Source: Arthrobacter hankyongi (GTDB lineage: Bacteria > Actinomycetota > Actinomycetes > Actinomycetales > Micrococcaceae). Taken from it: 64,000 bases of DNA. A program made the position numbers and the translations under genes. Under the pieces are notes generated by a model. The model saw only the letters and a list, made by a program, of their open reading frames with translations. It had not been told where the DNA came from and ran no database searches. Of this stretch, positions 1 through 64,000 are shown piece after piece. Within the stretch, counting starts at the first letter, position 1, and each line of letters opens with the position of its first letter. The DNA lies in NCBI RefSeq assembly GCF_022012395.1, contig NZ_JAKLTQ010000026.1:1-64000 (forward strand). The letters run 5' to 3'.

Positions 1-44
1 GTGGAAAGGGCGTTAAATGGCGAGTGGATGGGGGTGGGAGGGGC

Positions 45-428
45 TTAAGTGGCTTCTGGGTCGAAGGGTGCCGGGACACCGGGCTCGAGCTGTTCCACGG
101 GCCTGGCCGCCGGCCGCGCCTGGGCAGCGACGGCCGCCGTGCCCGCCGCGGCGGCCATGCGCACCGGTGCCTCGTCGTCGTCCATCAAGGCCTCGCGGAT
201 GATCCGGCGCGGATCGTACTGCCGGGGATCGAGCTTGCGCCAGTCCATGTCCACGATCTCGTCGCCGACTTCCTCGCGCAGCTGCTCTTTGGCGCCGGCT
301 GCCATATTGCGCAGCTGCTTGACCAACCGGGCCAGCTGAGCGGCGTATTCGGGCAGACGCTCGGGACCGAGCACAATTACGGCGATGACCGCAAGAATGA
401 TCAGTTCCGATCCATTAATTCCGAACAC
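45..428 (-). CDS. tatB: Sec-independent protein translocase subunit TatB
   Basis: TatB works with TatA and TatC in the cytoplasmic membrane to export folded twin-arginine substrates. The 127-residue product starts with an uncharged membrane helix (about residues 7-20), followed by the family hallmark GPERLP and an amphipathic stretch (LARLVKQLRNM). The rest is a charged, then Ala/Pro-rich tail, as expected for TatB rather than the shorter TatA. It is the last gene of the sigE, anti-sigma, tatB run, 14 nt after the anti-sigma gene. Mycobacteria have a similar order (sigE-rseA-htrA-tatB); no htrA lies between here. Nothing recognisable lies between the window edge and its stop codon. Confidence 0.9.
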   Translation of the reverse strand: MFGINGSELIILAVIAVIVLGPERLPEYAAQLARLVKQLRNMAAGAKEQLREEVGDEIVDMDWRKLDPRQYDPRRIIREALMDDDEAPVRMAAAAGTAAVAAQARPAARPVEQLEPGVPAPFDPEAT

Positions 429-442
429 CTTTGAAGATTACC

Positions 443-1441
443 CTACGGCCGGGCGGGCTGGACCATCATGCCCAGTCCGCGCACGATGCGGCTGATCGGA
501 TCATTCTCCGCCTTGGAACGGGGCAGCATCAGGCGGGACTTCTCCGTCACCACCACCTGGTTGACGGTCGCCGGCAGTTCCGACACCGGCAGGTCCGACC
601 ACACCGTATAGGTGACGTACTTGGAGTCCAGCACCACCGTCCACTCGTCTGAGGCACGCACCCACATCTGACGGTCCATGCCGTCCACCTGCCACAGACC
701 GTCCTGCGAGACCCGGTGGCCGGTGAGTCCGTTGACCGGCTCCTCCGAGGGCACCACATCCAGTTCGCTGCCGGCCATGTCTTCGACGCCGCGCCGCTCC
801 TCGACCACCACCACGGTGTCCTTGCCGTTGCTGAGCTTGAGCTGCACTGCCGGGTAGCCGTCCACTTCCTTGCCGCTGGCGGCAACCATGCGGTATCCCA
901 AGGCACCGAGCTGGGGGCAGTTCCAGCCCTCGCTGCGCAACTGGCGCAGGGCTTCCTGGTCCAGCGATGTGGCCGTGGCCGCGCCGCCGGCGGGCGCGAC
1001 GCCGGGCGTGGACCAGACCGAGGCGAGGGAGGGCGCCCGGCCGGACACCAGTTCTTCCTCGCCGCCGAGCATATATGCCCCGGCAACGGTCAGCACGGAG
1101 ATGCCGGCCAGCGCCGCAGAAGCGGTCCAAGCCACCCGGCGCACCGCCCTGCGGCGGCTAGCAGTATTGCGCGGGGGGACACCGGCGGACGGCGCTGCCG
1201 GCCGCGCCGGCGGACCGGACCGGACCGAGGCCGTCTGGCTTTCGCGCAGGATCTTGTTGGCCAGGTCAGGGCGGGGCGCCGGCACGTCCAGCGAGCGCAG
1301 ACGCGCCTGCACATCCCGCTGGTCTGCCACTGCTTCACGGCATCGGGCACACCTTTCCAGATGCCGTTCGAGCAGCAACCGGCGGCTGTCCGGCAGTTCA
1401 CCGTCCAGAAACTCACCTAGCTCACGTACAGGATGACGCAT
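443..1441 (-). CDS. Membrane-anchored zinc-finger anti-sigma factor (RseA-like)
   Basis: Probable anti-sigma factor that holds the sigma factor encoded just upstream. The N-terminus has the ZAS/zf-HC2 signature H-x3-C-x2-C (H27, C31, C34), which in this family binds zinc and contacts the ECF sigma. An Arg-rich segment is followed by one membrane helix (about residues 104-125) and a long extracytoplasmic C-terminal domain of about 200 residues, which could sense envelope stress. The gene starts 8 nt after the sigma stop, so the two are almost certainly co-transcribed. The zinc motif and gene order are seen directly; the pairing with this sigma factor is inferred from position. Confidence 0.85.
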   Translation of the reverse strand: MRHPVRELGEFLDGELPDSRRLLLERHLERCARCREAVADQRDVQARLRSLDVPAPRPDLANKILRESQTASVRSGPPARPAAPSAGVPPRNTASRRRAVRRVAWTASAALAGISVLTVAGAYMLGGEEELVSGRAPSLASVWSTPGVAPAGGAATATSLDQEALRQLRSEGWNCPQLGALGYRMVAASGKEVDGYPAVQLKLSNGKDTVVVVEERRGVEDMAGSELDVVPSEEPVNGLTGHRVSQDGLWQVDGMDRQMWVRASDEWTVVLDSKYVTYTVWSDLPVSELPATVNQVVVTEKSRLMLPRSKAENDPISRIVRGLGMMVQPARP

Positions 1442-1449
1442 CGCAATTA

Positions 1450-2064
1450 TCAGTGTGCACCGGCCACACGGGGTAGTTTCAGGCGGGGGGAACGCTTGGC
1501 GGCGGGGTCGCGGTGGGCGAGCTTCTCACGAAGCATTGTCCGCCCCCGGTGGATCCGCGAACGCACGGTGCCAAGCTTGACGCCCAGCGCTTCGGCCACT
1601 TCGTCATACGAAAGGCCCTCCAGGTCGCACAGCACTACGGCGGCCCGGAAGTCCGGCGGCAGTTCTTCCAGGGCCGCCTGGACATCCACGTCGAGGTTGT
1701 TGAATTCAAAGCTGCGTTCGGGCCCGGGTTCCTTGCCGGGGATGCGCGCTTCGGCGTCGTCGCTGAAGCCGTCGAAGCGGATACGGCTGCGCCGGCGCGC
1801 CTGGTCCAGAAAAAGGTTGGTGGTGATGCGGTGCAGCCAGCCGTCCAAGGTACCAGGCTTGAAGTTGTCCAAGGCCCGGAAGACCCGGACGAAGACTTCC
1901 TGCGTCAGGTCCTCGGCATCGTGCCTGTTCCCAGTGAGCCGGAAGGCGAGGCGGTAGACCTTGGCAGAGTGATCGGTCACGACTTCTTCCCAGGTGGGCC
2001 TGACCCATTCCTGGTCGGCGCCGGCAGGACTTTTCCGCCCGGCTCGCTGGCGCAGCTGTGACAT
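1450..2064 (-). CDS. sigE: ECF RNA polymerase sigma factor SigE
   Basis: Extracytoplasmic-function sigma factor, 204 residues. Region 2 is recognisable ([21 protein letters not shown]) as is the region-4 helix-turn-helix ([19 protein letters not shown], then [19 protein letters not shown]). I start it at the ATG at 2064 because a strong Shine-Dalgarno (GGAGGGG) sits 6-7 nt upstream; a longer frame to 2124 lacks such support. It heads the operon with the membrane anti-sigma and tatB, the arrangement of the SigE envelope-stress regulon in Actinobacteria. An O-methyltransferase gene diverges from it, as in mycobacteria. Confidence 0.9.
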
Positions 2065-2486
2065 CGTCACTCCCCTCCAAGCTACCGAGGCCGGCCCCGG
2101 TCCTGGAACCGGTGGAGCCGGCACGGACAGACGTGCCGATGCAGCCTTGTGGTAGCCGTAATGTTATCCGGAACTCCATCTTTGCCCACGAAGCTGTGAG
2201 AATTCTGGAAACCGGCTGCATAAACGCTTCTACTGGTATCCTCCAGCCTCGGCCGCAGAACCGGCAAGAGGGCAGGGCCGCGGCGGTCCTGAATTCACCC
2301 TCGGAGGCAGTACTCTTGACATTGACTTCTGCCACCGGCAGGAGCTGGTGACAGCTTCTGCTCCAGAGGGCTGCCCCCGTTGCACAATTTCAGCGGGGCC
2401 GTGCCGCCATGGCCGGTGGCCTCCCGGACCGCAGCACCGCGCTGCGTCCCGCCCCATTCCGCCTTGATCAGAAGGAGCGATTCTTC

Positions 2487-3119
2487 ATGAGCGCCGACAA
2501 GCAGACCAGCTGGTCCTACGCGGAGGGCCTGCCCACCGAGGACGAGGTCCTGCTGCGGGCCCGCGAACGTTCCTTCGAGCTCGGAGTAGCCAGCATCAGT
2601 CCCGGTGTGGCTGCGGCCCTGACCGTCTGCGCCGCCGCCACGAAAGCCCAGACCGTCGTCGAAATTGGCTCCGGCGCCGGTGTCTCGGGCGTCTGCCTGC
2701 TGCGCGGGCTTCCGGACACCGCGGTACTGACTACCATCGACAGCGACGTGGACCATCTGCGGGCCGCGCGGGAGGCCTTCCACGACGCCGGCATCCCCGG
2801 CAACCGGACCCGGACCATTTCCGGCCGTGCCGCTGACGTGCTGCCCCGGCTCACCGATAACGCGTACGACCTGGTCTTTATCGATGCCGACAAGCAGTCC
2901 TACCTGAATTACGTGGAACAGGCCGTGCGGCTGCTCAAGCGCGGCGGCACGCTGATCATCAACGATGCCCTGGACCAGGACCGGGTGTCGGATCCGGCAA
3001 TCCGGAACGAAACCACCACCATCCTGCGCCAGGTGGGCAAGGCCGTGCGGGCGAACAAGCAGCTGGTCTCGGCCATGCTGACCACCGGCAACGGCCTGCT
3101 GGTGGCCGTCAAGAGGTAA
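2487..3119 (+). CDS. SAM-dependent O-methyltransferase (Rv1220c-like)
   Basis: Class I methyltransferase of the caffeoyl-CoA/catechol O-methyltransferase family, 210 residues. The SAM-binding motif I is VVEIGSGAGVSGVCLL (residues about 60-75). The metal-binding loop VFIDADKQSYLNY and the NDAL segment are typical of Methyltransf_3 proteins. The substrate is unknown. The start at 2487 is chosen because AAGGAG lies 11 nt upstream; the open frame reaches further but without a ribosome site. The gene is divergent from sigE, a pairing also known in mycobacteria (Rv1220c/Rv1221), so SigE-dependent control is possible but not shown. Confidence 0.85.
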   Translation: MSADKQTSWSYAEGLPTEDEVLLRARERSFELGVASISPGVAAALTVCAAATKAQTVVEIGSGAGVSGVCLLRGLPDTAVLTTIDSDVDHLRAAREAFHDAGIPGNRTRTISGRAADVLPRLTDNAYDLVFIDADKQSYLNYVEQAVRLLKRGGTLIINDALDQDRVSDPAIRNETTTILRQVGKAVRANKQLVSAMLTTGNGLLVAVKR

Positions 3120-3130
3120 GCCCGGCGGCG

Positions 3131-4756
3131 TCAGGCCAGGCTGCGCAGGAATTCCAGCAGCAGCCGCGTGCCGTAGCCCGTGGCACCCTTGGTGACTTCG
3201 GCCTCGTCCTTGTCCGCGCGGGCCGGGCCGGCGATGTCCAGATGGACCCACGGGGTATCCGCGACGAACTGGCTGAGGAACAGCGCTGCCGTAATGGAAC
3301 CTCCGCCCACCTTCGAGGCGGCGGAGGCAATGTGCGAAATGTCCGCCACAGAGGACTCGAGCGCGAAGCCATACTCCTCCTGGACCTCGGCCAGCGGCAT
3401 GTGCCAGACCCGCTCCCCGGAGCCGTCCGCCGCAGCCTCGAACGCGGATACCAGTTCCTGCCGGTTCGAGTACAGCGCCGCATGCCGGCGTCCGAGGCCG
3501 CGCGAGGCGGCACCGGTGAGGGTGGCAATGTCCACCAGCACGTCGGGGGCCAGCCCGGCGACCGCGTAGGCCAGTGCATCCGAGAGCACCATCCGGCCCT
3601 CGGCGTCGGTATTGCCGATTTCCACCGTGGTGCCCCCGTAGACCGTCACTACGTCGCCCGGGCGGTAGGACGAGGCGCCGATCGCGTTCTCCGCCAGCGG
3701 CAGCAGGCCGGTGATGCGGTGCGGCAGGCCCAGTTCGGCCGCTGCGGACAGCACGGCAAGTACGACGCCGGCACCCGCCATATCGGTTTTCATCGGGACC
3801 ATCGCCTCGCGCGGCTTCAGCGACAATCCGCCGGTATCGAAGGTGATGCCCTTGCCGACGAGCACAATGTGGCTGCCGCTGCCCGCCGGACCGGTTGGCG
3901 TGTAGGACAGCTCCAGCAACCGGGGTGGGCTGGCCGAGCCTTGGCCCACCGCGAGGGTCCCGCCGAAGCCTTCCCGCGCCAGGTCCTGCTCGTCCCGGAC
4001 TTTGAGCTGCAGCCCGTGCCCGGCCGCCAGCCGCTGTGCCTGCGAGGCCAGCCAGGCGGGGTTCTTCAGGTTCGACGGCATGTTCGCCAGGTCCCGCGCC
4101 AGCCAGACGGCCTTGGCTGTGGCGGCAGCCCGCCGCAGCACCTCGGCAGCTGCACCGGTCAGCTCCAGCACGGACGCCATCGGCTTTGGTCCGCTAGCCA
4201 GACCGGCGCGCGGCGGACGGTAGCCACCCAGGAGGAACCCTTCGACAAAGGCGGCCTGCAGCGGCTCGGCGAGTCCGTCCACGACGCTCGAGCGGAGCAG
4301 CTCCAGCCCGGCGGTGGCCTTGGCCAAGGCTGCCCCGGCCGTGCGCAGCGCGGCGGCGGATTCGTCCCCGACGCCAAGGAGGATCAGCCGCTGCGGCAGC
4401 CCGCCACCGCCGGTGCCAGTGCGGCGGCTCGGCGCGGCGACGGTCAGCAGATCGCCTGCCTTGGCGGCGAAGGAGGTGACATCGGCCCAAGCGGCCACAT
4501 CGACCTCGAAGCTGACGGCGGCTTCCGCCGCACCCCGCCGGGGCTGGGGCGTGCTCGGTCCGGAGCCCTCATCGGGTACGGCGGCCACCGGGACCACCAC
4601 CGCGGCCACCTGCTGTGCGCCGTCGGCCAGCGACATGCCCTTGGGCAGCGCGGGCACGGCGGACAGCCGGGTGGGCGTCCGGGCTTCCAAGGCATCCTCG
4701 AGGGCTTGTTCCGTCCGCTGTTTACCGGGTACTGCAGCATGCACGCTCACGGACAC
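3131..4756 (-). CDS. pepA: Leucyl (cytosol) aminopeptidase, M17 family
   Basis: Dimetal aminopeptidase that removes N-terminal residues from peptides in the cytosol. The 541-residue protein has the two-domain M17 layout: a variable N-terminal macro-like half and a catalytic C-terminal half. The signature NTDAEGRMVLSDALAYA is present, with the metal/catalytic segments VGKGITFDTGGLSLK and MKTDMAGAG. Length is normal for the family. It is convergent with the O-methyltransferase gene (11 nt between the stops) and lies 3 nt downstream of the small DUF3117 gene. Confidence 0.93.
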   Translation of the reverse strand: MSVSVHAAVPGKQRTEQALEDALEARTPTRLSAVPALPKGMSLADGAQQVAAVVVPVAAVPDEGSGPSTPQPRRGAAEAAVSFEVDVAAWADVTSFAAKAGDLLTVAAPSRRTGTGGGGLPQRLILLGVGDESAAALRTAGAALAKATAGLELLRSSVVDGLAEPLQAAFVEGFLLGGYRPPRAGLASGPKPMASVLELTGAAAEVLRRAAATAKAVWLARDLANMPSNLKNPAWLASQAQRLAAGHGLQLKVRDEQDLAREGFGGTLAVGQGSASPPRLLELSYTPTGPAGSGSHIVLVGKGITFDTGGLSLKPREAMVPMKTDMAGAGVVLAVLSAAAELGLPHRITGLLPLAENAIGASSYRPGDVVTVYGGTTVEIGNTDAEGRMVLSDALAYAVAGLAPDVLVDIATLTGAASRGLGRRHAALYSNRQELVSAFEAAADGSGERVWHMPLAEVQEEYGFALESSVADISHIASAASKVGGGSITAALFLSQFVADTPWVHLDIAGPARADKDEAEVTKGATGYGTRLLLEFLRSLA

Positions 4757-4759
4757 TGC

Positions 4760-4927
4760 CTACTGCGTCACGTCCAGCAGGCAGTCCTTCAGGTGACCGG
4801 CTTCTTCGGCGTTCATCTCGAGCACCAGGCGGCCGCCGCCATCGATGGGCACGCGCAGGATCAGACTGCGCCCTTCCTTGGTGACTTCCATGGGTCCGTC
4901 ACCCGTACGCGGTTTCATCGCAGCCAT
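4760..4927 (-). CDS. DUF3117 microprotein
   Basis: A 55-residue acidic/basic protein (starting MAAMKPRTGDGPMEVTKEG) of the DUF3117 family, which is widely conserved in Actinobacteria with no known function. The open frame extends 54 codons further upstream, but the family start and an upstream AAGGGA favour the ATG at 4927. It immediately precedes pepA (3 nt gap), so the two are probably one transcript. The sequence GRLVLEMNAEEAGHLKDCL is the most conserved part of the family. Confidence 0.85.
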   Translation of the reverse strand: MAAMKPRTGDGPMEVTKEGRSLILRVPIDGGGRLVLEMNAEEAGHLKDCLLDVTQ

Positions 4928-5120
4928 CCGGAATTTCCCTTTCCACCGTGGACCCTGCCGCCATGGCTCACCGTGGCTGGCAGGGTCCGTCAACATCACT
5001 GGCGCGCCTGGGACCTGGCCCGTGGCCGCACCCTCCACCGTCCACTTTATCGTCCACATCACACGTTCGCGCGAATTGTGCCAAAACACACCTGAACGCC
5101 GGCTTGAACATGTCTGCAGG

Positions 5121-6356
5121 TCACGGCGGATAATCTCCGCCGCCGGGCAGCTCAGCCCAAGACCAGAGCCAGGTCACCCAGACCACCTGGCCGGCCAGGA
5201 ACATGACCAGCAGGCACACCCGGTAGGCTCTGCTGCCAGAGACCAGCGACGCCGCCAGGGCCAGTGGAAACAGCGGCAGCAACATGCGGAAGGTGCTGGT
5301 CTGCGGATGCAGGAAGGCAAAGAGGTACACGGCGTAACTGGCACACCATAGCCGCAGCACCGGTCCCAGTTGGCGGACAGGCTTGGAAAACAGGCTCCAC
5401 AACGCCGCCGCGGCCAGGACCAGTGGGGCGAGCACGCCGCCAACCGGGCCGAAGAGCTGGGTCCCCATATCGAACCACGGCTTGAACAGCACGAGGTCCC
5501 CGCCGCGCCAGGCCGTTTCGGTATCCGTATAGGCCCGGGGGTCGCCCGTGACGGTCCAGGCCAGCACGGGCCAGACCAGTGCGGCCGCGCCGCTGGTAAC
5601 GACCAGGGCCGCCAGGCCGGCGAATTCGCCGGCTGGCAGCGGAACGGTGCCACGCCGGCGGAACCGCCACAACAGATACAGCCCCGCCATGGCTGCGAAG
5701 GGCACACCGACCGGCCGGGACAGGCACATCAGCACCGTTACCGGTATGGCGGCCAGATAGCGGCCCCGCACCATCAGGTACAGGCTGGCAGCCAGCAGAG
5801 CCAGGTTCAGCGACTCGGCATACGGCACCTGGAGGATCGGCGAGACTGGGAAGGTCGCGACGAACACCACCCCCCAGAGGGATTCCCGATGCCCCGCGAA
5901 CTGCCGGAAGAGCTTGTAGATCAGCAGTGCCGCAGCAAATCCTGCGGCCGTGGCCAGCAGGGGCGCCAGCACCCGCCACTCCAGCCCGGTGACTGCATTT
6001 CCGGCACGGACCAGTGCAGGGAACAGGGCGTAGAAGGCCCATTGGTTTTCCAGCGCCCGGCCGTCCGTGCCGCGTGGAATCTGGTCCGGATAGCCTTCGC
6101 GGTAGATCCGCTCGTACCAGGCACTGTCCCAGATCCCGATGAAGTCCAGGTAGCCCGGATGCGCAGGACCCCACGGGCTCGGGCCCTGCTGCCGGGCGAC
6201 GGCCAGGAAGACCAGCAGCGAGAACAGGCGGGCCAGCGCGTAGATTCCGCAGGTCTGGACCCACCAGGGCCAGCGGGCAAGCTGCAGCCGGCCGCGGCGC
6301 ACGCCGTCAGCCAGCAACGTGTGCAGGCCCGCCGGCCGCTGTCCGAGTCCTGTCAC
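5121..6356 (-). CDS. PIG-V-like polytopic membrane mannosyltransferase
   Basis: Integral membrane protein of 411 residues with about ten hydrophobic helices, resembling bacterial mannosyltransferases of the PIG-V/GT-C type. The first extracytoplasmic loop carries the acidic motif DSAWYERIYREGYP, which corresponds to the catalytic-loop Asp of these polyprenyl-phosphate-mannose-using enzymes. The acceptor cannot be told from sequence; a cell-wall glycolipid or glycan is a reasonable inference. It starts at GTG 6356, overlapping the stop of the DivIVA-domain gene (GTGA), so translation is likely coupled. Confidence 0.75.
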   Translation of the reverse strand: MTGLGQRPAGLHTLLADGVRRGRLQLARWPWWVQTCGIYALARLFSLLVFLAVARQQGPSPWGPAHPGYLDFIGIWDSAWYERIYREGYPDQIPRGTDGRALENQWAFYALFPALVRAGNAVTGLEWRVLAPLLATAAGFAAALLIYKLFRQFAGHRESLWGVVFVATFPVSPILQVPYAESLNLALLAASLYLMVRGRYLAAIPVTVLMCLSRPVGVPFAAMAGLYLLWRFRRRGTVPLPAGEFAGLAALVVTSGAAALVWPVLAWTVTGDPRAYTDTETAWRGGDLVLFKPWFDMGTQLFGPVGGVLAPLVLAAAALWSLFSKPVRQLGPVLRLWCASYAVYLFAFLHPQTSTFRMLLPLFPLALAASLVSGSRAYRVCLLVMFLAGQVVWVTWLWSWAELPGGGDYPP

Positions 6357-6769
6357 TGCTGCGGTTCCTCCGACGCGGTACCGCGGCCCCCCGCAGGTCC
6401 AGTCCTGGCCAGCTCGCGGATCAGCGCTTCCTTGGCAGCCAGTTCCGCACGCAGGGCGTCCAGCACCTCATCCACCTGATCCATCCGGTACCCGCGCAAC
6501 GCCACCGAAAACCTGATGCTGTCAATGTCCTCGGCGCGGGGATGATCCGGCAGCAGGACCGCCGGCAGCCTCGCTTCGTGCTCGCTCAGTCCGCCCAGTG
6601 CCGCCACTTCGCCCCGCCGCCAGCCGGCACCGTCCTCGTCCGGCCCGTCCGATGCGGGCCGTTGCGGCGCATCGATCCGGCGCTGCAGCCTCGCCGGCAG
6701 CTTCCCGCCGGCCGCTGCCGCGGCGGCACCGGCGACGGCAATGGCCAGGAAAACGAGGAAGAAGCTCAC
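6353..6769 (-). CDS. DivIVA-domain membrane-anchored protein
   Basis: About 138 residues if it starts at the GTG at 6769, which places a membrane helix at the very N-terminus (VSFFLVFLAIAVAG). A longer frame to 6865 adds an unlikely Cys/Pro-rich leader. The C-terminal half has the short DivIVA-like motif FSVALRGYRMDQVDEVLDALR followed by a short coiled coil (ELAAKEALIREL). These proteins are usually linked to the cell pole or division site in Actinobacteria; that role is inferred. It overlaps the downstream mannosyltransferase gene by 4 nt. Confidence 0.75.
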   Translation of the reverse strand: MSFFLVFLAIAVAGAAAAAAGGKLPARLQRRIDAPQRPASDGPDEDGAGWRRGEVAALGGLSEHEARLPAVLLPDHPRAEDIDSIRFSVALRGYRMDQVDEVLDALRAELAAKEALIRELARTGPAGGRGTASEEPQQ

Positions 6770-6889
6770 TGCACCATCGTGCCAGAGATTGGGGCACTCC
6801 CGCGGTGTCGGCTGCGCCCGTTCGCAGCCCGCCCCGCACGCTTCGGCGGGTCCCTCGTGCCCCACTCTATTGGGGCGCTCCCGGGGGCC

Positions 6890-7678
6890 TTACGGACGGG
6901 GCAGCGACCCGACGCCGGCGACGATCTTCTGGACGGCATCTTCCGCCGTGTCCACCACGTTCACCAGGCTCAGGTCCCGTTCGGAAATCATGCCCTCGCC
7001 CAGCAAGGTCGAGCGCACCCAGTCCATCAGCGGCGTCCAGAAGGAGGAACCGACCAGCACGATCGGAAACGAGGTGACCTTTTCGGTCTGGACCAGTACC
7101 ATCGCCTCGAACAGCTCATCCATGGTGCCCAGTCCGCCGGGCAGCACGACGAATCCCTGCGCATACTTGACGAACATTGTCTTGCGGGCGAAGAAGTAGC
7201 GGAAGTTAATGCCCAGGTCCACCCACTCGTTGAGCCCCTGTTCAAAGGGCAGCTCGATGCCCAGCCCCACCGAGAGGCCTCCCGCCTCGCTGGCGCCCTT
7301 ATTGACCGCTTCCATCGACCCCGGACCGCCGCCGGTGATCACGGCGAAATTGCGCTGGACCAGCAGCCTGCCGATGGCCTCGGCAATCGCATAGTGCTCC
7401 GTGCCCCGCTTGGTCCGGGCCGAGCCGAACACGCTGATCGCCGGTCCAAGGTCCGCCAGGGTTCCAAAGCCTTCCACGAACTCGCTCTGGATCCGCAGCA
7501 CCCGCCAGGGATCGGTGTGCGTGAAGCCGGCCTGGTCACGCGTGTCGAGCAGGTATTGGTCGGCTTGCGGAATGTCCGCCTGGCTGCGCCGCAGTTCAAC
7601 CGCGCCTTTGTAGCGCGTCTTGAGCGCCGTCGGCAGCTCGGACGGCAGCGGGATCCCTGACTGATTACTCATGTCCAT
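6890..7678 (-). CDS. LOG-family Rossmann-fold protein (TIGR00730)
   Basis: A 262-residue member of the lysine decarboxylase-like/LOG family, whose characterised members are cytokinin riboside 5'-monophosphate phosphoribohydrolases. The family motifs GGGPGSMEAVNKGA and PGGLGTMDE are intact, with the nucleotide-binding start ISVFGSAR. The physiological substrate in bacteria is usually unknown. Length suits the longer actinobacterial subgroup. A second Met two codons in (7672) could be the true start; neither has a strong ribosome site. Upstream, gluA diverges from it. Confidence 0.85.
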   Translation of the reverse strand: MDMSNQSGIPLPSELPTALKTRYKGAVELRRSQADIPQADQYLLDTRDQAGFTHTDPWRVLRIQSEFVEGFGTLADLGPAISVFGSARTKRGTEHYAIAEAIGRLLVQRNFAVITGGGPGSMEAVNKGASEAGGLSVGLGIELPFEQGLNEWVDLGINFRYFFARKTMFVKYAQGFVVLPGGLGTMDELFEAMVLVQTEKVTSFPIVLVGSSFWTPLMDWVRSTLLGEGMISERDLSLVNVVDTAEDAVQKIVAGVGSLPRP

Positions 7679-7783
7679 AGGCTACTCACCGCCACAAGAT
7701 GACAGCACCGGAGCAGGTTGCTCTTGAGTTACGATTCACCTCCGGTAACTGCAGGGGGGATGGTGCCGCCGTCGTGTCCTCGC

Positions 7784-7795
7784 TAGATTCAGTGC
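7784..7795 (+). promoter_or_regulatory. Leaderless-type -10 element for gluA
   Basis: TAGATT occupies 7784-7789, leaving only six bases before the gluA ATG at 7796. A transcript from this -10 would begin at or next to the start codon. No convincing Shine-Dalgarno is present. The same layout recurs before dapD, galE and selD. Confidence 0.5.
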
Positions 7796-8548
7796 ATGAC
7801 TACTGAACCGGCCGTCCGCCCGCTGGTGTCGCTGAAGAACGTCAACAAGCACTTCGGCGCCCTGCATGTGCTGCAAAACATCAACCTGGACGTGTCCAAG
7901 GGTGAGGTTGTCGTCATCATTGGTCCATCCGGCTCCGGCAAGTCCACCTTGTGCCGGGCCATCAACCGGCTGGAGACCATCGACGACGGCGAAATCCTCA
8001 TCGACGGCAAGCGCCTGCCGTCGGAGGGCAAGGAGCTGGCGGCCCTCCGGGCAGACGTAGGCATGGTGTTCCAATCCTTCAATTTGTTCGCCCACAAGAC
8101 GATCCTCGAAAACGTCACCCTGGGGCCGATCAAGGTCAAGAACATGCGGCCGGCCGATGCCAAGGAACTCGCCACGAACCTGCTGACCCGGGTCGGCGTG
8201 GCCACCCAAGCCGAAAAACTTCCCGCGCAGCTCTCTGGCGGACAGCAGCAGCGCGTGGCGATCGCCCGTGCTCTGGCCATGAAACCCAAGGTCATTCTCT
8301 TCGACGAACCGACCTCGGCGCTGGACCCGGAAATGATCAACGAAGTCCTCGACGTCATGGTGGAACTGGCCGCCGAGGGCATGACGATGGTGGTCGTGAC
8401 CCACGAGATGGGTTTCGCCCGCAAGGCTGCCAACCGGGTTGTCTTCATGGCGGACGGGGAAATCGTCGAGCAGGACACCCCGGAGCAGTTCTTCACCAAC
8501 CCGCGGAGCCTCCGGGCCCAGGAATTCCTCTCCAAGATCCTGAAGTAA
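7796..8548 (+). CDS. gluA: Glutamate/polar amino acid ABC transporter ATPase
   Basis: ATP-binding subunit, 250 residues. Walker A is GPSGSGKST (residues about 45-53), the signature [15 protein letters not shown], and Walker [15 protein letters not shown]; the H-loop is [11 protein letters not shown]. It is the first gene of a four-gene importer (ATPase, lipoprotein, two permeases), the order known for gluABCD of Corynebacterium. Specificity for glutamate is inferred from that order and from the binding protein. A 71-nt gap separates it from gluB. Confidence 0.93.
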
Positions 8549-8619
8549 CCACTCCGATCCGTGCCGGCACGGACTACCGAACCGCATAATCCGGAGCCGG
8601 CCACCAGAAAGGAAGTTGT

Positions 8620-9516
8620 ATGAAGCCCGCAAAGAAAAAGGCAGGCCTGCTGGCGTCGCTGGCGGTGGCCGCCCTGGCCCTCACCGCCTGTGGCGGGGGC
8701 GGCAGTGGCGGGGGCGGCGGTGAAACCGCTGCCAGCGCACCGTACACGGTGGCGAGCAACGTATCGCTGGACGGCAGCCCCACGTTCGACAAGATCAAGC
8801 AGGACGGCAAGGTGGTCATCGGCGTCAAGCAGGACCAGCCCGGCCTCGGTTTCAAGGACGCGGCTACGGGCGAATACAGCGGCTTCGACATCGAAATTGC
8901 CCGCTGGATTGCCGCGGACCTGGGCTACCCCGCGGACAAGATCGAGTACAAGGCCATCCCCTCGGCGAACCGCGAATCCGCGATCGTCAACGGGGACATC
9001 GATTACTACGTCGGCACCTACTCCATCACCGACAAGCGCAAGCAGTCCGTTGATTTCGCCGGGCCGTACTTCGAGACCGGGCAGGGCCTGCTGGTGAAGA
9101 AGGACAACACCAGCATCAACTCCGAAAAGGATCTGGCGGGCAAGAACGTCTGCTCCGCCACGGGTTCCACCCCGATCCAGAACATCAAGGAAAACTTCCC
9201 CGATACCAAGACCACCGAATTCGACACCTACTCGCAATGCATCGACGCGCTGAACAACGGCCAGGTGGATGCGGTCACCACCGACCAGGCCATCCTGATC
9301 GGCTATGCGGCCCAGGATCCGGAACACCTGAAGGTAGTCGGCGAGCCGTTCACGGTGGAGAAGTACGGCGTCGGCCTGAAGAAGGGCGACGATGTGCTGC
9401 GCAAGCACATCAACGAGATGTTCACCAACGGCAATGACACCTGGACCAAGATCTACGACCAGACCTTGGGCCAATCCGGCACCAAGGTGGAACAACCGGC
9501 AGTGGACAACTACTAA
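8620..9516 (+). CDS. gluB: Glutamate ABC transporter substrate-binding lipoprotein
   Basis: Extracytoplasmic binding protein of 298 residues. It has a type II signal peptide with lipobox LTAC (Cys about residue 23), then a Gly/Ser linker and a bacterial extracellular solute-binding family 3 domain (VVIGVKQDQPGLGFKDAATGEYSGFDIEIARWIA... type fold). AGGAAG lies upstream of the ATG. It is placed between the ATPase and two permease genes; a role in glutamate capture follows from the operon. Confidence 0.92.
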   Translation: MKPAKKKAGLLASLAVAALALTACGGGGSGGGGGETAASAPYTVASNVSLDGSPTFDKIKQDGKVVIGVKQDQPGLGFKDAATGEYSGFDIEIARWIAADLGYPADKIEYKAIPSANRESAIVNGDIDYYVGTYSITDKRKQSVDFAGPYFETGQGLLVKKDNTSINSEKDLAGKNVCSATGSTPIQNIKENFPDTKTTEFDTYSQCIDALNNGQVDAVTTDQAILIGYAAQDPEHLKVVGEPFTVEKYGVGLKKGDDVLRKHINEMFTNGNDTWTKIYDQTLGQSGTKVEQPAVDNY

Positions 9517-9587
9517 ACACCAGGACCGCGGTGGTGCGGCGGCTTGCGCGGCCGCACCACCGCCCGGCCCGGAAGTGGCAGCGATCT

Positions 9588-10235
9588 GTGGACACTCTGC
9601 TGAACAACCTCGACATCTTCACCACCGGATTCAAGAACACGGCCATCCTCTTCGTCGTCTCCGCCGTTTTCGCCCTGATCCTCGGCACCATCGTGGGAGG
9701 CATGCGCGTATCCCCCGTCCCGGTGATGCGGGCGATGGGAACCGTGTACGTGAACATCGTGCGCAACACGCCGCTGACGCTAATCTTCTTCTTCTTCGTC
9801 TTCGGCTATCCCAAGCTGGGCCTGGCGGAGCTCTCCTACCCGGTGCTGGCCATCATCGCGCTGACGCTGTACACGGCAACCTATGTGGCCGAGACGCTGC
9901 GCGCCGGCATCAACACGGTGCCGCTGGGTCAGGCAGAGGCGGCCCGCGCGATCGGGCTGCCCTTCATGCAGTCGCTCAGCCTGGTCATCCTGCCGCAGGC
10001 CTTCCGTGCGGTGATGCCGCCAATGATCAGCGTCTTCATCGCACTGTTGAAGAACACCACCGTGGCGGCCGGTTTCTCGGTGGCCGAAGCCGGCGCCATC
10101 CGCGCGAATCTGTCCGAACGCGGTGAACCGGCCATCGTCGTGCTGCTCTGGGTGGCGTTCGTCTTCGTGGTCCTGGTCGCGCTGCTCTCCGCGATCCAGC
10201 ACCACTTCGAAAAGAAATGGCAGGTAACCCGATGA
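9588..10235 (+). CDS. gluC: Glutamate ABC transporter permease
   Basis: Inner-membrane permease with about five helices and the EAA-type cytoplasmic loop (EAARAIGLPFMQSLSLVILPQA) that docks on the ATPase. I prefer the GTG at 9588, which begins VDTLLNNLDIF as in HisM/GlnP-type permeases and gives 215 residues; a frame to 9531 adds a basic leader with no ribosome site. Its stop overlaps the ATG of the second permease, so the two are translationally coupled. Confidence 0.88.
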   Translation: MDTLLNNLDIFTTGFKNTAILFVVSAVFALILGTIVGGMRVSPVPVMRAMGTVYVNIVRNTPLTLIFFFFVFGYPKLGLAELSYPVLAIIALTLYTATYVAETLRAGINTVPLGQAEAARAIGLPFMQSLSLVILPQAFRAVMPPMISVFIALLKNTTVAAGFSVAEAGAIRANLSERGEPAIVVLLWVAFVFVVLVALLSAIQHHFEKKWQVTR

Positions 10236-11098
10236 GCTCCGTCCTCTTTGACGCGCCCGGCCCCGCGGCCGTCCGACGCAACAAGTGGCTGGCGGTGCTC
10301 ACCGTCATCGTGGTGCTGGCCATCCTGGCGTTCGTGCTCTACAAGTTCGCCGAGACGGGCCAGTTCTCCGCCACCAAATGGCGGATCTTCACCTTCCCCC
10401 TGGTGCAGCAGACAATTCTCGGGGCAATCGGCAACACGCTGCAGGCCTTTGCCGCCGCCACGGTGCTGAGCCTGGTGCTCGGCCTGGTGCTCGCCGTCGG
10501 CCGATTGTCCGAACGGCGGTGGATTAACACCCCCTGCCACTGGTTCACCGAACTGTTCCGCGCCATCCCGCTGCTGATCCTGATGATGATCATCTACTAT
10601 GGCCTGCCCCCGCTCGGGGTACAGGGCATTACCCCGTTCATCGCCGTCGTCACCGGCCTGACCCTGTACAACGGCTCGGTCCTGGCCGAAGTCTTCCGCG
10701 CCGGCATCCAGTCGCTGCCCCGCGGGCAGTCGGAGGCCGGCTACGCGATCGGGCTGACCAAGAGCAACGTGATGAGCAGCATCCTGCTGCCGCAGGCGGT
10801 GCGGGCCATGATGCCGGTCATCGTGTCCCAGCTGGTGGTCATCCTCAAGGACACGGCGCTGGGCTTCATCGTGACCTATGACGAGATCCTGTTCCAGGCC
10901 AAGTTCTTCGGGTCGCAGGTCCAGTACGGCTCCCCCATCATTCCGGCAGCCATGGTGGCGGCCGTCATCTACATCGGCCTGTGCCTGCTGCTGGCCGGCG
11001 TCGCCAAGTGGGTGGAGTGGCGGATGTCGCACAGCCGGAAGATCGCTGCGGGAACACACCTCGTGGCGCCGGCGGGAACCGGCATCCCGCAGGTCTGA
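10232..11098 (+). CDS. gluD: Glutamate ABC transporter permease
   Basis: Second permease subunit, 288 residues, longer than GluC by an N-terminal cytoplasmic segment. It has the EAA loop (QSEAGYAIGLTKSNVMSSILLPQA) and five or six membrane helices. The ATG at 10232 overlaps the gluC stop as ATGA; an upstream ATG at 10217 inside gluC is less likely. It ends 12 nt before the convergent dapE stop, with no clear hairpin between. Confidence 0.9.
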   Translation: MSSVLFDAPGPAAVRRNKWLAVLTVIVVLAILAFVLYKFAETGQFSATKWRIFTFPLVQQTILGAIGNTLQAFAAATVLSLVLGLVLAVGRLSERRWINTPCHWFTELFRAIPLLILMMIIYYGLPPLGVQGITPFIAVVTGLTLYNGSVLAEVFRAGIQSLPRGQSEAGYAIGLTKSNVMSSILLPQAVRAMMPVIVSQLVVILKDTALGFIVTYDEILFQAKFFGSQVQYGSPIIPAAMVAAVIYIGLCLLLAGVAKWVEWRMSHSRKIAAGTHLVAPAGTGIPQV

Positions 11099-11110
11099 GC
11101 TACGGCCCGG

Positions 11111-12199
11111 TCAGCCCAGCCAGGTCCGCAGCGCGGCCAGGCAGGCGCGGATGGCCTCGGCGCTGACATGCTCGTTGTCCGTGTGTGCCAGCAGCGCGTC
11201 CCCGGGACCGAAGTTGACGGCCGGGATCCCCAGTTCGCTGAAGCGTGCGACGTCGGTCCAACCGTACTTGGGCTTCGGCTCCTGCCCGACGGCCCGGACA
11301 AAATCCGCCGCGGCTGGGTGGTCCAGACCCGGCCGGGCACCGGCGGCAGCGTCCGTGCGGACGACGGCGAAGCCGTCCAGGAGCCGGCGGACGTAGGCTT
11401 CGGCGTCATCCGGCGTCTTGTCCGGCGCAAAGCGGTAATTGATTTCGACGACGGCATGGTCCGGAATCACATTGCCGGCCGTCCCGCCGTGGATCTTCAC
11501 GGCGTTGAGGCTCTCCCGGTAATCCAGCCCGTCCACGGTGACGGTTGCCGGCTCGTGGTCGCGGAGCCGGACCAGGATTTCGGCCGCCGCGTGGATGGCG
11601 TTCTGCCCCATCCACGCCCGAGCCGAGTGGGCCGCCTTGCCGACCGTGCGTGCCTCGAGACGGATGGTGCCGTTGCAGCCGCCTTCCACGGTCCCGTCGG
11701 TGGGCTCGAGCAGAATGGCAAAGTCACCCTGCAGCAGCTCCGGCTGGTTCCGGACCAGCCGGCCAAGACCGCTGAGCGAAGCCTGGACTTCCTCGTGGTC
11801 ATAGAAAACGTAGGTCACGTCACGGGTCGGTGCGGCCAGCGAGGCGGCCAGGGCCAGCTGTACCGCCACGCCGCCCTTCATGTCCGTGGCGCCACGGCCG
11901 TAGAGCAATCCGTCCTGCCAGCTCGATGGCACGGTGCCCCGCGATCCCGGTACCGCCGGCAGCGGCACCGTGTCCAGATGCCCGGCCAGGATGACGCGTT
12001 CGGCCCGGCCAAGGTTGGTCCGGGCCAGCAAGGCGTCGCCGTCGCGCAGCACCTGAAGGTGTCCCAGTTCCCGCAAGGCGGACTCGACGGCGTCCGCCAA
12101 GGCCGCCTCGTTGCCGGAAACGCTCTCGATGTCGATCAGCGCCGCGGTCAGGTCGGCGACGTCGGCGTGCAGGTCCAGTGCGGGTGTGGAAGTAGTCAC
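11111..12199 (-). CDS. dapE: Succinyl-diaminopimelate desuccinylase
   Basis: M20-family dizinc hydrolase that releases LL-diaminopimelate and succinate in the succinylase route to lysine and peptidoglycan. Metal ligands are visible: GHLDTVP (H74, D76), the bridging Asp in [10 protein letters not shown], the catalytic DHEEV pair, and a C-terminal His near [10 protein letters not shown]. The 362-residue length is normal. It is divergent from dapD, and dapC lies about 5 kb away, so three steps of the same route are found in this window. Confidence 0.92.
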
Positions 12200-12322
12200 T
12201 TCCCTAGGTTACCCAGCGGCCGCTGCGTCTGCGGCGGGTCCCTCGGCCAGGGAGGACGCGCGGGAACCGGCACGGCGACGAAGTCGACGGACTGGGGAGC
12301 GTACTCCCGTAGCGTCCAGCGG

Positions 12323-12371
12323 CCTCCCACCCTTCGCTGCGCTCAGGGCGGGTCCCTCGGCCGCTAGACTG
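12323..12371 (+). repeat. Dispersed intergenic element, copy A
   Basis: A block of about 50 bp running from CCTCCCACCCTTCGCTGCGC through GGGTCCCTCGGCC to CTAGACTG. Closely related copies are at 20403-20450 and 35948-36000, all on the + strand. A shorter match (GGCGGGTCCCTCGGCC) is at 12233-12248. In this copy the TAGACT end is also the presumed -10 element of dapD. Confidence 0.6.
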
Positions 12372-12377
12372 GAGCGC
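12365..12377 (+). promoter_or_regulatory. Leaderless-type -10 element for dapD
   Basis: TAGACT at 12365-12370 is followed by exactly seven bases and then the dapD ATG at 12378. A start point seven bases after the hexamer would be the ATG itself. A GGAG (12371-12374) is also present, so a short-leader mRNA is an alternative. Confidence 0.5.
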
Positions 12378-13349
12378 ATGACTGAGAGCACTTCTGCTAC
12401 CGCTTCCCCACGCACCGCCCACGGTACGGGTCTGGCCACGGTGGCCGCGAACGGCACCATCCTGGACGTCTGGTATCCGCGCCCCGCACTCGGTGCGGCT
12501 CCGGCTGGAGACGACCCCGCCGCGGCCGAACTGGCCGGGATTGCCGCCGACGGCGAAGACACTGCCCGGGGCACCCGCCTCGAGGTGGTCAGCCGCAGCA
12601 TCAACCTGGACGACGCACCGGCTGACACTGCCGATGCCTACCTGCGCCTGCATCTGCTCTCCCACCGGCTGGCCGCTCCCAACACGCTGAACATGGACGG
12701 CATTTTCGGCCTACTGGCCAACGTGGTGTGGACCAACTTCGGGCCTTGCTCCGCCGACGACTTCGAAGCGGCCCGGCTGCGGCTGCGCCGCCGCGGTCCG
12801 GTCACGGTCTACGGCGTGGACAAATTCCCGCGCATGGTGGATTATGTGGTCCCCGCCGGAGTGCGCATCGCCGACGCGGACCGGGTGCGGCTCGGCGCCC
12901 ATCTGGCGGCCGGGACCACGGTGATGCATGAGGGCTTCGTCAACTTCAACGCGGGCACCCTGGGCACCTCCATGGTCGAGGGCCGCATTTCCGCCGGCGT
13001 GGTCGTGGCGGACGGTTCCGACGTCGGCGGCGGCGCCTCGATCATGGGCACCCTGTCCGGCGGCGGCAAGGAGCGCATCACCATCGGCGAGCGTGTGCTG
13101 CTCGGCGCCAACTCGGGCGTCGGCATCAGCATCGGGGACGACTGTGTGGTCGAGGCCGGACTCTACGTCACCGCCGGCACCCGCGTGGCTGTGCTGGATG
13201 CCGGCGGCGACAGCCGCCAGGCCAAAGCCGTGGAACTGTCCGGGGTGTCCAACCTGCTCTTCCGCCGCAATTCGGTCACCGGCGTCGTCGAGGTCCTGCC
13301 GCGCAAGGGACAGACCGTCGAACTGAACGCTGCCCTGCACGCCAACTAG
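12378..13349 (+). CDS. dapD: 2,3,4,5-tetrahydropyridine-2,6-dicarboxylate N-succinyltransferase
   Basis: Transfers succinyl from succinyl-CoA to tetrahydrodipicolinate, the committed acylation step of the DAP/lysine route. The 323-residue protein is of the actinobacterial DapD type, with a left-handed beta-helix visible as hexapeptide-like repeats ([20 protein letters not shown], then [18 protein letters not shown]). The ATG at 12378 is chosen for its GGAG and conserved N-terminus; the open frame reaches 12111 through non-homologous sequence. dapE diverges from it. Confidence 0.92.
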
Positions 13350-13358
13350 GAGCCGGCA

Positions 13359-14213
13359 ATTTCCACAGCGTTACGGACACGGCGGCAGCGCAGACTGATC
13401 GCGCTGCCGCTGTGCCTCGCCCTGATCGGCGGGGGCATCTATGCGGCCGCCTCCTACCTTGAACAGTCCCAGATACTGGTCCTTGAGCGGTGCACCGCGG
13501 CGGCCGGCGATGAAACCTTCAACCTGGCTCCGGACCAGGCGGCCAACGCGGCGCTGATCGCCGGCATTTCACTGCAGCGGGGCCTGCCGGCCCGTGCCGC
13601 TTCGATTGCGCTGGCCACCGCCATCCAGGAATCCAAGCTACGGAACCTGGACTATGGCGACAAAGCCGGGCCCGATTCGCGCGGGCTCTTCCAGCAGCGT
13701 CCGTCCCAAGGCTGGGGCACGGAAGCGGAAGTGATGGACCCGGTCTATGCGGCCAACAGGTTCTTTACCGAACTTCAGAAGGTGGACGGCTACGAACAAA
13801 TGTCCGTCACCGAGGCCGCCCAGCGGGTCCAGCGCAGCGCCTACCCGGAGGCTTATGCGGACCACGAGGCCGAAGGGAAGGCCTTCGCCTCGGCCCTGAC
13901 CGGGCACTCCCCCGCCGCACTGACCTGCGTGCTGAAGCGGGCGACGGCTGCCGGCGACCCGGCTACCGTGGCGGCGCAGCTGGAATCGTCGTATCCCGCG
14001 CTGGAGACGGTGGCCGGGGACGGTTCCGTGGCGGTTGCCGCGGCGGGCCCCACCGGCTGGGCTGTGGCGCAATGGGCGGTAGCCACCGCCGACGAGCTGC
14101 AAATCGAGTCCGTGGACTATGCAGGCCTGGGCTGGACCAGGCAGGACGGCGGCTGGCAGCCGACCGGCCGGAACACCCCCAACGTGCAGATCACCCTGGC
14201 AGACCGGCCCTAG
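13359..14213 (+). CDS. Lytic-transglycosylase-like membrane protein with ATT start
   Basis: The frame is open from the dapD stop to 14213, but contains no ATG, GTG or TTG before 13728. Coding continues convincingly upstream: a basic N-terminus (STALRTRRQRRL), a hydrophobic segment (IALPLCLALIGGGIYAA), and then the family core AIQESKLRNLDYGD followed by GLFQQRPSQGWG, which is typical of a lysozyme-like domain in actinobacterial membrane proteins. An AGGAG at 13348-13352 sits six bases before an in-frame ATT at 13359, so initiation at ATT is proposed (284 residues). A CTG at 13395 is the main alternative. It follows dapD by 9 nt and may be coupled to it. Confidence 0.7.
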   Translation: MSTALRTRRQRRLIALPLCLALIGGGIYAAASYLEQSQILVLERCTAAAGDETFNLAPDQAANAALIAGISLQRGLPARAASIALATAIQESKLRNLDYGDKAGPDSRGLFQQRPSQGWGTEAEVMDPVYAANRFFTELQKVDGYEQMSVTEAAQRVQRSAYPEAYADHEAEGKAFASALTGHSPAALTCVLKRATAAGDPATVAAQLESSYPALETVAGDGSVAVAAAGPTGWAVAQWAVATADELQIESVDYAGLGWTRQDGGWQPTGRNTPNVQITLADRP

Positions 14214-14231
14214 AGCGGCAGCTCCGCCGGG

Positions 14232-14843
14232 TCAGACGAGCAGTTCAATGATCGGCTGGAGGTAGCTGCGGAAGTCCTGTTCGTCGTCGAGCAGTGTCTG
14301 GCACAGCAGTACCCGGTCCGGCTCCACGTACCAGGCGCGCGGCTCGCCCAGCGGCAGCTCGATCAGCTTCAGCTCGAAACTGCGGGCGCCGCGGCCGAGT
14401 TCCATCTCCCGGTCCTGGACCAGCCGGCCGATCAGCTTGTCCTTGCCGCTGGCCTCCCGCTCCTGGGTAAGGACACGGTATTCGCTCATCCGCTCGCGGG
14501 CCCAGGTGATGGCTGCGCCGAAGTGGGCCTGCAGCAGCTTCTGCAGCGCCGGACTGTCCGTAAATGCCGGGAAGGACGGCGGTGCCAACGCCGCCATGAT
14601 GTCCGGGTCCTCCGCAAGCAGCAGGGACCACCATTGCTCCCATTCGCTGCGCAATGCCCCGGTACCGCCTACATGGGCGGTGAGCTGCCGCGGATCCGCC
14701 CGACGAACTTCGGGCTTGGCGGCGCACAGGGCCGGAGTTCCTGCTCCGACCAGCCCGGCGACATCCTTCAGATATAAGGCTATGAGCATTTGTCCGGAGG
14801 TGTCGGAGGATATCCGCCATCCCGGTCCGCCGGTCTCGTGCAT
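14232..14843 (-). CDS. Hypothetical protein, 203 residues
   Basis: Not recognised. A soluble, mildly acidic protein with several Trp-rich stretches (SEWEQWWSLLLAEDPD) and a helical C-terminal half; no membrane segment or signal peptide. Codon use resembles its neighbours, and it ends 18 nt from the convergent transglycosylase-like gene. I start it at the ATG at 14843, with AAAGGA 11 nt upstream; a longer frame to 14945 would overlap the galE promoter region. Function cannot be inferred from context. Confidence 0.65.
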   Translation of the reverse strand: MHETGGPGWRISSDTSGQMLIALYLKDVAGLVGAGTPALCAAKPEVRRADPRQLTAHVGGTGALRSEWEQWWSLLLAEDPDIMAALAPPSFPAFTDSPALQKLLQAHFGAAITWARERMSEYRVLTQEREASGKDKLIGRLVQDREMELGRGARSFELKLIELPLGEPRAWYVEPDRVLLCQTLLDDEQDFRSYLQPIIELLV

Positions 14844-14955
14844 ACTGGCATGAATCCTTTCGCGCCCGTACGTTGATAAATCCACTGTAGACCTTGCGCC
14901 GGAGGGCGGCCACAGTGCCGGAGACCGGCCTCGATCCGCCGGCAAAACAAACCGA

Positions 14956-14968
14956 TAGGCTGGGAACC
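14956..14968 (+). promoter_or_regulatory. Leaderless-type -10 element for galE
   Basis: TAGGCT at 14956-14961 is followed by seven bases and the galE ATG at 14969, the same spacing as for dapD and selD. No good Shine-Dalgarno is seen in the seven bases. Confidence 0.45.
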
Positions 14969-15982
14969 ATGAAGATACTGGTCACCGGGGGAACCGGCTA
15001 CATTGGTTCACACACCACCCTCGCCCTGCTCGAAGCCGGGCACGACGTCGTCGTCCTGGACAACCTGTCCAACTCCAGCACCGAGTCCCTGCGCCGGATC
15101 GAGGAACTGACCGGACGGTCCGCCCGCTTCCACCGGGTGGACCTGCTCGACGAGGCAGGACTGGACGCCGCGTTCGCCGCGGAGCAGGTGGAGGCGGTAA
15201 TCCATTTCGCCGGGCTGAAGGCCGTCGGTGAATCGGTGGCCGAGCCGCTGCGCTACTACCGCAACAACGTCGGCGGCACCCTGAACCTGCTGCGCTGCAT
15301 GGACGCGCATGGGGTACGCACCTTGGTCTTCAGCTCTTCGGCGACCGTGTACGGCGCCACCGAAGAGGTGCCGCTGACAGAGAAGATGCCGCTGGACGCG
15401 ACCAACCCCTACGGACGGACCAAGGAACAGATCGAGGACATCCTCAGCGATCTGGGGGCCGCGGACAGCCGCTGGCGGATCGCCATGCTGCGCTACTTCA
15501 ACCCAGTGGGCGCCCACCCCTCGGGCCGGATCGGCGAAGACCCCACGGGGGTGCCGAACAACCTGCTGCCGTTCGTGGCGCAGGTGGCCGTCGGGCGCCG
15601 CGACAAGGTCCGAGTCTTCGGCAGCGACTATCCCACGCCCGACGGCACCGGCGTGCGGGACTACATCCATGTGGTGGATCTGGCAGCCGGCCATCTGGCG
15701 GCGCTGGACTACGTTGCGTCCCGGCCCGGCGTCGGGCGCTGGAACCTTGGGACGGGCAAGGGATCCTCCGTCCTGGAAGTCCTCGACGCCTTCGGCCGGG
15801 CGGCGGGAGCGCCCGTCCCCTACGAACTCGCCGACCGGCGGCCCGGGGACGCGGCCGTCAGCTATGCCGACCCTGGTGCGGCGCTGGCGGAACTGGGCTG
15901 GGCAGCCACGCGGGACCTGGACACCATGTGCGCGGACCACTGGCGCTGGCAAAAGAACAACCCGAACGGCTACGCAGACTGA
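14969..15982 (+). CDS. galE: UDP-glucose 4-epimerase
   Basis: NAD-dependent short-chain dehydrogenase/reductase that interconverts UDP-glucose and UDP-galactose. The N-terminal Rossmann motif is GGTGYIGSH (residues 7-15), the catalytic Ser is in FSSSATVYG, and Tyr/Lys are in NPYGRTKEQIE. The 337-residue length is standard. The start at 14969 matches the family N-terminus (MKILVTGG). It is a single gene, convergent with citrate synthase across a palindromic repeat and a strong terminator. Confidence 0.93.
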   Translation: MKILVTGGTGYIGSHTTLALLEAGHDVVVLDNLSNSSTESLRRIEELTGRSARFHRVDLLDEAGLDAAFAAEQVEAVIHFAGLKAVGESVAEPLRYYRNNVGGTLNLLRCMDAHGVRTLVFSSSATVYGATEEVPLTEKMPLDATNPYGRTKEQIEDILSDLGAADSRWRIAMLRYFNPVGAHPSGRIGEDPTGVPNNLLPFVAQVAVGRRDKVRVFGSDYPTPDGTGVRDYIHVVDLAAGHLAALDYVASRPGVGRWNLGTGKGSSVLEVLDAFGRAAGAPVPYELADRRPGDAAVSYADPGAALAELGWAATRDLDTMCADHWRWQKNNPNGYAD

Positions 15983-16008
15983 CCCCCTGCCCCACGCCTC
16001 CCCAATTC

Positions 16009-16063
16009 GAGTTGCCACATAACGACCGTTTCAGCGCTGGGAAGGTCGTTATGTGCCAAGTCG
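16009..16063. repeat. Large imperfect palindrome between galE and gltA
   Basis: Left arm TTGCCACATAACGACC (16012-16027) pairs with right arm GGTCGTTATGTGCCAA (16042-16057) with one mismatch, around the self-complementary centre AGCGCT (16032-16037). The match extends outwards (CGA...TCG) with one further mismatch. There is no T-run, and a separate terminator follows, so this looks like a REP-type palindrome rather than a terminator. Confidence 0.65.
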
Positions 16064-16076
16064 ATTTAGAGACGAC

Positions 16077-16106
16077 GGAAGGCCCCGGATTGCTCCGGGG
16101 CCTTCC
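16077..16106. terminator. Bidirectional terminator between galE and gltA
   Basis: A perfect 12-bp stem GGAAGGCCCCGG / CCGGGGCCTTCC with a six-base loop, placed between two convergent genes. Confidence 0.8.
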
Positions 16107-16135
16107 GCCTGCTGCGCCGCTCCGCCGTCGTACGG

Positions 16136-17419
16136 TTAGCGGACCGGGTAGTTGCGCTCGTGCTCGCCGACGTAGAGCTGCCGCGGGCGGCCGATCTTGG
16201 TCTGCGGATCCTTGATCATCTCGCGCCACTGGGCAATCCAGCCCGGCAGGCGGCCGATGGCGAACAGGACGGTGAACATCTTCTCCGGGAAGCCCATGGC
16301 CTTGTAGATCAGGCCGGTGTAGAAGTCCACGTTCGGGTACAGCTTGCGCTCGATGAAGTAATCGTCCGCCAGCGCCTTTTCCTCCAGACGCAGGGCGATG
16401 TCCAGCAGCTCGTCATTGCCCCCAAGCTTGCCCAGGATCTCGTGGGCGGTGTACTTGACCAGGCGGGCGCGCGGATCGTAGTTCTTGTACACCCGGTGGC
16501 CGAAGCCCATCAAGCGCACGCCCTCTTCCTTGTTCTTGACCTTCTCCATGAACTGCTCGGGGGTCTGGCCGGTGGCCTGGATCTGGCGGAGCATGTTCAG
16601 CACCGCCTCGTTGGCGCCACCGTGCAGCGGGCCGAAGAGCGCGTTGATGCCGGCGGAGATGGAGGCGAACATGTTGGCGTTGGAGCTCCCCACCAGACGT
16701 ACCGTGGAGGTGGAGCAGTTCTGCTCGTGGTCCGCGTGCAGGATCAGCAGCAGGTCCAGGGCCTTGACTACCGTCGGGTCCAGTTCATACGGCTCGGCGG
16801 CGAGGCCGAAGCTCAGGCGCAGGAAGTTCTCCACCAGGTTCATCGAATTGTCCGGGTAGAGCAGCGCCTGGCCGATCGACTTCTTGTGCGCGTAGGCCGC
16901 GATGACCGGCAGCTTGGCCATCAGCCGGATGGTGGAGAGCTCCACCTGCTCGTCATCGAACGGGTCCAGGGAGTCCTGGTAGAAGGTCGACAGCGCGCTC
17001 ACCGCGGAGGACAGCACCGGCATCGGGTGCGCGTCCCGTGGGAAGCCGTTGAAGAACCCCTTGAGCTCCTCGTGCAGCAGGGTGTGCCGGCGGATCTTAG
17101 AATCGAAGTTCTCCAGCTCGGTCGGCGTCGGCAGGTTGCCGTAGATCAGCAGGTAGGAGACCTCAAGGAAGCTGGAGTGCTCGGCCAGCTGCTCGATCGG
17201 GTAGCCGCGGTAGCGCAGCACGCCGGCGTCGCCATCGATGTAGGTGATGGCCGAGGCGGTCGCCGCGGTGTTCATGAACCCGGGGTCGAATGTGACCGCA
17301 CCGGTCTGCTTCAGCAGCTTCGAAACGTCGAAGCCGTCGTTTCCTTCGGCTGCCTTCAGCCGCGGGAGTTCCAGCTCGCCACCCGGATAGTGCAGGGAGG
17401 CACCGCTTTGCTCAGTCAT
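16136..17419 (-). CDS. gltA: Citrate synthase
   Basis: Condenses oxaloacetate and acetyl-CoA at the entry of the TCA cycle. The 427-residue protein is the type II (hexameric) form. Active-site segments are present: HADHEQNCSTSTVRLVGSS, GPLHGGANEAVL and GFGHRVYKNYDPRA, with His and Asp catalytic residues in these. The start at 17419 (MTEQSGASLHYPG) has an AAGGGG upstream and matches the family; the frame runs 25 codons further without support. It is transcribed alone. Confidence 0.95.
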   Translation of the reverse strand: MTEQSGASLHYPGGELELPRLKAAEGNDGFDVSKLLKQTGAVTFDPGFMNTAATASAITYIDGDAGVLRYRGYPIEQLAEHSSFLEVSYLLIYGNLPTPTELENFDSKIRRHTLLHEELKGFFNGFPRDAHPMPVLSSAVSALSTFYQDSLDPFDDEQVELSTIRLMAKLPVIAAYAHKKSIGQALLYPDNSMNLVENFLRLSFGLAAEPYELDPTVVKALDLLLILHADHEQNCSTSTVRLVGSSNANMFASISAGINALFGPLHGGANEAVLNMLRQIQATGQTPEQFMEKVKNKEEGVRLMGFGHRVYKNYDPRARLVKYTAHEILGKLGGNDELLDIALRLEEKALADDYFIERKLYPNVDFYTGLIYKAMGFPEKMFTVLFAIGRLPGWIAQWREMIKDPQTKIGRPRQLYVGEHERNYPVR

Positions 17420-17560
17420 TGAATCCCCTTCAGGAGGTGTTCGAAAACAACTGCGCACGCATCGCTCCGATCGGAGCCGCAAACCCGTGCACACTCGGAT
17501 AAGACGCTACCTGCATCGGGCCTCAGTTTTCTAATCGGCAAGTCACCGGCCCGTCACGCT

Positions 17561-17600
17561 GGCCGCGCCCCTGCCCGTGATCGGGGCCGGGGCGCGGGCC
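17561..17600 (-). terminator. Terminator hairpin after dapC
   Basis: GGCCGCGCCCC (17561-17571) pairs with GGGGCGCGGGCC (17589-17600) with one bulged base, seven bases beyond the dapC stop. A very GC-rich stem; no long T-run. Confidence 0.55.
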
Positions 17601-17607
17601 GGGCGAA

Positions 17608-18735
17608 TCAGCCCAGCCGCTCCACCGCGGCGTCGATGCGCTCGTCCGTTCCCGTCAGGGCAACCCGGACGAACCCCTTGCCATGGTCCCCGTAAAACAC
17701 CCCGGGACCGACGACGATGCCTTGCTGGGCGAAGCGGTCCACCGTGGCCCAGGTGTCCTCGCCCGCGGTGCCCCACAGGTAGAGGCCAGCCTCGGAATCG
17801 TGGATCTGCAGGCCGAACTTCTCCAGCGCCGGCAGCAGGCGTTCGCGCCGGCCGCGGTATAGGTCTTTCTGCGCCTGTACGTGTGCGCCGTCGGCCAGGG
17901 CGGCAGCCATGGCGGCCTGGACCGGGAACGGCACGATCATGCCGGCGTGCTTGCGGCTGTTGACCAGGTTGGGCATCAGCGCGCCGTCGCCGGCGATGAA
18001 CGCGGCACGGTAGCCGGCGAGGTTGGACTGCTTGCTCAGCGAATAGACGGACAGCAGGCCCTCGTGGCTGCCCTGGGCGACTTCCGGGTCCAGCACGCTG
18101 GGCACGGCCTCCCCGCCGCGGGCCGGGTCCCACCTTCCCCAGCCGAGTTCGGCATAGCACTCGTCCGAAGCGACGACGGCACCGGCCTGCCGGGCCTGTT
18201 CCACGATCCGGCCCAGGGACTTCTTGTCCCGCACACTGCCGGTGGGATTGGCCGGCGAATTGACCCAGACCAGACGGACTTTGGCGCGCACCGCAGCATC
18301 CAGTTCGTCCAGGTCGTCCGCGGCCACCGGTTCGGCACCGGCGAGTTTCGCGCCGATATCATACGTCGGGTAGGCCACACGCGGGCGGACGACGACGTCG
18401 CCGGGACCCAGGCCCAGCAGCAGCGGCAGCCAGGCCACCAGCTCCTTGGACCCGATGGTGGGCATGATGGCTTCCGGATCCAGGTCCGGCACACCGCGCC
18501 GCCGGGCGTACCAGGCGGCGATGGCTTCACGGACAGCCGGCGTGCCGTGGGTGGTGGGATAACCGGGGGCGTCGGCGGCGGCCTTCAAGGCCTCCTGGAC
18601 CACAGCCGGGGTGGGATCGACGGGTGTTCCGATCGACAGATTTACTACGCCGCCGGAATGCCGGGAAGCCTTGCTGCTAAAGGGTTCCATGGCATTCCAT
18701 GGATAGTCGGGCAGCTGCAGACCGAACTCCCTCAT
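17608..18735 (-). CDS. dapC: Succinyldiaminopimelate transaminase
   Basis: PLP-dependent class I/II aminotransferase (375 residues) that converts N-succinyl-2-amino-6-ketopimelate to succinyl-DAP. The PLP lysine lies in YSLSKQSNLAGYRAAF, and the cofactor-binding Asp/Tyr in SDECYAELGW. The ATG at 18735 is two bases after the ferredoxin stop, so fdxA and dapC form an operon, an order common in Actinobacteria. It completes the succinylase branch with dapD and dapE found nearby. Confidence 0.9.
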   Translation of the reverse strand: MREFGLQLPDYPWNAMEPFSSKASRHSGGVVNLSIGTPVDPTPAVVQEALKAAADAPGYPTTHGTPAVREAIAAWYARRRGVPDLDPEAIMPTIGSKELVAWLPLLLGLGPGDVVVRPRVAYPTYDIGAKLAGAEPVAADDLDELDAAVRAKVRLVWVNSPANPTGSVRDKKSLGRIVEQARQAGAVVASDECYAELGWGRWDPARGGEAVPSVLDPEVAQGSHEGLLSVYSLSKQSNLAGYRAAFIAGDGALMPNLVNSRKHAGMIVPFPVQAAMAAALADGAHVQAQKDLYRGRRERLLPALEKFGLQIHDSEAGLYLWGTAGEDTWATVDRFAQQGIVVGPGVFYGDHGKGFVRVALTGTDERIDAAVERLG

Positions 18736-18737
18736 GC

Positions 18738-19061
18738 TCAGCCCTGGTTCTGCGGCGGTAGGACGGCGATGATCGGATGGTCCTTGCCGGTGTTGCCGAG
18801 CTTGGCAGCACCGCCGGGAGACCCCAGATCCTCGAAGAACTCCACGTTGGCCTTGTAGTATTCGGCCCATTCGTCTGGGACATCGTCCTCGTAGTAGATG
18901 GCTTCCACCGGACAGACGGGTTCGCAGGCTCCACAGTCGACGCACTCGTCCGGATGGATGTAGAGGGATCGTTCACCCTCGTAGATGCAGTCAACCGGGC
19001 ACTCTTCGATGCAAGCCTTGTCTTTGACATCCACGCATGGCTGCGCGATTACATACGTCAC
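18738..19061 (-). CDS. fdxA: 7Fe ferredoxin
   Basis: Small electron carrier with two clusters. The N-terminal segment [17 protein letters not shown] supplies 3Fe-4S and 4Fe-4S ligands; the second motif is [15 protein letters not shown]. The GTG at 19061 is chosen because AGGAAAGG lies about 10 nt upstream and it gives the family start (VTYVIAQPC); length 107. It is followed by dapC after two bases. Its electron partner is unknown. Confidence 0.92.
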
Positions 19062-19150
19062 GGACCTGTACCTTTCCTCAAGATGCTGCGCCGGCAGCGG
19101 CGCCACGTCCATTATCCAACAGAGCGCGGCAGCGTCCGTACCATGGAGGG

Positions 19151-19381
19151 GTGAAGCCCGTCCCGCTGTTGCTGACCTTGGCCCCGGACACCCGCGTGGT
19201 GGTCCGATACCGGATCGAGGGCGGCTTGACCGATGCGCTGGGGGAACTGGTCAGGGCCGGTCCGGCCGACTGCGTGGTGCGCACCCGCCGCGGCGAAGTG
19301 TCCATACCGCTGGATGCGGTGGTGGCGGCCAAGGAGGTTCCCCCGCCCCCGGTACGCAGGCCCTCCCGGCTGACCGGCTAG
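19151..19381 (+). CDS. Small SH3-like protein (Rv0428c N-terminal domain type)
   Basis: A 76-residue protein starting at GTG 19151 with GGAGG immediately upstream. The core ([13 protein letters not shown], then [24 protein letters not shown]) resembles the SH3-like domain at the N-terminus of actinobacterial GNAT proteins such as Rv0428c. Here no acetyltransferase domain follows before the stop, so the domain stands alone. It diverges from fdxA. The family match is from memory of the motif; function is unknown. Confidence 0.6.
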
Positions 19382-19409
19382 GTCCAACAGGTGGGCTGCT
19401 GCCTTCGGT

Positions 19410-19700
19410 TCAACGCCGCCTCGGGGCAGGCCGGCGCATGACCTGGCGGATGACGGCTACCAGTTTATCGGGCCGATAGACGGCCAGTTCATAGGTCACG
19501 CGCAGCAACGGACGCCTGCGCTCCGGAACGGGAGCAAATGTGCACCGGCGGCGGCCGACTCCGGTCTGTGGAGACAGGGTCAGGTACACACGTGTCCAAG
19601 ATTCACCTGCCCGGGGTGGGCAGATCCTGAATCTGCCCACTTTGACCGTGGCACCAGTGGGCAGGAGCGTCCGGGCGCGGACGCCGGGCCGGAACGGCAT
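19410..19700 (-). CDS. Doubtful small ORF, 96 codons
   Basis: The interval 19382-19802 has no recognisable gene. One minus-strand frame (MPFRPGVRARTLLPTG...) is open for 96 codons and has a very basic product with a plausible beta-strand core (RVYLTLSPQTGVG). No ribosome site or family match is evident. It may be noncoding sequence. Confidence 0.2.
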   Translation of the reverse strand: MPFRPGVRARTLLPTGATVKVGRFRICPPRAGESWTRVYLTLSPQTGVGRRRCTFAPVPERRRPLLRVTYELAVYRPDKLVAVIRQVMRRPAPRRR

Positions 19701-19802
19701 GGTTGCCGGGAGCGGCCGGTCCTTCGCGCCGCCACTTCAGGGGTCAAGAGTGGGACGGAGGCTCCAGGCAGGAACCAACGGCAGGGCGGCTCCAGGGAGG
19801 AG

Positions 19803-20333
19803 TCAGTCCTTGCGCGGCGGCTTCAGCGCCCAGGCGGTGACAGCGACGGCGATCACCGTAGCCACGGCGAGGCCGACCACCCAGATCTTCCCGGACAGGG
19901 CCACCGCCAGCTCCGGCCGCAGCGACGTCGCGGTAATGATCAGCGGCTCCTGGCCCATCCCGGTGGCCATCAGGCCGACCAGCACATACGCGATCAGCCC
20001 GGCCACTCCCGCCATCAGCACGCTGCCGGCCCGCACCCCGGCCCAGACCAACAAGGCCAGGGCGAGCAGCAGCGCGGCGGCGGCACCCCATGGCAGGGCC
20101 GTCCCGTCCGCCAGGTAGAGGATCTGCCCATGCAGGCCGGTGCCGAGCAGGGCGGCGAGGACACCGCAGACGACGGCGGTGCCCAGCCCCGCACGGGCCG
20201 GGCGCCTGCGGGCCCGCGTGCCGTCCGTGGAGGCACCGGCGGCCGGCAGGTACTGGTTCGCCGGCGGGTCCTGATTAACGGCCGGAGGCAGCCCGCCGGT
20301 ATCGTGTCCGGCGGGCTGCCTCTGTTCGGTCAT
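19803..20333 (-). CDS. Four-helix membrane protein of unknown function (DUF6113-like)
   Basis: 176 residues: a hydrophilic, Pro-rich N-terminal tail of about 45 residues, then four hydrophobic helices (starting near GLGTAVVCGVLAALLGTG) and a short basic C-terminus (KPPRKD). This architecture and its place next to typA match a small actinobacterial membrane family, possibly DUF6113. The role is not known. A dispersed repeat and 111 nt separate it from the typA stop. Confidence 0.6.
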   Translation of the reverse strand: MTEQRQPAGHDTGGLPPAVNQDPPANQYLPAAGASTDGTRARRRPARAGLGTAVVCGVLAALLGTGLHGQILYLADGTALPWGAAAALLLALALLVWAGVRAGSVLMAGVAGLIAYVLVGLMATGMGQEPLIITATSLRPELAVALSGKIWVVGLAVATVIAVAVTAWALKPPRKD

Positions 20334-20402
20334 GTCTTCAAGAGTAGTAGCCCGGCACCCCGGTGCCGAAACCGGAGGGGCCCTCGGCGGTCAGCGCCTA
20401 CC

Positions 20403-20450
20403 CGCCTCCCACCGCTCGCACGCTCGCGGCGGGGCCCTCGGCGGCTAGGC
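20403..20450 (+). repeat. Dispersed intergenic element, copy B
   Basis: Runs from CGCCTCCCACCGCTCGCACG through GGGGCCCTCGGCGG to CTAGGCT. It matches copies at 12323 and 35948 in the same orientation. Here the CTA is the complement of the typA stop codon, so the element overlaps the end of a gene rather than preceding one. Confidence 0.6.
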
Positions 20451-22367
20451 TTTGGCGCGGGAGCGGTTGGCCTTCAGGCGCTCGTTGGCGTCGAGAATGA
20501 CCTTGCGGATCCGGATGGCTTCCGGAGTGACTTCGACGCACTCGTCCTCGCGGGCGAACTCGAGGGACTCTTCCAGGGTCAGAAGACGCGGCGGGGTAAG
20601 GTTTTCGAACGTGTCCGAGGAAGCGGCACGCATGTTGGTGAGCTTCTTTTCCTTGGTGATATTGACGTCCATGTCGTCGGCGCGGGAGTTCTCGCCCACG
20701 ATCATGCCTTCGTAGACCTCCGAGGTCGGCTCAACGAAGAACGAACCGCGTTCCTGCAGGTTGATCATCGCAAACGGGGTGACGACACCGGAGCGGTCGG
20801 CGACCATCGAGCCGTTGGTCCGGTACTCGATTGGCCCGGCCCAGGGCTCGTAGCCCTCGGAGATGGACGCAGCGATGCCGGCACCGCGGGTGTCGGTCAT
20901 GAACTTGGTGCGGAAACCAATCAGGCCGCGCGCCGGAACGATGAATTCCATTCGGACCCAGCCGGTGCCGTGGTTGGCCATGTTGACCATCCGGCCCTTG
21001 CGCGCGGCCAGCAGCTGGGTCACGCTGCCCAGGTACTCTTCGGGCACGTCGATGGTCATATGCTCCATCGGCTCGTGGATCTTGCCGTCTATGGTCCTGG
21101 TGACCACCTGCGGCTTGCCGACAGTCAGCTCGAAGCCCTCGCGGCGCATCTGCTCCACCAGGATGGCCAGCGCAAGCTCGCCGCGGCCCTGGACTTCCCA
21201 GGAGTCCGGACGCTCGGTCGGGAGCACCTTCAGGGAAACGTTGCCGATCAGCTCCTTGTCCAGCCGGTCCTTGACCTGGCGGGCAGTCACCTTTGCGCCC
21301 TTGACCCGGCCGGCCAGCGGAGAGGTGTTGATACCGATGGTCATGGAGATGGCGGGGTCATCCACGGTAATCAGCGGCAGCGGCTGCGGATTCTCCGAAT
21401 CCGTCAGTGTTTCGCCAATGGTGATGTCTTCGATGCCGGCGACGGCGACAATCTCGCCCGGGCCGGCGGACTCGGCCGCAACACGGGTCAAACCCTTGGT
21501 GGCCAGCAGCTCGGAAATGCGCACGTTCTTCAGTTCGCCGTCGTGCCGTGCCCAGGCGACCTGCTGGCCCTTCTTCAGAGTGCCGTTGTAGATGCGCAGC
21601 AGCGCGAGGCGGCCCAGGAACGGGGAAGCGTCCAGGTTGGTCACATGCGCCTGCAGGACCCCGTCGGGATTGTAAGTCGGGGCCGGGATGTGCTCCATGA
21701 TTGTGGAGAAGAGCGGCTCCAAGTCCTCGTTGTCCGGGGCGGTGCCGTCGGCCGGCTGCTCCAGCGAGGCGCGGCCGAGCTTGCCCGAAGCGTAGACCAC
21801 CGGAACGTTAAGCACGGCATCCAGGTCCAGATCCGGCACCTCGTCGGCCAGATCCGAGGCCAGGCCCAGCAGCAGGTCCATGGATTCAGCGACGACGCCG
21901 TCAATGCGCGCATCAGGGCGGTCCGTCTTGTTCACGAGCAGGACCACCGGCAGCTTGGCCGCCAGTGCCTTGCGCAGCACGAAGCGGGTCTGCGGCAGCG
22001 GGCCCTCGGAGGCGTCAACAAGCAGCACAACGCCGTCCACCATGGACAGGCCGCGCTCCACCTCGCCGCCAAAATCGGCATGGCCCGGGGTGTCGATCAC
22101 GTTGATGGTGATGGTATTGCCCTCGGCGGAGGGACCGGAGTAGAACACCGTGGTGTTCTTGGCCAGGATAGTGATGCCCTTTTCGCGCTCCAGGTCACCT
22201 GAGTCCATCACGCGCTCCTCCACCGCGGCGTGGGTGGAGAAGGCGCCGGTTTGGCGCAGCATGGCGTCAACCAGGGTGGTCTTACCGTGGTCGACGTGGG
22301 CAACGATAGCGACGTTTCGAAGGTCGCTGCGAACGGCGCTCTGCGTCGACGCGGTCATTTCAGACAT
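20445..22367 (-). CDS. typA: Ribosome-associated GTPase TypA/BipA
   Basis: Translational GTPase of the EF-G family, 640 residues, involved in ribosome assembly and stress adaptation. The G1 motif is AHVDHGKTT (residues about 23-31), G3 is DTPGHADFGGEVER, and G4 is NKTDRPDAR. The C-terminal TypA-specific domain is complete. It stands alone, followed by the opp locus on the same strand but separated from it by about 150 bp with no gene. Confidence 0.95.
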   Translation of the reverse strand: MSEMTASTQSAVRSDLRNVAIVAHVDHGKTTLVDAMLRQTGAFSTHAAVEERVMDSGDLEREKGITILAKNTTVFYSGPSAEGNTITINVIDTPGHADFGGEVERGLSMVDGVVLLVDASEGPLPQTRFVLRKALAAKLPVVLLVNKTDRPDARIDGVVAESMDLLLGLASDLADEVPDLDLDAVLNVPVVYASGKLGRASLEQPADGTAPDNEDLEPLFSTIMEHIPAPTYNPDGVLQAHVTNLDASPFLGRLALLRIYNGTLKKGQQVAWARHDGELKNVRISELLATKGLTRVAAESAGPGEIVAVAGIEDITIGETLTDSENPQPLPLITVDDPAISMTIGINTSPLAGRVKGAKVTARQVKDRLDKELIGNVSLKVLPTERPDSWEVQGRGELALAILVEQMRREGFELTVGKPQVVTRTIDGKIHEPMEHMTIDVPEEYLGSVTQLLAARKGRMVNMANHGTGWVRMEFIVPARGLIGFRTKFMTDTRGAGIAASISEGYEPWAGPIEYRTNGSMVADRSGVVTPFAMINLQERGSFFVEPTSEVYEGMIVGENSRADDMDVNITKEKKLTNMRAASSDTFENLTPPRLLTLEESLEFAREDECVEVTPEAIRIRKVILDANERLKANRSRAKA

Positions 22368-22514
22368 GCGGTATTACTCTTCCGTGGTTGGCGTGGGTTC
22401 TGGGCCTGCAGGAAGTGATCCGCCCTGCGAATCACGTGCAGCCTGCCAGCGCCCCCCGGATGCGGGTGGGCACTCCATTCTACGGCCCAGTGCCACCATT
22501 GACCTAAACGGGGT

Positions 22515-24353
22515 TCACGAGGACTCGATGGCAAGCAGCTGGGCGCGCAGTTCGCGGCGTTCGCGCTGCTTATCCGGGTCCGGCAGCGGCACGGCCGCCA
22601 GCAGGCGCTGGGTGTACGGTTCCTGCGGGTTGCGCAGGATCTCGTCGCGGGTGCCCTGCTCGACGATCCGGCCGCGCTGCATCACGCAGATCCGGTCCGC
22701 CAGCACATCGATCACCGCCAGGTCGTGGGTGACGAACAGGCACGCAAAACCCAGTTCCCGCTGCAGGTTCCGGAACAGCTCCAGCACCTTGGCCTGGACC
22801 GATACGTCCAGCGCCGACGTCGGCTCGTCGGCGACCATCAGCTGGGGCTTCAAGGCCAGGGCGCGGGCAATGCCCACACGTTGCTTCTGCCCGCCGGAGA
22901 GCTCGTGCGGATACCGGTTGCGGTAGGAACGCGGCAGCTCCACCTGGTCCAGCAGCGTCTCGATCCGATGCTGCAGGGCCGCACCCTTGGCGGTACCGGC
23001 CAGGTACATGGGCTCGCCGATGCTCTCGCCGATAGGCAACCGCGGGTTCAGCGACGAGGACGGGTCCTGGAAGACCATGCCCACCTGGCGGCGCAGCGAC
23101 TGCAGCTGCCGGCGTTTGGCGCCGGCGATCTCCTGGCCGGCCACCTTCAGCGAGCCGGCGGCCACCGGCAGCAGCCCGACGGCGGCACGGCCGATGGTGG
23201 TCTTGCCGGAACCGGACTCCCCAACCAACCCGAGGACCTGGCCCGGGTAGATGGCCAGGCTGGCGCCTTCCACCGCGCGGAAGGCAGGCACGCGGCCCTG
23301 TTTCGGATAGTCGATGGCGACGCCGGACAGCTGCAGGATGGGTGTCCCGGCAGCTTTCTCCGCCTCTGCTTCCGCCTGGGCCAGCGCCTCGGCGTTCTCG
23401 CGCTCGCGGCGGCGCAGTTCGGCGTCGTCCACGTCCTCCAGCGAGGCGCCGGTCGCGGCGGCGAGTGCCGCGTTGATATCCACGTCCTCGGCGGCCGCGC
23501 CGGTGCTGTCCTGGGCCATGCCCAGGTGCGGGACCGCGGCCAGCAGCGCCTGGGTGTATTCGTGCCGCGGATTATTGAAGATTTCCACCGCCGTTCCGGT
23601 TTCCACGATATGCCCGCGCCGCATCACCGCGATCCGGTCGGCCAGGTCCGCCACCACGCCCATGTCGTGGGTGATCAGCACGATGGCGCTGTCCAGCTTG
23701 GTACGCAGGTTGCGCAGCAGGTCCAGGATTTCGGCCTGCACCGTCACGTCCAGGGCGGTGGTCGGCTCGTCCGCGATCACCAGCTTTGGATCGCAGGACA
23801 GGGACTGGGCAATCATCGCCCGCTGCCGCTGGCCGCCGGAGAGCTGGTGGGGATAGGACCGGAAGGCCTTCTCGGGATCCGGCATTTCCACCAGTTCGAG
23901 CATCCGCAGGGCGCGCACCTTGGCCTCGTCCGGCGAGACGGCATTGTGCAGCCGGATGGTCTCCACTATCTGGAAACCGATGGTGTACACCGGGTTCATC
24001 GCCGTCATTGGTTCCTGGAAGATCACCGCCACGTCGTTGCCGCGCAGCTGGCGCAGCTTGGCCGGGCTCAGGCCCAGGAGTTCCCGGCCGTTGAGCTTGA
24101 CGCTGCCGCGCACCCTGCTGTTGGCGGGCAGCAGGCCGAGCAGGGCCATCGAGCTGGCGCTCTTGCCGGAGCCCGACTCCCCCACGATCGCCAGCACTTC
24201 GCCGGCGGCAACCTCGTAGTCCAGGTCGACCGCAGCCGGCACCCATTCCTTGTCCACGCCGAAGTCCACGGACAGCCCGCGGACCTGAAGCACCGGCACC
24301 TGCCCGGCGTGTGGTGCCGGGGCCTCGTCGGAGATATCGAAGACGTCGCTCAT
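22515..24353 (-). CDS. Oligopeptide ABC transporter, fused double ATPase (OppD-OppF)
   Basis: One 612-residue chain with two ATPase domains. The first has Walker A GESGSGKSASS, signature LSGGQRQRAMIAQ and Walker B LVIADEPTTALD. The second has GESGSGKTTIGR, LSGGQKQRVGIARAL and [13 protein letters not shown] charged linker rich in Ala/Glu (about residues 300-345) joins them. Peptide importers normally use two separate proteins; the fusion is common in Actinobacteria. I start at 24353, which has GGAAGGA upstream. It is separated from oppC by the oppositely oriented PH-like gene, so it probably has its own promoter. Confidence 0.9.
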   Translation of the reverse strand: MSDVFDISDEAPAPHAGQVPVLQVRGLSVDFGVDKEWVPAAVDLDYEVAAGEVLAIVGESGSGKSASSMALLGLLPANSRVRGSVKLNGRELLGLSPAKLRQLRGNDVAVIFQEPMTAMNPVYTIGFQIVETIRLHNAVSPDEAKVRALRMLELVEMPDPEKAFRSYPHQLSGGQRQRAMIAQSLSCDPKLVIADEPTTALDVTVQAEILDLLRNLRTKLDSAIVLITHDMGVVADLADRIAVMRRGHIVETGTAVEIFNNPRHEYTQALLAAVPHLGMAQDSTGAAAEDVDINAALAAATGASLEDVDDAELRRRERENAEALAQAEAEAEKAAGTPILQLSGVAIDYPKQGRVPAFRAVEGASLAIYPGQVLGLVGESGSGKTTIGRAAVGLLPVAAGSLKVAGQEIAGAKRRQLQSLRRQVGMVFQDPSSSLNPRLPIGESIGEPMYLAGTAKGAALQHRIETLLDQVELPRSYRNRYPHELSGGQKQRVGIARALALKPQLMVADEPTSALDVSVQAKVLELFRNLQRELGFACLFVTHDLAVIDVLADRICVMQRGRIVEQGTRDEILRNPQEPYTQRLLAAVPLPDPDKQRERRELRAQLLAIESS

Positions 24354-24418
24354 GGCTGCAAATGTCCTTCCACCGGGCGCCGGATGTGCCCGGTCCAAAA
24401 TCCTGAAACGATGGAGGC

Positions 24419-25039
24419 ATGGCTTCCTCCGAAACTGATGCCCGCACGGTCTTCCGGCCGCGCTCTGCGCCCTGGATCACCGGCGGGGTGTGGCTGGTGG
24501 CCTCGGCAGGCCTGGCCGTGTCCGCCGGCGGCGGGGCGGCCGGGCTGCTCCAGGCCGTCCCGCTGGCGGCTCTGGCCTACCTGGCCTGGTGGCTGGCCTG
24601 GTACCCCGCCGTCGTCGTGGACGAAACGGGGGTGACGCTGCGCAATCCGCTGTCCACGATCAAGGTTCCGTGGCAGGCCCTGGCGACCGTGGATACCCGC
24701 TATGCCCTGACCCTGGTCACGCCGCGGCGCAAATACACGGCCTGGGCGGCACCGGCCCCCGGCATCTTCGGCGTCCACCGGGCGCGGGTCGAGCACGCCA
24801 GCGGGCTGCCGGACACTACCTACGGTCCTGCCGGTTCCATCCGGCCCGGCGACCTGACCAGTTCGGATTCCGGAGCGGCCGCCTACCACGTACGCAAGCG
24901 CTGGAGCGAACTGCTCGCTGCCGGCACGGTGGAGGCCGGGGATGCCGGGACCGCCGCGGTCCAGGTGCGACCGAACTGGACCTTGATCACGGTGGGCGCG
25001 GTCCTGCTGGCGGCGGCCGCGGCAAGCCTGGCCAACTAG
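24419..25039 (+). CDS. PH-like domain membrane protein
   Basis: 206 residues. Two hydrophobic helices near the N-terminus (TGGVWLVASAGLAVSAGGGAA and a second to about residue 65) precede a bacterial PH-like region with the usual strand pattern (AVVVDETGVTLRNPLSTIKVPWQALATVDT). A third helix is at the C-terminus. The function is unknown. It lies inside the opp locus on the opposite strand, divergent from oppDF and convergent with oppC, so it is unlikely to be part of the transporter. Confidence 0.75.
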   Translation: MASSETDARTVFRPRSAPWITGGVWLVASAGLAVSAGGGAAGLLQAVPLAALAYLAWWLAWYPAVVVDETGVTLRNPLSTIKVPWQALATVDTRYALTLVTPRRKYTAWAAPAPGIFGVHRARVEHASGLPDTTYGPAGSIRPGDLTSSDSGAAAYHVRKRWSELLAAGTVEAGDAGTAAVQVRPNWTLITVGAVLLAAAAASLAN

Positions 25040-25121
25040 AGGTAGGAGCGGGTGCACCCCACTCCCCGCGGCCGGCCCGGACCTCCCCGCGGCCCGGGTC
25101 CCAGCGGACCCGCCACGGTCC

Positions 25122-26207
25122 CTAGGCATCGGTGAGCTGTCCGGGTCCGGACGGCGTCGGCACCGGCGACTGGACCGGTGCGTCCTTGGCCCGTTTGGAG
25201 TTGAACTTCTTCTGCCGCGGATCGAAGGCGTCCCGCAGGCCGTCGCCGATGAAGTTCACGCAGAGGCAGATGGCCACGATGAACATGCCCGGCCACCAGA
25301 ACAGCCAGGGCCGGGTGGAGAATGCCTCCTGGTTCTGGCTGATCAGCAGGCCCAGCGACACATCCGGCGCCTTCACGCCCATGCCGATGTAGGACAGGCT
25401 GGTTTCGAGCAGGATGGCCGAGGACATGCTCAGCGTCACGCTGACGATGATCACGCCGACGGCGTTGGGCAGGATGTGTTTGAAGATGATCCGTGTGCTG
25501 GAGGCGCCGGCGATGCGCGCTGCATCGACGAATTCGCGCTCGCGCAGGGACAGGAATTCGGCACGTACCAGCCGCGCCAGCCCGGTCCAGACCGCCACGC
25601 CGACCAGCAGTCCGAGGACGTACGGCTGGACACCGGCCGGAACCCTGCTGCCCGCCAGCTGGCCGAGGACTGCCGCGAGGATGATCAGCGGGATGATGAT
25701 GACGACGTCGGTCAGGCGCATCAGCACACTCTCGACGAAGCCGCGGAAATAGCCGGCCGCGGCGCCGATGACCACGCCGACGAATCCGCCCACCAGGCCG
25801 ATGATGAACATGACGGCCACGGAAATCTGCACCCCGCGCATGGTCTGGGCGAAGGTGTCGCGGCCCAGCCGGTCCTGGCCAAAGGGATGCTCGCCGAGGC
25901 TGAACGGGAACAGCTGCAGCGTGGGGGCGCCGCCGTTGACCAGGTCGTTGACCTGGTTGTGGGTGTACTTCCACCAGCCGGGGATGCCGAAGAAGCCGCC
26001 CGCGCTGTATGCCAGCAGCAGGATCAGTGCGAGCAGCACCAGGCTGATCACGGCGCCGGTATTGCCCAGGAACCGTTTGCGGACGATCTGGCCCTGGCTC
26101 AGGCCCGCCTTTTCCCCGGCCGCCGTCCCGGACTTGCCGGGCTTAGGCGGCTTGGGCTCTTTCTGGAGCTTGGCCAGAGCCTTGTCTGTCTTGGCGGCGG
26201 TTGTCAT
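25122..26207 (-). CDS. Oligopeptide ABC transporter permease (OppC-like)
   Basis: 361-residue permease with a hydrophilic Lys/Pro-rich N-terminus, one long first helix, then the five-helix BPD domain. The EAA loop is DAARIAGASSTRIIFKHILP. It includes the family OppC_N-type segment (FGQDRLGRDTFAQTM). It overlaps the oppB stop by 4 nt. The C-terminus is charged and Pro-rich, ending beyond the usual length. Confidence 0.9.
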   Translation of the reverse strand: MTTAAKTDKALAKLQKEPKPPKPGKSGTAAGEKAGLSQGQIVRKRFLGNTGAVISLVLLALILLLAYSAGGFFGIPGWWKYTHNQVNDLVNGGAPTLQLFPFSLGEHPFGQDRLGRDTFAQTMRGVQISVAVMFIIGLVGGFVGVVIGAAAGYFRGFVESVLMRLTDVVIIIPLIILAAVLGQLAGSRVPAGVQPYVLGLLVGVAVWTGLARLVRAEFLSLREREFVDAARIAGASSTRIIFKHILPNAVGVIIVSVTLSMSSAILLETSLSYIGMGVKAPDVSLGLLISQNQEAFSTRPWLFWWPGMFIVAICLCVNFIGDGLRDAFDPRQKKFNSKRAKDAPVQSPVPTPSGPGQLTDA

Positions 26208-27739
26208 GCCTTTACCCTCACTCGCGGATCCAGCGCGGAGTAGACGAGGTCCGCGATCAGGTTGAATACCAGCGCTACGATGCCGGTGACGAGGAAGACC
26301 CCCATGACCGGGTTGGGGTCAACCCGCTGCAGCGATTGAATGAACAGCTGGCCCATCCCGGCGAAGGCGAACACGTTTTCGGTGATCACCGCCCCGCCGA
26401 TCAGGCCGCCAATGTCAAACGCGACGATGGTGGCGATCGGGATCAGCGCGTTCCGGAACGCGTGGCGCATCACCACCGTGCGCTCGCTCAAGCCCTTCGC
26501 CCGGGCGGTGCGGATGTAGTCCATGTTCATGATCTCCAGCATCGACGAGCGCGAATAGCGGCTGTACGAGGCCAGCGAGATGAGCAGCAGCGCGACCGTG
26601 GGCAGCAGCAGATGGGTGAAGGTGTCGATGCCCTGGATCCAGAAGTCGCCCCGGAGATTGGGGGTTTCCGAGCCGATGGTGGCGATCGGGCGGCCCTTGA
26701 TCCGAGAATTGTCCACGTAGGCGGGCCAAGCCTGCATGAACCTGTCCAGCAGGATCAGCGCGCCGGTCAGGAAAGCGGTCAGTGCCGCGGCGTTCATGCT
26801 CTGGCGGCGGTCGTAGCCGCCCAGCAGGTAGCCGGCGGCAAGGCCCACCAGGATGGTCGCCACGGCCAGCAGGAAGATCATCAGGCCGGTAGCCTGTGCC
26901 AGCAGTGGCTGGATGGGAAAGTACAGGACAATGCCGACGCCGGCGCTGATCAGCGCCGCGTACAGGGCCTTGCGGTTCTTCAGCCCGGCGGTCAGCAGGG
27001 TGGTGCCGAAGGCAATGGCGACGCCGGTGAGGGCAATCAGGACCAGGCCCAACCCCGGGGCGGCGAACCAATCAGTGGCGGAGAGGACCCACAGCACCAC
27101 GGCCGCCAGCACGAAGCCGATGCCGGCGGCCGCCAGCCGGCGCAGCAGCGTACCGGAGGCGCACACGAACCAGACCACGGCGCTCACCAGAGCGATCAGC
27201 AGGACGGCCTGCAGTGGTATTTCCGGATCGCGCAGGAAGTTGTTGAATCCGATGGCAGCAAATTCCTTGAGCAGGACCGCCACCCAGAAGACCGGCAGGG
27301 AGAAGAACAGGAAGGCCATGAACGTCACGCCGTAGTCCAGCGTGCTGTACTGGCGCAGCGCGGTGGCAATGCCGAGCGACACGCCGATCACGATGGCGAG
27401 GATGGCGGCGGCGCTGACCAGCAGGATCGTCATGCCCATGGCCCGGCCGAGCGCTTCGGTGACGGGCTGGCCATTGATGGCATAGCCGAGGTCGCACTGG
27501 GCCGGAATGATGCAGCGGGCCGCGCCGCCAAGCCACTGGAAGTAGCGGACCGGTGCGGGAACATCCAGGTTCAGCAGTTCGATGCGCTGCTGGATCAACT
27601 GTTCCTTGTTCGGGGAATTGGACTCCCGCAGGTCATGCAGGGGGTCGCCGGAGAGCGCGGTCAGCTGGTAAACGACGAACGACGCTCCGAGGAGGATGAG
27701 CACGGCGGTGAACAGCCGCCGCACGATATAGGTCACCAT
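26204..27739 (-). CDS. Oligopeptide ABC transporter permease (OppB-like), enlarged
   Basis: 511 residues, against roughly 310-340 for a typical OppB. The N-terminal signature (TYIVRRLFTAVLILLGASFVVY) and the C-terminal EAA loop (YIRTARAKGLSERTVVMRHAFRNALIP) are standard. Between them, roughly residues 150-320, lie several additional hydrophobic helices with the loop LKNRKALYAALISAGVG, not part of the usual five-to-six helix fold. The reading frame is intact and well behaved, so this is not a frameshift. It overlaps oppC by 4 nt. Confidence 0.88.
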   Translation of the reverse strand: MVTYIVRRLFTAVLILLGASFVVYQLTALSGDPLHDLRESNSPNKEQLIQQRIELLNLDVPAPVRYFQWLGGAARCIIPAQCDLGYAINGQPVTEALGRAMGMTILLVSAAAILAIVIGVSLGIATALRQYSTLDYGVTFMAFLFFSLPVFWVAVLLKEFAAIGFNNFLRDPEIPLQAVLLIALVSAVVWFVCASGTLLRRLAAAGIGFVLAAVVLWVLSATDWFAAPGLGLVLIALTGVAIAFGTTLLTAGLKNRKALYAALISAGVGIVLYFPIQPLLAQATGLMIFLLAVATILVGLAAGYLLGGYDRRQSMNAAALTAFLTGALILLDRFMQAWPAYVDNSRIKGRPIATIGSETPNLRGDFWIQGIDTFTHLLLPTVALLLISLASYSRYSRSSMLEIMNMDYIRTARAKGLSERTVVMRHAFRNALIPIATIVAFDIGGLIGGAVITENVFAFAGMGQLFIQSLQRVDPNPVMGVFLVTGIVALVFNLIADLVYSALDPRVRVKA

Positions 27740-27836
27740 GGTGTCTGTTGCCTCGATTGGATCTATGCGGGTCCTGTGGATCCGGCATTATCACAGGGAG
27801 TTTAATGCACGTGGCATTCGGGCCGGAATATCGCAA

Positions 27837-27871
27837 GGCGCCGGGACCATGGTGCTCTCGGTCCCGGCGCC
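27837..27871 (-). terminator. Intercistronic terminator/attenuator between oppA and oppB
   Basis: Perfect 12-bp inverted repeat GGCGCCGGGACC / GGTCCCGGCGCC with an 11-base loop, in the 184-bp gap after the binding-protein gene. Partial termination here would give more binding protein than permease. Confidence 0.65.
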
Positions 27872-27923
27872 TCGCATCCGGTTCAGGGGAACATCGGAAC
27901 TACCGGTTCAGCCTGCAGGCTGC

Positions 27924-29726
27924 CTAGCCCTTGACCCCCCACTCCCAGAAGTTCCAGAAGACACCCGTCTGGTTGGGCTGGTACTTCACGCCCTCGATGC
28001 GGTCGCTGTTGTAGGCATCCAGGCCCACCGACTGGAAGAGCGGCACGCCGTAGTAGGAGGCCCAGACCAGCTTGTCGATCTGGGTGACGAGCTGGTCCTG
28101 CTTGGCCTTGTCCGTGGTGACGATCAGCTCGTTCATCAGCTTGTCGGCTTCCTTGTTGGAGAAACCGTTGAAGTTGGAGCCGGCATTGGTCTTGAAGATC
28201 TGCGGCACACCCGAGACACCGACCCCGGGGTTGGTCCAGCCGAAAATCGTGGCGTCGTAGGTGCCGCCGCCGAGCGCGGCGCTCCAGTCGGAGGCACCCA
28301 GGCCGGCGTCGACGATCTTGAAGCCGGCCTTCGCGGCCGATTCCTGGATCAGCGAGTAGGCATCCGCCCGGTTCGGGTTGTCCTTGTTGTACATGATGCG
28401 CACTTCGGGAGTCTTGCCATCGAGCAGCTTCTTGGCACCTTCGATGTCCACGTCCGCGTAGGCGGAGGAGCCGTTGTCCGCCGCTGACGGCTTGTAGGCC
28501 TCCTGGGCGGGGACGAAGAACTGCGAATCCAGCGGGGACGCGTCCTGCTTCAGCGGCTTGACGATGCGGTCCACGATCGCCTGGCGCGGCACCACCTTCA
28601 TGAAGGCCTCGCGGACAGCCGGGTCGGCAAACACCCCGGAGTAGTTCAGGTCGATGTGGTCATAGGCGAGCTGGTCCTGGACGTCGACGGTGACCCCGTC
28701 GATGGCCTTGAGCAGTTCGACGGTATCGGCGGACGGCTGCGGGGCGATGATGTCCACCTCGCCGTTCTTGAGCGCCTGGACCTGGTCCGGGGCGGCCCCG
28801 ATGAACCGGACGGTGATTTCGCTGGCCTTCGGTTCCGGACCCCAGGTGTAGGAGTCGTTGCGGACCAGGGTGACGGACTGGTCCGGGGTGATGCTGTCCA
28901 CGATGAAGGGACCGCTGGAGAGGTAGAGCGAGGAGTCGCTCGGCAGGGACTTCGTGTCGAACGCCGTGTTCCAGACGTCCGCCACCTTCTTCAGCTGGGC
29001 GTTCTCCTTGGCCGGCTTCTCCGGGTCCCCCTTCTTCAGGCCCTGGATCAGGTCCACCAGAGCCTGCTCGTCCGCCAGGCCGGCCTTCTTGGCCACCACA
29101 TGGGCGGGCAGGCCGATGCCGCCGTCGTTGAGGCCGCCGAACGCAGTTTCCCAGTCGGCATACGGCTTGGAGTAGGTGAGCGTGATCGAACGGCCGCCGT
29201 CGCCGATTTCGGGCTGCTTGGTCAGGTTCAGGCCGCTGGTATCGCCGGCGAAGTCGAAGTAGTTCGTCCCGCTGGTGACCTTGCCGTCCGCGTTGGTCTT
29301 GGCATCGTTCGCGAAGGCGGATTCGACGACCCAGTTCAGCAGCAGGTCGCCGGCATCAATGGGGTTGCCATCGGACCACTTGACGCCGTCCTTGACCGTG
29401 TACTTCACCACGAGCGGGTCGTCGGAAACCTTTTCATAGGTACCGAATTCTTCATTCCGCACGACTTTGAGCTCGTTGTCGATGTAGTAGAAGCCGCCCC
29501 GCGTCATGTAGGCGATCTTGCCGTTGATGTCGGAATTGCCTTTGGCGGAATCCGAGTTAAACGAACTGAACGCGTTGGTTTCAGCGACGCTGATCGACCC
29601 ACCGGCCTGGGAACCACCGGCGCTTTCCGTGGCGCTGGAGCCGCCCCCGGCCGAAGCACAGGCGCTTAGCGCCAGGGCCGCGACCGCCGCGACGCCGATA
29701 GCTTTGGAAGTACGTCCGAAACGCAT
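27924..29726 (-). CDS. Oligopeptide ABC transporter substrate-binding lipoprotein (OppA-like)
   Basis: 600-residue family 5 extracellular solute-binding protein. The signal peptide ends in a lipobox (LSAC, Cys about residue 23), followed by a Gly/Ser linker. Recognisable family segments include VKYTVKDGVKWSDGNPIDAGDLL near the start of the mature domain. It is the promoter-proximal gene of the opp operon (oppA-oppB-oppC on the minus strand). Peptide specificity is inferred from the family only. Confidence 0.9.
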   Translation of the reverse strand: MRFGRTSKAIGVAAVAALALSACASAGGGSSATESAGGSQAGGSISVAETNAFSSFNSDSAKGNSDINGKIAYMTRGGFYYIDNELKVVRNEEFGTYEKVSDDPLVVKYTVKDGVKWSDGNPIDAGDLLLNWVVESAFANDAKTNADGKVTSGTNYFDFAGDTSGLNLTKQPEIGDGGRSITLTYSKPYADWETAFGGLNDGGIGLPAHVVAKKAGLADEQALVDLIQGLKKGDPEKPAKENAQLKKVADVWNTAFDTKSLPSDSSLYLSSGPFIVDSITPDQSVTLVRNDSYTWGPEPKASEITVRFIGAAPDQVQALKNGEVDIIAPQPSADTVELLKAIDGVTVDVQDQLAYDHIDLNYSGVFADPAVREAFMKVVPRQAIVDRIVKPLKQDASPLDSQFFVPAQEAYKPSAADNGSSAYADVDIEGAKKLLDGKTPEVRIMYNKDNPNRADAYSLIQESAAKAGFKIVDAGLGASDWSAALGGGTYDATIFGWTNPGVGVSGVPQIFKTNAGSNFNGFSNKEADKLMNELIVTTDKAKQDQLVTQIDKLVWASYYGVPLFQSVGLDAYNSDRIEGVKYQPNQTGVFWNFWEWGVKG

Positions 29727-30025
29727 TCCGCCTCCTTGAGTATGAGTGTAGAAATTGCCCTCAGCGCTGACGCGGAAGGACTGGCACGCGCCTTCATAGT
29801 AGCCGCCGCAAGGCGGTTCCTTTCAGTGGCGCGCTGACGTGTCTACGAGGGTAGTCCGCGGCGTCCTGGAGCGGTATAAAAGAGACGTTTCAAAGTTGGA
29901 TCGTTATGGAGCTGCAACGAAAAACCACCGGCGGCCCCGCACCGCTACTGCCCGGCCCGCCCAGCCCGTTCGGTCCCCCACGCACCCGCTCCGCCCGCAG
30001 GTCCGCCGGACCCCGGGCTCCAGCC

Positions 30026-30085
30026 AGGTAGTACCTGCGGGGAAACCGCTGAGTAAAACAAGTAGTCCTACCCGTAAGTACTACT
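30026..30085 (+). promoter_or_regulatory. Iterated TAGTAC-type inverted repeats upstream of the coiled-coil gene
   Basis: The 443-bp interval 29727-30170 has no gene. Within it, AGGTA-G-TACCT (30026-30036) is a perfect 11-base palindrome, and AGTAGT (30061-30066) pairs with ACTACT (30080-30085) across 13 bases. The shared GTAGT/ACTAC half-sites suggest a regulator binding region for the gene at 30171. No known regulator is assigned. Confidence 0.45.
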
Positions 30086-30170
30086 CAATCGCTTGGCTGC
30101 CGGTCCAAATAAGGTTTAACCGGATGCGGTCAGGGACGAACGCATCCATTTCATCTGACTGGGGGTCTTA

Positions 30171-32504
30171 ATGCTCAACACCGCTGCGGCATCTGCTTTC
30201 ACGCGCCGGGTCACCTGTGCCCTGGTGCTGCCCGGCATGTTCACCGGCATGCTGGTCTTCGCCACGCAGGCGCAGGCAGCTCCCGGTCCGGCCACCGGCA
30301 TGTGCAATGGCGTGGTGAACCAACTGGCCCACCGCGGGAGTGTACAGGAAAACCTGCTTAAGGCTGCTGCCCGCAAGAACGCCGGGCTCATCACCCGCCT
30401 GACCTCCGAACGCGCCGGACTGGAGCAGACCGCGGATTCGTTGGCACGGCAAATCACCGCCACCAGCCAGGACATTGCCGCTCTCGACGCGGAAGGCCGG
30501 AAGCTCGATACGGCCCTCGAGGCCGCAGCCAAGGATCTCGCCCGGGTCACGGACGAGCAGGCAGGCACTGCCCAGGCCGCAGCCGAGGCGCAGCAGAAGA
30601 TTGCGGACCTCAAGGACCGGAAGCAGGCCCTGGAGGACCAGCTCGCACCGCTGCAGGCCCAGCTCGCTGCGGCAGAGGCCGAGGCCGCGCAGCTGCAGTC
30701 GCAGGCCCGGGACGTCCAGGCCCAGCTCGCGGCCAAGCAGCAGCAGCTCAACGCGGCCGAAGGCGAGCTGGCCCGCCTCCAGGACGCCGCGCAGGCCGCC
30801 GGCAACGCCCTCGCGGCCAGGCAGTCCGAGCTCGCGGCAGCCGAAACGGACCTGGGAGCGCTGAACGACGCGGCCAGGGCAGCCGCCAATGCCGTCGACG
30901 CTGCCGCCCTCGAGGTGGACGCGGCCGCGGCCGAGCTCGGGCGGCTCGAAGCCAGCGGCGCCGCGGCCCAGGCCGAACTCGATGCCCAGCGCCAGACGGT
31001 GGACGCGGCCCAGACGAAACTGGCAGCGCTGCGGGCCGATGCCGCCGCGGCATCGGACGCCGTCGACGCGAAGAACGCGCAGATCGCCGCCGCCCACGAC
31101 GAGCTGGCGGGGCTGCAGGCGAAGGCCCAGTCGGCGTCGGACGCCCTCGCGGCGAAGAACGCACAGATCGCCGCGGCGCAGGATGAGCTGGCGGGCCTGC
31201 AGGACACGGCCCGCAAGGCAGCGGACGCCGTGGACGCCAATGCGGCGGACGCCGCGGCTGCGGACCGCCAGATCGCCGCGCTCCAGAACCAGCTCGCCAC
31301 CACAAATTCGGCCATTACTGCCAAACAGGCGGTGCTGAAGACCGCCCAGGACGAGCTCGCGGCGCTGACCGCGCGCCGGTCCGGACTCGAGGCCACGATC
31401 GCCTCGCTGACGGCGCAGATCGATGCCATCAAGGGCAATTCCAAGGCCAAGCGCGACCTGATCGACCAGCGGACGGCGCAGCAGGCCGAGCTGGATACGG
31501 TCAAGGCCCAGATCGCCGACAAGACCGCGCTGATCTCCGGGCTCCAGGGCGATCTGGCCGCGCTGGAAAGCCAGATCGGATCCCTGAATACCCAGCTCAC
31601 GGCCAAGCAGCAGGAACGGACCGAGCTGCAGCAGCAGGGCGTGAAGCTGCAGGCGTCGCTGACCGACGCGGAATCCTCTGCGGCCGCCAAGAAAACGGAG
31701 ATCAAGGCGCTGCAGGACCAGCTGCCGTCGCTGCAGTCGGCCTTGGACGCGGCGCTGGAAGCCGCCGGAGCCAAGCAGTCCGAGCTCACCGCACTGCAGG
31801 CTGAGCTTCCGGGCCTGCAGGCCACGGCCGACTCCACCGCCGCCGCCGTCACCGAGCAGGAGAAGGTGGTCGCGGGACTAGAAGCGGAATTGCCCGGGCT
31901 CACGCAGCAGGTTGCCGAGGCCGAAGCGGCCATCGCCGCGCAGAAGTCGGTACTCGCGGACCGGACGGACCAGTACACCCAGTCCGTCCACGCCCTGCAG
32001 GCCGCCAACGACGCCGTCGACGCCAAGAAAGCGGAGATCACCCGCCTGACGGACGCGCTGCCGGCCCTGCAGACCACGGTGGACGACGCCAACCGGGCGG
32101 TGTCCACCAAGCAGGCCGAACTCTCGGCACTGACCAACGACGCGGGAGCACTGCAGGCGGCCCTGGTGCAGCTGGCTTCCCAGAGCGACGCCAAGGACGG
32201 CGAGGTCCAGGCGCTGCAGGCGCGGATCGCCCCGCTGGCGGACCAGCTCAACGGCGTCAATGGGCAGCTCGGCGCCGCGGAGGCCGAGCTGCAGGCCCTG
32301 CAGAAGCAGTTGACCGCGCTGGATGCCCAGCTCGCCGATGCTCAGGCGGTCCTCCGCGGGCTGGAAGCCCAGAAGAAGGCCAATAAGGACACGGTGGCGG
32401 CGCAGCGTGCCACGGTCAAGGACCTGGAGGCCAAGCTCGCCGCCGTCCAGACGCAGATCAACACGGTCGCCGGCCAGGCCGCGCTCGGCGGCTGCACCGT
32501 CTGA
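30171..32504 (+). CDS. Secreted 777-residue coiled-coil protein
   Basis: Not assigned to a named family. Residues 1-38 form a signal peptide (basic start, hydrophobic core, cleavage near TQAQA-AP). The rest is almost wholly alpha-helical heptads rich in Ala, Gln, Glu and Leu, with few Pro, the composition of a long rod. At 31059-31226 two adjacent 28-residue (84-nt) units repeat (DAVDAKNAQIAAAHDELAGL and DALAAKNAQIAAAQDELAGL). The mature chain contains only two Cys, one near the N-terminus (TGMCNG) and one four residues from the end (GGCTV). There is no anchor, sortase motif or other domain. GGGGGT precedes the ATG. A role as an extracellular spacer or cell-surface fibre is inference. Confidence 0.8.
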   Translation: MLNTAAASAFTRRVTCALVLPGMFTGMLVFATQAQAAPGPATGMCNGVVNQLAHRGSVQENLLKAAARKNAGLITRLTSERAGLEQTADSLARQITATSQDIAALDAEGRKLDTALEAAAKDLARVTDEQAGTAQAAAEAQQKIADLKDRKQALEDQLAPLQAQLAAAEAEAAQLQSQARDVQAQLAAKQQQLNAAEGELARLQDAAQAAGNALAARQSELAAAETDLGALNDAARAAANAVDAAALEVDAAAAELGRLEASGAAAQAELDAQRQTVDAAQTKLAALRADAAAASDAVDAKNAQIAAAHDELAGLQAKAQSASDALAAKNAQIAAAQDELAGLQDTARKAADAVDANAADAAAADRQIAALQNQLATTNSAITAKQAVLKTAQDELAALTARRSGLEATIASLTAQIDAIKGNSKAKRDLIDQRTAQQAELDTVKAQIADKTALISGLQGDLAALESQIGSLNTQLTAKQQERTELQQQGVKLQASLTDAESSAAAKKTEIKALQDQLPSLQSALDAALEAAGAKQSELTALQAELPGLQATADSTAAAVTEQEKVVAGLEAELPGLTQQVAEAEAAIAAQKSVLADRTDQYTQSVHALQAANDAVDAKKAEITRLTDALPALQTTVDDANRAVSTKQAELSALTNDAGALQAALVQLASQSDAKDGEVQALQARIAPLADQLNGVNGQLGAAEAELQALQKQLTALDAQLADAQAVLRGLEAQKKANKDTVAAQRATVKDLEAKLAAVQTQINTVAGQAALGGCTV

Positions 32505-32528
32505 GGGCAGCCAGCCCCGGGTATCGAT

Positions 32529-32570
32529 GCCGAACGCGGGTACCGGAATCCTCCGGTGCCCGCGTTCGGC
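32529..32570 (+). terminator. Terminator after the coiled-coil gene
   Basis: An 18-bp stem (GCCGAACGCGGGTACCGG with CCGGTGCCCGCGTTCGGC, one G-T wobble) and six-base loop, 25 nt after the stop codon. Confidence 0.75.
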
Positions 32571-32603
32571 GTGAAACGAAACTTTCGTGCGGCAGCGCGA
32601 GGC

Positions 32604-32640
32604 TGGACGTTGAAGCGGAACTCCACCACATTCCGTAGCG
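32604..32640 (-). repeat. RNVVEFRFNV repeat, copy 1
   Basis: On the minus strand this reads VFPLRNVVEFRFNV and then Gln instead of the stop found in most copies. It lies between the coiled-coil gene terminator and the selB stop, at the left border of the selenium island. Confidence 0.7.
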
Positions 32641-32665
32641 GAAACACCCTGGCGATCCCACCAGC

Positions 32666-34453
32666 TCAGGCGATGGTGCGCCGGGTCGCGTCGAGCCGCC
32701 GGGTCCAGCCGCGGCTGTCGAGGTACTCCAGCAGCGGGATCGCGACCCGCCGGGTGGTGCCCAACGCCTGGCGCGCCTCACTGGTCGTGAAGGGCTGTGG
32801 CAAAGCGGCGAGCTCGCGCATGGCCAAGGCAGGTGCCCGCGGCAGCAGCACGACGCCGTCGCCGAGCCTCAGCAGGCGGCCGCTGCGCTCAGCTGCCGCC
32901 AGTTCGCGGGAGCCCAGGCCGAGGGCAGTCAGGTCGTGGGCTTCGGGGGCCGCGAACGGCGCACTCTTCAGCCGGTGCTCCAGCACGCCGATGCCGGCCT
33001 CGGCAGCGCCGAGATCCTGGCGCTGTCCCGGGAGATTGATGAAGCCCGCCCGGTGCTCCAGTCCCGCTTCCCGGACCACCGCTTCCAGCAGCGCGCCGCC
33101 GGCCGGTCCGATCAGGTCCCGGGCGGCTCCGCGGGAGAGCCCGGCCGCCAATGGGTCCTGCTCGCCGAGTTGCTCCACGGCGCTGCGCAGCCGCCGCCGC
33201 CACGCGTCGAAGACCGGTTCGTGCACCCACCACTCGCCGAAGGCCCTCACCCCGTCGGGTACCTGGCCCAGATCGGAAACCCCCATTCGGCGCAATTGTT
33301 CGACACGGACCGCGCCCCGGCGGGCCACTTCCGTCAGCGCATCCCCGCCGGGTGACATCGCTGCGAGGGCCGCGGCCCGCCGGCGGCTGTCGCCGCGGCG
33401 GTCGAGCGCGGGCGGGTCGACGTCGAGAATCTGCGCCCCGGCCAAGACCGATCGGTTACCGGTCGCCCGCAGCACCAGACGGTCGCCCAGTTCGAGGGGA
33501 ATCCGACGGTCGAGGGTCAGGCGGGCGTGGTCCGCACCGAACGGGCGCATCCGGCCCGGCACCGTGGCGGTGCCGACGTGCACGAGCAGTTGCCCTGGCG
33601 CGTCGGCGAACGAGGCCCCCATCGTGCGCCGGACGTCGACGGTGTCCACCAGCGGCCAGCTGTCCTCGGCGAGGAGAACGTCGCCGCGATGGATGGTGTC
33701 AGCGGACAGTCCGGACCGGAGATTGACCGCGACGCGGCTGGTGGGGCCGATGGAGCCGGCGCCCAGGTTACAGCTGTGCAGGGCCCGCACCGACACTGGT
33801 CTGGCGCCGTCGTGGCCGACGAGCAGCAAATGGTCGCCCTGGGTGAGCGTGCCAGCCGTCAAGGTTCCGGTCACGACCGTTCCGGCGCCGCTGATGGTGA
33901 ACGACCGATCAATCCACAACCGGACGCGGGCGTCCGGCTTTGGTTCGGGCAGGGACGCCAGCATGTCATCCAGTGCGCTGCGCAGCTCGTCGAGTCCGGA
34001 CCCGTCGACCGCGGACACGGTGACGGCCGGCGCGTCGCGCAGCCCGGTGCCCTCGAGTTCGGCCCGCACCCGCGCGAGCACCTCGTCCGCACTGCCGGGT
34101 GCGCGGTCGCTGCGGGTCAGCACCACGATCCCGTGGCTGATCCCCAGCGCTGCGATGGCGTCGCGATGGTCGCTGGACTGGGCCTGCCAGCCCTCATCGG
34201 CGGCGACGACGAAACACACGGCGGGCGCCGGCCCCAGCCCGGCCAGCATGTTGCCGAGGAATCGCTCGTGCCCGGGGACGTCCACGAACGCCACATCCCT
34301 GCCCGATGCCAGCCTGGTCCACGCGAACCCCAGGTCAATGGTCAGTCCGCGGCGGCGCTCCTCGGCCCACCGGTCGGGCTCCATCCCGGTCAGCGCGCGC
34401 ACCAGGGTGCTCTTGCCGTGATCGACATGCCCGGCGGTGGCCACCACGAACAT
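32666..34453 (-). CDS. selB: Selenocysteine-specific elongation factor SelB
   Basis: GTPase (595 residues) that delivers Sec-tRNA-Sec to UGA codons marked by a SECIS hairpin. G1 is AGHVDHGKSTL (residues 6-16), G3 is DVPGHERFLGNML, and the EF-Tu-like domains II and III follow. The C-terminal 250 residues form the winged-helix region that binds SECIS RNA. It begins 2 nt after selA, and with selA and tRNA-Sec forms a single operon. Its client in this window is fdhA. Confidence 0.94.
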   Translation of the reverse strand: MFVVATAGHVDHGKSTLVRALTGMEPDRWAEERRRGLTIDLGFAWTRLASGRDVAFVDVPGHERFLGNMLAGLGPAPAVCFVVAADEGWQAQSSDHRDAIAALGISHGIVVLTRSDRAPGSADEVLARVRAELEGTGLRDAPAVTVSAVDGSGLDELRSALDDMLASLPEPKPDARVRLWIDRSFTISGAGTVVTGTLTAGTLTQGDHLLLVGHDGARPVSVRALHSCNLGAGSIGPTSRVAVNLRSGLSADTIHRGDVLLAEDSWPLVDTVDVRRTMGASFADAPGQLLVHVGTATVPGRMRPFGADHARLTLDRRIPLELGDRLVLRATGNRSVLAGAQILDVDPPALDRRGDSRRRAAALAAMSPGGDALTEVARRGAVRVEQLRRMGVSDLGQVPDGVRAFGEWWVHEPVFDAWRRRLRSAVEQLGEQDPLAAGLSRGAARDLIGPAGGALLEAVVREAGLEHRAGFINLPGQRQDLGAAEAGIGVLEHRLKSAPFAAPEAHDLTALGLGSRELAAAERSGRLLRLGDGVVLLPRAPALAMRELAALPQPFTTSEARQALGTTRRVAIPLLEYLDSRGWTRRLDATRRTIA

Positions 34454-34455
34454 CG

Positions 34456-35787
34456 TCAGCTGCCTTCGGTTCCGAGCGGTTCGCCGGCGTGCGCCAGGGC
34501 TGCCCGCACCGCACCGACCAGCCGTTCATCGTCATCCTCCGGGATGCACCGAAGATCCACCAGGCAGGCGCCGCCGTGGACCCGGGGCAGCACCGCCGGG
34601 CTGCCCGTGCGCAGCAACCGGGCCACGCTCTCGGGGAGCCGGACGGCCCAGCCGGGCAGCGGCACGCCCGGCGCTCCCCCGCCGCCAACCCTGCCGTCGT
34701 GCTCGACGACGGCGCAGCCCACAGCTTCCGCGAGCGCCTCGGTGCGCTTGCGGAGCCGCACCGGGTCGGCGTGCAGGGCGGTGGTCACCGGCGGCGCCTC
34801 CCCCGAGATGGTCGCTTCCAGCGCGGCCAGCGCCAGTTTGTCCGCCCGCAGTGCCCGAGCCAGCGGATGGCGCGCCAGCCTGGCAATGACTTCGGCGCGG
34901 CCCAGCAGGAGTCCCGCCTGCGGGCCGCCCAGAAGTTTGTCGCCGCTGGCGATGACGACGTCGGCACCGGATACCAGCGCACTTGCGACATCGGGCTCCT
35001 CAGGCAGCACGGGGTCCGGGGCGAGCAGGCCACTGCCGAGATCCACCACCAAGGGGATATGGTGTTCATCGGCCAGAGACCGGAGTTGGCTGACGCCGAC
35101 GCCGGAGGTGAAGCCGCTGATCCGGAAATTGCTCGGGTGGACCTTGAGCAGGCAGCCGGTCTGCTCCCCCATGGCGGACTCGTAGTCGCGCAGGTGCGTC
35201 CGGTTGGTGGTGCCCACTTCCCGCAATCGGGCACCGGCCGATTCGATCAGTTCGGGAAGCCTGAAGCCCGCGCCGATTTCGATGAGCTCCCCACGGCTGA
35301 CGACCACCTCGCCGGTGCCGGCCAGGACGGTGGTGGCCAGCAGCAGGGCGGCCGCCCCGTTGTTCACTACCAGCGCGTCCTCGGCTACGGGGCAGGCTCG
35401 CATCAGTGCCTGACGCGCTCCGGCCCCGCGCCGGGAGCGCGTCCCGGACGGCAGGTCCATTTCGACGTCGACATAACCGGCCGCCGTGAGCAAAGCCCCC
35501 CGGGCGGACTCCGACAGCGGGGCGCGTCCCAGGTTCGTGTGCACGATGACGCCGGTGGCGTTGAGCACCGGGTGCAATGAGGTGGCCGCGCGGGATGATA
35601 CTGCGGCCAGGATCTCCGGTTCGACGTCCCCGGGCGCAAGCTCGCCGGAGCGCGCCTGGTCTTGGATCTCCTGGACGATGGACCGGATCACATCATCGCC
35701 GAGGCGTCCCCGGGCGCGTCGAAGGTCCGGGTGCGCGAGCAGCCGATCGGTGCGCGGAATAAACCTGCGCGGGTCGTCTTTGCCCAC
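34456..35787 (-). CDS. selA: L-seryl-tRNA(Sec) selenium transferase SelA
   Basis: PLP enzyme (443 residues) that converts Ser-tRNA-Sec to Sec-tRNA-Sec using selenophosphate. The PLP-lysine motif is visible (VIASGDKLLGGPQAGLLLG), as is the N-terminal domain that recognises tRNA-Sec (NATGVIVHTNLGRAPLSE). The start is GTG 35787 with GAAGGAGGG just upstream. It lies 23 nt downstream of tRNA-Sec on the same strand. Confidence 0.94.
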   Translation of the reverse strand: MGKDDPRRFIPRTDRLLAHPDLRRARGRLGDDVIRSIVQEIQDQARSGELAPGDVEPEILAAVSSRAATSLHPVLNATGVIVHTNLGRAPLSESARGALLTAAGYVDVEMDLPSGTRSRRGAGARQALMRACPVAEDALVVNNGAAALLLATTVLAGTGEVVVSRGELIEIGAGFRLPELIESAGARLREVGTTNRTHLRDYESAMGEQTGCLLKVHPSNFRISGFTSGVGVSQLRSLADEHHIPLVVDLGSGLLAPDPVLPEEPDVASALVSGADVVIASGDKLLGGPQAGLLLGRAEVIARLARHPLARALRADKLALAALEATISGEAPPVTTALHADPVRLRKRTEALAEAVGCAVVEHDGRVGGGGAPGVPLPGWAVRLPESVARLLRTGSPAVLPRVHGGACLVDLRCIPEDDDERLVGAVRAALAHAGEPLGTEGS

Positions 35788-35810
35788 GGCCCTCCTTCAG
35801 CTGCGGCAGT

Positions 35811-35905
35811 TGGCGGAGGCGGACGGGAATCGAACCCGCCAGACCGAGCTACTCGGTCTCACCGGTTTTGAAGACCGGGGAACCCACCAGGACCCAGACG
35901 CCTCC
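35811..35905 (-). tRNA. selC: tRNA-Sec (anticodon UCA)
   Basis: A 95-nt gene with the features of bacterial tRNA-Sec: acceptor stem GGAGGCG pairing with CGCCTCC, discriminator G, an encoded CCA, a long variable arm (GAGACCGAGTAGCTCGGTCT), and the anticodon loop CTTCAAA carrying UCA. The T-arm is GGGTTCGATTCCC. It is directly upstream of selA, divergent from selD. Confidence 0.95.
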
Positions 35906-35947
35906 AAAAGGATGCTAACACTGCCCGGCGCTCCTAGCGTCGTCGTC

Positions 35948-36000
35948 GCCTCCCGCTGCTCGCTTCGCTTCGCAGCGGGGCCCTCGGCTCCTAGACTGAG
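35948..36000 (+). repeat. Dispersed intergenic element, copy C
   Basis: CGCCTCCCGCTGCTCGCTTC through GCGGGGCCCTCGGC to CTAGACTGAG. Same orientation as copies A and B; like copy A, it ends in the -10 of a gene (selD). A weaker relative (GCCCGCTTCGCTCGCGGCGG) is at 37041-37060. Confidence 0.6.
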
Positions 36001-36004
36001 GGCC
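35992..36004 (+). promoter_or_regulatory. Leaderless-type -10 element for selD
   Basis: TAGACT at 35992-35997 followed by seven bases and the selD ATG at 36005, identical in hexamer and spacing to dapD. Confidence 0.5.
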
Positions 36005-37018
36005 ATGGACGGGATCATGGCCCTCGATCAGGAACAGTCCGGAGCGGTCCGGCTCACCGGCTATGCGCATGGCGGAGGATGCGCCTGCAAGATTCCCCCC
36101 GGGGAACTCGAGAATGTCGTCCGTGGCCTGGTCGGCCAGACCCACCCCGACGTTCTGGTGGGGCTCGACGGCGGCGATGATGCCTCCGCCGTGCTCGTCG
36201 GCGACGACCTCGCGGTGCTCTCGACCGCGGATTTCTTCACTCCAGTGGTCGATGACGCCTACGACTGGGGCCGGATCGCGGCAGCGAACGCTATTTCCGA
36301 CATCTATGCCATGGGCGGGCGTCCTATCAGCGCCATCAATCTTGTCGGTTGGCCGCGGGACGTGCTGCCGATGGAGTTGCTGGCCGAGGTTCTGCGCGGC
36401 GGGCTGGCGGTCGCCTCCGAAGCTGGCTGTCCGGTGACGGGAGGGCACTCAGTCGATGACCCGGAACCCAAATACGGAATGGCGGTGACCGGTGTCGCCG
36501 ACCCCGGTAAGCTGCTTCGCAACGATGCCGCCCGGTCCGGGCTGCCGCTCACGCTGACCAAGCCGCTCGGCCTGGGTCTGTTGAACAATCGGCACAAGCA
36601 AACCGGCGAGGTATTTGCCGAGGCCATCGCGACGATGGTGCAGTTGAACCGAGAGGCCGCCGAGGCAGCCGTGCAGCGCGGTCTCCGAGCCGCGACGGAT
36701 GTCACCGGTTTCGGCCTGCTGGGCCATCTCTACAAGATGTGCCGGGCCTCCGGCGTGGGTGCGGTCATCGACCGAAACGCGGTGCCGCTGGTCTCCGGCG
36801 CCCGGGAAGCGCTGCGCGACGGCTTCATCTCCGGCGGAACGCGGCGCAATCTGGAGTGGGTCCGTCCCCATCTGCGGCCGGGGCCGGGGATCTCCGAGGA
36901 TGACCTGCTGATGCTCGCCGACGCCCAGACCTCCGGCGGCCTGCTTGTGGTGGGCGAACTGCCCGGGCACCCCGTCGTGGGACACACGACCGAGGGCCCG
37001 GGAATCGAGGTGCGCTAG
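36005..37018 (+). CDS. selD: Selenide, water dikinase (selenophosphate synthase)
   Basis: Makes selenophosphate from selenide and ATP, the selenium donor for SelA. The 337-residue protein has the catalytic N-terminal segment HGGGCACKIPP with Cys (not Sec) and Lys, and the nucleotide-binding AIRS/PurM fold (DDASAVLVGDDLAVLSTADFF). The start at 36005 fits the promoter spacing; ATG 36017 is possible. It is the only gene of the selenium island on the + strand, and its end faces the last fdh gene. Confidence 0.93.
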   Translation: MDGIMALDQEQSGAVRLTGYAHGGGCACKIPPGELENVVRGLVGQTHPDVLVGLDGGDDASAVLVGDDLAVLSTADFFTPVVDDAYDWGRIAAANAISDIYAMGGRPISAINLVGWPRDVLPMELLAEVLRGGLAVASEAGCPVTGGHSVDDPEPKYGMAVTGVADPGKLLRNDAARSGLPLTLTKPLGLGLLNNRHKQTGEVFAEAIATMVQLNREAAEAAVQRGLRAATDVTGFGLLGHLYKMCRASGVGAVIDRNAVPLVSGAREALRDGFISGGTRRNLEWVRPHLRPGPGISEDDLLMLADAQTSGGLLVVGELPGHPVVGHTTEGPGIEVR

Positions 37019-37061
37019 CTGCGCGCCGTGCCTTCCTACCGCCCGCTTCGCTCGCGGCGGC

Positions 37062-38144
37062 TCATTCGCTGGTCGTGATCGAATCGTGGATGACGCCTGC
37101 ACGGCGGCGTGCAGCGAGCCGGCTCTTCTGCGGTTCGATCGTGTACCGGGGATTTTCAGTGGAGCGAATGCCGGCACGCAGGATCCCGAACCGGGTGAGG
37201 GCCGAGGCGCCGAGCAGCACCACCCCCGATATTGCCGCGGTGAGCCTGTGCCGGCCGCCGATGAGCGCGCCGGCGCCGCCGGCGACGGCCAGCCGCTCAC
37301 TCCAGGCGAGCATCCGCCCCGGCCCGTCCAAGTGCAGGGGCTCCGCCGCGACCGGATCCATGTTCTTCTCCATGAACCGGATGGCGGTCAACTCGCCGGC
37401 GACTCCGAGCACCGCGAGTGCCCGGGCCGGCCCGGCCTCCTCGGCCGGGGTGGTGATCATGGCCAGGCCCGCCGCGGCGAGGCTGGCAGAACTGACAAAG
37501 ACGAAGGGTAAATCCTCCCGCGCGGCGTTCCAGGTCGGATTCGCGGTATCCGACAGCAGGACCGCGGTGTAGACGGACAACGGGGCTGCGAACACGGCGG
37601 CTTCCACCCCCGCCGGCCCCTCAAGCACCCGCAGCAGCCGGCGCAGCGGCCCAAGCGGCAGTCGCGAGCCGGTCATCCGGTCGATCTCGGAAACGGCTGA
37701 GACTCCGGCACCGGCGCTGAACGCCGTCAGGATCCACGAGCCCAGGCTCATCGGCGATGTGGGCTTGATCGTGCGGAGCATATTGAGGAACCGCTCGGGG
37801 CGGCCCAGGTCCGCCACCAGCGCCACGGCTCCCACCCCGACGGCGGCGAGCGCGGCCAGCCGGCTGTTGCGGCACAGTATCGGCCTGCCGGTCAGCTGTC
37901 CGCCGACTCCGAGCAGCGCCGAGCCGCCGGCCACTCCCCCCAGAAAGAGATAGACGGCAATCGGGTCTCCCCACGGCGGCGGCTTGACGACTGGCCGGCC
38001 GTAATAGGAAGTAAACTCGGCCTCGGGAACCACCGGCACTTCGCCACGGCCCTCACCCGTCCCAGCGCGACGGAGTTTGCCGCCGAGCTTGCGCCGGCGC
38101 GGCGGTTCGGGCGGGCGGTAGTCGTCGAAGCCGGAGACGGTCAA
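37062..38144 (-). CDS. Formate dehydrogenase membrane subunit, NrfD/PsrC family
   Basis: 360-residue polytopic protein with about eight membrane helices (first at PIAVYLFLGGVAGGSALLG), belonging to the NrfD/polysulfide-reductase membrane family rather than the cytochrome b556 type of E. coli FdnI. The N-terminal 55 residues are hydrophilic. The start is TTG 38144 in a TTGA overlap with the upstream FeS-subunit stop. Quinone reduction in the membrane is the expected role. It is the last gene of the fdh operon. Confidence 0.85.
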   Translation of the reverse strand: MTVSGFDDYRPPEPPRRRKLGGKLRRAGTGEGRGEVPVVPEAEFTSYYGRPVVKPPPWGDPIAVYLFLGGVAGGSALLGVGGQLTGRPILCRNSRLAALAAVGVGAVALVADLGRPERFLNMLRTIKPTSPMSLGSWILTAFSAGAGVSAVSEIDRMTGSRLPLGPLRRLLRVLEGPAGVEAAVFAAPLSVYTAVLLSDTANPTWNAAREDLPFVFVSSASLAAAGLAMITTPAEEAGPARALAVLGVAGELTAIRFMEKNMDPVAAEPLHLDGPGRMLAWSERLAVAGGAGALIGGRHRLTAAISGVVLLGASALTRFGILRAGIRSTENPRYTIEPQKSRLAARRRAGVIHDSITTSE

Positions 38145-39136
38145 GCCCGGCCTCCCACCAGAAAGGCCGCGGTGGCGGCGGCCAGCATACCGGCAGCTGC
38201 GATGCCCGCCCGCTTGAACATGCGCGGCAGGTCCGCCGTGGGCACCCTGGGATCCGGCGGAAGCCCGTACACCTCCGGTTCGTCCAGCAGCAGGAAGACG
38301 GACCCGGTGCCGCCGACGCCGTCGGAATCATTGGCCCCGTAGAGCCGCGCCTCCGTCAGACCCTGCGCATGCAGTTGGGCCACCCGTTCCTTCGCGGCGG
38401 CCACCATGTCCTCGCGCTCGCCGTACTTGATCGACGTCGTGGGGCAGGCCTGGGCGCACGCGGGCGTCTGACCGTCCACGATCCGGTCGTGGCACAAGGT
38501 GCACTTCTGGGCGACGCCGACGTTGCGGGTCGGGGCCTGTTCCCCCGGCGTGAAGTCACGCTTGGCCTTCGGCCCTGCCGTGCCGTCGCTGCGCCGCTCG
38601 ATCACCCCGAATGGGCACCCTGCCACGCAGGTTCCACAGCCGTTGCACACATCGTCCTGCACGACCACGGTGCCGTGCTCCGTGCGGAACAAGGCACCGG
38701 TGGGACAGACGTCGAGGCACCCGGCGTTGGTGCAGTGCTTGCACACATCGGAGGACATCAGCCACCGGAAGTCGGAAGTGTCCGGCGGCGTTGTGTCCGC
38801 GCCGGCCAGGTTCGACGCCTGATCCTGCCCCGGTGGACCGAAGCTGGGCATGCCAAGGCTGACAAGAGCCCGACCGGATTCGCGGGCCCGGCCGATCTGC
38901 TCCCGGTCTTGCTCAATGAACGCGACGTGGCGCCAGGTGTCCGCTCCGAGAGACCCGGTGTTGTCATAGGACGACTTGAGCAGTTCGTATTCCGAGTCGT
39001 GGGGATTGCGGTTCCATTCCTTGCAAGCGACCTCGCAGGCCTTGCACCCGATACAAATCGAGGTGTCGGTGAAGAAGCCCTTGCGAGGATGCCCGGTGTG
39101 CCTGACATGGTCCGGAGATTCGGTCAGCTGGTTCAT
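38141..39136 (-). CDS. Formate dehydrogenase iron-sulfur subunit
   Basis: 331-residue FdoH/FdnH-like ferredoxin subunit carrying electrons from the catalytic subunit to the membrane. Four Cys clusters are seen: CIGCKACEVAC, CKHCTNAGCLDVCP, CNGCGTCVAGCPF and CTLCHDRIVDGQTPACAQACP. The C-terminus ends in a single hydrophobic helix (GIAAAGMLAAATAAFLVGG) that would anchor it. Its ATG touches the fdhA stop (TGAATG), so translation is coupled. Confidence 0.92.
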   Translation of the reverse strand: MNQLTESPDHVRHTGHPRKGFFTDTSICIGCKACEVACKEWNRNPHDSEYELLKSSYDNTGSLGADTWRHVAFIEQDREQIGRARESGRALVSLGMPSFGPPGQDQASNLAGADTTPPDTSDFRWLMSSDVCKHCTNAGCLDVCPTGALFRTEHGTVVVQDDVCNGCGTCVAGCPFGVIERRSDGTAGPKAKRDFTPGEQAPTRNVGVAQKCTLCHDRIVDGQTPACAQACPTTSIKYGEREDMVAAAKERVAQLHAQGLTEARLYGANDSDGVGGTGSVFLLLDEPEVYGLPPDPRVPTADLPRMFKRAGIAAAGMLAAATAAFLVGGRA

Positions 39137-42100
39137 TCAGTTCTCCTCCTTCGACTCGTGGCCCGATGCTCGGCCGGGGCCGGTGAGCTTCTGGTTTCCG
39201 GTCTCCGGTGTCACCCCTGCGCGGGTCTGGTATTCAGCGACCAGCGCGAGGAGCGCGGCGCCACGCGGCCGCCGCCCGGGGACGATGTCGCACGATCCGG
39301 CCTTGGACTCCTGGATCTGCACGTTCGGATCGAGTGTCACGCCCAGCAGGTCGTTGGCCGCGTCGCCGGAAACCACGGCGTCCTGTCCGACGCCCCAGTG
39401 GTAGGGCAACCCGATCTGGTGGAAGGTCCGCCCGCTCACGACCAGGGGCTTCACCCGTTCGGTCACCAACACTCTGGCCTCGATCGCCGAACGGGGCGAG
39501 ATGATGGTGGCCCAGCCGTAGGGTTCCAGTCCTCGTTCGGCTGCCAGTTCCGGGGACACTTCACAGAACATTTCCGGTTGGAGTTCGGAGAGGTAGGGCA
39601 GCCATCGGCTCATCCCTCCGGCCGTGTGATGCTCGGTCAGGCGGTACGTGGTGAATACGTACGGGTAGACCTCGGCACCGCGCTCGCCTGCGCTGGGGGC
39701 GCTGAGGTTGTCCGGGCGCGGATAGGTCAGCCGGGCAGGGTTCTGCTGCTGCCGGTAGAGCGGGTTCGCGATCGGGGACTCCTGGGGCTCGTAGTGCGTG
39801 GGCAGGGGTCCGTCCACCATGCCCTTGGGCGCGAACAGCCATCCCTTGCCGTCCGATTGCATGATGAACGGATCGTCGCCGGCGAGCGCCGCGGCCCCGC
39901 CGGCGTCGAGATCCGGAGGAGTTCCCGGTGCGCGGTCCACGGGGAAGTCCGGCACGTCCTCTCCGGTCCACCGGTTCTGCTCAGGGTCCCACCAAATGTA
40001 TTTCTTGCGTTCGCTCCACGGTTTGCCGTCGGGGTCCGCCGATGCCCGGTTGTAGAGAATCCTCCGGTTCGCGGGCCACGCCCAGCCCCATTCGGGGGCG
40101 ACCGGGCCTTGCTCCTGCCCCGGTTTCCGATCGGCGGCATGGTTGACACCGTCCGCGTAGACTCCGGTGTAGATCCAGCATCCGCCCGACGTCGACCCGT
40201 CGGCGCGCATCTGGGTGTAGGACGAGAGGGGCCTGCCGGCCTGCGGCCCGGTCAGATGCATGCCGTTGATTTCCGCAAGCACCGCCTCGGCGTCGGGCTC
40301 GCCGTGTTCATCGATGGGATAGTCCCACGTCAGGTCCAGCAGCGGCCGGTCCCGCTCATCGGTCGAATCCGTCAGCTTCGCCCGGATGCGCTTGCCCAGT
40401 TCATAGAAGAATTGCAGTTCGCTCTGACAATCGCCCGGCGGCCGGACAGCCTGGTGGCGCCATTGGAGCATGCGCTGCGTCTGCGTGAAGGAACCGGCTT
40501 TCTCCACATGGGTGGCTGCCGGCATGAAGAAGACTTCTGTGGCTATGTCTTCGGTCTTGAGTTCGCCCGAGGCGATCTCCGGACCGTCCTTCCACCACGT
40601 TGCCGATTCGATCAGGCTCAAGTCCCGCACGACCAGCCATTTCAAGTGGGACATGCCCAGCCGCTGCATGCGCCCATGGGCCGATCCGACGGCAGGGTTC
40701 TGGCCGAAAAGGAAGTAGCCCTCGACGTCGTCATCGAGCATGCTCATGACCGTCTCGTACGTGCCGTGAGGGCCGTTGATCCGGGGCAGGTACTGGTAGG
40801 CCCATTCCGAGTCCTCGTTGGCCGCGTCGCCCCACCAGGCCTTGAGCAGACTGATGGTGTAGGCGTCGGCGGCCGCCCAGTATCCCTTCTGCTGCGGCGA
40901 GGCGATGCCCGCCAGGTATTGCTGCAGGGTCTCCATCTCGGCCTTGGGCATTGGGAGGTAGCCCGGCAGCAAGTTGAACAGGGTCGGGATGTCGGTGGAA
41001 CCTTGGATGCTGGCATGACCGCGCAGCGCCATGATCCCCCCGCCGGGCCGTCCCACATTGCCCAGCAGCAATTGCAGGATCGCCGAGGTCCGAATGAATT
41101 GGGCGCCCAGGGTGTGCTGCGTCCACCCGACGGCGTACGCGAAGCACGTGGTCCGGTCCCTCCCGGAGTTCTCCGTGACGGCCCGGGCCAGATAGTCGAA
41201 ATCCTCGAGGGAAATGCCGCAGGCCTCGCGGACCATCTCGGGGGTGTAGCGCGAAAAGTGCCGCTTGAGGATCTGGAACACGGTCCGCGGGTGCTCCAGC
41301 GTGTGGTCCTGTTCGAATCGAGGGCTTCCCAGCGGCGGGCCGCCACTGCCGTATTGGTCGCCGGCCGCCCGCGCCGCGGAATCGGCGCCGTGCTCGTGCC
41401 CGACAGGTTCTGCCGCCCCGTCCTTCCGCTCATAGGCCCAGGAAGACAGGTCGTAGTGCCCGGTCTCGGGGTCGAATCCGGAAAACAGTCCGTCCAGGTC
41501 CTCGGTGTCACGGAAGTCTTCGCCGACCAACGTCGCCGCGTTGGTGTAGGCGAGCACATACTCCTTGAACCACAGGTCGTTGCTGATCACATAGTTGATC
41601 AGGGCGCCAAGCAGCACAACGTCCGATCCGGCGCGGATGGGCACATGCTTGTCGGCCACCGCGCTGGTGCGGGTGAACCGCGGGTCCACATGGATGACCT
41701 TCGCACCCCGCGCCTTGGCCTCCGCCACCCACTGGTAGCCCACGGGATGGCATTCGGCCATGTTCGAGCCCTGGATGACAATGCAGTCGGCATTGGCCAT
41801 GTCCTGGAGCGATTGTGTGGCGCCGCCCCGCCCAAACGAGGTTCCCAAACTGGGAACCGTGGCGGAGTGTCAAATGCGAGCCTGGTTCTCCAGCTGGATG
41901 GCTCCTGCAGCAGTGAAGAGCTTCTTGATCAGGTAGTTCTCTTCATTGTCCAGCGTTGCCCCGCCCAGGCCGGCAATGCCCATGGTGCGGCGCAGCGGCC
42001 GGCCTTGCCCATCGTTCTGCTGCCAGTTGTTCCGACGTGCCTCGAGGAATCTGTCGGCAACCATCTCGATGGCGGTGTTCAGGTCCAGCTGCTGCCAGTC

Positions 42101-42436
42101 CTTGGAGTGGGGTGCCCGATAGAGCACCTTAGTCTGCCTGCCGGGCGCGTTGACCAGTTGCTCGCTGGCCGCTCCTTTGGGACAGAGTCTCCCCCGGGAA
42201 ATCGGTGAATCCGGATCCCCTTCGATTTGGACGACTTTTTCATCCTTGACGAAGACACGCTGGCCGCATCCGACGGCGCAGTAGGGGCACACGCTCTGAA
42301 CCACCCGGTCCGCAGTTGACGTACGCGGCGTAATCCCGCGGGTCTTCGGCGATGTCACAGCTTCGCCGCGGCCAAGTGGATCGCCCGACCGGAATTGCCG
42401 TACCACCGGCCATCCTAAGAAGCTGAACCGCGACAT
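39137..42436 (-). CDS. fdhA: Selenocysteine-containing formate dehydrogenase catalytic subunit
   Basis: Molybdopterin (bis-MGD) formate dehydrogenase of 1,099 residues that requires readthrough of one in-frame TGA at 41870-41872. Translation across it gives NQARI-U-HSATVPSLG, matching the NQARV-U-H active site of FdnG/FdoG. The 4Fe-4S motif CPYCAVGCGQ...RGRLCPKG is at the N-terminus. After the TGA the molybdopterin domains continue uninterrupted to 39137. I start at ATG 42436; a longer frame reaches 42481. No twin-arginine motif is visible, unlike E. coli FdnG, so a cytoplasmic active site is likely. First gene of the fdh operon. Confidence 0.93.
41840..41872 (-). promoter_or_regulatory. Sec UGA codon and SECIS hairpin in fdhA
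   Basis: The TGA (41870-41872) is followed by 11 nt and then a perfect 7-bp stem-loop: GGTTCCC, loop AGTTT, GGGAACC (41840-41858). The position, inside the coding sequence and just after UGA, and the 11-nt spacing are those of bacterial SECIS elements recognised by SelB. A possible lower stem pairs CCGCC with GGGCGG further out. Confidence 0.85.
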
Positions 42437-42498
42437 GCGCCCACCATAGCCCACCGCGCCTCCCCGGCAACAGGGGTGCACGGCAACTGCAGCCGGAG

Positions 42499-42535
42499 CG
42501 TCAGTAACGCTGGACGTTAGCCTAATTCAATAGCG
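42499..42535 (-). repeat. RNVVEFRFNV repeat, copy 2 (degenerate)
   Basis: Shares the outer part (GCGTCAGTAACGCTGGACGTT) and CTAATTCAA with other copies, but the coding end is lost. It lies just upstream of fdhA, at the right border of the selenium island. Confidence 0.45.
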
Positions 42536-42566
42536 GGATGCCCGGCCCGCACACGATCGGCGAGCC

Positions 42567-43130
42567 TTATCGAGGCAGGTATCGCAGATAGGTAATGCCG
42601 TTGTCGAAGATTCTGTGTTCGGCCAGGCTCAGGTCGAGGTGCACGTCGTCAGGCAGGGCGCGCAAACCTCCGCCCACCATCTTGGGAACCACGAAGAACC
42701 GGAAGTCCTCGACCAGGCCCGCACGGATCGCGTCTGCCGCAACCGTGGGCCCGAAGATCTCGACCAGACCCTGGGCACGCTCCACGACTCGCTGCAGCTC
42801 GACCAGGCTCAGGTCCGGCACGATGCGGGCCCGGTCCGAAGTGAGCTCGTCGCCCGTCATGGTCGACGACACCACGATCTTGTCTATGCCCCGCCAGCGC
42901 CGGGCGAACTCCCGCTCAGCCGCAGGACGGCCCTCGGCGTCCGGATAGGTGTCCCAGTACCCCATCAACTTATAGGTCTTTCGCCCGAGCACCTCGGTCG
43001 ACACCTCGGCCATGCGATCGAGGTGGACAGCAAACACCGCATCGGTCGGGGCCGTCCACTGGAAGTCGCCGTCGGCATCGGCGGCGTAGCCGTCGATGGA
43101 CACGGTAGCGACATAGGCGAGGGTTCCCAC
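42567..43130 (-). CDS. Dihydrofolate reductase/RibD C-terminal family protein
   Basis: 187 residues of the RibD_C/DHFR-like fold. The N-terminus LAYVATVSIDGYAADADGDFQW and the internal segments EVLGRKTYKLMGYWDTYP and IVVSSTMTG are typical of stand-alone members, which probably reduce small molecules with NAD(P)H. No riboflavin genes are near. The start is GTG 43130 with GGAGG upstream. It lies in the accessory region next to the VOC gene, 95 nt away. Confidence 0.8.
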   Translation of the reverse strand: MGTLAYVATVSIDGYAADADGDFQWTAPTDAVFAVHLDRMAEVSTEVLGRKTYKLMGYWDTYPDAEGRPAAEREFARRWRGIDKIVVSSTMTGDELTSDRARIVPDLSLVELQRVVERAQGLVEIFGPTVAADAIRAGLVEDFRFFVVPKMVGGGLRALPDDVHLDLSLAEHRIFDNGITYLRYLPR

Positions 43131-43225
43131 GACCGTTCAGACCTCCTCAAGCTGGGTGGTTACCGGTGTCGGCAGCGAGATTAGCACCCGTGACGAGCCA
43201 GCCGTGAGCAAAAGCACTCAAGCCC

Positions 43226-43672
43226 TCAGCTCTTCTTCAGTTCCTCAGCGAGCATCACGATGATGCCGCTGGGACCGCGGACGTACGTGAGCCGATAGAC
43301 GTCCTCATAGTTCGCCACACCCCGAAGCGGACGGCAGCCGTGTTTCGCGGCTATCTCAAGGGCCTTGTCCAAATCGTCGACCGAGAAGGCGACGCGGTGC
43401 ATGCCAATCTCGTTGGGGCGGGTGGGCGCCGACTCGATCGCTTCGGGGTGGATGTATTCGAAGAGCTCGAGCCGACCGTGACCGTCCGGGGTCTGGAGCA
43501 TGGCGATGTTGGCGTGGTTTCCATCGAGTCCGACGGCAGTGTCGGTCCACTCGCCGCTGACCGTGTCACGGCCGACGACTGTGAGCCCGAGGTCGGTGAA
43601 AAAGGCGATCGCTGCTTCGAGGTCGCGAACGGCGATACCGACGTTCTCAAGTTTGATGGCCATGCGCGACAT
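43226..43672 (-). CDS. VOC-superfamily (glyoxalase/bleomycin resistance-like) protein
   Basis: 148 residues with the duplicated beta-alpha-beta-beta-beta fold of the vicinal oxygen chelate superfamily. Metal-ligand candidates are His in MHRVAFSVDDL and Glu in RLELFEYIHP. Such small proteins may isomerise or bind small electrophiles; the substrate is unknown. The start (43672 or 43663) is uncertain. Upstream, copy 3 of the repeat separates it from the HigBA module. Confidence 0.8.
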   Translation of the reverse strand: MSRMAIKLENVGIAVRDLEAAIAFFTDLGLTVVGRDTVSGEWTDTAVGLDGNHANIAMLQTPDGHGRLELFEYIHPEAIESAPTRPNEIGMHRVAFSVDDLDKALEIAAKHGCRPLRGVANYEDVYRLTYVRGPSGIIVMLAEELKKS

Positions 43673-43720
43673 GCTAACGAGCCGGGAGCGCAGAAAGAAG
43701 CCCCCTACCAGCCACGCGCC

Positions 43721-43768
43721 GCGCCAATATCGCTAGACGTTGAACCTGAATTCCACCCACGTTCCGGG
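43721..43768 (-). repeat. RNVVEFRFNV repeat, copy 3
   Basis: Minus-strand reading AWSRNV then a one-base insertion (GTGGGTGG for GTGGTGG), after which the remainder EFRFNV-TAG can be recovered in the shifted frame. Between the VOC gene and HigBA. Confidence 0.7.
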
Positions 43769-43873
43769 ACCATGCAACATTTACCGCCGGACCAGGTCCC
43801 GCCCAGCCACAGCCCCAGCGCGTACTACACACGCCCCCGGCCTCATACCAGCCCTCAACGCGCGGCAGCACTG

Positions 43874-44185
43874 TCATGCAACCTGGAGCGGCGTGATGGT
43901 GGCGATCTGATCTGAGACGCGGTCCTCAGCAAGGTCAAGATCGTACTGCGTCTGGAGGTTAAGCCAGAACTGCGGCGATGGGCCGAAATACTTCGCGAGC
44001 CGCAGCGCAGTATCGGCCGGAACAGCGCGCTTGCCGTGCACGATCTCATTGATTCTGCGCGGAGGTACGCCGATCGACACAGCAAGCTTGTTCTGCGTGA
44101 TACCAAGACCTTCAATGAAGTCCTCCATGAGGACTTCTCCCGGATGAATGGGGGCGAGCTTGTCACTCATATCAGTGGTAGCCAA
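43874..44185 (-). CDS. higA: HigA-family antitoxin (XRE helix-turn-helix)
   Basis: 103 residues. The signature is IHPGEVLMEDFIEGLGITQNKLA, then the recognition helix VPPRRINEIVHGKRAVPADTALRLAKYFG, as in HigA/VapI antitoxins. It should neutralise HigB and repress the operon. A TTG at 44185, preceded by GGAGGTGGAG inside the toxin gene, is a plausible start and overlaps the toxin by 14 nt; ATG 44170 is an alternative. Toxin-first order is the HigBA arrangement. Confidence 0.88.
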   Translation of the reverse strand: MATTDMSDKLAPIHPGEVLMEDFIEGLGITQNKLAVSIGVPPRRINEIVHGKRAVPADTALRLAKYFGPSPQFWLNLQTQYDLDLAEDRVSDQIATITPLQVA

Positions 44186-44453
44186 CGATCTCCACCTCCT
44201 CTGGCCCAGTGTCCGTCCACGTGAAGCAGATCCACCACTGGTCGTTGATCCTGATGCTGTGCTGACCAGGTCGATCGCCCCTCAACCGTTCAAGCCTGTT
44301 GCCGGGTGGTACTCGAAGATCCTCCAAGGACTCGGCCGCACCGATCTGGCGGAGCTTCCTCAGAGCGACCCGCTGAATCCTTGGATCCAGCGCCGGGACC
44401 CGCTCACGACGCCAGGGCCGTTCGGCGGATGAGTGGCCGAACGATCTGATCAC
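44172..44453 (-). CDS. higB: HigB-family mRNA interferase toxin
   Basis: 93-residue RelE/HigB-fold toxin expected to cut mRNA on the ribosome. The C-terminal motif INDQWWICFTWTDTGPEEVEIVGYH is diagnostic, and the basic segment LRVPPGNRLERLRGDRPGQHSIR carries likely catalytic/RNA-binding residues. Length is normal. It is upstream of higA and overlaps it. Repeat copies 3 and 4 flank the pair. Confidence 0.88.
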   Translation of the reverse strand: MIRSFGHSSAERPWRRERVPALDPRIQRVALRKLRQIGAAESLEDLRVPPGNRLERLRGDRPGQHSIRINDQWWICFTWTDTGPEEVEIVGYH

Positions 44454-44474
44454 GCCGCCATCACATAACGCGCT

Positions 44475-44530
44475 GCGTCAATAACGCTAGACGTCAAACC
44501 GAAACTCCCCCACGTTCCGCCACATAGAAA
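44475..44530 (-). repeat. RNVVEFRFNV repeat, copy 4
   Basis: Minus-strand reading MWRNVGEFRFDV-TAG with synonymous and conservative changes (GAG, TTT, CGG, TTT, GAC). Outer part GCGTCAATAACGCTAGACGT resembles copy 2. Immediately upstream of higB. The rest of the gap to 44722 shows nothing. Confidence 0.7.
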
Positions 44531-44721
44531 CCCTATACGCATCACGACGGATCATAGGATCACGGCCGCAGTCAGGTTTCCCGCGACCGCTCCGGGAACC
44601 AGGTGGCCGCTCGATGACCGGGCGGCTCGAAAACGCCGGGGAAGCAACCGACGGCACCCTTCAATGAGCCTACGCGCCGTCTTGGCGCCAGTCCGGCGCC
44701 GTGAGATTTGAAGGAATCGTC

Positions 44722-44765
44722 TTTTCCTGACAAGCTGTCGGAAAGATGCCGACGACATGTCGGCA
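44722..44765. promoter_or_regulatory. Two adjacent inverted repeats upstream of the ABC exporter
   Basis: TGCCGAC-gacat-GTCGGCA (44747-44765) is a perfect 7-bp inverted repeat. Just before it, TTTCCTGACA (44723-44732) and TGTCGGAAA (44736-44744) form an imperfect one sharing the TGTCGG half. They sit 35-78 bp before the exporter permease ATG and look like operators, possibly for the TetR protein at 46766. Confidence 0.5.
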
Positions 44766-44799
44766 ACTTCATCCTCCTCCTCTGAACCTAGGACTGCCA

Positions 44800-45942
44800 A
44801 TGTTCCTTGCTCTCCGCGAACTGGTGTTCGCGCGTGGCCGCTTCAGCCTGATGGGCGGTGTCATTGCACTCATCGCCGTGCTGATGGTGATGCTCTCCGG
44901 CCTTTCCTCGGGCCTCGTCAACGACGGCGTGTCAGGCCTGAAGGCGATGCCGGTGACCGCATTCGCCTTCGACCAGGGCACCAAGACCGACAACGCCTTC
45001 TCCCGCTCCGTGATCGATGACCAGCAGCTCAGCGCCTGGCGCGGCGTCGAGGGCGTGGCCGCCGCCGAGAAGATGGGCGTCGGTATGGCCAATGCCACCA
45101 CCGATTCCGGCAAGCAGGTTGACCTCACGCTTTTCGGCGTAGAGCCCGGCTCCTTCCTGGAACCTTCCCGCTCCGCAGGCACGGGCCTCGGAGATACCGA
45201 CGGCATCGTCGTCTCCTCTACCGCTAAGGCCGAGGGTGTCGACCTCGGCACGGTCGTAACGCTGGACCGGATCGGCACGAAGCTCAAAGTTGTCGGCTTC
45301 ACCGAAGGCCAGGCAACCTTCGGCCACGTCGACGTCGCCTACCTGCCGCTGAAGACCTGGCAGCTGATCGCCTCCGGCCGGGCCGCAGCCGGAATCCCGA
45401 GCGCCGCGCAGCTGTCCGCACTTAGTTTTGATACCGCCAGCGTCGTTGCCGTCCAGGCCAAGCCCGGCGCGAAGCTGGACCTTGCCGCCGGTGATACTGC
45501 CGCCGGAACGTCCAGCAAGTCATTGTCCGCCGCCTTCGACGCATCTCCCGGCTATGAGGCCGAGACCATGACCCTGAGCATGATCCAGGTCTTTCTCTAC
45601 GCGATCTGCGCCCTGGTGGTTGGCGCGTTCTTCACCGTGTGGACGATCCAGCGCAAGCACGAGATCGCTGTTTTGAGGGCCATCGGTGCTTCGACCGGCT
45701 ACCTGCTCCGGGATGGACTGGCGCAGGCCGCCATCCTGCTGGTGGGCTTTACCGCGCTGGGGGTCGCCGCCGGCCTCGGACTCGGCGCCGCCATGCCTGA
45801 CGCCATGCCGTTCGCGCTGGAGGCCGCCCCGATCGCCGTCGCCACGACTCTCACCATTGGTCTGGGGTTGATCGGCGCCGCCGTGGCCGTGGTGCGCATT
45901 TCCCGGATAGACCCGCTCAATGCCCTTGGAGGACAGCGATGA
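44800..45942 (+). CDS. FtsX/MacB-type ABC transporter permease
   Basis: 380 residues: an N-terminal helix (FSLMGGVIALIAVLMVML), a large extracytoplasmic domain of about 240 residues, and three C-terminal helices in the FtsX fold (MIQVFLYAICALVVGAFFTVW). This resembles DevC/MacB-type exporters rather than importers. The ATG at 44800 has AGGA upstream. Its stop overlaps the ATPase ATG (ATGA), and a TetR gene follows, suggesting a drug or metabolite efflux unit under local repression. Confidence 0.85.
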   Translation: MFLALRELVFARGRFSLMGGVIALIAVLMVMLSGLSSGLVNDGVSGLKAMPVTAFAFDQGTKTDNAFSRSVIDDQQLSAWRGVEGVAAAEKMGVGMANATTDSGKQVDLTLFGVEPGSFLEPSRSAGTGLGDTDGIVVSSTAKAEGVDLGTVVTLDRIGTKLKVVGFTEGQATFGHVDVAYLPLKTWQLIASGRAAAGIPSAAQLSALSFDTASVVAVQAKPGAKLDLAAGDTAAGTSSKSLSAAFDASPGYEAETMTLSMIQVFLYAICALVVGAFFTVWTIQRKHEIAVLRAIGASTGYLLRDGLAQAAILLVGFTALGVAAGLGLGAAMPDAMPFALEAAPIAVATTLTIGLGLIGAAVAVVRISRIDPLNALGGQR

Positions 45943-46670
45943 CCAACCCAACGTTCCCTGTGGCCGGCACGGGCCTTGCTGGCACGCCCCAAAGCACCGG
46001 CCTGTCCATCCGCCACGCTGTGATGGAACTCGGCGACGGCGGCACCCGGGTGACAGCCCTAGATGACGTCAGCCTCGACGCTGCCCCGGGCGAGTTCCTC
46101 GCCATTGTCGGGCCGTCCGGTTCCGGCAAATCCTCACTGCTCGCCGTCGCCGGGGCGCTGGCCACCCCGGATTCCGGAACAGTCACGGTCCACGGCCAAG
46201 ACCTTTCCCAGCTGAACCAGGGCCGACGTGCTGCCTTCCGACTCTCCAACATCGGCTTCGTGTTCCAGTCCGGAAACCTCATCCCGGCCCTGACCGCCGC
46301 AGACCAGCTCCGGCTAGTCAACCGGCTCGCGGGCGGCCCGAAGACCTTCGATCCCATTGCGCTGCTGGAATCCGTCGGCATGGCCCACCGCGCCGGGAAC
46401 CGGCCCGGCCAACTCTCCGGCGGCGAAAGGCAGCGCGTCGGCATCGCCCGCGCACTCGTCACCGGGGCGAAACTCCTGCTCGTCGACGAACCGACCGCGG
46501 CCCTGGACCGCACCCGCAGCCGCGAAGTAGTGGAACTGCTCGCCCGGCAAAGCCACGAGCACGGCGTCGCAACCGTCATGGTCACCCACGACCACGACGT
46601 CCTCGGCTACTGCGACCGCGTCGTCGAAATGGTGGACGGCCGCTTAGTCGCCGCCGCCCCGGTCGCCTAG
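45939..46670 (+). CDS. ABC transporter ATPase (LolD/MacB type)
   Basis: 243 residues. Walker A is [11 protein letters not shown], signature LSGGERQRVGIARAL, Walker B LLLVDEPTAALD and the H-loop VMVTHDHDV, all intact. The short single-domain form fits with the FtsX-type permease it overlaps by 4 nt. The pair is followed by a strong terminator. Confidence 0.92.
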   Translation: MTNPTFPVAGTGLAGTPQSTGLSIRHAVMELGDGGTRVTALDDVSLDAAPGEFLAIVGPSGSGKSSLLAVAGALATPDSGTVTVHGQDLSQLNQGRRAAFRLSNIGFVFQSGNLIPALTAADQLRLVNRLAGGPKTFDPIALLESVGMAHRAGNRPGQLSGGERQRVGIARALVTGAKLLLVDEPTAALDRTRSREVVELLARQSHEHGVATVMVTHDHDVLGYCDRVVEMVDGRLVAAAPVA

Positions 46671-46682
46671 GACGCCCCGTGC

Positions 46683-46721
46683 ACGGGCGCGGCGGCCTGC
46701 CCGACCGGCCGCCGCGCCCGT
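46683..46721 (+). terminator. Terminator after the ABC exporter
   Basis: Perfect 15-bp stem, ACGGGCGCGGCGGCC (46683-46697) with GGCCGCCGCGCCCGT (46707-46721), and a nine-base loop. Confidence 0.8.
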
Positions 46722-46725
46722 CGTA

Positions 46726-46746
46726 GGCTTGCTATGTAAGCAAGCC
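46726..46746. promoter_or_regulatory. Palindromic operator before the TetR gene
   Basis: Perfect 8-bp arms GGCTTGCT and AGCAAGCC separated by five bases, 19 bp before the ATG of the TetR gene. A typical TetR-family autoregulatory site. Confidence 0.65.
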
Positions 46747-46765
46747 GGCACCAAAGGACCCCGCA

Positions 46766-47365
46766 ATGCCCAGAATCAGCGCCGCAACCGTCGCGGAACA
46801 CCGCGCCGCACAGGAGCGCGCATTGCTGGACGCTGCGCACGAACTGCTGCAGGAAACATCCGAAGCGCCGACCATGGCCGCCGTGGCCTTGAGGGCCGGG
46901 CTCTCAAGGACCAGCGTCTACCAGTACTTCGACTCCCGCCAGGACCTGCTCCAGGCCCTGGTGCGTGATATCTTCCCCCGCTGGACCGAGCGCGTCACCG
47001 GGGCTATGGCGGACGCCGCCACCACAGCGGACCGCATCCTGGCCTACGCCCTGGCCAACGTGGACCTTGTCGCCGAAGGCGCCCACGCCGTAGGTTCGGC
47101 GTTGGCCGCGCTGGCCCCGGGCGCCGAACTGGACGAACAGGCCACCAGGATGCACCGCCAACTGCAGGAACCGCTGATCGAAACGCTCACGGATCTCGGG
47201 GTTGAGGACCCCGAGTCACTGGCCGAGATGATCAACTCCGTCGTCCACGCCGGCACCCGCATGCTCGAATCCGGGCAAACGCTGAAACAGGTCCACTCCC
47301 ACCTCAGGACGCTGCTCGGCCCCTTCGTGGCAGAACGCCAAACCGCAGAAGCCACGAGGAATTAA
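46766..47365 (+). CDS. TetR/AcrR-family transcriptional regulator
   Basis: 199 residues with the TetR DNA-binding domain at residues 14-60 (ERALLDAAHELLQ, then MAAVALRAGLSRTSVYQYFDSRQDLLQALV). The C-terminal ligand-binding domain is all-helical and unassigned. A palindrome upstream is a likely operator. It follows the ABC exporter on the same strand, separated by a terminator, so it probably has its own promoter and controls itself and perhaps the exporter. Confidence 0.88.
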   Translation: MPRISAATVAEHRAAQERALLDAAHELLQETSEAPTMAAVALRAGLSRTSVYQYFDSRQDLLQALVRDIFPRWTERVTGAMADAATTADRILAYALANVDLVAEGAHAVGSALAALAPGAELDEQATRMHRQLQEPLIETLTDLGVEDPESLAEMINSVVHAGTRMLESGQTLKQVHSHLRTLLGPFVAERQTAEATRN

Positions 47366-47448
47366 TTCCCTTCCAACCGCACTCCAGCCACGTTGGTTTC
47401 CCCACGCCGGAGGCTAATGCGGCCTAGGAAAGCAACCTGGCCGGAGTG

Positions 47449-47595
47449 CTACTCGACCAAAAGCTTGAGCCTCCGATGAGGGTCCGTCGTGGAGACATCA
47501 AACACGGTCTCGCTGATGTCCTTGCTCTCCCGAGGTTTTCGATTCTCGTAAGGACGACGTGGCGATTGACACCGTATTCGAGTCGATCAGCTCTC
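47449..47595 (-). pseudogene. C-terminal remnant of a decayed gene
   Basis: The interval 47366-47813 contains no intact gene. On the minus strand, RLEYGVNRHVVLTRIENLG in one frame continues after a one-base shift as DISETVFDVSTTDPHRRLKL and ends at TAG 47449. Each piece reads like protein, which suggests a truncated and frameshifted remnant. The parent family is not recognised. Confidence 0.3.
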
Positions 47596-47683
47596 CAGCC
47601 CCCGATTTCTCGAAACCGGTATTAAGTTGACCCCCGCTGCCAACAGCTTTCTGCCGGAAGAGGGGTCCTGAAATCATGCGATC

Positions 47684-47730
47684 CTAGACATTGAATCTGA
47701 ATTCCACCACGGTCCGGCACGGAAAAACCT
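47684..47730 (-). repeat. RNVVEFRFNV repeat, copy 5
   Basis: Minus-strand reading VTAEVFPCRTVVEFRFNV-TAG, the longest coding-like copy. Codons GAA TTC AGA TTC AAT GTC differ synonymously from other copies. Between the gene remnant and VapC. Confidence 0.7.
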
Positions 47731-47813
47731 CAGCTGTCACCCACCGGCCACGGGTATCGCCCACACGCAGCAGCGATACCTGCAGCCACATCGATCGCCG
47801 CTCTTCGAAGACA

Positions 47814-48227
47814 TCATGGCGAAGGCGCGATGTACTCGTGCTGCAATTCGGTCACCCTGGCGATGTGGTCAAAGTCGCGGTCCGCCGCCAGCACGGTCGC
47901 GTCATTCGCAATGGCGTAGCCCGCGATGAGGATGTCCAGCGAACCAGCGGCGCGCACGAGACCCGAGTTCCACAGGGCGCTTTGGATGTCGAGTACCAGC
48001 GATTCGTCGGGCGCATGTTCGAGCGGAAATCCGAGGGAGATCTGCTCCCGGTAGTGCGTATGCTCCTCCGGCGTCCGGGCGCTATGGCAAAACTCAAGCA
48101 CCTGCGGCGGGCAGGTCACGAAGAGGTCGGCCGATGCTCGCTCGATCCGCCTCAGCCGTGCGGTGATGCCCGGGTCGCCGGAGGCCAGCCGGGCCCAAAC
48201 AGAGTTGTCTACCAGGTAGTCGGTCAC
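47814..48227 (-). CDS. vapC: VapC-family PIN-domain toxin
   Basis: 137-residue PIN nuclease. The acidic metal-binding residues are D7 (LVDNSVWAR), E45 (VLEFC), D98 (SLDILIAGYA) and D116/D118 (AADRDFDHI). Family members cut tRNA or rRNA to arrest growth. The start overlaps the antitoxin stop by 4 nt. Repeat copies 5 and 6 flank the vapBC pair. Confidence 0.88.
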   Translation of the reverse strand: MTDYLVDNSVWARLASGDPGITARLRRIERASADLFVTCPPQVLEFCHSARTPEEHTHYREQISLGFPLEHAPDESLVLDIQSALWNSGLVRAAGSLDILIAGYAIANDATVLAADRDFDHIARVTELQHEYIAPSP

Positions 48228-48442
48228 GAGGGCTGTGACGCGCCCGGAGGGACCACCGGCGCGCCGAGTTCGGTCTCAAGGCCGGTCAGCTCCGCAATGC
48301 CGTCGATCATCGCACCCTTCTGCTTCGAGGCGATCAGCCGGCGCAGAGCAAGGTCGAGAACGGCTCGGATCGACCGCTCGCCCGTGAGCGCCTTGGCGCG
48401 CTCAATCAGCTGCGGATCCAGGTCGACGCTGGTGACTGCCAC
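48224..48442 (-). CDS. vapB: VapB-family antitoxin
   Basis: 72 residues if it starts at GTG 48442, which has a strong GGAAGGAG 6 nt upstream. The N-terminal half matches the VapB type often associated with Rv-like pairs (SVDLDPQLIERAKALTGERSIRAVLDLALRRLI), a short helix-turn-helix or ribbon-helix DNA-binding region. The tail (MIDGIAELTGLETEL) should bind VapC. A 7-bp palindrome lies just upstream. Confidence 0.82.
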   Translation of the reverse strand: MAVTSVDLDPQLIERAKALTGERSIRAVLDLALRRLIASKQKGAMIDGIAELTGLETELGAPVVPPGASQPS

Positions 48443-48461
48443 GATAAACTCCTTCCGTACT

Positions 48462-48481
48462 TTATATATCCGACTATATAA
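48462..48481. promoter_or_regulatory. AT-rich palindromic operator/promoter of vapBC
   Basis: TTATATA and TATATAA form a perfect inverted repeat with a six-base spacer, 20 bp before the vapB start, in an otherwise GC-rich region. It could be both the -10 region and the VapB autoregulatory site. Confidence 0.6.
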
Positions 48482-48595
48482 TGAACGGCTTGTCGTAGAA
48501 ACTCGTCGACGAGACTCATCTAAAGTCTTGGCGAAACGGGGTGCGTGCCTCATTCTGCCGTCCGTGGATAACTCGAGTCGACGGACCGGCAGTTG

Positions 48596-48640
48596 TCAGA
48601 CGTTAAACCGGAACTCCACCGCGTTCCGTCACGGAGCAAC
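48596..48640 (-). repeat. RNVVEFRFNV repeat, copy 6
   Basis: Minus-strand reading RNAVEFRFNV-TGA, preceded by AGEVAP and an in-frame stop. It lies between vapB and the HepT gene. Confidence 0.7.
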
Positions 48641-48666
48641 CTCACCGGCGGCCGGTCATGGAGGTC

Positions 48667-49003
48667 TCAATCTGCTTCGAGCGATTGAATGTGCCTGCTG
48701 ATTGTTGGCAGATCGACGACCATCGTGTCCCAGACCGCCTCATAGTCGGTGCCTTCGTAGTGATGCGCCAAGCGGTCCCGCATCCGCTTGATCAGCGTCC
48801 ACGGCATCTCGCGATGCCGGTCGGTCGTGTCGGCGCTCAGACGAGCGACGTTCCCGCCGATCTTCATGCTCAGCGATTCCGCGGCCAGACCCGGCACGTT
48901 GTCGGGATCACCGAGGTACCACTCACGGCCGCGCGCCACGAGATTCGCACCAACGCCACAGGCGAACGATCTCCCTCAGCACCGCAGCGTCCCGCTCGTT
49001 CAT
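48667..49003 (-). pseudogene. HepT-family ribonuclease toxin, frameshifted
   Basis: Two frames together give a complete HepT (DUF86) protein. The first begins at ATG 49003, overlapping the antitoxin stop (ATGA), and reads NERDAAVLREIVRLWRWCESRG before a premature stop. The second, from about 48937, reads GREWYLGDPDN and continues to the diagnostic HEPN motif RDRLAHHY and the normal C-terminus. A single extra base in the GC tract near 48930-48940 explains the break. Either the toxin is inactivated or the sequence has an error there. A GTG at 48939 could yield a truncated 90-residue protein. Confidence 0.65.
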
Positions 49004-49443
49004 ACCGCGACGGCCGTTGCCAAGATCTCGTGATCGGCGCGCAGACCGCCGTCGGTCACCACGTCGACCTCGACACCGAGCAGCTCCCCCGCTTCTGCAG
49101 CGAATGCCGCAACCGTGAGCAGGCCGGTGCCCGGCGAACGGGTAACAAGGATGTCCAGATCGCTGCCGGGGCGGTCGGTGCCGCGTGCCGCGGAGCCGAA
49201 GACGCGGACGTTGCTGAGGCCATAGCGCCCGGCGAGACTCACCAGGTCGGCACGGCGCGCAGCGAGCGCATCGTGAGGCAGTGGCCGCGCGGCCGCGCGA
49301 AGGCGCTCCAGCATCTCGGCCGAGACCCTGCGCCGCCCAGCCTCGTAGGCGGCAACGTTCGGCTGAGCGACCCCGGACCGTCGGGCTAGCTCTGCCTGAC
49401 TGAGGCCAGCAGCCTCACGAAGCTCCCGGACAGGGTTCGCCAT
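49000..49443 (-). CDS. MntA-like nucleotidyltransferase antitoxin with XRE domain
   Basis: 147 residues in two domains. The N-terminal XRE helix-turn-helix (VRELREAAGLSQAELARRSGVAQPNVAAYEAG) is followed by a minimal nucleotidyltransferase with the catalytic GSAARGTDRPGSDLDILV (GSxARG plus DxD) pattern. In HepT/MntA systems this enzyme AMPylates the toxin tyrosine. The fused helix-turn-helix could give autoregulation. Its stop overlaps the hepT start, so the two were coupled. Confidence 0.8.
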   Translation of the reverse strand: MANPVRELREAAGLSQAELARRSGVAQPNVAAYEAGRRRVSAEMLERLRAAARPLPHDALAARRADLVSLAGRYGLSNVRVFGSAARGTDRPGSDLDILVTRSPGTGLLTVAAFAAEAGELLGVEVDVVTDGGLRADHEILATAVAV

Positions 49444-49615
49444 GACCTGATCGTATCGCGTGAGATGCCCAGATTGACAGCAGATGCCGCGGACTCAGCC
49501 ACGCCATGAGCCCCACTTCTTGCGGACAGGACGGAACCGCTTGAGAGGAGGCGGCAGAAGGGATGTTTGCGGAAGGTGCCAGGATCGGACATGGCAATGC
49601 TGGGAGAACCGGCGG

Positions 49616-50737
49616 TTACCGGGCGTTGAAGACGTCCGGGCCGAAACTGTTCAGGCCGGGTGCTCCCGCGTATCCGAGTCGGGGTACCGAAAAGATGTCC
49701 TCGATGCTGGCGAGCAGGCTGTAGTGGTTGTACATCCTGTCCGACGTGGTTCCCCCCTTGGTGAATTGCGAGATCACCAGCGCGCCGACCCGGCCGCCCG
49801 CCGTGCCTCCGGGGACCCCAGACGGGCCGGAGGTGTTGCTTTCGGATTCGTCGAAGGTAATGACCAGCACCCCGTCCTGCCTGAAGGCCGGTGAGTCCAG
49901 GATGGCCGGGATCTGCTGCTGCAGCCAACTGTCGGTACTTTCGAGACCGCCGGGCCTTCCGTCGACGCAGGGGCTGTCGTGTCCGTCATTGCACAAATTG
50001 GGGGTGATGTAGGAAAGATTCGGTGTCGTGTCCGAGGACTTCAGGTCATCAGCGAAATGGGTGTAGTCCACCACGTTGTTCTGGCAGTCCGGGGACGAGG
50101 TGATTTCCTCGAAGTATACGAACGGGTTGTGGCGTGTTGCATACTGGTCGCCGACCTGGGCGCGCTGGTGGTCGTCCCTGGAGCCGGGCTCGGGGTGCTT
50201 GCAGGGAGTGCCCATGTCCTCCATGTAGCCTTTCCAGGTCTTGCCGGCGGAGGTGGGTTGGCTTGCGAGTGTGGGAACCGAGGCCGGGTACACGCAGCCG
50301 ATACCCTGCACCTGGCCCGGCTTGGACGTTCCGGTTTGTTTGAACCTGGCATATATCGGGCAATCGATGCGCGTCATGGCGTTCGAGCCTTGCCCGGAGA
50401 TCTGGGCCAGGTAGTCGGGATTGGAGTTGTGTGCGGTCCCGTAATACTGGGAGAGCAGCACGCCTTGCGCGCGCAGGGTCTTCGACAAATAGGTGGCCGC
50501 CGAGTTGGCGCCCCAGACCTCGTCGTAGTCCTTGTTCTCCAGGTTGATCACGAAGACGTGACCGGGCTTCCCCGAAGCCTGTGGGGATTGGGACTTGCTC
50601 TGACCCGGCGACGGTCCGCCTCCTGGCGAAGTGGGCTCGCACCCCGTGGCAGCCACGGCGAGAACGGCAGCAAGAAGCAGCACCGCGGGTCGTGCCGCGC
50701 GGTTCAGTCCCTGGAAATTTCCGGCATTCCGGCTCAT
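49616..50737 (-). CDS. Phosphoesterase-family lipoprotein
   Basis: 373 residues from ATG 50737. The signal peptide has a lipobox (VAATGC), then a Pro/Ser/Gly linker and a phosphoesterase (PF04185-type, phospholipase C/acid phosphatase related) domain. Hallmarks are FVINLENKDYDEVWG near the start, HNSNPDYL, and VITFDESESN. It should hydrolyse a phosphodiester or phosphomonoester outside the membrane. Longer frames to 51106 have no ribosome site. Stand-alone gene between the HepT/MntA pair and a gene-poor region. Confidence 0.8.
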   Translation of the reverse strand: MSRNAGNFQGLNRAARPAVLLLAAVLAVAATGCEPTSPGGGPSPGQSKSQSPQASGKPGHVFVINLENKDYDEVWGANSAATYLSKTLRAQGVLLSQYYGTAHNSNPDYLAQISGQGSNAMTRIDCPIYARFKQTGTSKPGQVQGIGCVYPASVPTLASQPTSAGKTWKGYMEDMGTPCKHPEPGSRDDHQRAQVGDQYATRHNPFVYFEEITSSPDCQNNVVDYTHFADDLKSSDTTPNLSYITPNLCNDGHDSPCVDGRPGGLESTDSWLQQQIPAILDSPAFRQDGVLVITFDESESNTSGPSGVPGGTAGGRVGALVISQFTKGGTTSDRMYNHYSLLASIEDIFSVPRLGYAGAPGLNSFGPDVFNAR

Positions 50738-52121
50738 CGGCTTCGGCTTTCTCCGTGTCCTCCGGCTTGCCCCGAGAATCGCCGGACTAAGAGAGAAGAG
50801 CGAGATCCTCTTGGCCACGCGGAAAACACGAAGGTGACTGGTCTGGTAATCGGTGTGATCACGGCGCAACCCGGTCTTCCATGGGGAGACGTTCAGGATA
50901 CTCCGCGAGGCATCGAGTGCGCGTCCCATCAAGCTTAGGGACGGCGGCCAGCGTGCAGGACCTGACCAGCGCCGGTCAGGTTCGCGGCACTGCACTGGCA
51001 TCAGGACCAAGGCAGTTTCCAGAAAGATGACGAGGGGCCGCGGATCACGCGGTGGGCGGCTATTTTCGTGCGTGGCCGCCCGTCCGACCCCGGATGTTGC
51101 CTCCACTGATCAACTTCCCCGGATGAGGACCACGCTCCGGTGCGGGCAGAGAACGATCGTACTTGCCAGTGGCGGCGCTGGCCGCCGCAACCATTTCGGA
51201 ATGGAGCCTCCAATGTCGAGAACACACCCGATCCTTGCAGGATCGATCGCGCCGCGGCAGCCGTGGCACTGCTCACCGGCTGCGGATCTTCCCCCCGTTA
51301 CCTTCTTTGTAGCCCTCCTTGAGAGAGGACGTGGGTGTGCTGGCCTGAGGGCCCCGGCATGATTCCTGCCCCAGTCGACCATGATCCGGGGGGGGTGATG
51401 TCACCGGGGCCCGAAGGTGCCGGGGACATCGCTGATGGGGGCCGGGCAGAATCAGGAGTGTGCCTCTCCTGAAAATGGGTTAGGTAAATGGCATTGATGG
51501 ATTCATTGATCAATTTGCCGGCTGTCGGCACCGAGGCATTCGCGGCTGACTCCCGCCGCGGGAGGGTGTTGGCCGCCCGCTGCGAGGTGTCCCGCTGGAA
51601 CCGGGAAGAAATCCCTGCCTGCCTCCTGGTCTCAGGTAGGCCAATCTATACCCGATTCCTGCTGCAGTTAAGAATTTGTCAAGAATTTCCGAGGGGATGG
51701 ACTTCCAGCCGTGGTACATCCAGAATGGGTCGCAGACGCGGTCCGGAGGAATTCAGAACCCAAGACCAGGCAGCAAGCGTGGCACCGGTCCGTATGTGCG
51801 TCGTGGGGATGATGGCACCTCGGGGGAGGTTTCATCATTCCGGCGAAGGTGCCCTGGGGCGGGCCGGCTCGACAAATCTTGACTTCATGCGACAGGCGGC
51901 ACGTGCCTTCCCCGGAGCGATTTGCATCCCTGCCTACCGGTGCCCAAGGCCGGCATCGAATCAAGAACCGCAAGAAGAAGACAGCCGGTTTCCCAACCTG
52001 ACGATTGCCTTTCATGGTTAATGGCGGCACTGCCCCGCGGCAGGCAAAGTGTGCCCGGTCCCGTCATGCCCGGGCTGCGTGGTCATGGTACTGAAGGGGA
52101 CGGCTGCCTTGAAGGAGACCC
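50738..52121. other. 1.4-kb gene-poor interval
   Basis: Apart from a lipoprotein remnant near 51214, this stretch has only short overlapping frames with no family resemblance or consistent ribosome sites. The longest (51488-52021, + strand, 177 codons) has an unconvincing composition. It separates two modules with different gene content. Confidence 0.5.
51214..51320 (+). pseudogene. Remnant of a lipoprotein gene 5' end
   Basis: GGAG six bases before ATG 51214, then MSRTHPILAGSIA; after a one-base shift the sequence continues AAAAVALLTGCGSSP, a typical lipobox. The frame then stops within 15 codons. This looks like the signal peptide of a truncated, frameshifted lipoprotein gene. Confidence 0.4.
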
Positions 52122-53279
52122 GTGACGCATACCCTCAGCTCATTTGACGTTGCCGCCGGCCGGCCCGGTCCGGTGGCCGGTGACCCGATCCGGATCGAGC
52201 CGGTGCCACCGCTGCGCCTCCTGCGGGCCAAGAAAGCCTATACAACGCGCTTCCTGGCCGACCGGCTGGACCGTTCACCCGACGGGTTTTCCCTTCGGGA
52301 AGGACCCGGAGTGGCACCTCAAGCGGGTGATATTGTGCTCGCGAAAGTTGCGGGGATCGGACAACATCCCAAACTGGAAAGCCCGGTATCCCGCCGCCAG
52401 GCCCTGTTTATTGGTGACGAGATCCTGGTGCCCTACGGCAACCGGTACGCCGCGGATCAGTTCCTAGCCCAGGTGCCGCCCAGCCTGGATCCGTGCCACC
52501 TGGTCGCCGCCGGCGGAGTAGCGGGTCTGGTGATCGCCCAGCATGCCGCGATGGGCACGGCCACCCGGATTACCCCGGTCGGGCTGCTCGCCGACGATTC
52601 GGGGGTGGTCAACCTCAGGCAGCTGGCCCCGCAGCAGTTGGATCCGACAGCTACGACGACCCCGCGGGACGCGGCTCCCGTGCAGCGGCCGCCGGTCATT
52701 GCCGTCCTGGGAACGTCCATGAACTCCGGCAAATCTACGGCACTGAGCTGCCTGGCCAGGGGGTTGACCGAGGCCGGTCTGGCGGTCGCGGCGGGCAAGG
52801 CCACCGGAACAGGCTCCGGCAACGATCCCGGCATGTATGTGGACGCCGGTGCCGCCAAGGTCATGGACTTTACCGACTTCGGCTTTCCCACCACGTTCGG
52901 ACTGGACTACGCCAGCATCCAGGCCGTGTTCTCCGGCCTGGTTGCCGAGCTCAGCGATCCGGCCACCGATGTGGTCCTGATCGAGATCGCCGACGGAGTG
53001 TACCAGGGCGAAACGCACCGGCTGTTGTCCGACCCTCTCTTCCGGGATGCCGTCGATGCGGTGGTCTTCACCGCCGCCGATGCCCTCGGTGCCACCGCCG
53101 GACTGCAGGTCCTGCGGGCCGCCGGCATCCCGATCGCCGCGGTGTCCGGCGTCCTGACGTCCTCTCCGATCGCGGCGCAAGAGGCGTCGGCGGCCGTCAA
53201 CGTCCCGGTTGTGCAAACCGTCTCGCTGTGCGAGCCTTCGGTGGCAGTGACTTTACTGCCGCAGGCGGCAGACGGTTAA
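52122..53279 (+). CDS. P-loop NTPase, DUF1611-like
   Basis: 385 residues. A C-terminal P-loop domain has Walker A GTSMNSGKST (about residue 200), then GKATGTGSGND and a Walker-B-like VVLIEIADGVYQG. The N-terminal 190 residues are all-beta with LVPYGNRYAADQF. This pattern resembles DUF1611-type kinases/ligases, some of which act in dipeptide or cofactor metabolism; the substrate is unknown. GTG 52122 has AAGGAG five bases upstream. It is 18 nt from the next gene, an ABC exporter, and probably co-transcribed with it. Confidence 0.6.
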   Translation: MTHTLSSFDVAAGRPGPVAGDPIRIEPVPPLRLLRAKKAYTTRFLADRLDRSPDGFSLREGPGVAPQAGDIVLAKVAGIGQHPKLESPVSRRQALFIGDEILVPYGNRYAADQFLAQVPPSLDPCHLVAAGGVAGLVIAQHAAMGTATRITPVGLLADDSGVVNLRQLAPQQLDPTATTTPRDAAPVQRPPVIAVLGTSMNSGKSTALSCLARGLTEAGLAVAAGKATGTGSGNDPGMYVDAGAAKVMDFTDFGFPTTFGLDYASIQAVFSGLVAELSDPATDVVLIEIADGVYQGETHRLLSDPLFRDAVDAVVFTAADALGATAGLQVLRAAGIPIAAVSGVLTSSPIAAQEASAAVNVPVVQTVSLCEPSVAVTLLPQAADG

Positions 53280-53297
53280 CCCTGTTGCGGAACGGAC

Positions 53298-54923
53298 ATG
53301 AACCAGGCTGACACCGGCACGCCGAAACTGCCCAGACTGCTGGTTGGACCGCGGCGGAAACTGATGGCCCTGCTGGTCGCGACGGGGCTGGGCATGGCGG
53401 TCCTGTCCGGGGCCAGCGCGTTCATGATGGCCCACCTGCTCAGGGCCGCTGATGCCCGGACCCGCACCGTCGCGGTGGCGGGCCTGCTCGCCGCGGCCGG
53501 CGGCATCGCTGCCGGGCGCATCGCCGAGCGGGTGCTGGCCGAGCGGCTCGGCCAGCACTACGTCCAGGAACTGCGCACCGGCCTGATGGCCGCCGTCCTG
53601 GCGGACGGGAAGGGACCGTCGGTGGGCATCACCATAGCCCGGATCACCAACGATCTGACCAGCGTACGGAACTGGATCACCCAAGGCATCGCCCCGCTGG
53701 CAGTCGGCATTCCAGTCCTCGTCGGGACGACGGCCGCGCTCTGGTTCCTGTCACCGCCGCTGGCCCTGGCCATGGCGCTGCCGCTGGGCTTTCTCGGCGC
53801 CATCCTGGCGGTGCTGACGCAGCCGGCCTTCGCCAAGGCCCGGGCACTGCGCAAAAAGCGCGGCCGGCTGGCAGCACAGGTCTCCGATACCGTCGCTGCC
53901 GCCGTGATGATCAGGGCCGCCGGCGGCGAACACCGCGAGGTCCAGCAGGTCGGCAGGCTCGGCGGCGAAGTGGCAGAGGCCGCCGTCGCCCGCGCCAGAG
54001 TGGGCGGATACATCCGCGCCGCCGCGGGTGCCAGTGGAACGGTCACCGTGGTCATCGTCGCCGCCACCGGTTCCTGGTTGTCGATCCACACGGCAACAAC
54101 GGCCGCCGCCCTGACCCTGGTCGGCCTGCTCGCGCACCACGTGAACGACCTGGGCCGTGTGGCAGAATTCCGCCAGACCTACAACGCGGCCAAACGCATG
54201 ATTGCTCCCGCCCTGGCCCCGGCAGCCGGGCTGCCGGCAGACCACGATCTGTCCCTTCCCGGGGATGCCGTCCGGACGGCGATCACCGGGCCGCCAGAGT
54301 CCGGCGGCGCCACCGTCCGGATCTCCGGCCTGCGCCTGGACGCGGACCGGCCGGTGCCGGAGCTCGCCGCCCGGCCGGGCGACCGGATCGTGCTGAAGAC
54401 GAACGAACCGGGGGAAGCGACGGAAGTTTTTGAAAAACTGCTCGCGCTGCGCCCGAACCCGCAGCTGAACATCCGCGTGGCAGGCAACGACCTGCGCGCG
54501 GCCCCCGGGCCGGAACGGCGCCTCCTGGCCGGCTACGCCGCCAGGGGAGCTTTCACCGAGCGCGGCACCATTGCCCGGGCGGTCCGCTACCGTCGCCCCG
54601 ACCTGCCACGCGGCGGAACCGGCGAGATCCTGGCCCGTGTTGAGCTGGCTACCCGGGTGGCCCAGCTGCCTAAGGGCGAACACACCACCCTGCGGCGCGG
54701 CGGCGAGCCCCTGACAGTCTCGGACCGGGCCAGGCTGCAGCTGGCCCGGGCCACGCTCGGCGACCCGCCGTTGCTGCTGCTGAACCACATCGACTCCGAC
54801 CTCGGACCGGAAGGCTGCCGGATGCTGGCGGAAGTCCTCAGGTCCTACCCCGGCGTCGCGATTATCGCCTCGGACCATCCCGGCCGGTTCGTGTCCGCCT
54901 ATACGGTCTGGGACCTGCACTGA
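53298..54923 (+). CDS. ABC exporter-like protein with degenerate ATPase domain
   Basis: 541 residues. The N-terminal 300 residues form six membrane helices of the ABC exporter type (start LMALLVATGLGMAVLSGASA). The C-terminal half aligns with an ATPase domain, but Walker A is replaced by LKTNEPGEATEV, the signature is LTVSDRARLQLARATLG and Walker B ends LLLLNHIDSD without the catalytic Glu pair. The frame is intact. It may be a regulatory or partner half-transporter, or a protein that has lost transport. It follows the P-loop gene in an apparent operon. Confidence 0.7.
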   Translation: MNQADTGTPKLPRLLVGPRRKLMALLVATGLGMAVLSGASAFMMAHLLRAADARTRTVAVAGLLAAAGGIAAGRIAERVLAERLGQHYVQELRTGLMAAVLADGKGPSVGITIARITNDLTSVRNWITQGIAPLAVGIPVLVGTTAALWFLSPPLALAMALPLGFLGAILAVLTQPAFAKARALRKKRGRLAAQVSDTVAAAVMIRAAGGEHREVQQVGRLGGEVAEAAVARARVGGYIRAAAGASGTVTVVIVAATGSWLSIHTATTAAALTLVGLLAHHVNDLGRVAEFRQTYNAAKRMIAPALAPAAGLPADHDLSLPGDAVRTAITGPPESGGATVRISGLRLDADRPVPELAARPGDRIVLKTNEPGEATEVFEKLLALRPNPQLNIRVAGNDLRAAPGPERRLLAGYAARGAFTERGTIARAVRYRRPDLPRGGTGEILARVELATRVAQLPKGEHTTLRRGGEPLTVSDRARLQLARATLGDPPLLLLNHIDSDLGPEGCRMLAEVLRSYPGVAIIASDHPGRFVSAYTVWDLH

Positions 54924-55112
54924 TCAGCCAACCGGCGGCGCCGCCCTTCCCCGCAGAGGCCAGGCGGCGACGCAGGGTGTAAGTATTGGGCCAGGCGGCA
55001 AGCGGAATGACGCCGCGGCGGACCGGAGGGACGGTCCCGGAGCCGGGCCGGCTCCTGATCCGCGGCCCGTCCGGGGACCGGGACTCCCCCGGTGGACGAA
55101 GGGGGAGCACGC

Positions 55113-55808
55113 ATGACCCACCTGTCGCTCGTGGACGGCCCGGTGCCGCTGCTGTTCAACCTGCTGGCCGCACTCGGGGCGCTGTGGCTGCTGGCCGGCA
55201 ACCTGCCGGTACTGGTCATGATCCACGGCCGGCCGGGCGGACCCGGCGCCTGGATTTCCTCCGGCAACCTCGCTGCGGCCATGGATAACTACGCCGCCCA
55301 CCACGGGCTGGCCCGCTGGTGGTGATGCCGGACCTGTCCATGGGCGGGGCGTCCCGGTGGCCGCTGTGCCTGGACTCGCAGGTGGCCCGATCCGCCACCT
55401 ACCTGAGCGTGGACGTGCCGGCCTGGGTGCACAGCACACTCGGGGCCGGCACCGCCGGCAGCCGGCAGTGGGCCATCGGCGGACTCTCCTCCGGTGGGAC
55501 CTGCGCCCTGCAGTTGGCGGTGAACTTCCCGCAGGCCTATCCCACCTTTCTGGATCTCTCCGGCGAGACCCAGCCCTCCGTCCGCGGCGGCCGTGCCCGG
55601 CTGGTCGACGAATACTTCGACGGCGACGAGGACGCGTTCATCGCCCAGAACGCTCTGGACGTGCTGGCCCGGCACAGATTCCCGCACACGGCCGGCCGGT
55701 TCGTTGCCGGCACCGCGGACAGCAAATACGGAACCGAACTAGACCCGCTCTACGGGTTTTCGACGGCTGCTGGCCGACGCCATGGTCCGCCGGCTGCTTG
55801 AGGACTGA
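55113..55808 (+). pseudogene. Alpha/beta-hydrolase esterase, two frameshifts
   Basis: Pieces of one esterase lie in successive frames. The first (from ATG 55113, with GGGGGAG upstream) includes LVMIHGRPGGPGAWISSGN and ends HHGLARWW-stop. The second, after a one-base loss near 55313, continues VVMPDLSMGG with the nucleophile GLSSGG. The original C-terminus (LLADAMVRRLLED-stop) is again one base out of frame near 55760. Either this is a pseudogene or both C-tract losses are sequence errors. It follows the degenerate ABC exporter on the same strand. Confidence 0.6.
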
Positions 55809-55814
55809 TCTTCC

Positions 55815-56384
55815 CTAGCGTCCCAGCGAGCGGCCGATCTGCCCGATGGCGGCATCATAGGCCGCATCCCAGGTCCAGCCAGCAGCCGGTGCACCGGCCA
55901 GCTCCAGTGACACCAGCCCGTGGACTTGGCCCCACACAACGCCGACCATCGAGGCGATCTCGTCATCCGCTGCTCCGGGCAGCGCTGCGGCAACCGCGGC
56001 GAACAGCGGCGCGATCGATGGCCCGGCGGCTCCCGGCGTCGGCCGGCACGGGACCTGGCTGGCCAGTGAGCCGCCGAACATCAGGCCGTAGAGGACCGGA
56101 TGCTCCAGCGCCCAGGTTCGGTAGGCCCGGCCCAATGCTTCGAGGCCGGCAGCGGCGGCTTCTTGTTGGGAGGCGGCAAAGGAAGCGAAGCCGTCGTCGA
56201 GCACGGCAGTCAGCAGTTCCGCCTTGCCCCCGAAGAGTGAGTACACCGCGGTCGTCGACGTCCCGGCGGTAGCGGCAATACTGCGCAGCGAGACGGAGGC
56301 GGCGCCGTCGCGGGCGATTAGGGAGGCTGCGGTGTCGAGCAGCCTGCGACGCAGGGTCTCATCGTGGACTATGGGTCTTGCCAT
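55815..56384 (-). CDS. TetR/AcrR-family transcriptional regulator
   Basis: 189 residues from ATG 56384. The N-terminal DNA-binding domain is clear (LLDTAASLIARDGAASVSLRSIAATAGTSTTAVYSLFGGKAELLTAV). The C-terminal domain fits the TetR_C group typical of regulators of efflux and oxidoreductase genes. A palindrome lies in the gap to the divergent gene at 56440, so it probably represses both. No strong ribosome site, suggesting a leaderless start. Confidence 0.85.
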   Translation of the reverse strand: MARPIVHDETLRRRLLDTAASLIARDGAASVSLRSIAATAGTSTTAVYSLFGGKAELLTAVLDDGFASFAASQQEAAAAGLEALGRAYRTWALEHPVLYGLMFGGSLASQVPCRPTPGAAGPSIAPLFAAVAAALPGAADDEIASMVGVVWGQVHGLVSLELAGAPAAGWTWDAAYDAAIGQIGRSLGR

Positions 56385-56398
56385 GGGACCAGTATTGC

Positions 56399-56424
56399 AT
56401 AACACTGTTCTGTAACACTGTTAT
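56399..56424. promoter_or_regulatory. Palindromic operator between TetR and DUF4188 genes
   Basis: ATAACA (56399-56404) and TGTTAT (56419-56424) are inverted arms, and AACACTGTT occurs twice as a direct repeat (56401-56409 and 56414-56422). It sits between two divergent start codons. Confidence 0.65.
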
Positions 56425-56439
56425 GGACAGGAGAGGCAC

Positions 56440-56943
56440 ATGTCGGAACAAGTGCACGCAGGACGTTTCACTGCCGATCCCGGGGGCGGCCCGGTGACAG
56501 TCTTCCTGATCGGGATGCGAGCCAACCGGTGGTGGAAGTTCGGGAAGGTGGCACGGGTGGGGGCGGCCATGCCCAGGATGCTTGCCTATTTGGCCAAGAC
56601 GCCGGAGGCCGGGTTGCTGGGCTACCAGCAATGGTTCGGGCGGACCACCATCATGGTCAGCTACTGGAAGAGCCCGGAGCATCTGCAGCGGTTCGCGGCC
56701 GACCGGTCGGCGCCGCACCTTGAGCCCTGGCGCCGGTTCATGCGCGAATCCGCCGGCACTGGCGACGTCGGCGTATGGCACGAAACCTACGAGACGATGC
56801 CGGGTGGCAGGGAAAGCGTGTATAGCGACATGCCGGTCTTCGGGCTGGCAGCTGCTACCGGCCACGTACCGGTGGGAGTGGGACTGAACACCGCACGCCA
56901 GCGTTTGGAAGCAGACGCGGTCAGCCGGCGTCTGTCCGAATGA
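56440..56943 (+). CDS. DUF4188 family protein
   Basis: 167 residues of the DUF4188 family, which resembles heme-binding or monooxygenase ferredoxin-like folds. The characteristic opening VFLIGMRANRWWKF and LGYQQWFGRTTIMVSYWKS are both present, with a C-terminal YETMPGGRESVYSDMPVFGL. Function is unknown; some annotations call these monooxygenases. GGAG precedes the ATG. It is divergent from the TetR gene across a palindrome, so it is likely its target. Confidence 0.8.
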   Translation: MSEQVHAGRFTADPGGGPVTVFLIGMRANRWWKFGKVARVGAAMPRMLAYLAKTPEAGLLGYQQWFGRTTIMVSYWKSPEHLQRFAADRSAPHLEPWRRFMRESAGTGDVGVWHETYETMPGGRESVYSDMPVFGLAAATGHVPVGVGLNTARQRLEADAVSRRLSE

Positions 56944-57016
56944 GCCGGCTCAGCCAAGGCTCCCGGACCAACACCTGCACCGCACAGCAAACATCCGGTA
57001 ACCAGGCATTACAGGC

Positions 57017-57063
57017 AAAGCTGCTATACCACTGCCGGTTCGCGCCGGCGGGGCAGCTTTTTT
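57017..57063 (+). terminator. Terminator after the DUF4188 gene
   Basis: AAAGCTGC (57017-57024) pairs with GCAGCTTT (57053-57060), followed by a T-run; a second small stem (GCCGG/CCGGC) lies in the loop. Confidence 0.75.
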
Positions 57064-57137
57064 GCACTGCAAGAACAGGATCTACCGGCGCAGTTGCATA
57101 TTCAAAAGTAACGACCGGCCAGCATTACGTCCGGTGG

Positions 57138-57410
57138 TCAGCGGTTGCGCTCGGGTTCGACCAGCACCAGGATCGTGTCGGGGCGTACGCCGTCGAATTT
57201 CATGGCGTCGGCCGCGGCTTCGGACTGCATCATTCGCTGGAACGTGTCTGTGTCCGGGACTTCGACGATCAGCCCGACGCGGTTGGTTTTCTCCGGGTCC
57301 ACAAAGGTCCGAACAGTCATGCCCAACGGTCCGAAGAGTTCCTGGCGCCGCGGCGAGCTGAGCCAGTGGTCAACGTCGTCGACCTCGTGAAAGATTAATA
57401 GGGTTGCCAT
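57138..57410 (-). CDS. Small dimeric alpha/beta-barrel-like protein
   Basis: 90 residues, not assigned. The pattern LLIFHEVDDVDHWLSSPRRQELF, then VGLIVEVPDTDTFQRMMQSEAAADAMKFDGV resembles small ferredoxin-like proteins that form dimeric barrels. The ribosome site AGAGG is 6 nt upstream. No signal peptide. The stretch 57411-57852 holds no convincing gene. Confidence 0.6.
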   Translation of the reverse strand: MATLLIFHEVDDVDHWLSSPRRQELFGPLGMTVRTFVDPEKTNRVGLIVEVPDTDTFQRMMQSEAAADAMKFDGVRPDTILVLVEPERNR

Positions 57411-57852
57411 CGTTGCCTCTGCTTTCGAATGGCGGCATTAGGAGCCGGATCGGTAGGCAATCGCGTGAGGAACTCCTAACCCACGCAGAAATTACCACAG
57501 CCGCCTAATCTTCGATAGGCAGCCAGAAAACCGCCAAGATCGCTCACGGTGGTCTTCGCATCTTCAGCCTTTGTTGCACCGCCGGCGACCGCATTGGGAG
57601 GCGCCACCCTCCGGCGCCGACGAACCGGCCAAACTTCCGAGCTTCCCGTCGAACATTTTCGTCGACGACAGCGCATACGTTTCGTCACCGACCCATATCG
57701 GTCCAGGGCATCGATTCCCCGACAACCCTCTCGTAGCCCACCGCGAAGCCTCCGGCCCCTGCCGGGTGTTGGGGTGAAACGAGGAGATCACCGTACACTG
57801 CCGGGAGAGCCGCAGGGTAGCGGACGGCCTGGGCCGGTGATAGGGGTTCCGG

Positions 57853-58233
57853 ATGAAGGACACACGGTACGACACCGGTGAAGCCGCCGGAACGGCCTTG
57901 GAGGAAATGCCCGTCCTGGTGAAATGGCTGTGCCAGGTCCTGACGCCGGAACTGGTGGTGCATCTGGCCGGGGCACGGGAGCCTGGAGTGGTCCGCGGGT
58001 GGGCCAGCGGCCGGCTGGTGCCGTCGGCGCCCGAAGAGCACAGACTGTGGTTCGCCTACGACCTCCTGCGCAGAATCGAGGATCTCCAGGGCAGGGAGGC
58101 GACCCAGGCCTGGTTCATGGCGGTCAATTCACGGCTTGGCCAGCGGTCCCCGCTCAGGGCGATCCGGGAAGGCCGGTTCCATGAAACGGCCGCTGCCGCC
58201 GGTACGCTCCTGGAAGGTGCCCGCGAGAGGTGA
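57853..58233 (+). CDS. MbcA/ParS-like antitoxin domain protein, paralogue 1
   Basis: 126 residues resembling the toxin-binding domain of RES-partner antitoxins (MbcA/ParS/Xre, DUF2384). The core ELVVHLAGAREPGVVRGWASGR includes a short helix-turn-helix-like part, followed by LWFAYDLLRRIEDLQGREAT and the family end SRLGQRSPLRAIREGRF. No RES-domain toxin lies next to it. A close paralogue follows 213 bp later, so this looks like a duplicated orphan antitoxin or a regulator of another role. Confidence 0.6.
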   Translation: MKDTRYDTGEAAGTALEEMPVLVKWLCQVLTPELVVHLAGAREPGVVRGWASGRLVPSAPEEHRLWFAYDLLRRIEDLQGREATQAWFMAVNSRLGQRSPLRAIREGRFHETAAAAGTLLEGARER

Positions 58234-58446
58234 GTCACGGCTTGACCCGTTCCCGGCGGCCCCTCACCGCTGCCGAGGGGCCGATCTGGTCATCGGGCCA
58301 TACGTACCATCGGGCACCGTCGGCCCCTCCACCGTGAGCGCCCGGGGCCCGCCGCCCACCCGGGGAGCGTGACCCGGTTGTGTCCTCTGCTGTCCATCCC
58401 GGCCCGCAGGTAGGCTCAGGGCCAGGTCAGCGGACAGGAGGCACCG

Positions 58447-58809
58447 ATGGGCATCCCGGAGATCCCGGCAGAACCCGACATCCGCACGGTGGCCGCGCAG
58501 CTGATAGGCCACCTCGGGCCGGACCTGGTCGCCGCGCTGGCCGGCAGCGGTGAGTACAGCATCGCTACCCGGTGGCGCACGGAGGACGGCCGGGAGCCGG
58601 ATGCGACAGAGGCGCGGCGGCTGCGCTTCGCCTGGGCGGAGTGGTATCTCCTAGCCGGAGCGGAGGGGCCGGATACCGCCCGCGCCTGGTTGGCCAAAGC
58701 CAACCCGTGGCTCGGGGACGACTCCCCCGTCACTGCTATCGGGCAAGACCGGTTCCGGGAGGTCGCCAGCGCCGCGGCCCTCAAGATCAACTACGACTTC
58801 GAGGCCTGA
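58447..58809 (+). CDS. MbcA/ParS-like antitoxin domain protein, paralogue 2
   Basis: 120 residues, AGGAGG six bases before the ATG. It aligns along its length with the preceding paralogue: DLVAALAGSGEYSIATRW, LRFAWAEWYLLAGAEGPDTARAWL and PWLGDDSPVTAIGQDRF. The ARAWL and the AIxxxRF parts are the best-known features of the ParS/MbcA toxin-binding domain. The gene downstream is a carboxymuconolactone decarboxylase-like protein on the other strand, not a RES toxin. Confidence 0.6.
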   Translation: MGIPEIPAEPDIRTVAAQLIGHLGPDLVAALAGSGEYSIATRWRTEDGREPDATEARRLRFAWAEWYLLAGAEGPDTARAWLAKANPWLGDDSPVTAIGQDRFREVASAAALKINYDFEA

Positions 58810-58858
58810 GCGGCCTGCCGCGTTCACGCCGGCGCCGTCCCGACATCCCTGACTCGTT

Positions 58859-58901
58859 CAGCCTTCGGCTTCGGCTTCAGCCTTCGGCTTCGGCTTCAGT
58901 G
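58859..58901. repeat. Short tandem repeat at the 3' end of the CMD-family gene
   Basis: Two copies of about 18 bases (CTTCGGCTTCGGCTTCAGC) in tandem. It encodes the Ala/Glu tail (EAEAEG) and partly lies beyond the stop codon. Confidence 0.6.
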
Positions 58902-59209
58902 GCGGCTGCGGCTTCGATCCCGATGGCAAAGCCCAGTGCCATGGTGAGGTTGCTGGCTGCAGCCACGACCCGGGGGGTGCCCACAATGGGCGCAACGGCG
59001 ATGAGGAGGCCCTGGACATCCTCCAAGGTGATTCCCACGTCCGCTGCGGGGCCGGCGTTGAGCAGGTAGGAGGCGGGCGGGGCATCCACTGCCGCGAGTG
59101 CTGCGATCCGTGCCAGCATCATCTCGCGAGGTTCGAGGTTGCAGCGTTCGAGCGATGCGCTGGTAATCTCCAGGAGGGCGTCGCTGACTGGGTTCTCTTC
59201 TTCGGCCAT
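58877..59209 (-). CDS. Carboxymuconolactone decarboxylase-like protein
   Basis: 110 residues of the CMD/AhpD-like all-helical family. LMLARIAALAAVDAPPASYL and LEDVQGLLIAVAPIVGTPRVVAAASNL are typical. The usual Cys-x2-Cys of AhpD is absent, so disulfide reductase activity is unlikely. ATG 59209 has GGAGAG 6 nt upstream. The acidic tail comes from a tandem repeat. Confidence 0.75.
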   Translation of the reverse strand: MAEEENPVSDALLEITSASLERCNLEPREMMLARIAALAAVDAPPASYLLNAGPAADVGITLEDVQGLLIAVAPIVGTPRVVAAASNLTMALGFAIGIEAAAATEAEAEG

Positions 59210-59326
59210 GGTCATCTCTCCATCTGGTTGCGGGGCCGCGGGTCGGGAGACGCGATGAGATCGGATCTCCACAACTGTCCTGCCAACCTATTCCGCTCAA
59301 GCGGAGGACGACATCACCCGCAGAGG

Positions 59327-59464
59327 ATGACCGCGCCTGTGGCCATGGTAGTCACTGCGATTTATCTGCTGGCAATAGCCGCATGCGTCATATTTTCTGC
59401 TTTCTTAGTCGCCGCTTCTCTCACCATGCGCCACGCAGAATTGCTGAAATCTCATTCTCGCTGA
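59327..59464 (+). CDS. Possible 45-residue single-helix membrane peptide
   Basis: Opens TAPVAMVVTAIYLLAIAACVIF and continues hydrophobically for one helix with a basic end (KSHSR). AGAGG is directly before ATG, too close for a normal site. May be a real small membrane protein or chance. The following 59465-59820 shows no convincing gene. Confidence 0.3.
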   Translation: MTAPVAMVVTAIYLLAIAACVIFSAFLVAASLTMRHAELLKSHSR

Positions 59465-59826
59465 CCGGACGCTGCAACTCGCACCACACCTTCCTTAAGG
59501 AAATGTTGAGTCGAAGGATCCCTCAAAGAATGCTTTCTCGGGCGGACCAACCGCGCATGGAAGAATCACGGCATGAATATGGAAGAGCGGTGGCAGGCCG
59601 AGGACTGCCGGAAAATCCTGGTGAAGCTGCAAGTATTAGCTCGCGCTGCGCGGCCTCAGATAAAAACGCCTGCCGCAGGCATGAGAAGGCTGTCAGGCGG
59701 GCACAGTGCTGGCTTCCGAACTACGACGCCGAATCTCGGCCGGCCACCGAGATCGTCCTCGCGGCCAGGCACGTCTTCGATTCCGACGTCGTAAGCACTC
59801 CCAACCAGCTGGCCAGATGATGCAAA

Positions 59827-59866
59827 AAAACGCCGCCCGGCACTCGAAAGTACCGGGCGGCGTTTT
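59827..59866. terminator. Terminator hairpin
   Basis: AAAACGCCGCCCGG pairs with CCGGGCGGCGTTTT across 12 bases, with A and T tracts on both sides, so it could act in both directions. Confidence 0.8.
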
Positions 59867-59883
59867 GCCAGGATAAGCATCGA

Positions 59884-59925
59884 GGCTACACATTAAACCT
59901 AATTCAACCACGTTCCGTAACCGAA
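59884..59925 (-). repeat. RNVVEFRFNV repeat, copy 7
   Basis: Minus-strand reading IRLRNVVELGLMCS: the RNVVE part is intact but the end has a deletion. It directly abuts the broken end of the oxidoreductase fragment. Confidence 0.6.
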
Positions 59926-59929
59926 TAAC

Positions 59930-60190
59930 GTCTTGAAAAGAGCTGGTGCTAACGCCTTCGATGGGTCCTCGAAGATGGTCCGGTGGCAGTCCCCGGTGGG
60001 GGCGGGCGATGTCCTCGGCGGGCAGCTGGGAGCTGGCCACCTGGTACAACAACGGCTGGAATTGGTTGTAGTCGTTGCGGTCGAACAGCATGACCTCGAT
60101 CCCGCTGTCCCCGAGCTCCCGCGCATAGGCCACCCCGGCCGGCCCGCCACCGAGCACCAGAACTCGCTCAGCTGTTTTCCGATCTGCCAT
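59930..60190 (-). pseudogene. N-terminal fragment of an NDH-2-type FAD oxidoreductase
   Basis: About 65 codons from ATG 60190 (strong GGAGGG upstream) match the start of NAD(P)H/FAD oxidoreductases: RVLVLGGGPAGVAYARELGD, then MLFDRNDYNQFQPLLYQVA and LPAEDIARP. The homology then breaks down, with leftover text in a shifted frame (TIFEDPSK), and the sequence runs into repeat copy 7. The remaining 300 or so residues are missing. Same strand and next to cydB, so it may once have belonged to a respiratory cluster. Confidence 0.65.
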
Positions 60191-60253
60191 CGTCCACCCT
60201 CCAGTCGACACCCCGCGTCAACGGCTCGCTTGCTTGCCACCTCGTCAGTGAAG

Positions 60254-61297
60254 TCAGGCACGGCTGGCCCCTGGGCCCCGGCCGGGCTCGTCGTCGACGC
60301 CTTCTTCGGGAAGCAGTCCGCGCTGGTCGAGCACGTACAACAAGATGAAGGCCGGCACGATCAACAGCACGGCGAGACCGGCCGCGACCAGCACGGCCGT
60401 GATCGTGCCCGACGGCGCAGCGGCCGCCGAGACCGTAAGCGTTTCGGGCAGCAGGTAGTTCCACTGCGCGACGCCCCAGGCCAGCACGAGGGCGCCGGCC
60501 GCGGCGATCGCAGCCAGCCGCCCTCCGCGGTGGGGTCGGCCTCGGAGCAGGAAAAGCGCGCCGAGCCCGGCGACCGCCGAGATGATCACCAGCGGCAGGG
60601 CGCGTGAAGTGAGTCCTCCGAAGACGTAGCTGGCTTCGCTGCGTACGACGAAGAGACCGACCAGCGCGACGGCTCCAGCCACGGCCCCAGCCGCCACGGC
60701 GCGGACGCGGAAGTAGCCGACCATCGCCTCGTCGGAGAGGCGATGGGCATCCCAGGTGAGCAGTACCGCGGCGACGTAGGCCGTCACGGATACGGCGAGC
60801 AGACCCATGACGACCGACGTCGGGTTGACCCAACTGCGCAGCGGATCGCCCGCCCGACCGCCGGCCGGAACCTGGCCGGATGCGATACCTCCCGCGATGG
60901 CGCCGAAGCAGTAGGGCACCAGCACCGAGGAGACGGCGAAGATGGCGCCGAAGCTGCGGCGGGCTCGCTGCCGAAACACCGCCTTCCCGAAGGCGAAGCT
61001 GGCACCGCGCAGGACGATGCCGAGGGCCGCCAGGGTGAGGGGCACGAACATGGTCAAGGTGATCGACGCGTAGGCCTCGGAGAAACACGTCCAGAGCACG
61101 ACGAAGATGAAGATCAGCCACACGTGGTTCGCTTCCCACACGGGCCCGATCGAGTGGTCGATTACCTCGCGCGGCCGCTCCCCACGCTGCGCGCCACCAG
61201 CGGTCAGGTCCCAGAAGCCGGCACCGAAGTCAGCGCCGCCGAAGATCGCGTAGATGGTGATGGCAGCGAACAAGAGCAGGGCTGCGGCGGTATCCAT
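60254..61297 (-). CDS. cydB: Cytochrome bd ubiquinol/menaquinol oxidase subunit II
   Basis: 347 residues with about nine membrane helices. The N-terminus (AAITIYAIFGGADFGAGFWDL) and EANHVWLIFIFVVLWTCFSEAYA are typical CydB motifs. With CydA it forms the high-affinity oxygen reductase used at low oxygen. It follows cydA by 8 nt. The cydDC exporter usually needed for assembly is not in the window. Confidence 0.93.
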   Translation of the reverse strand: MDTAAALLLFAAITIYAIFGGADFGAGFWDLTAGGAQRGERPREVIDHSIGPVWEANHVWLIFIFVVLWTCFSEAYASITLTMFVPLTLAALGIVLRGASFAFGKAVFRQRARRSFGAIFAVSSVLVPYCFGAIAGGIASGQVPAGGRAGDPLRSWVNPTSVVMGLLAVSVTAYVAAVLLTWDAHRLSDEAMVGYFRVRAVAAGAVAGAVALVGLFVVRSEASYVFGGLTSRALPLVIISAVAGLGALFLLRGRPHRGGRLAAIAAAGALVLAWGVAQWNYLLPETLTVSAAAAPSGTITAVLVAAGLAVLLIVPAFILLYVLDQRGLLPEEGVDDEPGRGPGASRA

Positions 61298-61305
61298 GGG
61301 TGACC

Positions 61306-62715
61306 CTAGGTCTCTTTCACCGGCTCGCGCGGCCCGTACGGGGAGTCTGTCTCCTCGAATCGTCGTGCCTCACGGTAGCGACGACTCATCCCGCGCAGGA
61401 CGAGGACTGTGGTGACGCCCAGCCCGATATAGAGGATCGTGACCGCGATGAGGGTGATCCAAACTCCGGTGTTGGTGGTCGCGGCGTCCTCCACCCGCAT
61501 CTTGTTGTAGACGATCCACGGCTGACGGCCGACCTCGCTCACGGTCCAGCCCGCCTCCATCGTCAGGACGGCGAGGGGTCCGGCGGCGACGGCGCAGCGC
61601 AGGAACCACTTGCTGCGAGGCATATCTCGTCGGAAGATCCACGATGTCCAGTACCACAGCGTCAGCAGGAAAAGGGCAGTGCCGACGCCGACCATGATGT
61701 CCCAAGCGAGATGGACGACGTTCACCTGGCGGTTCGTCGGCCGCTCGTCGGCGGGTACAGTGTCGAGCCCCTGCACGACGGTCGCCCGGCCAGTGCTGGG
61801 GTCCGACAACCACGAGGCGAGCCCGGGGATGGGGACACCGCCCACCACTTGTCCTTCTGAGTTGAGATGGCCGAGCAGCGTCTCGGGCACGTCACTGCTG
61901 GTCGTCGGCACCATCTCGATGGCGGCGAACTTGACCGGCTGGTTGCTATAGACCCAGCGAGCTAGACCGTCACCGACCCCCATCTGCACCGGAACGGCGA
62001 TGGCGGCCACAGTGAAGGCGATGAGAAAGCCGAGCCTGTGGTAGCGGTCCCGCCGCCCGCGCAGCATCGCCGTCGCGTAGACCATGGCCACCAGGAAGCC
62101 GCCGACCAAGTAGGCCGCAACCACCATGTGCGCCGCCATCAGCGGCATCGCCCTGTTGAAGATCACCCCGAGCGGGTCCACCGCCACGACGTTCCCGGCG
62201 GTGTCCAGAGTGACCCCTTCGGGGGAGTTCATCCACGCGTTGGCGGCCACCACCGAAACGCTGCCGAAGATGCCGGCGACGGCGATTGGGACACCGGTCC
62301 AAAAGTGGGTCCAGGGCTTGAGTCGCCGCCAGCCGAAGATGTAGATCGAGATGAAAACGGCCTCGAGAAAGAAGAAGAGACCCTCGAACGCGAAGGGCAC
62401 CCCGAACGCCTCGCCCCAGTGACCCATGAACTGAGGCCACAGCAGGCCGAACTCGAAGGAGAGAACCGTTCCGGTGACGGCGCCGACTGCGAAGGTGACC
62501 GCCATGTACTTCGACCAGCGCTGCGCGAGCCGGATGGCGTCAGCCTCGGCCCGCCTGATGCCTCGATAGTTGGCGATCAGCGCCATCACCGACCAGGACA
62601 CGCCGAGTGGCACCAAGATGATGTGGAAGGCCAGCGTGAACGCCATCTGTGCTCGAGCCCACGGAACCGGGTTCACCTCCATCATGGGAATGAGGACGTC
62701 GGCGAACAGCGTCAT
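61306..62715 (-). CDS. cydA: Cytochrome bd oxidase subunit I
   Basis: 469 residues carrying hemes b558, b595 and d. Recognisable are the N-terminal ARAQMAFTLAFHIILVPLG with the heme His, the GRQPWIVYNKMR segment near the quinol site, and the short Q-loop found in Actinobacteria. About nine helices. It is the first gene of cydAB, preceded by a 50-nt gap from the GMC oxidoreductase on the same strand. Confidence 0.94.
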   Translation of the reverse strand: MTLFADVLIPMMEVNPVPWARAQMAFTLAFHIILVPLGVSWSVMALIANYRGIRRAEADAIRLAQRWSKYMAVTFAVGAVTGTVLSFEFGLLWPQFMGHWGEAFGVPFAFEGLFFFLEAVFISIYIFGWRRLKPWTHFWTGVPIAVAGIFGSVSVVAANAWMNSPEGVTLDTAGNVVAVDPLGVIFNRAMPLMAAHMVVAAYLVGGFLVAMVYATAMLRGRRDRYHRLGFLIAFTVAAIAVPVQMGVGDGLARWVYSNQPVKFAAIEMVPTTSSDVPETLLGHLNSEGQVVGGVPIPGLASWLSDPSTGRATVVQGLDTVPADERPTNRQVNVVHLAWDIMVGVGTALFLLTLWYWTSWIFRRDMPRSKWFLRCAVAAGPLAVLTMEAGWTVSEVGRQPWIVYNKMRVEDAATTNTGVWITLIAVTILYIGLGVTTVLVLRGMSRRYREARRFEETDSPYGPREPVKET

Positions 62716-62763
62716 GTCGCACCCCTTCCAGCGAGATTGACAGCTGCCATGGCGACCCGGGGA

Positions 62764-64000
62764 CTAGCCAAGGCGTTCGGTGAGATGGTCGCCGACCCGC
62801 AGGGCGTTGGCAATTGCGGTCAGGGACGGGTTCACGGCGCCGATGCTGGGGAAGAAGCTGGTGTCGACGACGTAGAGGTTGTCCAGGTCGTGGGCTTTGC
62901 AGTTCACGTCAAGAGCGCTGGTTGCGCGATCTCGGCCGAAACGGACGGTGCCTGCTTGGTGCGCGGTGGCGCCGATCGGCATGCTCCTGTACAGGTAGAG
63001 GCTCCGGTCCAGCAGATGGTGCTCGTGCATGCCCAGCTTGCCGAGCAAGCCGTCGAGTTTGTGGCGCAGCCGCTTTACTCCTTCGACGTTGTTCTTCTCA
63101 TCGATGCTGAGGTGGATGGCGTCGTCCGCGTCGAGCGTGACGCGATTGTCGGGCTGCGGTAGGTCTTCGCCGCAGAGCCAGAAGTCGACGGCGTGGTGCG
63201 CCAGCACCTCGAAGGGCAGGTCCGGAGAGATCTTGCCGGCCCATCGCGGCGACTGCGCGCGGATCTCCTCGTCGTCGGACTTGCCGAGCATCTGGATACC
63301 GCCGAGCGGATAGTCCCAGTCGTCGGATCCCAGATACCAGTCGTTCATCGCCAGCGTCTTCTGGAACAGCGTGGGGTTGGGCTCCCGGGAAACGGTCATC
63401 AGCGCGATGTTGTTGTGCCGCATGTAGTGCCGGCCGACCACTCCGGAGCTGTTGGCCAGCCCGTCGGGGTGGCGGTCTTGGCGAGATCTGAGCAGCAGGG
63501 CGGCGGAGTTCACCGCGCCGCAGGCGACGACCACGATGTCGCCGGTGAATCTGGTCTCGGTGCCGTCGTCCAAGGTTGTGACGACCTCGGTGACGCTGTG
63601 TCCTGAGGCGTCGGTTTCCAGGCGCTGCACTTGGGCGCCAGTGACCAGTGTGACGTTGTCCTGGGAGAGCACCGGATCCACGCAGATGACTTGCGAGTCC
63701 GATTTTGCGTTTAGCAGGCACGGGAAGCCATCGACCCGGTCGCAGCGGATGCATGCGCTTGCCCGTGCCACCCGTCCAGGTTCGACCTCCCGGAGGTTGA
63801 CGCCGATCGGGAGGTGGAAGGGGTGCAGCCCGAGCTTCTCCAGGTCGTCGTTCAACTGCTGGATGCGGGGTTCGTGGGATACCGGAGGGTGGGCGTACTG
63901 CGCGCTGGCATGGCCTTCGCTCGGGTCCTCGCCGTGCTGACCGTGCACCAGGTAGAGATGTTCGGCTTGGGTGTAGTAGGGCTCCAGGTCGTCGTAGGAG
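62764..64000 (-). CDS. GMC-family FAD oxidoreductase (5' end beyond window)
   Basis: C-terminal 412 or so residues of a glucose-methanol-choline family oxidoreductase; the reading frame continues past the right edge (YDDLEPYYTQAEHLYLVHG). The C-terminal catalytic pattern NLYVVDTSFFPSIGAVNPSLTAIANALR is present; in place of the usual His-His pair it has Phe-Pro-Ser, as in some fungal-like and actinobacterial GMC homologues. The substrate is unknown, likely an alcohol or sugar. Located upstream of cydAB. Confidence 0.85.
   Translation of the reverse strand, partial: SYDDLEPYYTQAEHLYLVHGQHGEDPSEGHASAQYAHPPVSHEPRIQQLNDDLEKLGLHPFHLPIGVNLREVEPGRVARASACIRCDRVDGFPCLLNAKSDSQVICVDPVLSQDNVTLVTGAQVQRLETDASGHSVTEVVTTLDDGTETRFTGDIVVVACGAVNSAALLLRSRQDRHPDGLANSSGVVGRHYMRHNNIALMTVSREPNPTLFQKTLAMNDWYLGSDDWDYPLGGIQMLGKSDDEEIRAQSPRWAGKISPDLPFEVLAHHAVDFWLCGEDLPQPDNRVTLDADDAIHLSIDEKNNVEGVKRLRHKLDGLLGKLGMHEHHLLDRSLYLYRSMPIGATAHQAGTVRFGRDRATSALDVNCKAHDLDNLYVVDTSFFPSIGAVNPSLTAIANALRVGDHLTERLG

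Follow-up and report, generated by a model that had tools for sequence, protein, structure and literature searches.

Repeats of an Arthrobacter hankyongi contig as probable attachment sites of a tandem mobile-cassette array at the 3′ end of ychF

Integron arrays consist of small cassettes whose sites lie in one orientation, with a fixed first site and with toxin-antitoxin and defence genes among the cargo. The ends of ECC have been described as direct repeats of approximately 50 bp, the right-hand and circle sites also containing inverted repeats, and have been compared with SCC sites (available part of PMC6222049). Tandem accretion involving decayed elements has been described for IMEs (available part of PMC5704250). 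In serine integrases, P and B half-sites differ by a 5-bp shift, and attL and attR do not recombine efficiently with other sites unless a directionality factor is present (according to the accessible sections of PMC3783163). In the literature searched, a pneumococcal prophage attB beside ychF (PMC8637289, accessible sections) was the only integration site found at this gene, the available part of PMC10083194 makes no mention of ychF, and ychF cassette arrays in Actinobacteria appeared in none of the literature matches listed, bioRxiv and most subscription papers lying outside the scope. Here, we describe repeats from Arthrobacter hankyongi and its relatives which identify the end of ychF as a probable point at which small mobile cassettes land in this organism's family.

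The window (the whole stretch of DNA analyzed, 64,000 nucleotides of contig NZ_JAKLTQ010000026.1) had been described in a first-pass annotation as carrying seven same-orientation repeats. These repeats are real, all being located on the minus strand at, or within a few bases of, the positions where they had been placed. A 30-nt core with 3–7 mismatches to the consensus is present at 32606, 43736, 44490, 47687 and 48599. Two copies are degenerate, one at 59888 with 10 mismatches when aligned without gaps and a one-base deletion, and the other near 42499 with an internal deletion of approximately 10 nt, which was missed by a scan allowing 11 mismatches. Five mononucleotide shuffles searched on one strand gave four matches at 11 mismatches and none below, and five further matches at 10–11 mismatches in the real window are not sites; a search allowing 3 mismatches returned 2 matches in the window versus 0 in 100 shuffles. 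Quite likely, the repeats serve as attachment sites for mobile cassettes that have been inserted in tandem behind ychF, at its 3′ end; a P arm of approximately 25 bp and a B arm of ychF codons make up each site.

All seven candidate sites are read on the minus strand. The site at 59886..59933 (P arm plus ychF-like B arm) is the degenerate one with the one-base deletion, which falls in its B arm, and it is 91% identical over 46 nt to a copy elsewhere in the same genome (C23:290365, where C23 is another contig of the assembly). The sites at 48596..48644 and 47684..47732 read RNAVEFRFNV-stop and RTVVEFRFNV-stop, respectively, that at 44487..44535 reads RNVGEFRFDV-stop and has its central GT changed to GG, and that at 43733..43781 has a small indel at the core and reads VEFRFNV-stop. 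A decayed site at 42494..42540 (ends approximate) marks the apparent downstream end of the present array, beyond which lies the chromosomal flank that directly follows ychF in a relative of the same genus (G009). The remaining site, at 32603..32651, lies a further 10 kb downstream, lacks a stop after RNVVEFRFNV and is probably the right end of an older insert; in another relative (G003), 782 bp separate ychF from the downstream homologue of window position 29736. The peptide first proposed for the repeats, RNVVEFRFNV-stop, holds in its C-terminal part, since EFRFNV is read in four of the seven copies and EFRFDV in one, with a stop directly after in four; the exact decapeptide occurs in one copy only (32606, where the frame reads on into Q), and decapeptide and stop together in none.

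Variation mainly at synonymous sites had also been noticed, and codon-position counts indicate that it extends beyond the window and across relatives. When sites were sought by the left arm only, so that the codons were not selected (all other counts used patterns favoring coding-conform B arms), 72 sites were found in 42 stretches versus 4 on the reverse strand, and VEFRFNV-stop was exact in 46 of the 72, the other 26 being different or out of frame. Among the 63 best sites, the second positions of the seven VEFRFNV codons are constant in 55–60, and degenerate positions vary, such as one Phe codon whose last base is C 31 times and T 28 times. The variation has the character of protein-coding selection, as had been suggested. 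The coding end concerned comes from ychF: YchF terminates in EFRFNV-stop, and ychF 3′ ends account for 112 of the 120 GTDB loci listed for the core. The selection or novelty argument would have fallen had the tail been traced to one known transposase family; its source is a housekeeping ATPase. Of the two origins proposed in the first-pass annotation, a recombination site lying inside a coding end was the right one, whereas tails left by a repeatedly inserted and deleted gene family are not supported by the sites inspected, which carry only approximately 20 nt of ychF preceded by an unrelated recombinase arm (an exception, in G189, has a 104-codon 3′ piece of ychF). This origin explains how a repeat can look protein-coding without belonging to a gene.

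The genome's own ychF is located at C23:269492-270556, on a different contig from the window, and seven further sites follow downstream of it on the same strand. By joining the two contigs via relatives, we infer that the window would represent the far end of an array which starts at ychF. Among 20 loci chosen for multiple copies, ychF is on the analyzed stretch in 16, and in 15 of these the end of ychF is itself the first copy of the array; in the remaining locus (G124), ychF ends in FRFAI. The flank that begins at window position 42502 has its homologue 66 bp behind ychF in G009. In G005, G006, G002 and G008 the corresponding distance is 2.5–34 kb, and in the genome under study flank and ychF are on separate contigs. 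As judged from these flank comparisons, DNA has been inserted between ychF and a fixed flank within the genus. In a broader survey, at least one match to a strict pattern was detected in 119 of 295 genomes, many single matches being the end of ychF itself, and at least two matches were detected in 40 of the 295 versus none with a reversed control.

The DNA between the sites of the window is divided into putative cassettes of diverse content. On the minus strand, 47733..48595 contains a VapB-like antitoxin (48224-48553) and a PIN-domain protein (47814-48227), 43782..44486 contains a HigB-like toxin (44172-44453) and an HTH protein (43874-44185), and 42541..43732 contains a glyoxalase-fold protein (43226-43672) and a RibD-C domain protein (42567-43130). 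The cassette at 44536..47683 has three plus-strand genes, encoding an FtsX-like permease (44746-45942), an ABC ATPase (45939-46670) and a TetR regulator (46766-47365). An 11-kb inter-site stretch (48645..59885), with a phosphoesterase, an ABC transporter membrane protein, a TetR protein, a monooxygenase-like protein and others, may contain hidden decayed sites. Across relatives, 68 complete units have a median length of 1748 bp, and 54 of them contain 1–3 ORFs according to a simple gene picker. The cargo scan covered 102 of 133 listed ORFs (the 31 left out being mostly short, very long or cassette repeats), and 25 of the 79 Pfam families of these 102 proteins were listed; anti-phage and toxin-antitoxin genes, such as AbiD, GmrSD, SspE, PIN, YoeB and HigB, are included. 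The sites provide a route to cargo, as the DNA between them includes defence and toxin-antitoxin genes.

Site-bounded whole cassettes are common to different genomes, e.g., 655 bp at 93.7% identity between C23 and G006, and homology between arrays breaks at the core. Of 20 strong flank pairs, which are homologous from the core on, 5 combine a flank preceded by ychF in one genome with a flank preceded by a P arm in another. These alignments show that cassettes recur at other positions and in other species. For 10 homologous pairs with unlike left arms, which are not independent of one another, the B codons match at 0.915 compared with 0.817 in non-homologous pairs, a value reached in 2 of 10,000 draws; three homologous pairs with G008 agree at only 0.75–0.85, which counts against the model that B codons are carried along by the right-hand DNA.

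The structure of the sites resembles that of serine-integrase half-sites. An arm motif starts 20 nt from the central dinucleotide in P arms versus 15 nt in B arms, so that P half-sites are 5 bp longer than B half-sites, as in serine integrases. The motif was found at 20 nt in 52 of 88 array P arms and 12 of 17 junction arms, and at 15 nt in 55 of 88 B arms, where its position is partly fixed by the search pattern; it was found in 0 of 17 left (ychF) halves of attB, which counts against assignment to a large serine recombinase (LSR). Of all cores placed in context, 88 are internal and 16 are adjacent to ychF, the latter being of the B.B type (15 ychF ends and the partial ychF copy of G189) and found with the coding pattern.

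The first element behind ychF in the genome under study encodes an LSR (C23:281170-282684) with Resolvase (PF00239) and Recombinase (PF07508) domains, along with relaxase and NikA-like genes. A search with its 228 N-terminal residues only found, besides the LSR, one interrupted resolvase-domain relative in this genome (C66, 39% identity). The arm at the junction of ychF and the LSR element is the mirror image of the repeat P arm, down to 1 mismatch. An altered, element-borne YchF tail is present in all 17 genomes of the LSR clade examined versus 0 of 9 other genomes of the genus, which points to site-specific insertion of the element at ychF. In this sample, whose bound is partly our own, 16 genomes are at or above 46% identity and G044 (40%) was included because its LSR is near a site; six genomes at 41–44% and hence above G044 (G138, G179, G185, G206, G234 and G273) lie outside the sample. 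In most clade genomes, LSR and ychF share a contig at a distance of up to 30 kb; the distance reaches 37 kb in G196, and in G250 and G174 the two genes lie on separate contigs. Sequence comparison suggests that YchF acquires from the element a different, conserved ending of the GxTS...KK type, with a possible effect on YchF function. LSR start-codon fragments adjoin sites in G053 and G044, which also speaks for such an enzyme. Taken together, these features strongly indicate that the enzyme behind the array is an LSR of this clade, although there are observations against it: G053 has only an LSR fragment and its ychF ends in FRFSI rather than in the altered tail, and the right end of the LSR element in the genome under study shows a degraded P arm with no clear B arm. 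Also against it, among the matches listed no clade member was detected in 18 of the 20 array genomes, implying that most of these arrays are now without the enzyme, and tblastn with the LSR gave no match in the 20 array loci.

A mechanism may be proposed from these data. In each site, a GT dinucleotide links a P half-site to a B half-site, the latter formed by the last ychF codons and stop, and one cassette would extend from its own B half up to the P half that follows. On landing at ychF, a circular cassette would undergo a crossover at GT that swaps the end of ychF for the synonymous copy carried by the cassette. YchF would thereby keep its EFRFNV end, and the old B half would come to lie beyond the cassette, after the cassette's P half. 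Successive landings would then generate sites in one orientation, with B codons that remain attached to the right-hand DNA. We infer a circular mobile form, whose P.B site would recombine with the ychF B.B site, and dependence of most cassettes on an enzyme supplied in trans. Given the restriction on attL and attR (PMC3783163, accessible sections), such an entry reaction would be non-canonical. A more tentative idea, which we hold to be somewhat less probable than not, is that ychF is a serine-integrase platform for cassette capture, i.e., an "integron" of a different enzyme class in which free P.B cassettes are captured at the B.B end of ychF. If true, the family would possess a reshuffled store of defence, toxin-antitoxin and metabolic genes, and captured cassettes would renew the end of ychF.

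The alternative that survives best, which is possible but clearly less probable, explains the arrays without special chemistry, as tandem accretion of ordinary LSR elements that entered ychF canonically and then lost their integrase and decayed (CIME-type). The IME precedent for such accretion (PMC5704250, available part), the LSR start-codon fragments adjoining sites in G053 and G044, and the lack of the LSR clade in most array genomes now are all in its favor. However, a canonical element leaves a P′ arm and the altered YchF tail, with no B.B site for the next arrival, whereas the array site adjacent to ychF is of the B.B type in the 16 cores described above. Moreover, forward P′ arms (up to 5 mismatches, three typed arms) were found only at ychF or within approximately 0.6 kb of an LSR gene and at none of the array sites, and the units are small.

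Considerably less probable is the use of the array sites by host XerCD or another unlinked enzyme, with LSR elements merely exploiting the same site: it would suit the array genomes fetched, most of which are without the clade, but the arm of the LSR element mirrors the array P arm and fits the half-site rule of LSRs, and the array site is, we presume, unlike dif. A very improbable alternative is an integron-like system whose tyrosine recombinase folds single-stranded sites. Same-orientation cassettes of mostly 1–3 genes with toxin-antitoxin and defence cargo are what it would produce, but no PF00589 match (E up to 1e-8) was found in the array stretches of the 21 genomes searched, and G231, G240, G264, G151 and G035 have only two PF00589 matches per whole genome, which we take to be XerC and XerD. 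Furthermore, the B arm varies by codon synonymy and the P arm is fairly constant, so that the would-be stem does not seem, by eye, to co-vary; orientation, this apparent lack of co-variation and the lack of a linked tyrosine integrase led us to reject an attC reading. Rolling-circle (ISCR-like) one-ended transposition, prompted by duplications beginning at the repeat, was dropped because whole cassettes have sites at both ends. A regulatory palindrome, RNA element or leader peptide ending in EFRFNV has almost no likelihood in spite of the codon-level conservation and the stop in most copies, since genes between sites run in both directions (87 the same, 61 opposite), array homology breaks at the core, and the G009 site is nearly empty.

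With regard to described systems, the probable attachment-site array has features in common with several. As in SCC and ECC at rlmH, a conserved housekeeping gene is the target at its 3′ end, a serine recombinase is involved and the cargo varies, and among NCBIfam models the LSR matches CcrB best (1.2e-22), ahead of XisF, CcrC and CcrA. The Ccr matches are confined to the N-terminal catalytic portion and fall well short of the cut-offs (CcrB 80 of 900 bits, CcrA 46 of 700, CcrC 49 of 900). Unlike in SCC and ECC, the target is ychF rather than rlmH, which places the array outside SCC, and the hosts belong to the actinobacterial family of the window; one LSR is present instead of a CcrAB pair, and the cassettes are mostly of 1–3 genes in arrays. 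The accretion described for IMEs and CIMEs (PMC5704250, available part) likewise has units, apparently LSR-less in the array loci, stacked between att sites at a gene end, and the relaxase and NikA-like genes of the first element here are a further similarity, but here array sites are P.B, the ychF end is B.B where a cassette comes first, the left ends are B arms only, and the units are many and small. Small cassettes, one site orientation, toxin-antitoxin and defence cargo and a fixed first site are shared with integron arrays, whereas the first site here is the end of a housekeeping gene, and there is no linked tyrosine integrase and no sign of attC-type structure. Large serine integrases acting on attP and attB share the Resolvase and Recombinase domains, the 5-bp P/B shift and the GT center, but multiple tandem P.B sites are not expected from canonical ones, which raises the question of whether a serine integrase can build multi-cassette arrays, unexpected under the attP/attB rule. 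The array thus resembles both SCC at rlmH and integron arrays while belonging to neither.

Based on sequence matching, EFRFNV followed by a stop is the C-terminus of YchF, whose gene in this genome lies at C23:269492-270556 (C23 being another contig of the assembly). When GTDB genomes were scanned for the exact pattern, at least 120 loci were recovered, 112 of which were identified by tblastn as ychF 3′ ends; the remaining eight listed loci, judged by eye, comprised three that are also ychF-end-like and five with a left side resembling the P arm. A scan with the left arm only found 72 sites in 42 stretches (against four on the reverse strand), with VEFRFNV-stop read at 46. In the best 63 of these sites, the changes fall mostly on third positions of codons and, for Arg, on the first, with TAG, TAA and TGA all used as stops. 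This bears out the coding signature proposed from synonymous differences, and it does so at sites most of which have ceased to belong to ychF. The first-pass annotation had also reported seven same-orientation copies encoding a conserved RNVVEFRFNV, with a stop next in most copies. All seven are present in the window on the minus strand, including five good copies (three to seven mismatches against a 30-nt consensus) and two degenerate ones (59888 and about 42499), but the peptide is kept more loosely than claimed: the full form occurs in none of the seven, EFRFNV in four and EFRFDV in one, with a stop directly after in four. Seven further copies, again in a single orientation, lie on C23 between 290382 and 306745.

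Among 20 loci picked for carrying several copies, 16 have ychF on the stretch, and in 15 the array begins with the end of ychF itself. Within the genus, the flank starting at window 42502 is found 66 bp behind ychF in G009, and about 2.5 kb (G005), 3.4 kb (G006), 5.8 kb (G002) and 34 kb (G008) behind it in other relatives. This flank had no match in four others of the genus (G001, G003, G004 and G007), and a short stretch resembling window 42535-42637 follows soon after ychF in G001 and G007. In the present genome, the ychF side is on C23 and the flank side on C19, the contig of the window; we infer that they join into one locus, with at least 36.5 kb and at least 24.3 kb of DNA between. Since a homologue of window 29736 comes 782 bp after ychF in G003, an older insertion appears to span 32606-42499, bounded on the right by a site of its own at 32606. 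Window 30171-32504 holds a 777-codon ORF with many internal repeats at multiples of 42 nt, for which Pfam gives weak hits to many coiled-coil families, and C23:286233-287227 contains ORFs of a repeated short EILAARLK-like motif, about 70-75% alike in DNA.

The 68 complete units between neighbouring cores, taken from the 20 picked loci and C23, span 560-10,592 bp (median 1748), and a simple gene picker placed one ORF in 26 of them, two in 17 and three in 11. Cores in 42 stretches were 104 sense and 0 antisense, a count that tests uniformity within a stretch, as stretches without ychF were turned by majority. Units with sites at both ends are common to different genomes, such as a 655-bp unit in C23 and G006 (93.7% identity) and a 1.2-kb unit in G240 and G285 (95.4%). 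Of 20 strong pairs that share homology from the core onward, five have the core following ychF in one member and following a P arm in its counterpart. Agreement of B codons was 0.915 in the 10 of these pairs with unlike left arms versus 0.817 in non-homologous pairs, suggesting that the B half tends to go with the DNA on its right; however, three pairs with G008 reached only 0.75-0.85.

A cargo survey covering 102 of 133 listed ORFs found Abi_2/AbiD and histidine phosphatase in three each, GmrSD, SspE, PIN, YefM and acetyltransferases in two each, and many singletons. Units in the window carry VapBC-like genes, a HigB-like gene with an HTH protein, an ABC transporter and glyoxalase/RibD, and those on C23 carry rhodanese, aldo/keto reductase, histidine phosphatase and an RF-1-domain protein. 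Three near-identical C23 units (97.7-99.4%) start with the same YjdM-family gene; in each of these copies (PF03831, C23:290366-303267) a potential start codon falls within the B arm, so the site may also provide a start to its cargo.

Four sites (L202 6404, L203 5618, L208 11948 and L224 3196) have a third kind of right arm, encoding FRF(A/S)(V/I)-stop with an AACCTCT-like motif roughly 22 nt away from the GT, which possibly belongs to another integrase. Four others (L203 7446, L206 8558, and L201 14879 and L231 9573 as turned) show a second imperfect B arm after the stop codon. In G189 (L205, turned 13068-13379), one unit carries a larger copy of its target: a 104-codon ychF 3′ piece lies within the array in addition to full ychF, with a third ychF-like end at 17551.

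The only PF07508 match in this genome, a large serine recombinase (LSR) at C23:281170-282684, is in an element after ychF that also encodes EcoRI-type and D12 methylases, an AAA protein, a resolvase, a relaxase and a NikA-like protein. A degraded P arm lies about 20 bp in front of the LSR start codon. An unlinked, interrupted resolvase-domain relative (39% identity, one TGA) lies at C66:65294-65776. From 295 genomes searched with the 228 N-terminal residues of the LSR, the clade was taken as 16 genomes at ≥46% identity plus G044 (40%, added as near a site). This bound is partly post hoc, since six further genomes matched at 41-44%; the tail comparison covered the 17. CcrB was the top NCBIfam family among weak LSR matches, and phage and plasmid matches (481 and 155 records) were all below 60% identity. 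In all 17 clade genomes, ychF has lost FNV and gained a new tail, 16 sharing GxTS and ending in KK or RK, and G023 ending in SGSASKR. Nine other genomes of the genus end ychF in EFRFNV-stop, including G002 and G004, which have LSR matches of 40% at other places; G053, with an LSR fragment only, ends in FRFSI-stop. LSR-start fragments adjoin sites in G053 and G044. Past the recombinase arm, too, the element-borne tail is conserved and its variation synonymous, pointing to selection on the altered YchF.

The DNA starting the new tail mirrors the P arm of array sites. Counting outward from the GT, a shared motif begins at 20 nt in 52 of 88 array P arms and 12 of 17 junction arms, and at 15 nt in 55 of 88 B arms (to which the search pattern contributed); it was not seen in any of 17 ychF left arms. 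The shift is explained by a structure-based serine integrase model (PMC3783163), in which the zinc domain lies closer to the crossover by 5 bp on attB compared with attP.

A ychF cassette array with LSR-type attachment sites is quite probably the best explanation of these data. Three things are observed: the make-up of the sites, the insertion at ychF and the presence of the same cassettes in different positions. By inference, a cassette would enter as a circle whose P.B site (both arms) crosses at the GT with B.B, the end of ychF itself. Entry of this kind would account for the B arm at the end of ychF wherever a cassette comes first, for the P.B type of the inner sites seen, and for the way B codons follow a cassette. 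Such a reaction would be non-canonical, as PMC3783163 states that attL and attR do not recombine efficiently with themselves or others without a directionality factor; PMC6222049 offers a precedent for the layout in ECC, described like SCC, with inverted repeats in right-hand and circle sites. The main rival is tandem accretion of decayed elements, as described in PMC5704250. The LSR clade is absent from 18 of the 20 array genomes, so arrays are either maintained passively or depend on a recombinase supplied in trans.

No description of ychF cassette arrays appeared among the matches listed in our literature searches. The array resembles SCC in its mode of insertion, but lies outside that group, as its target is a different one and its recombinase falls below the cut-offs; it is likewise integron-like in its arrays, but lies outside integrons, as no tyrosine integrase is linked to it.
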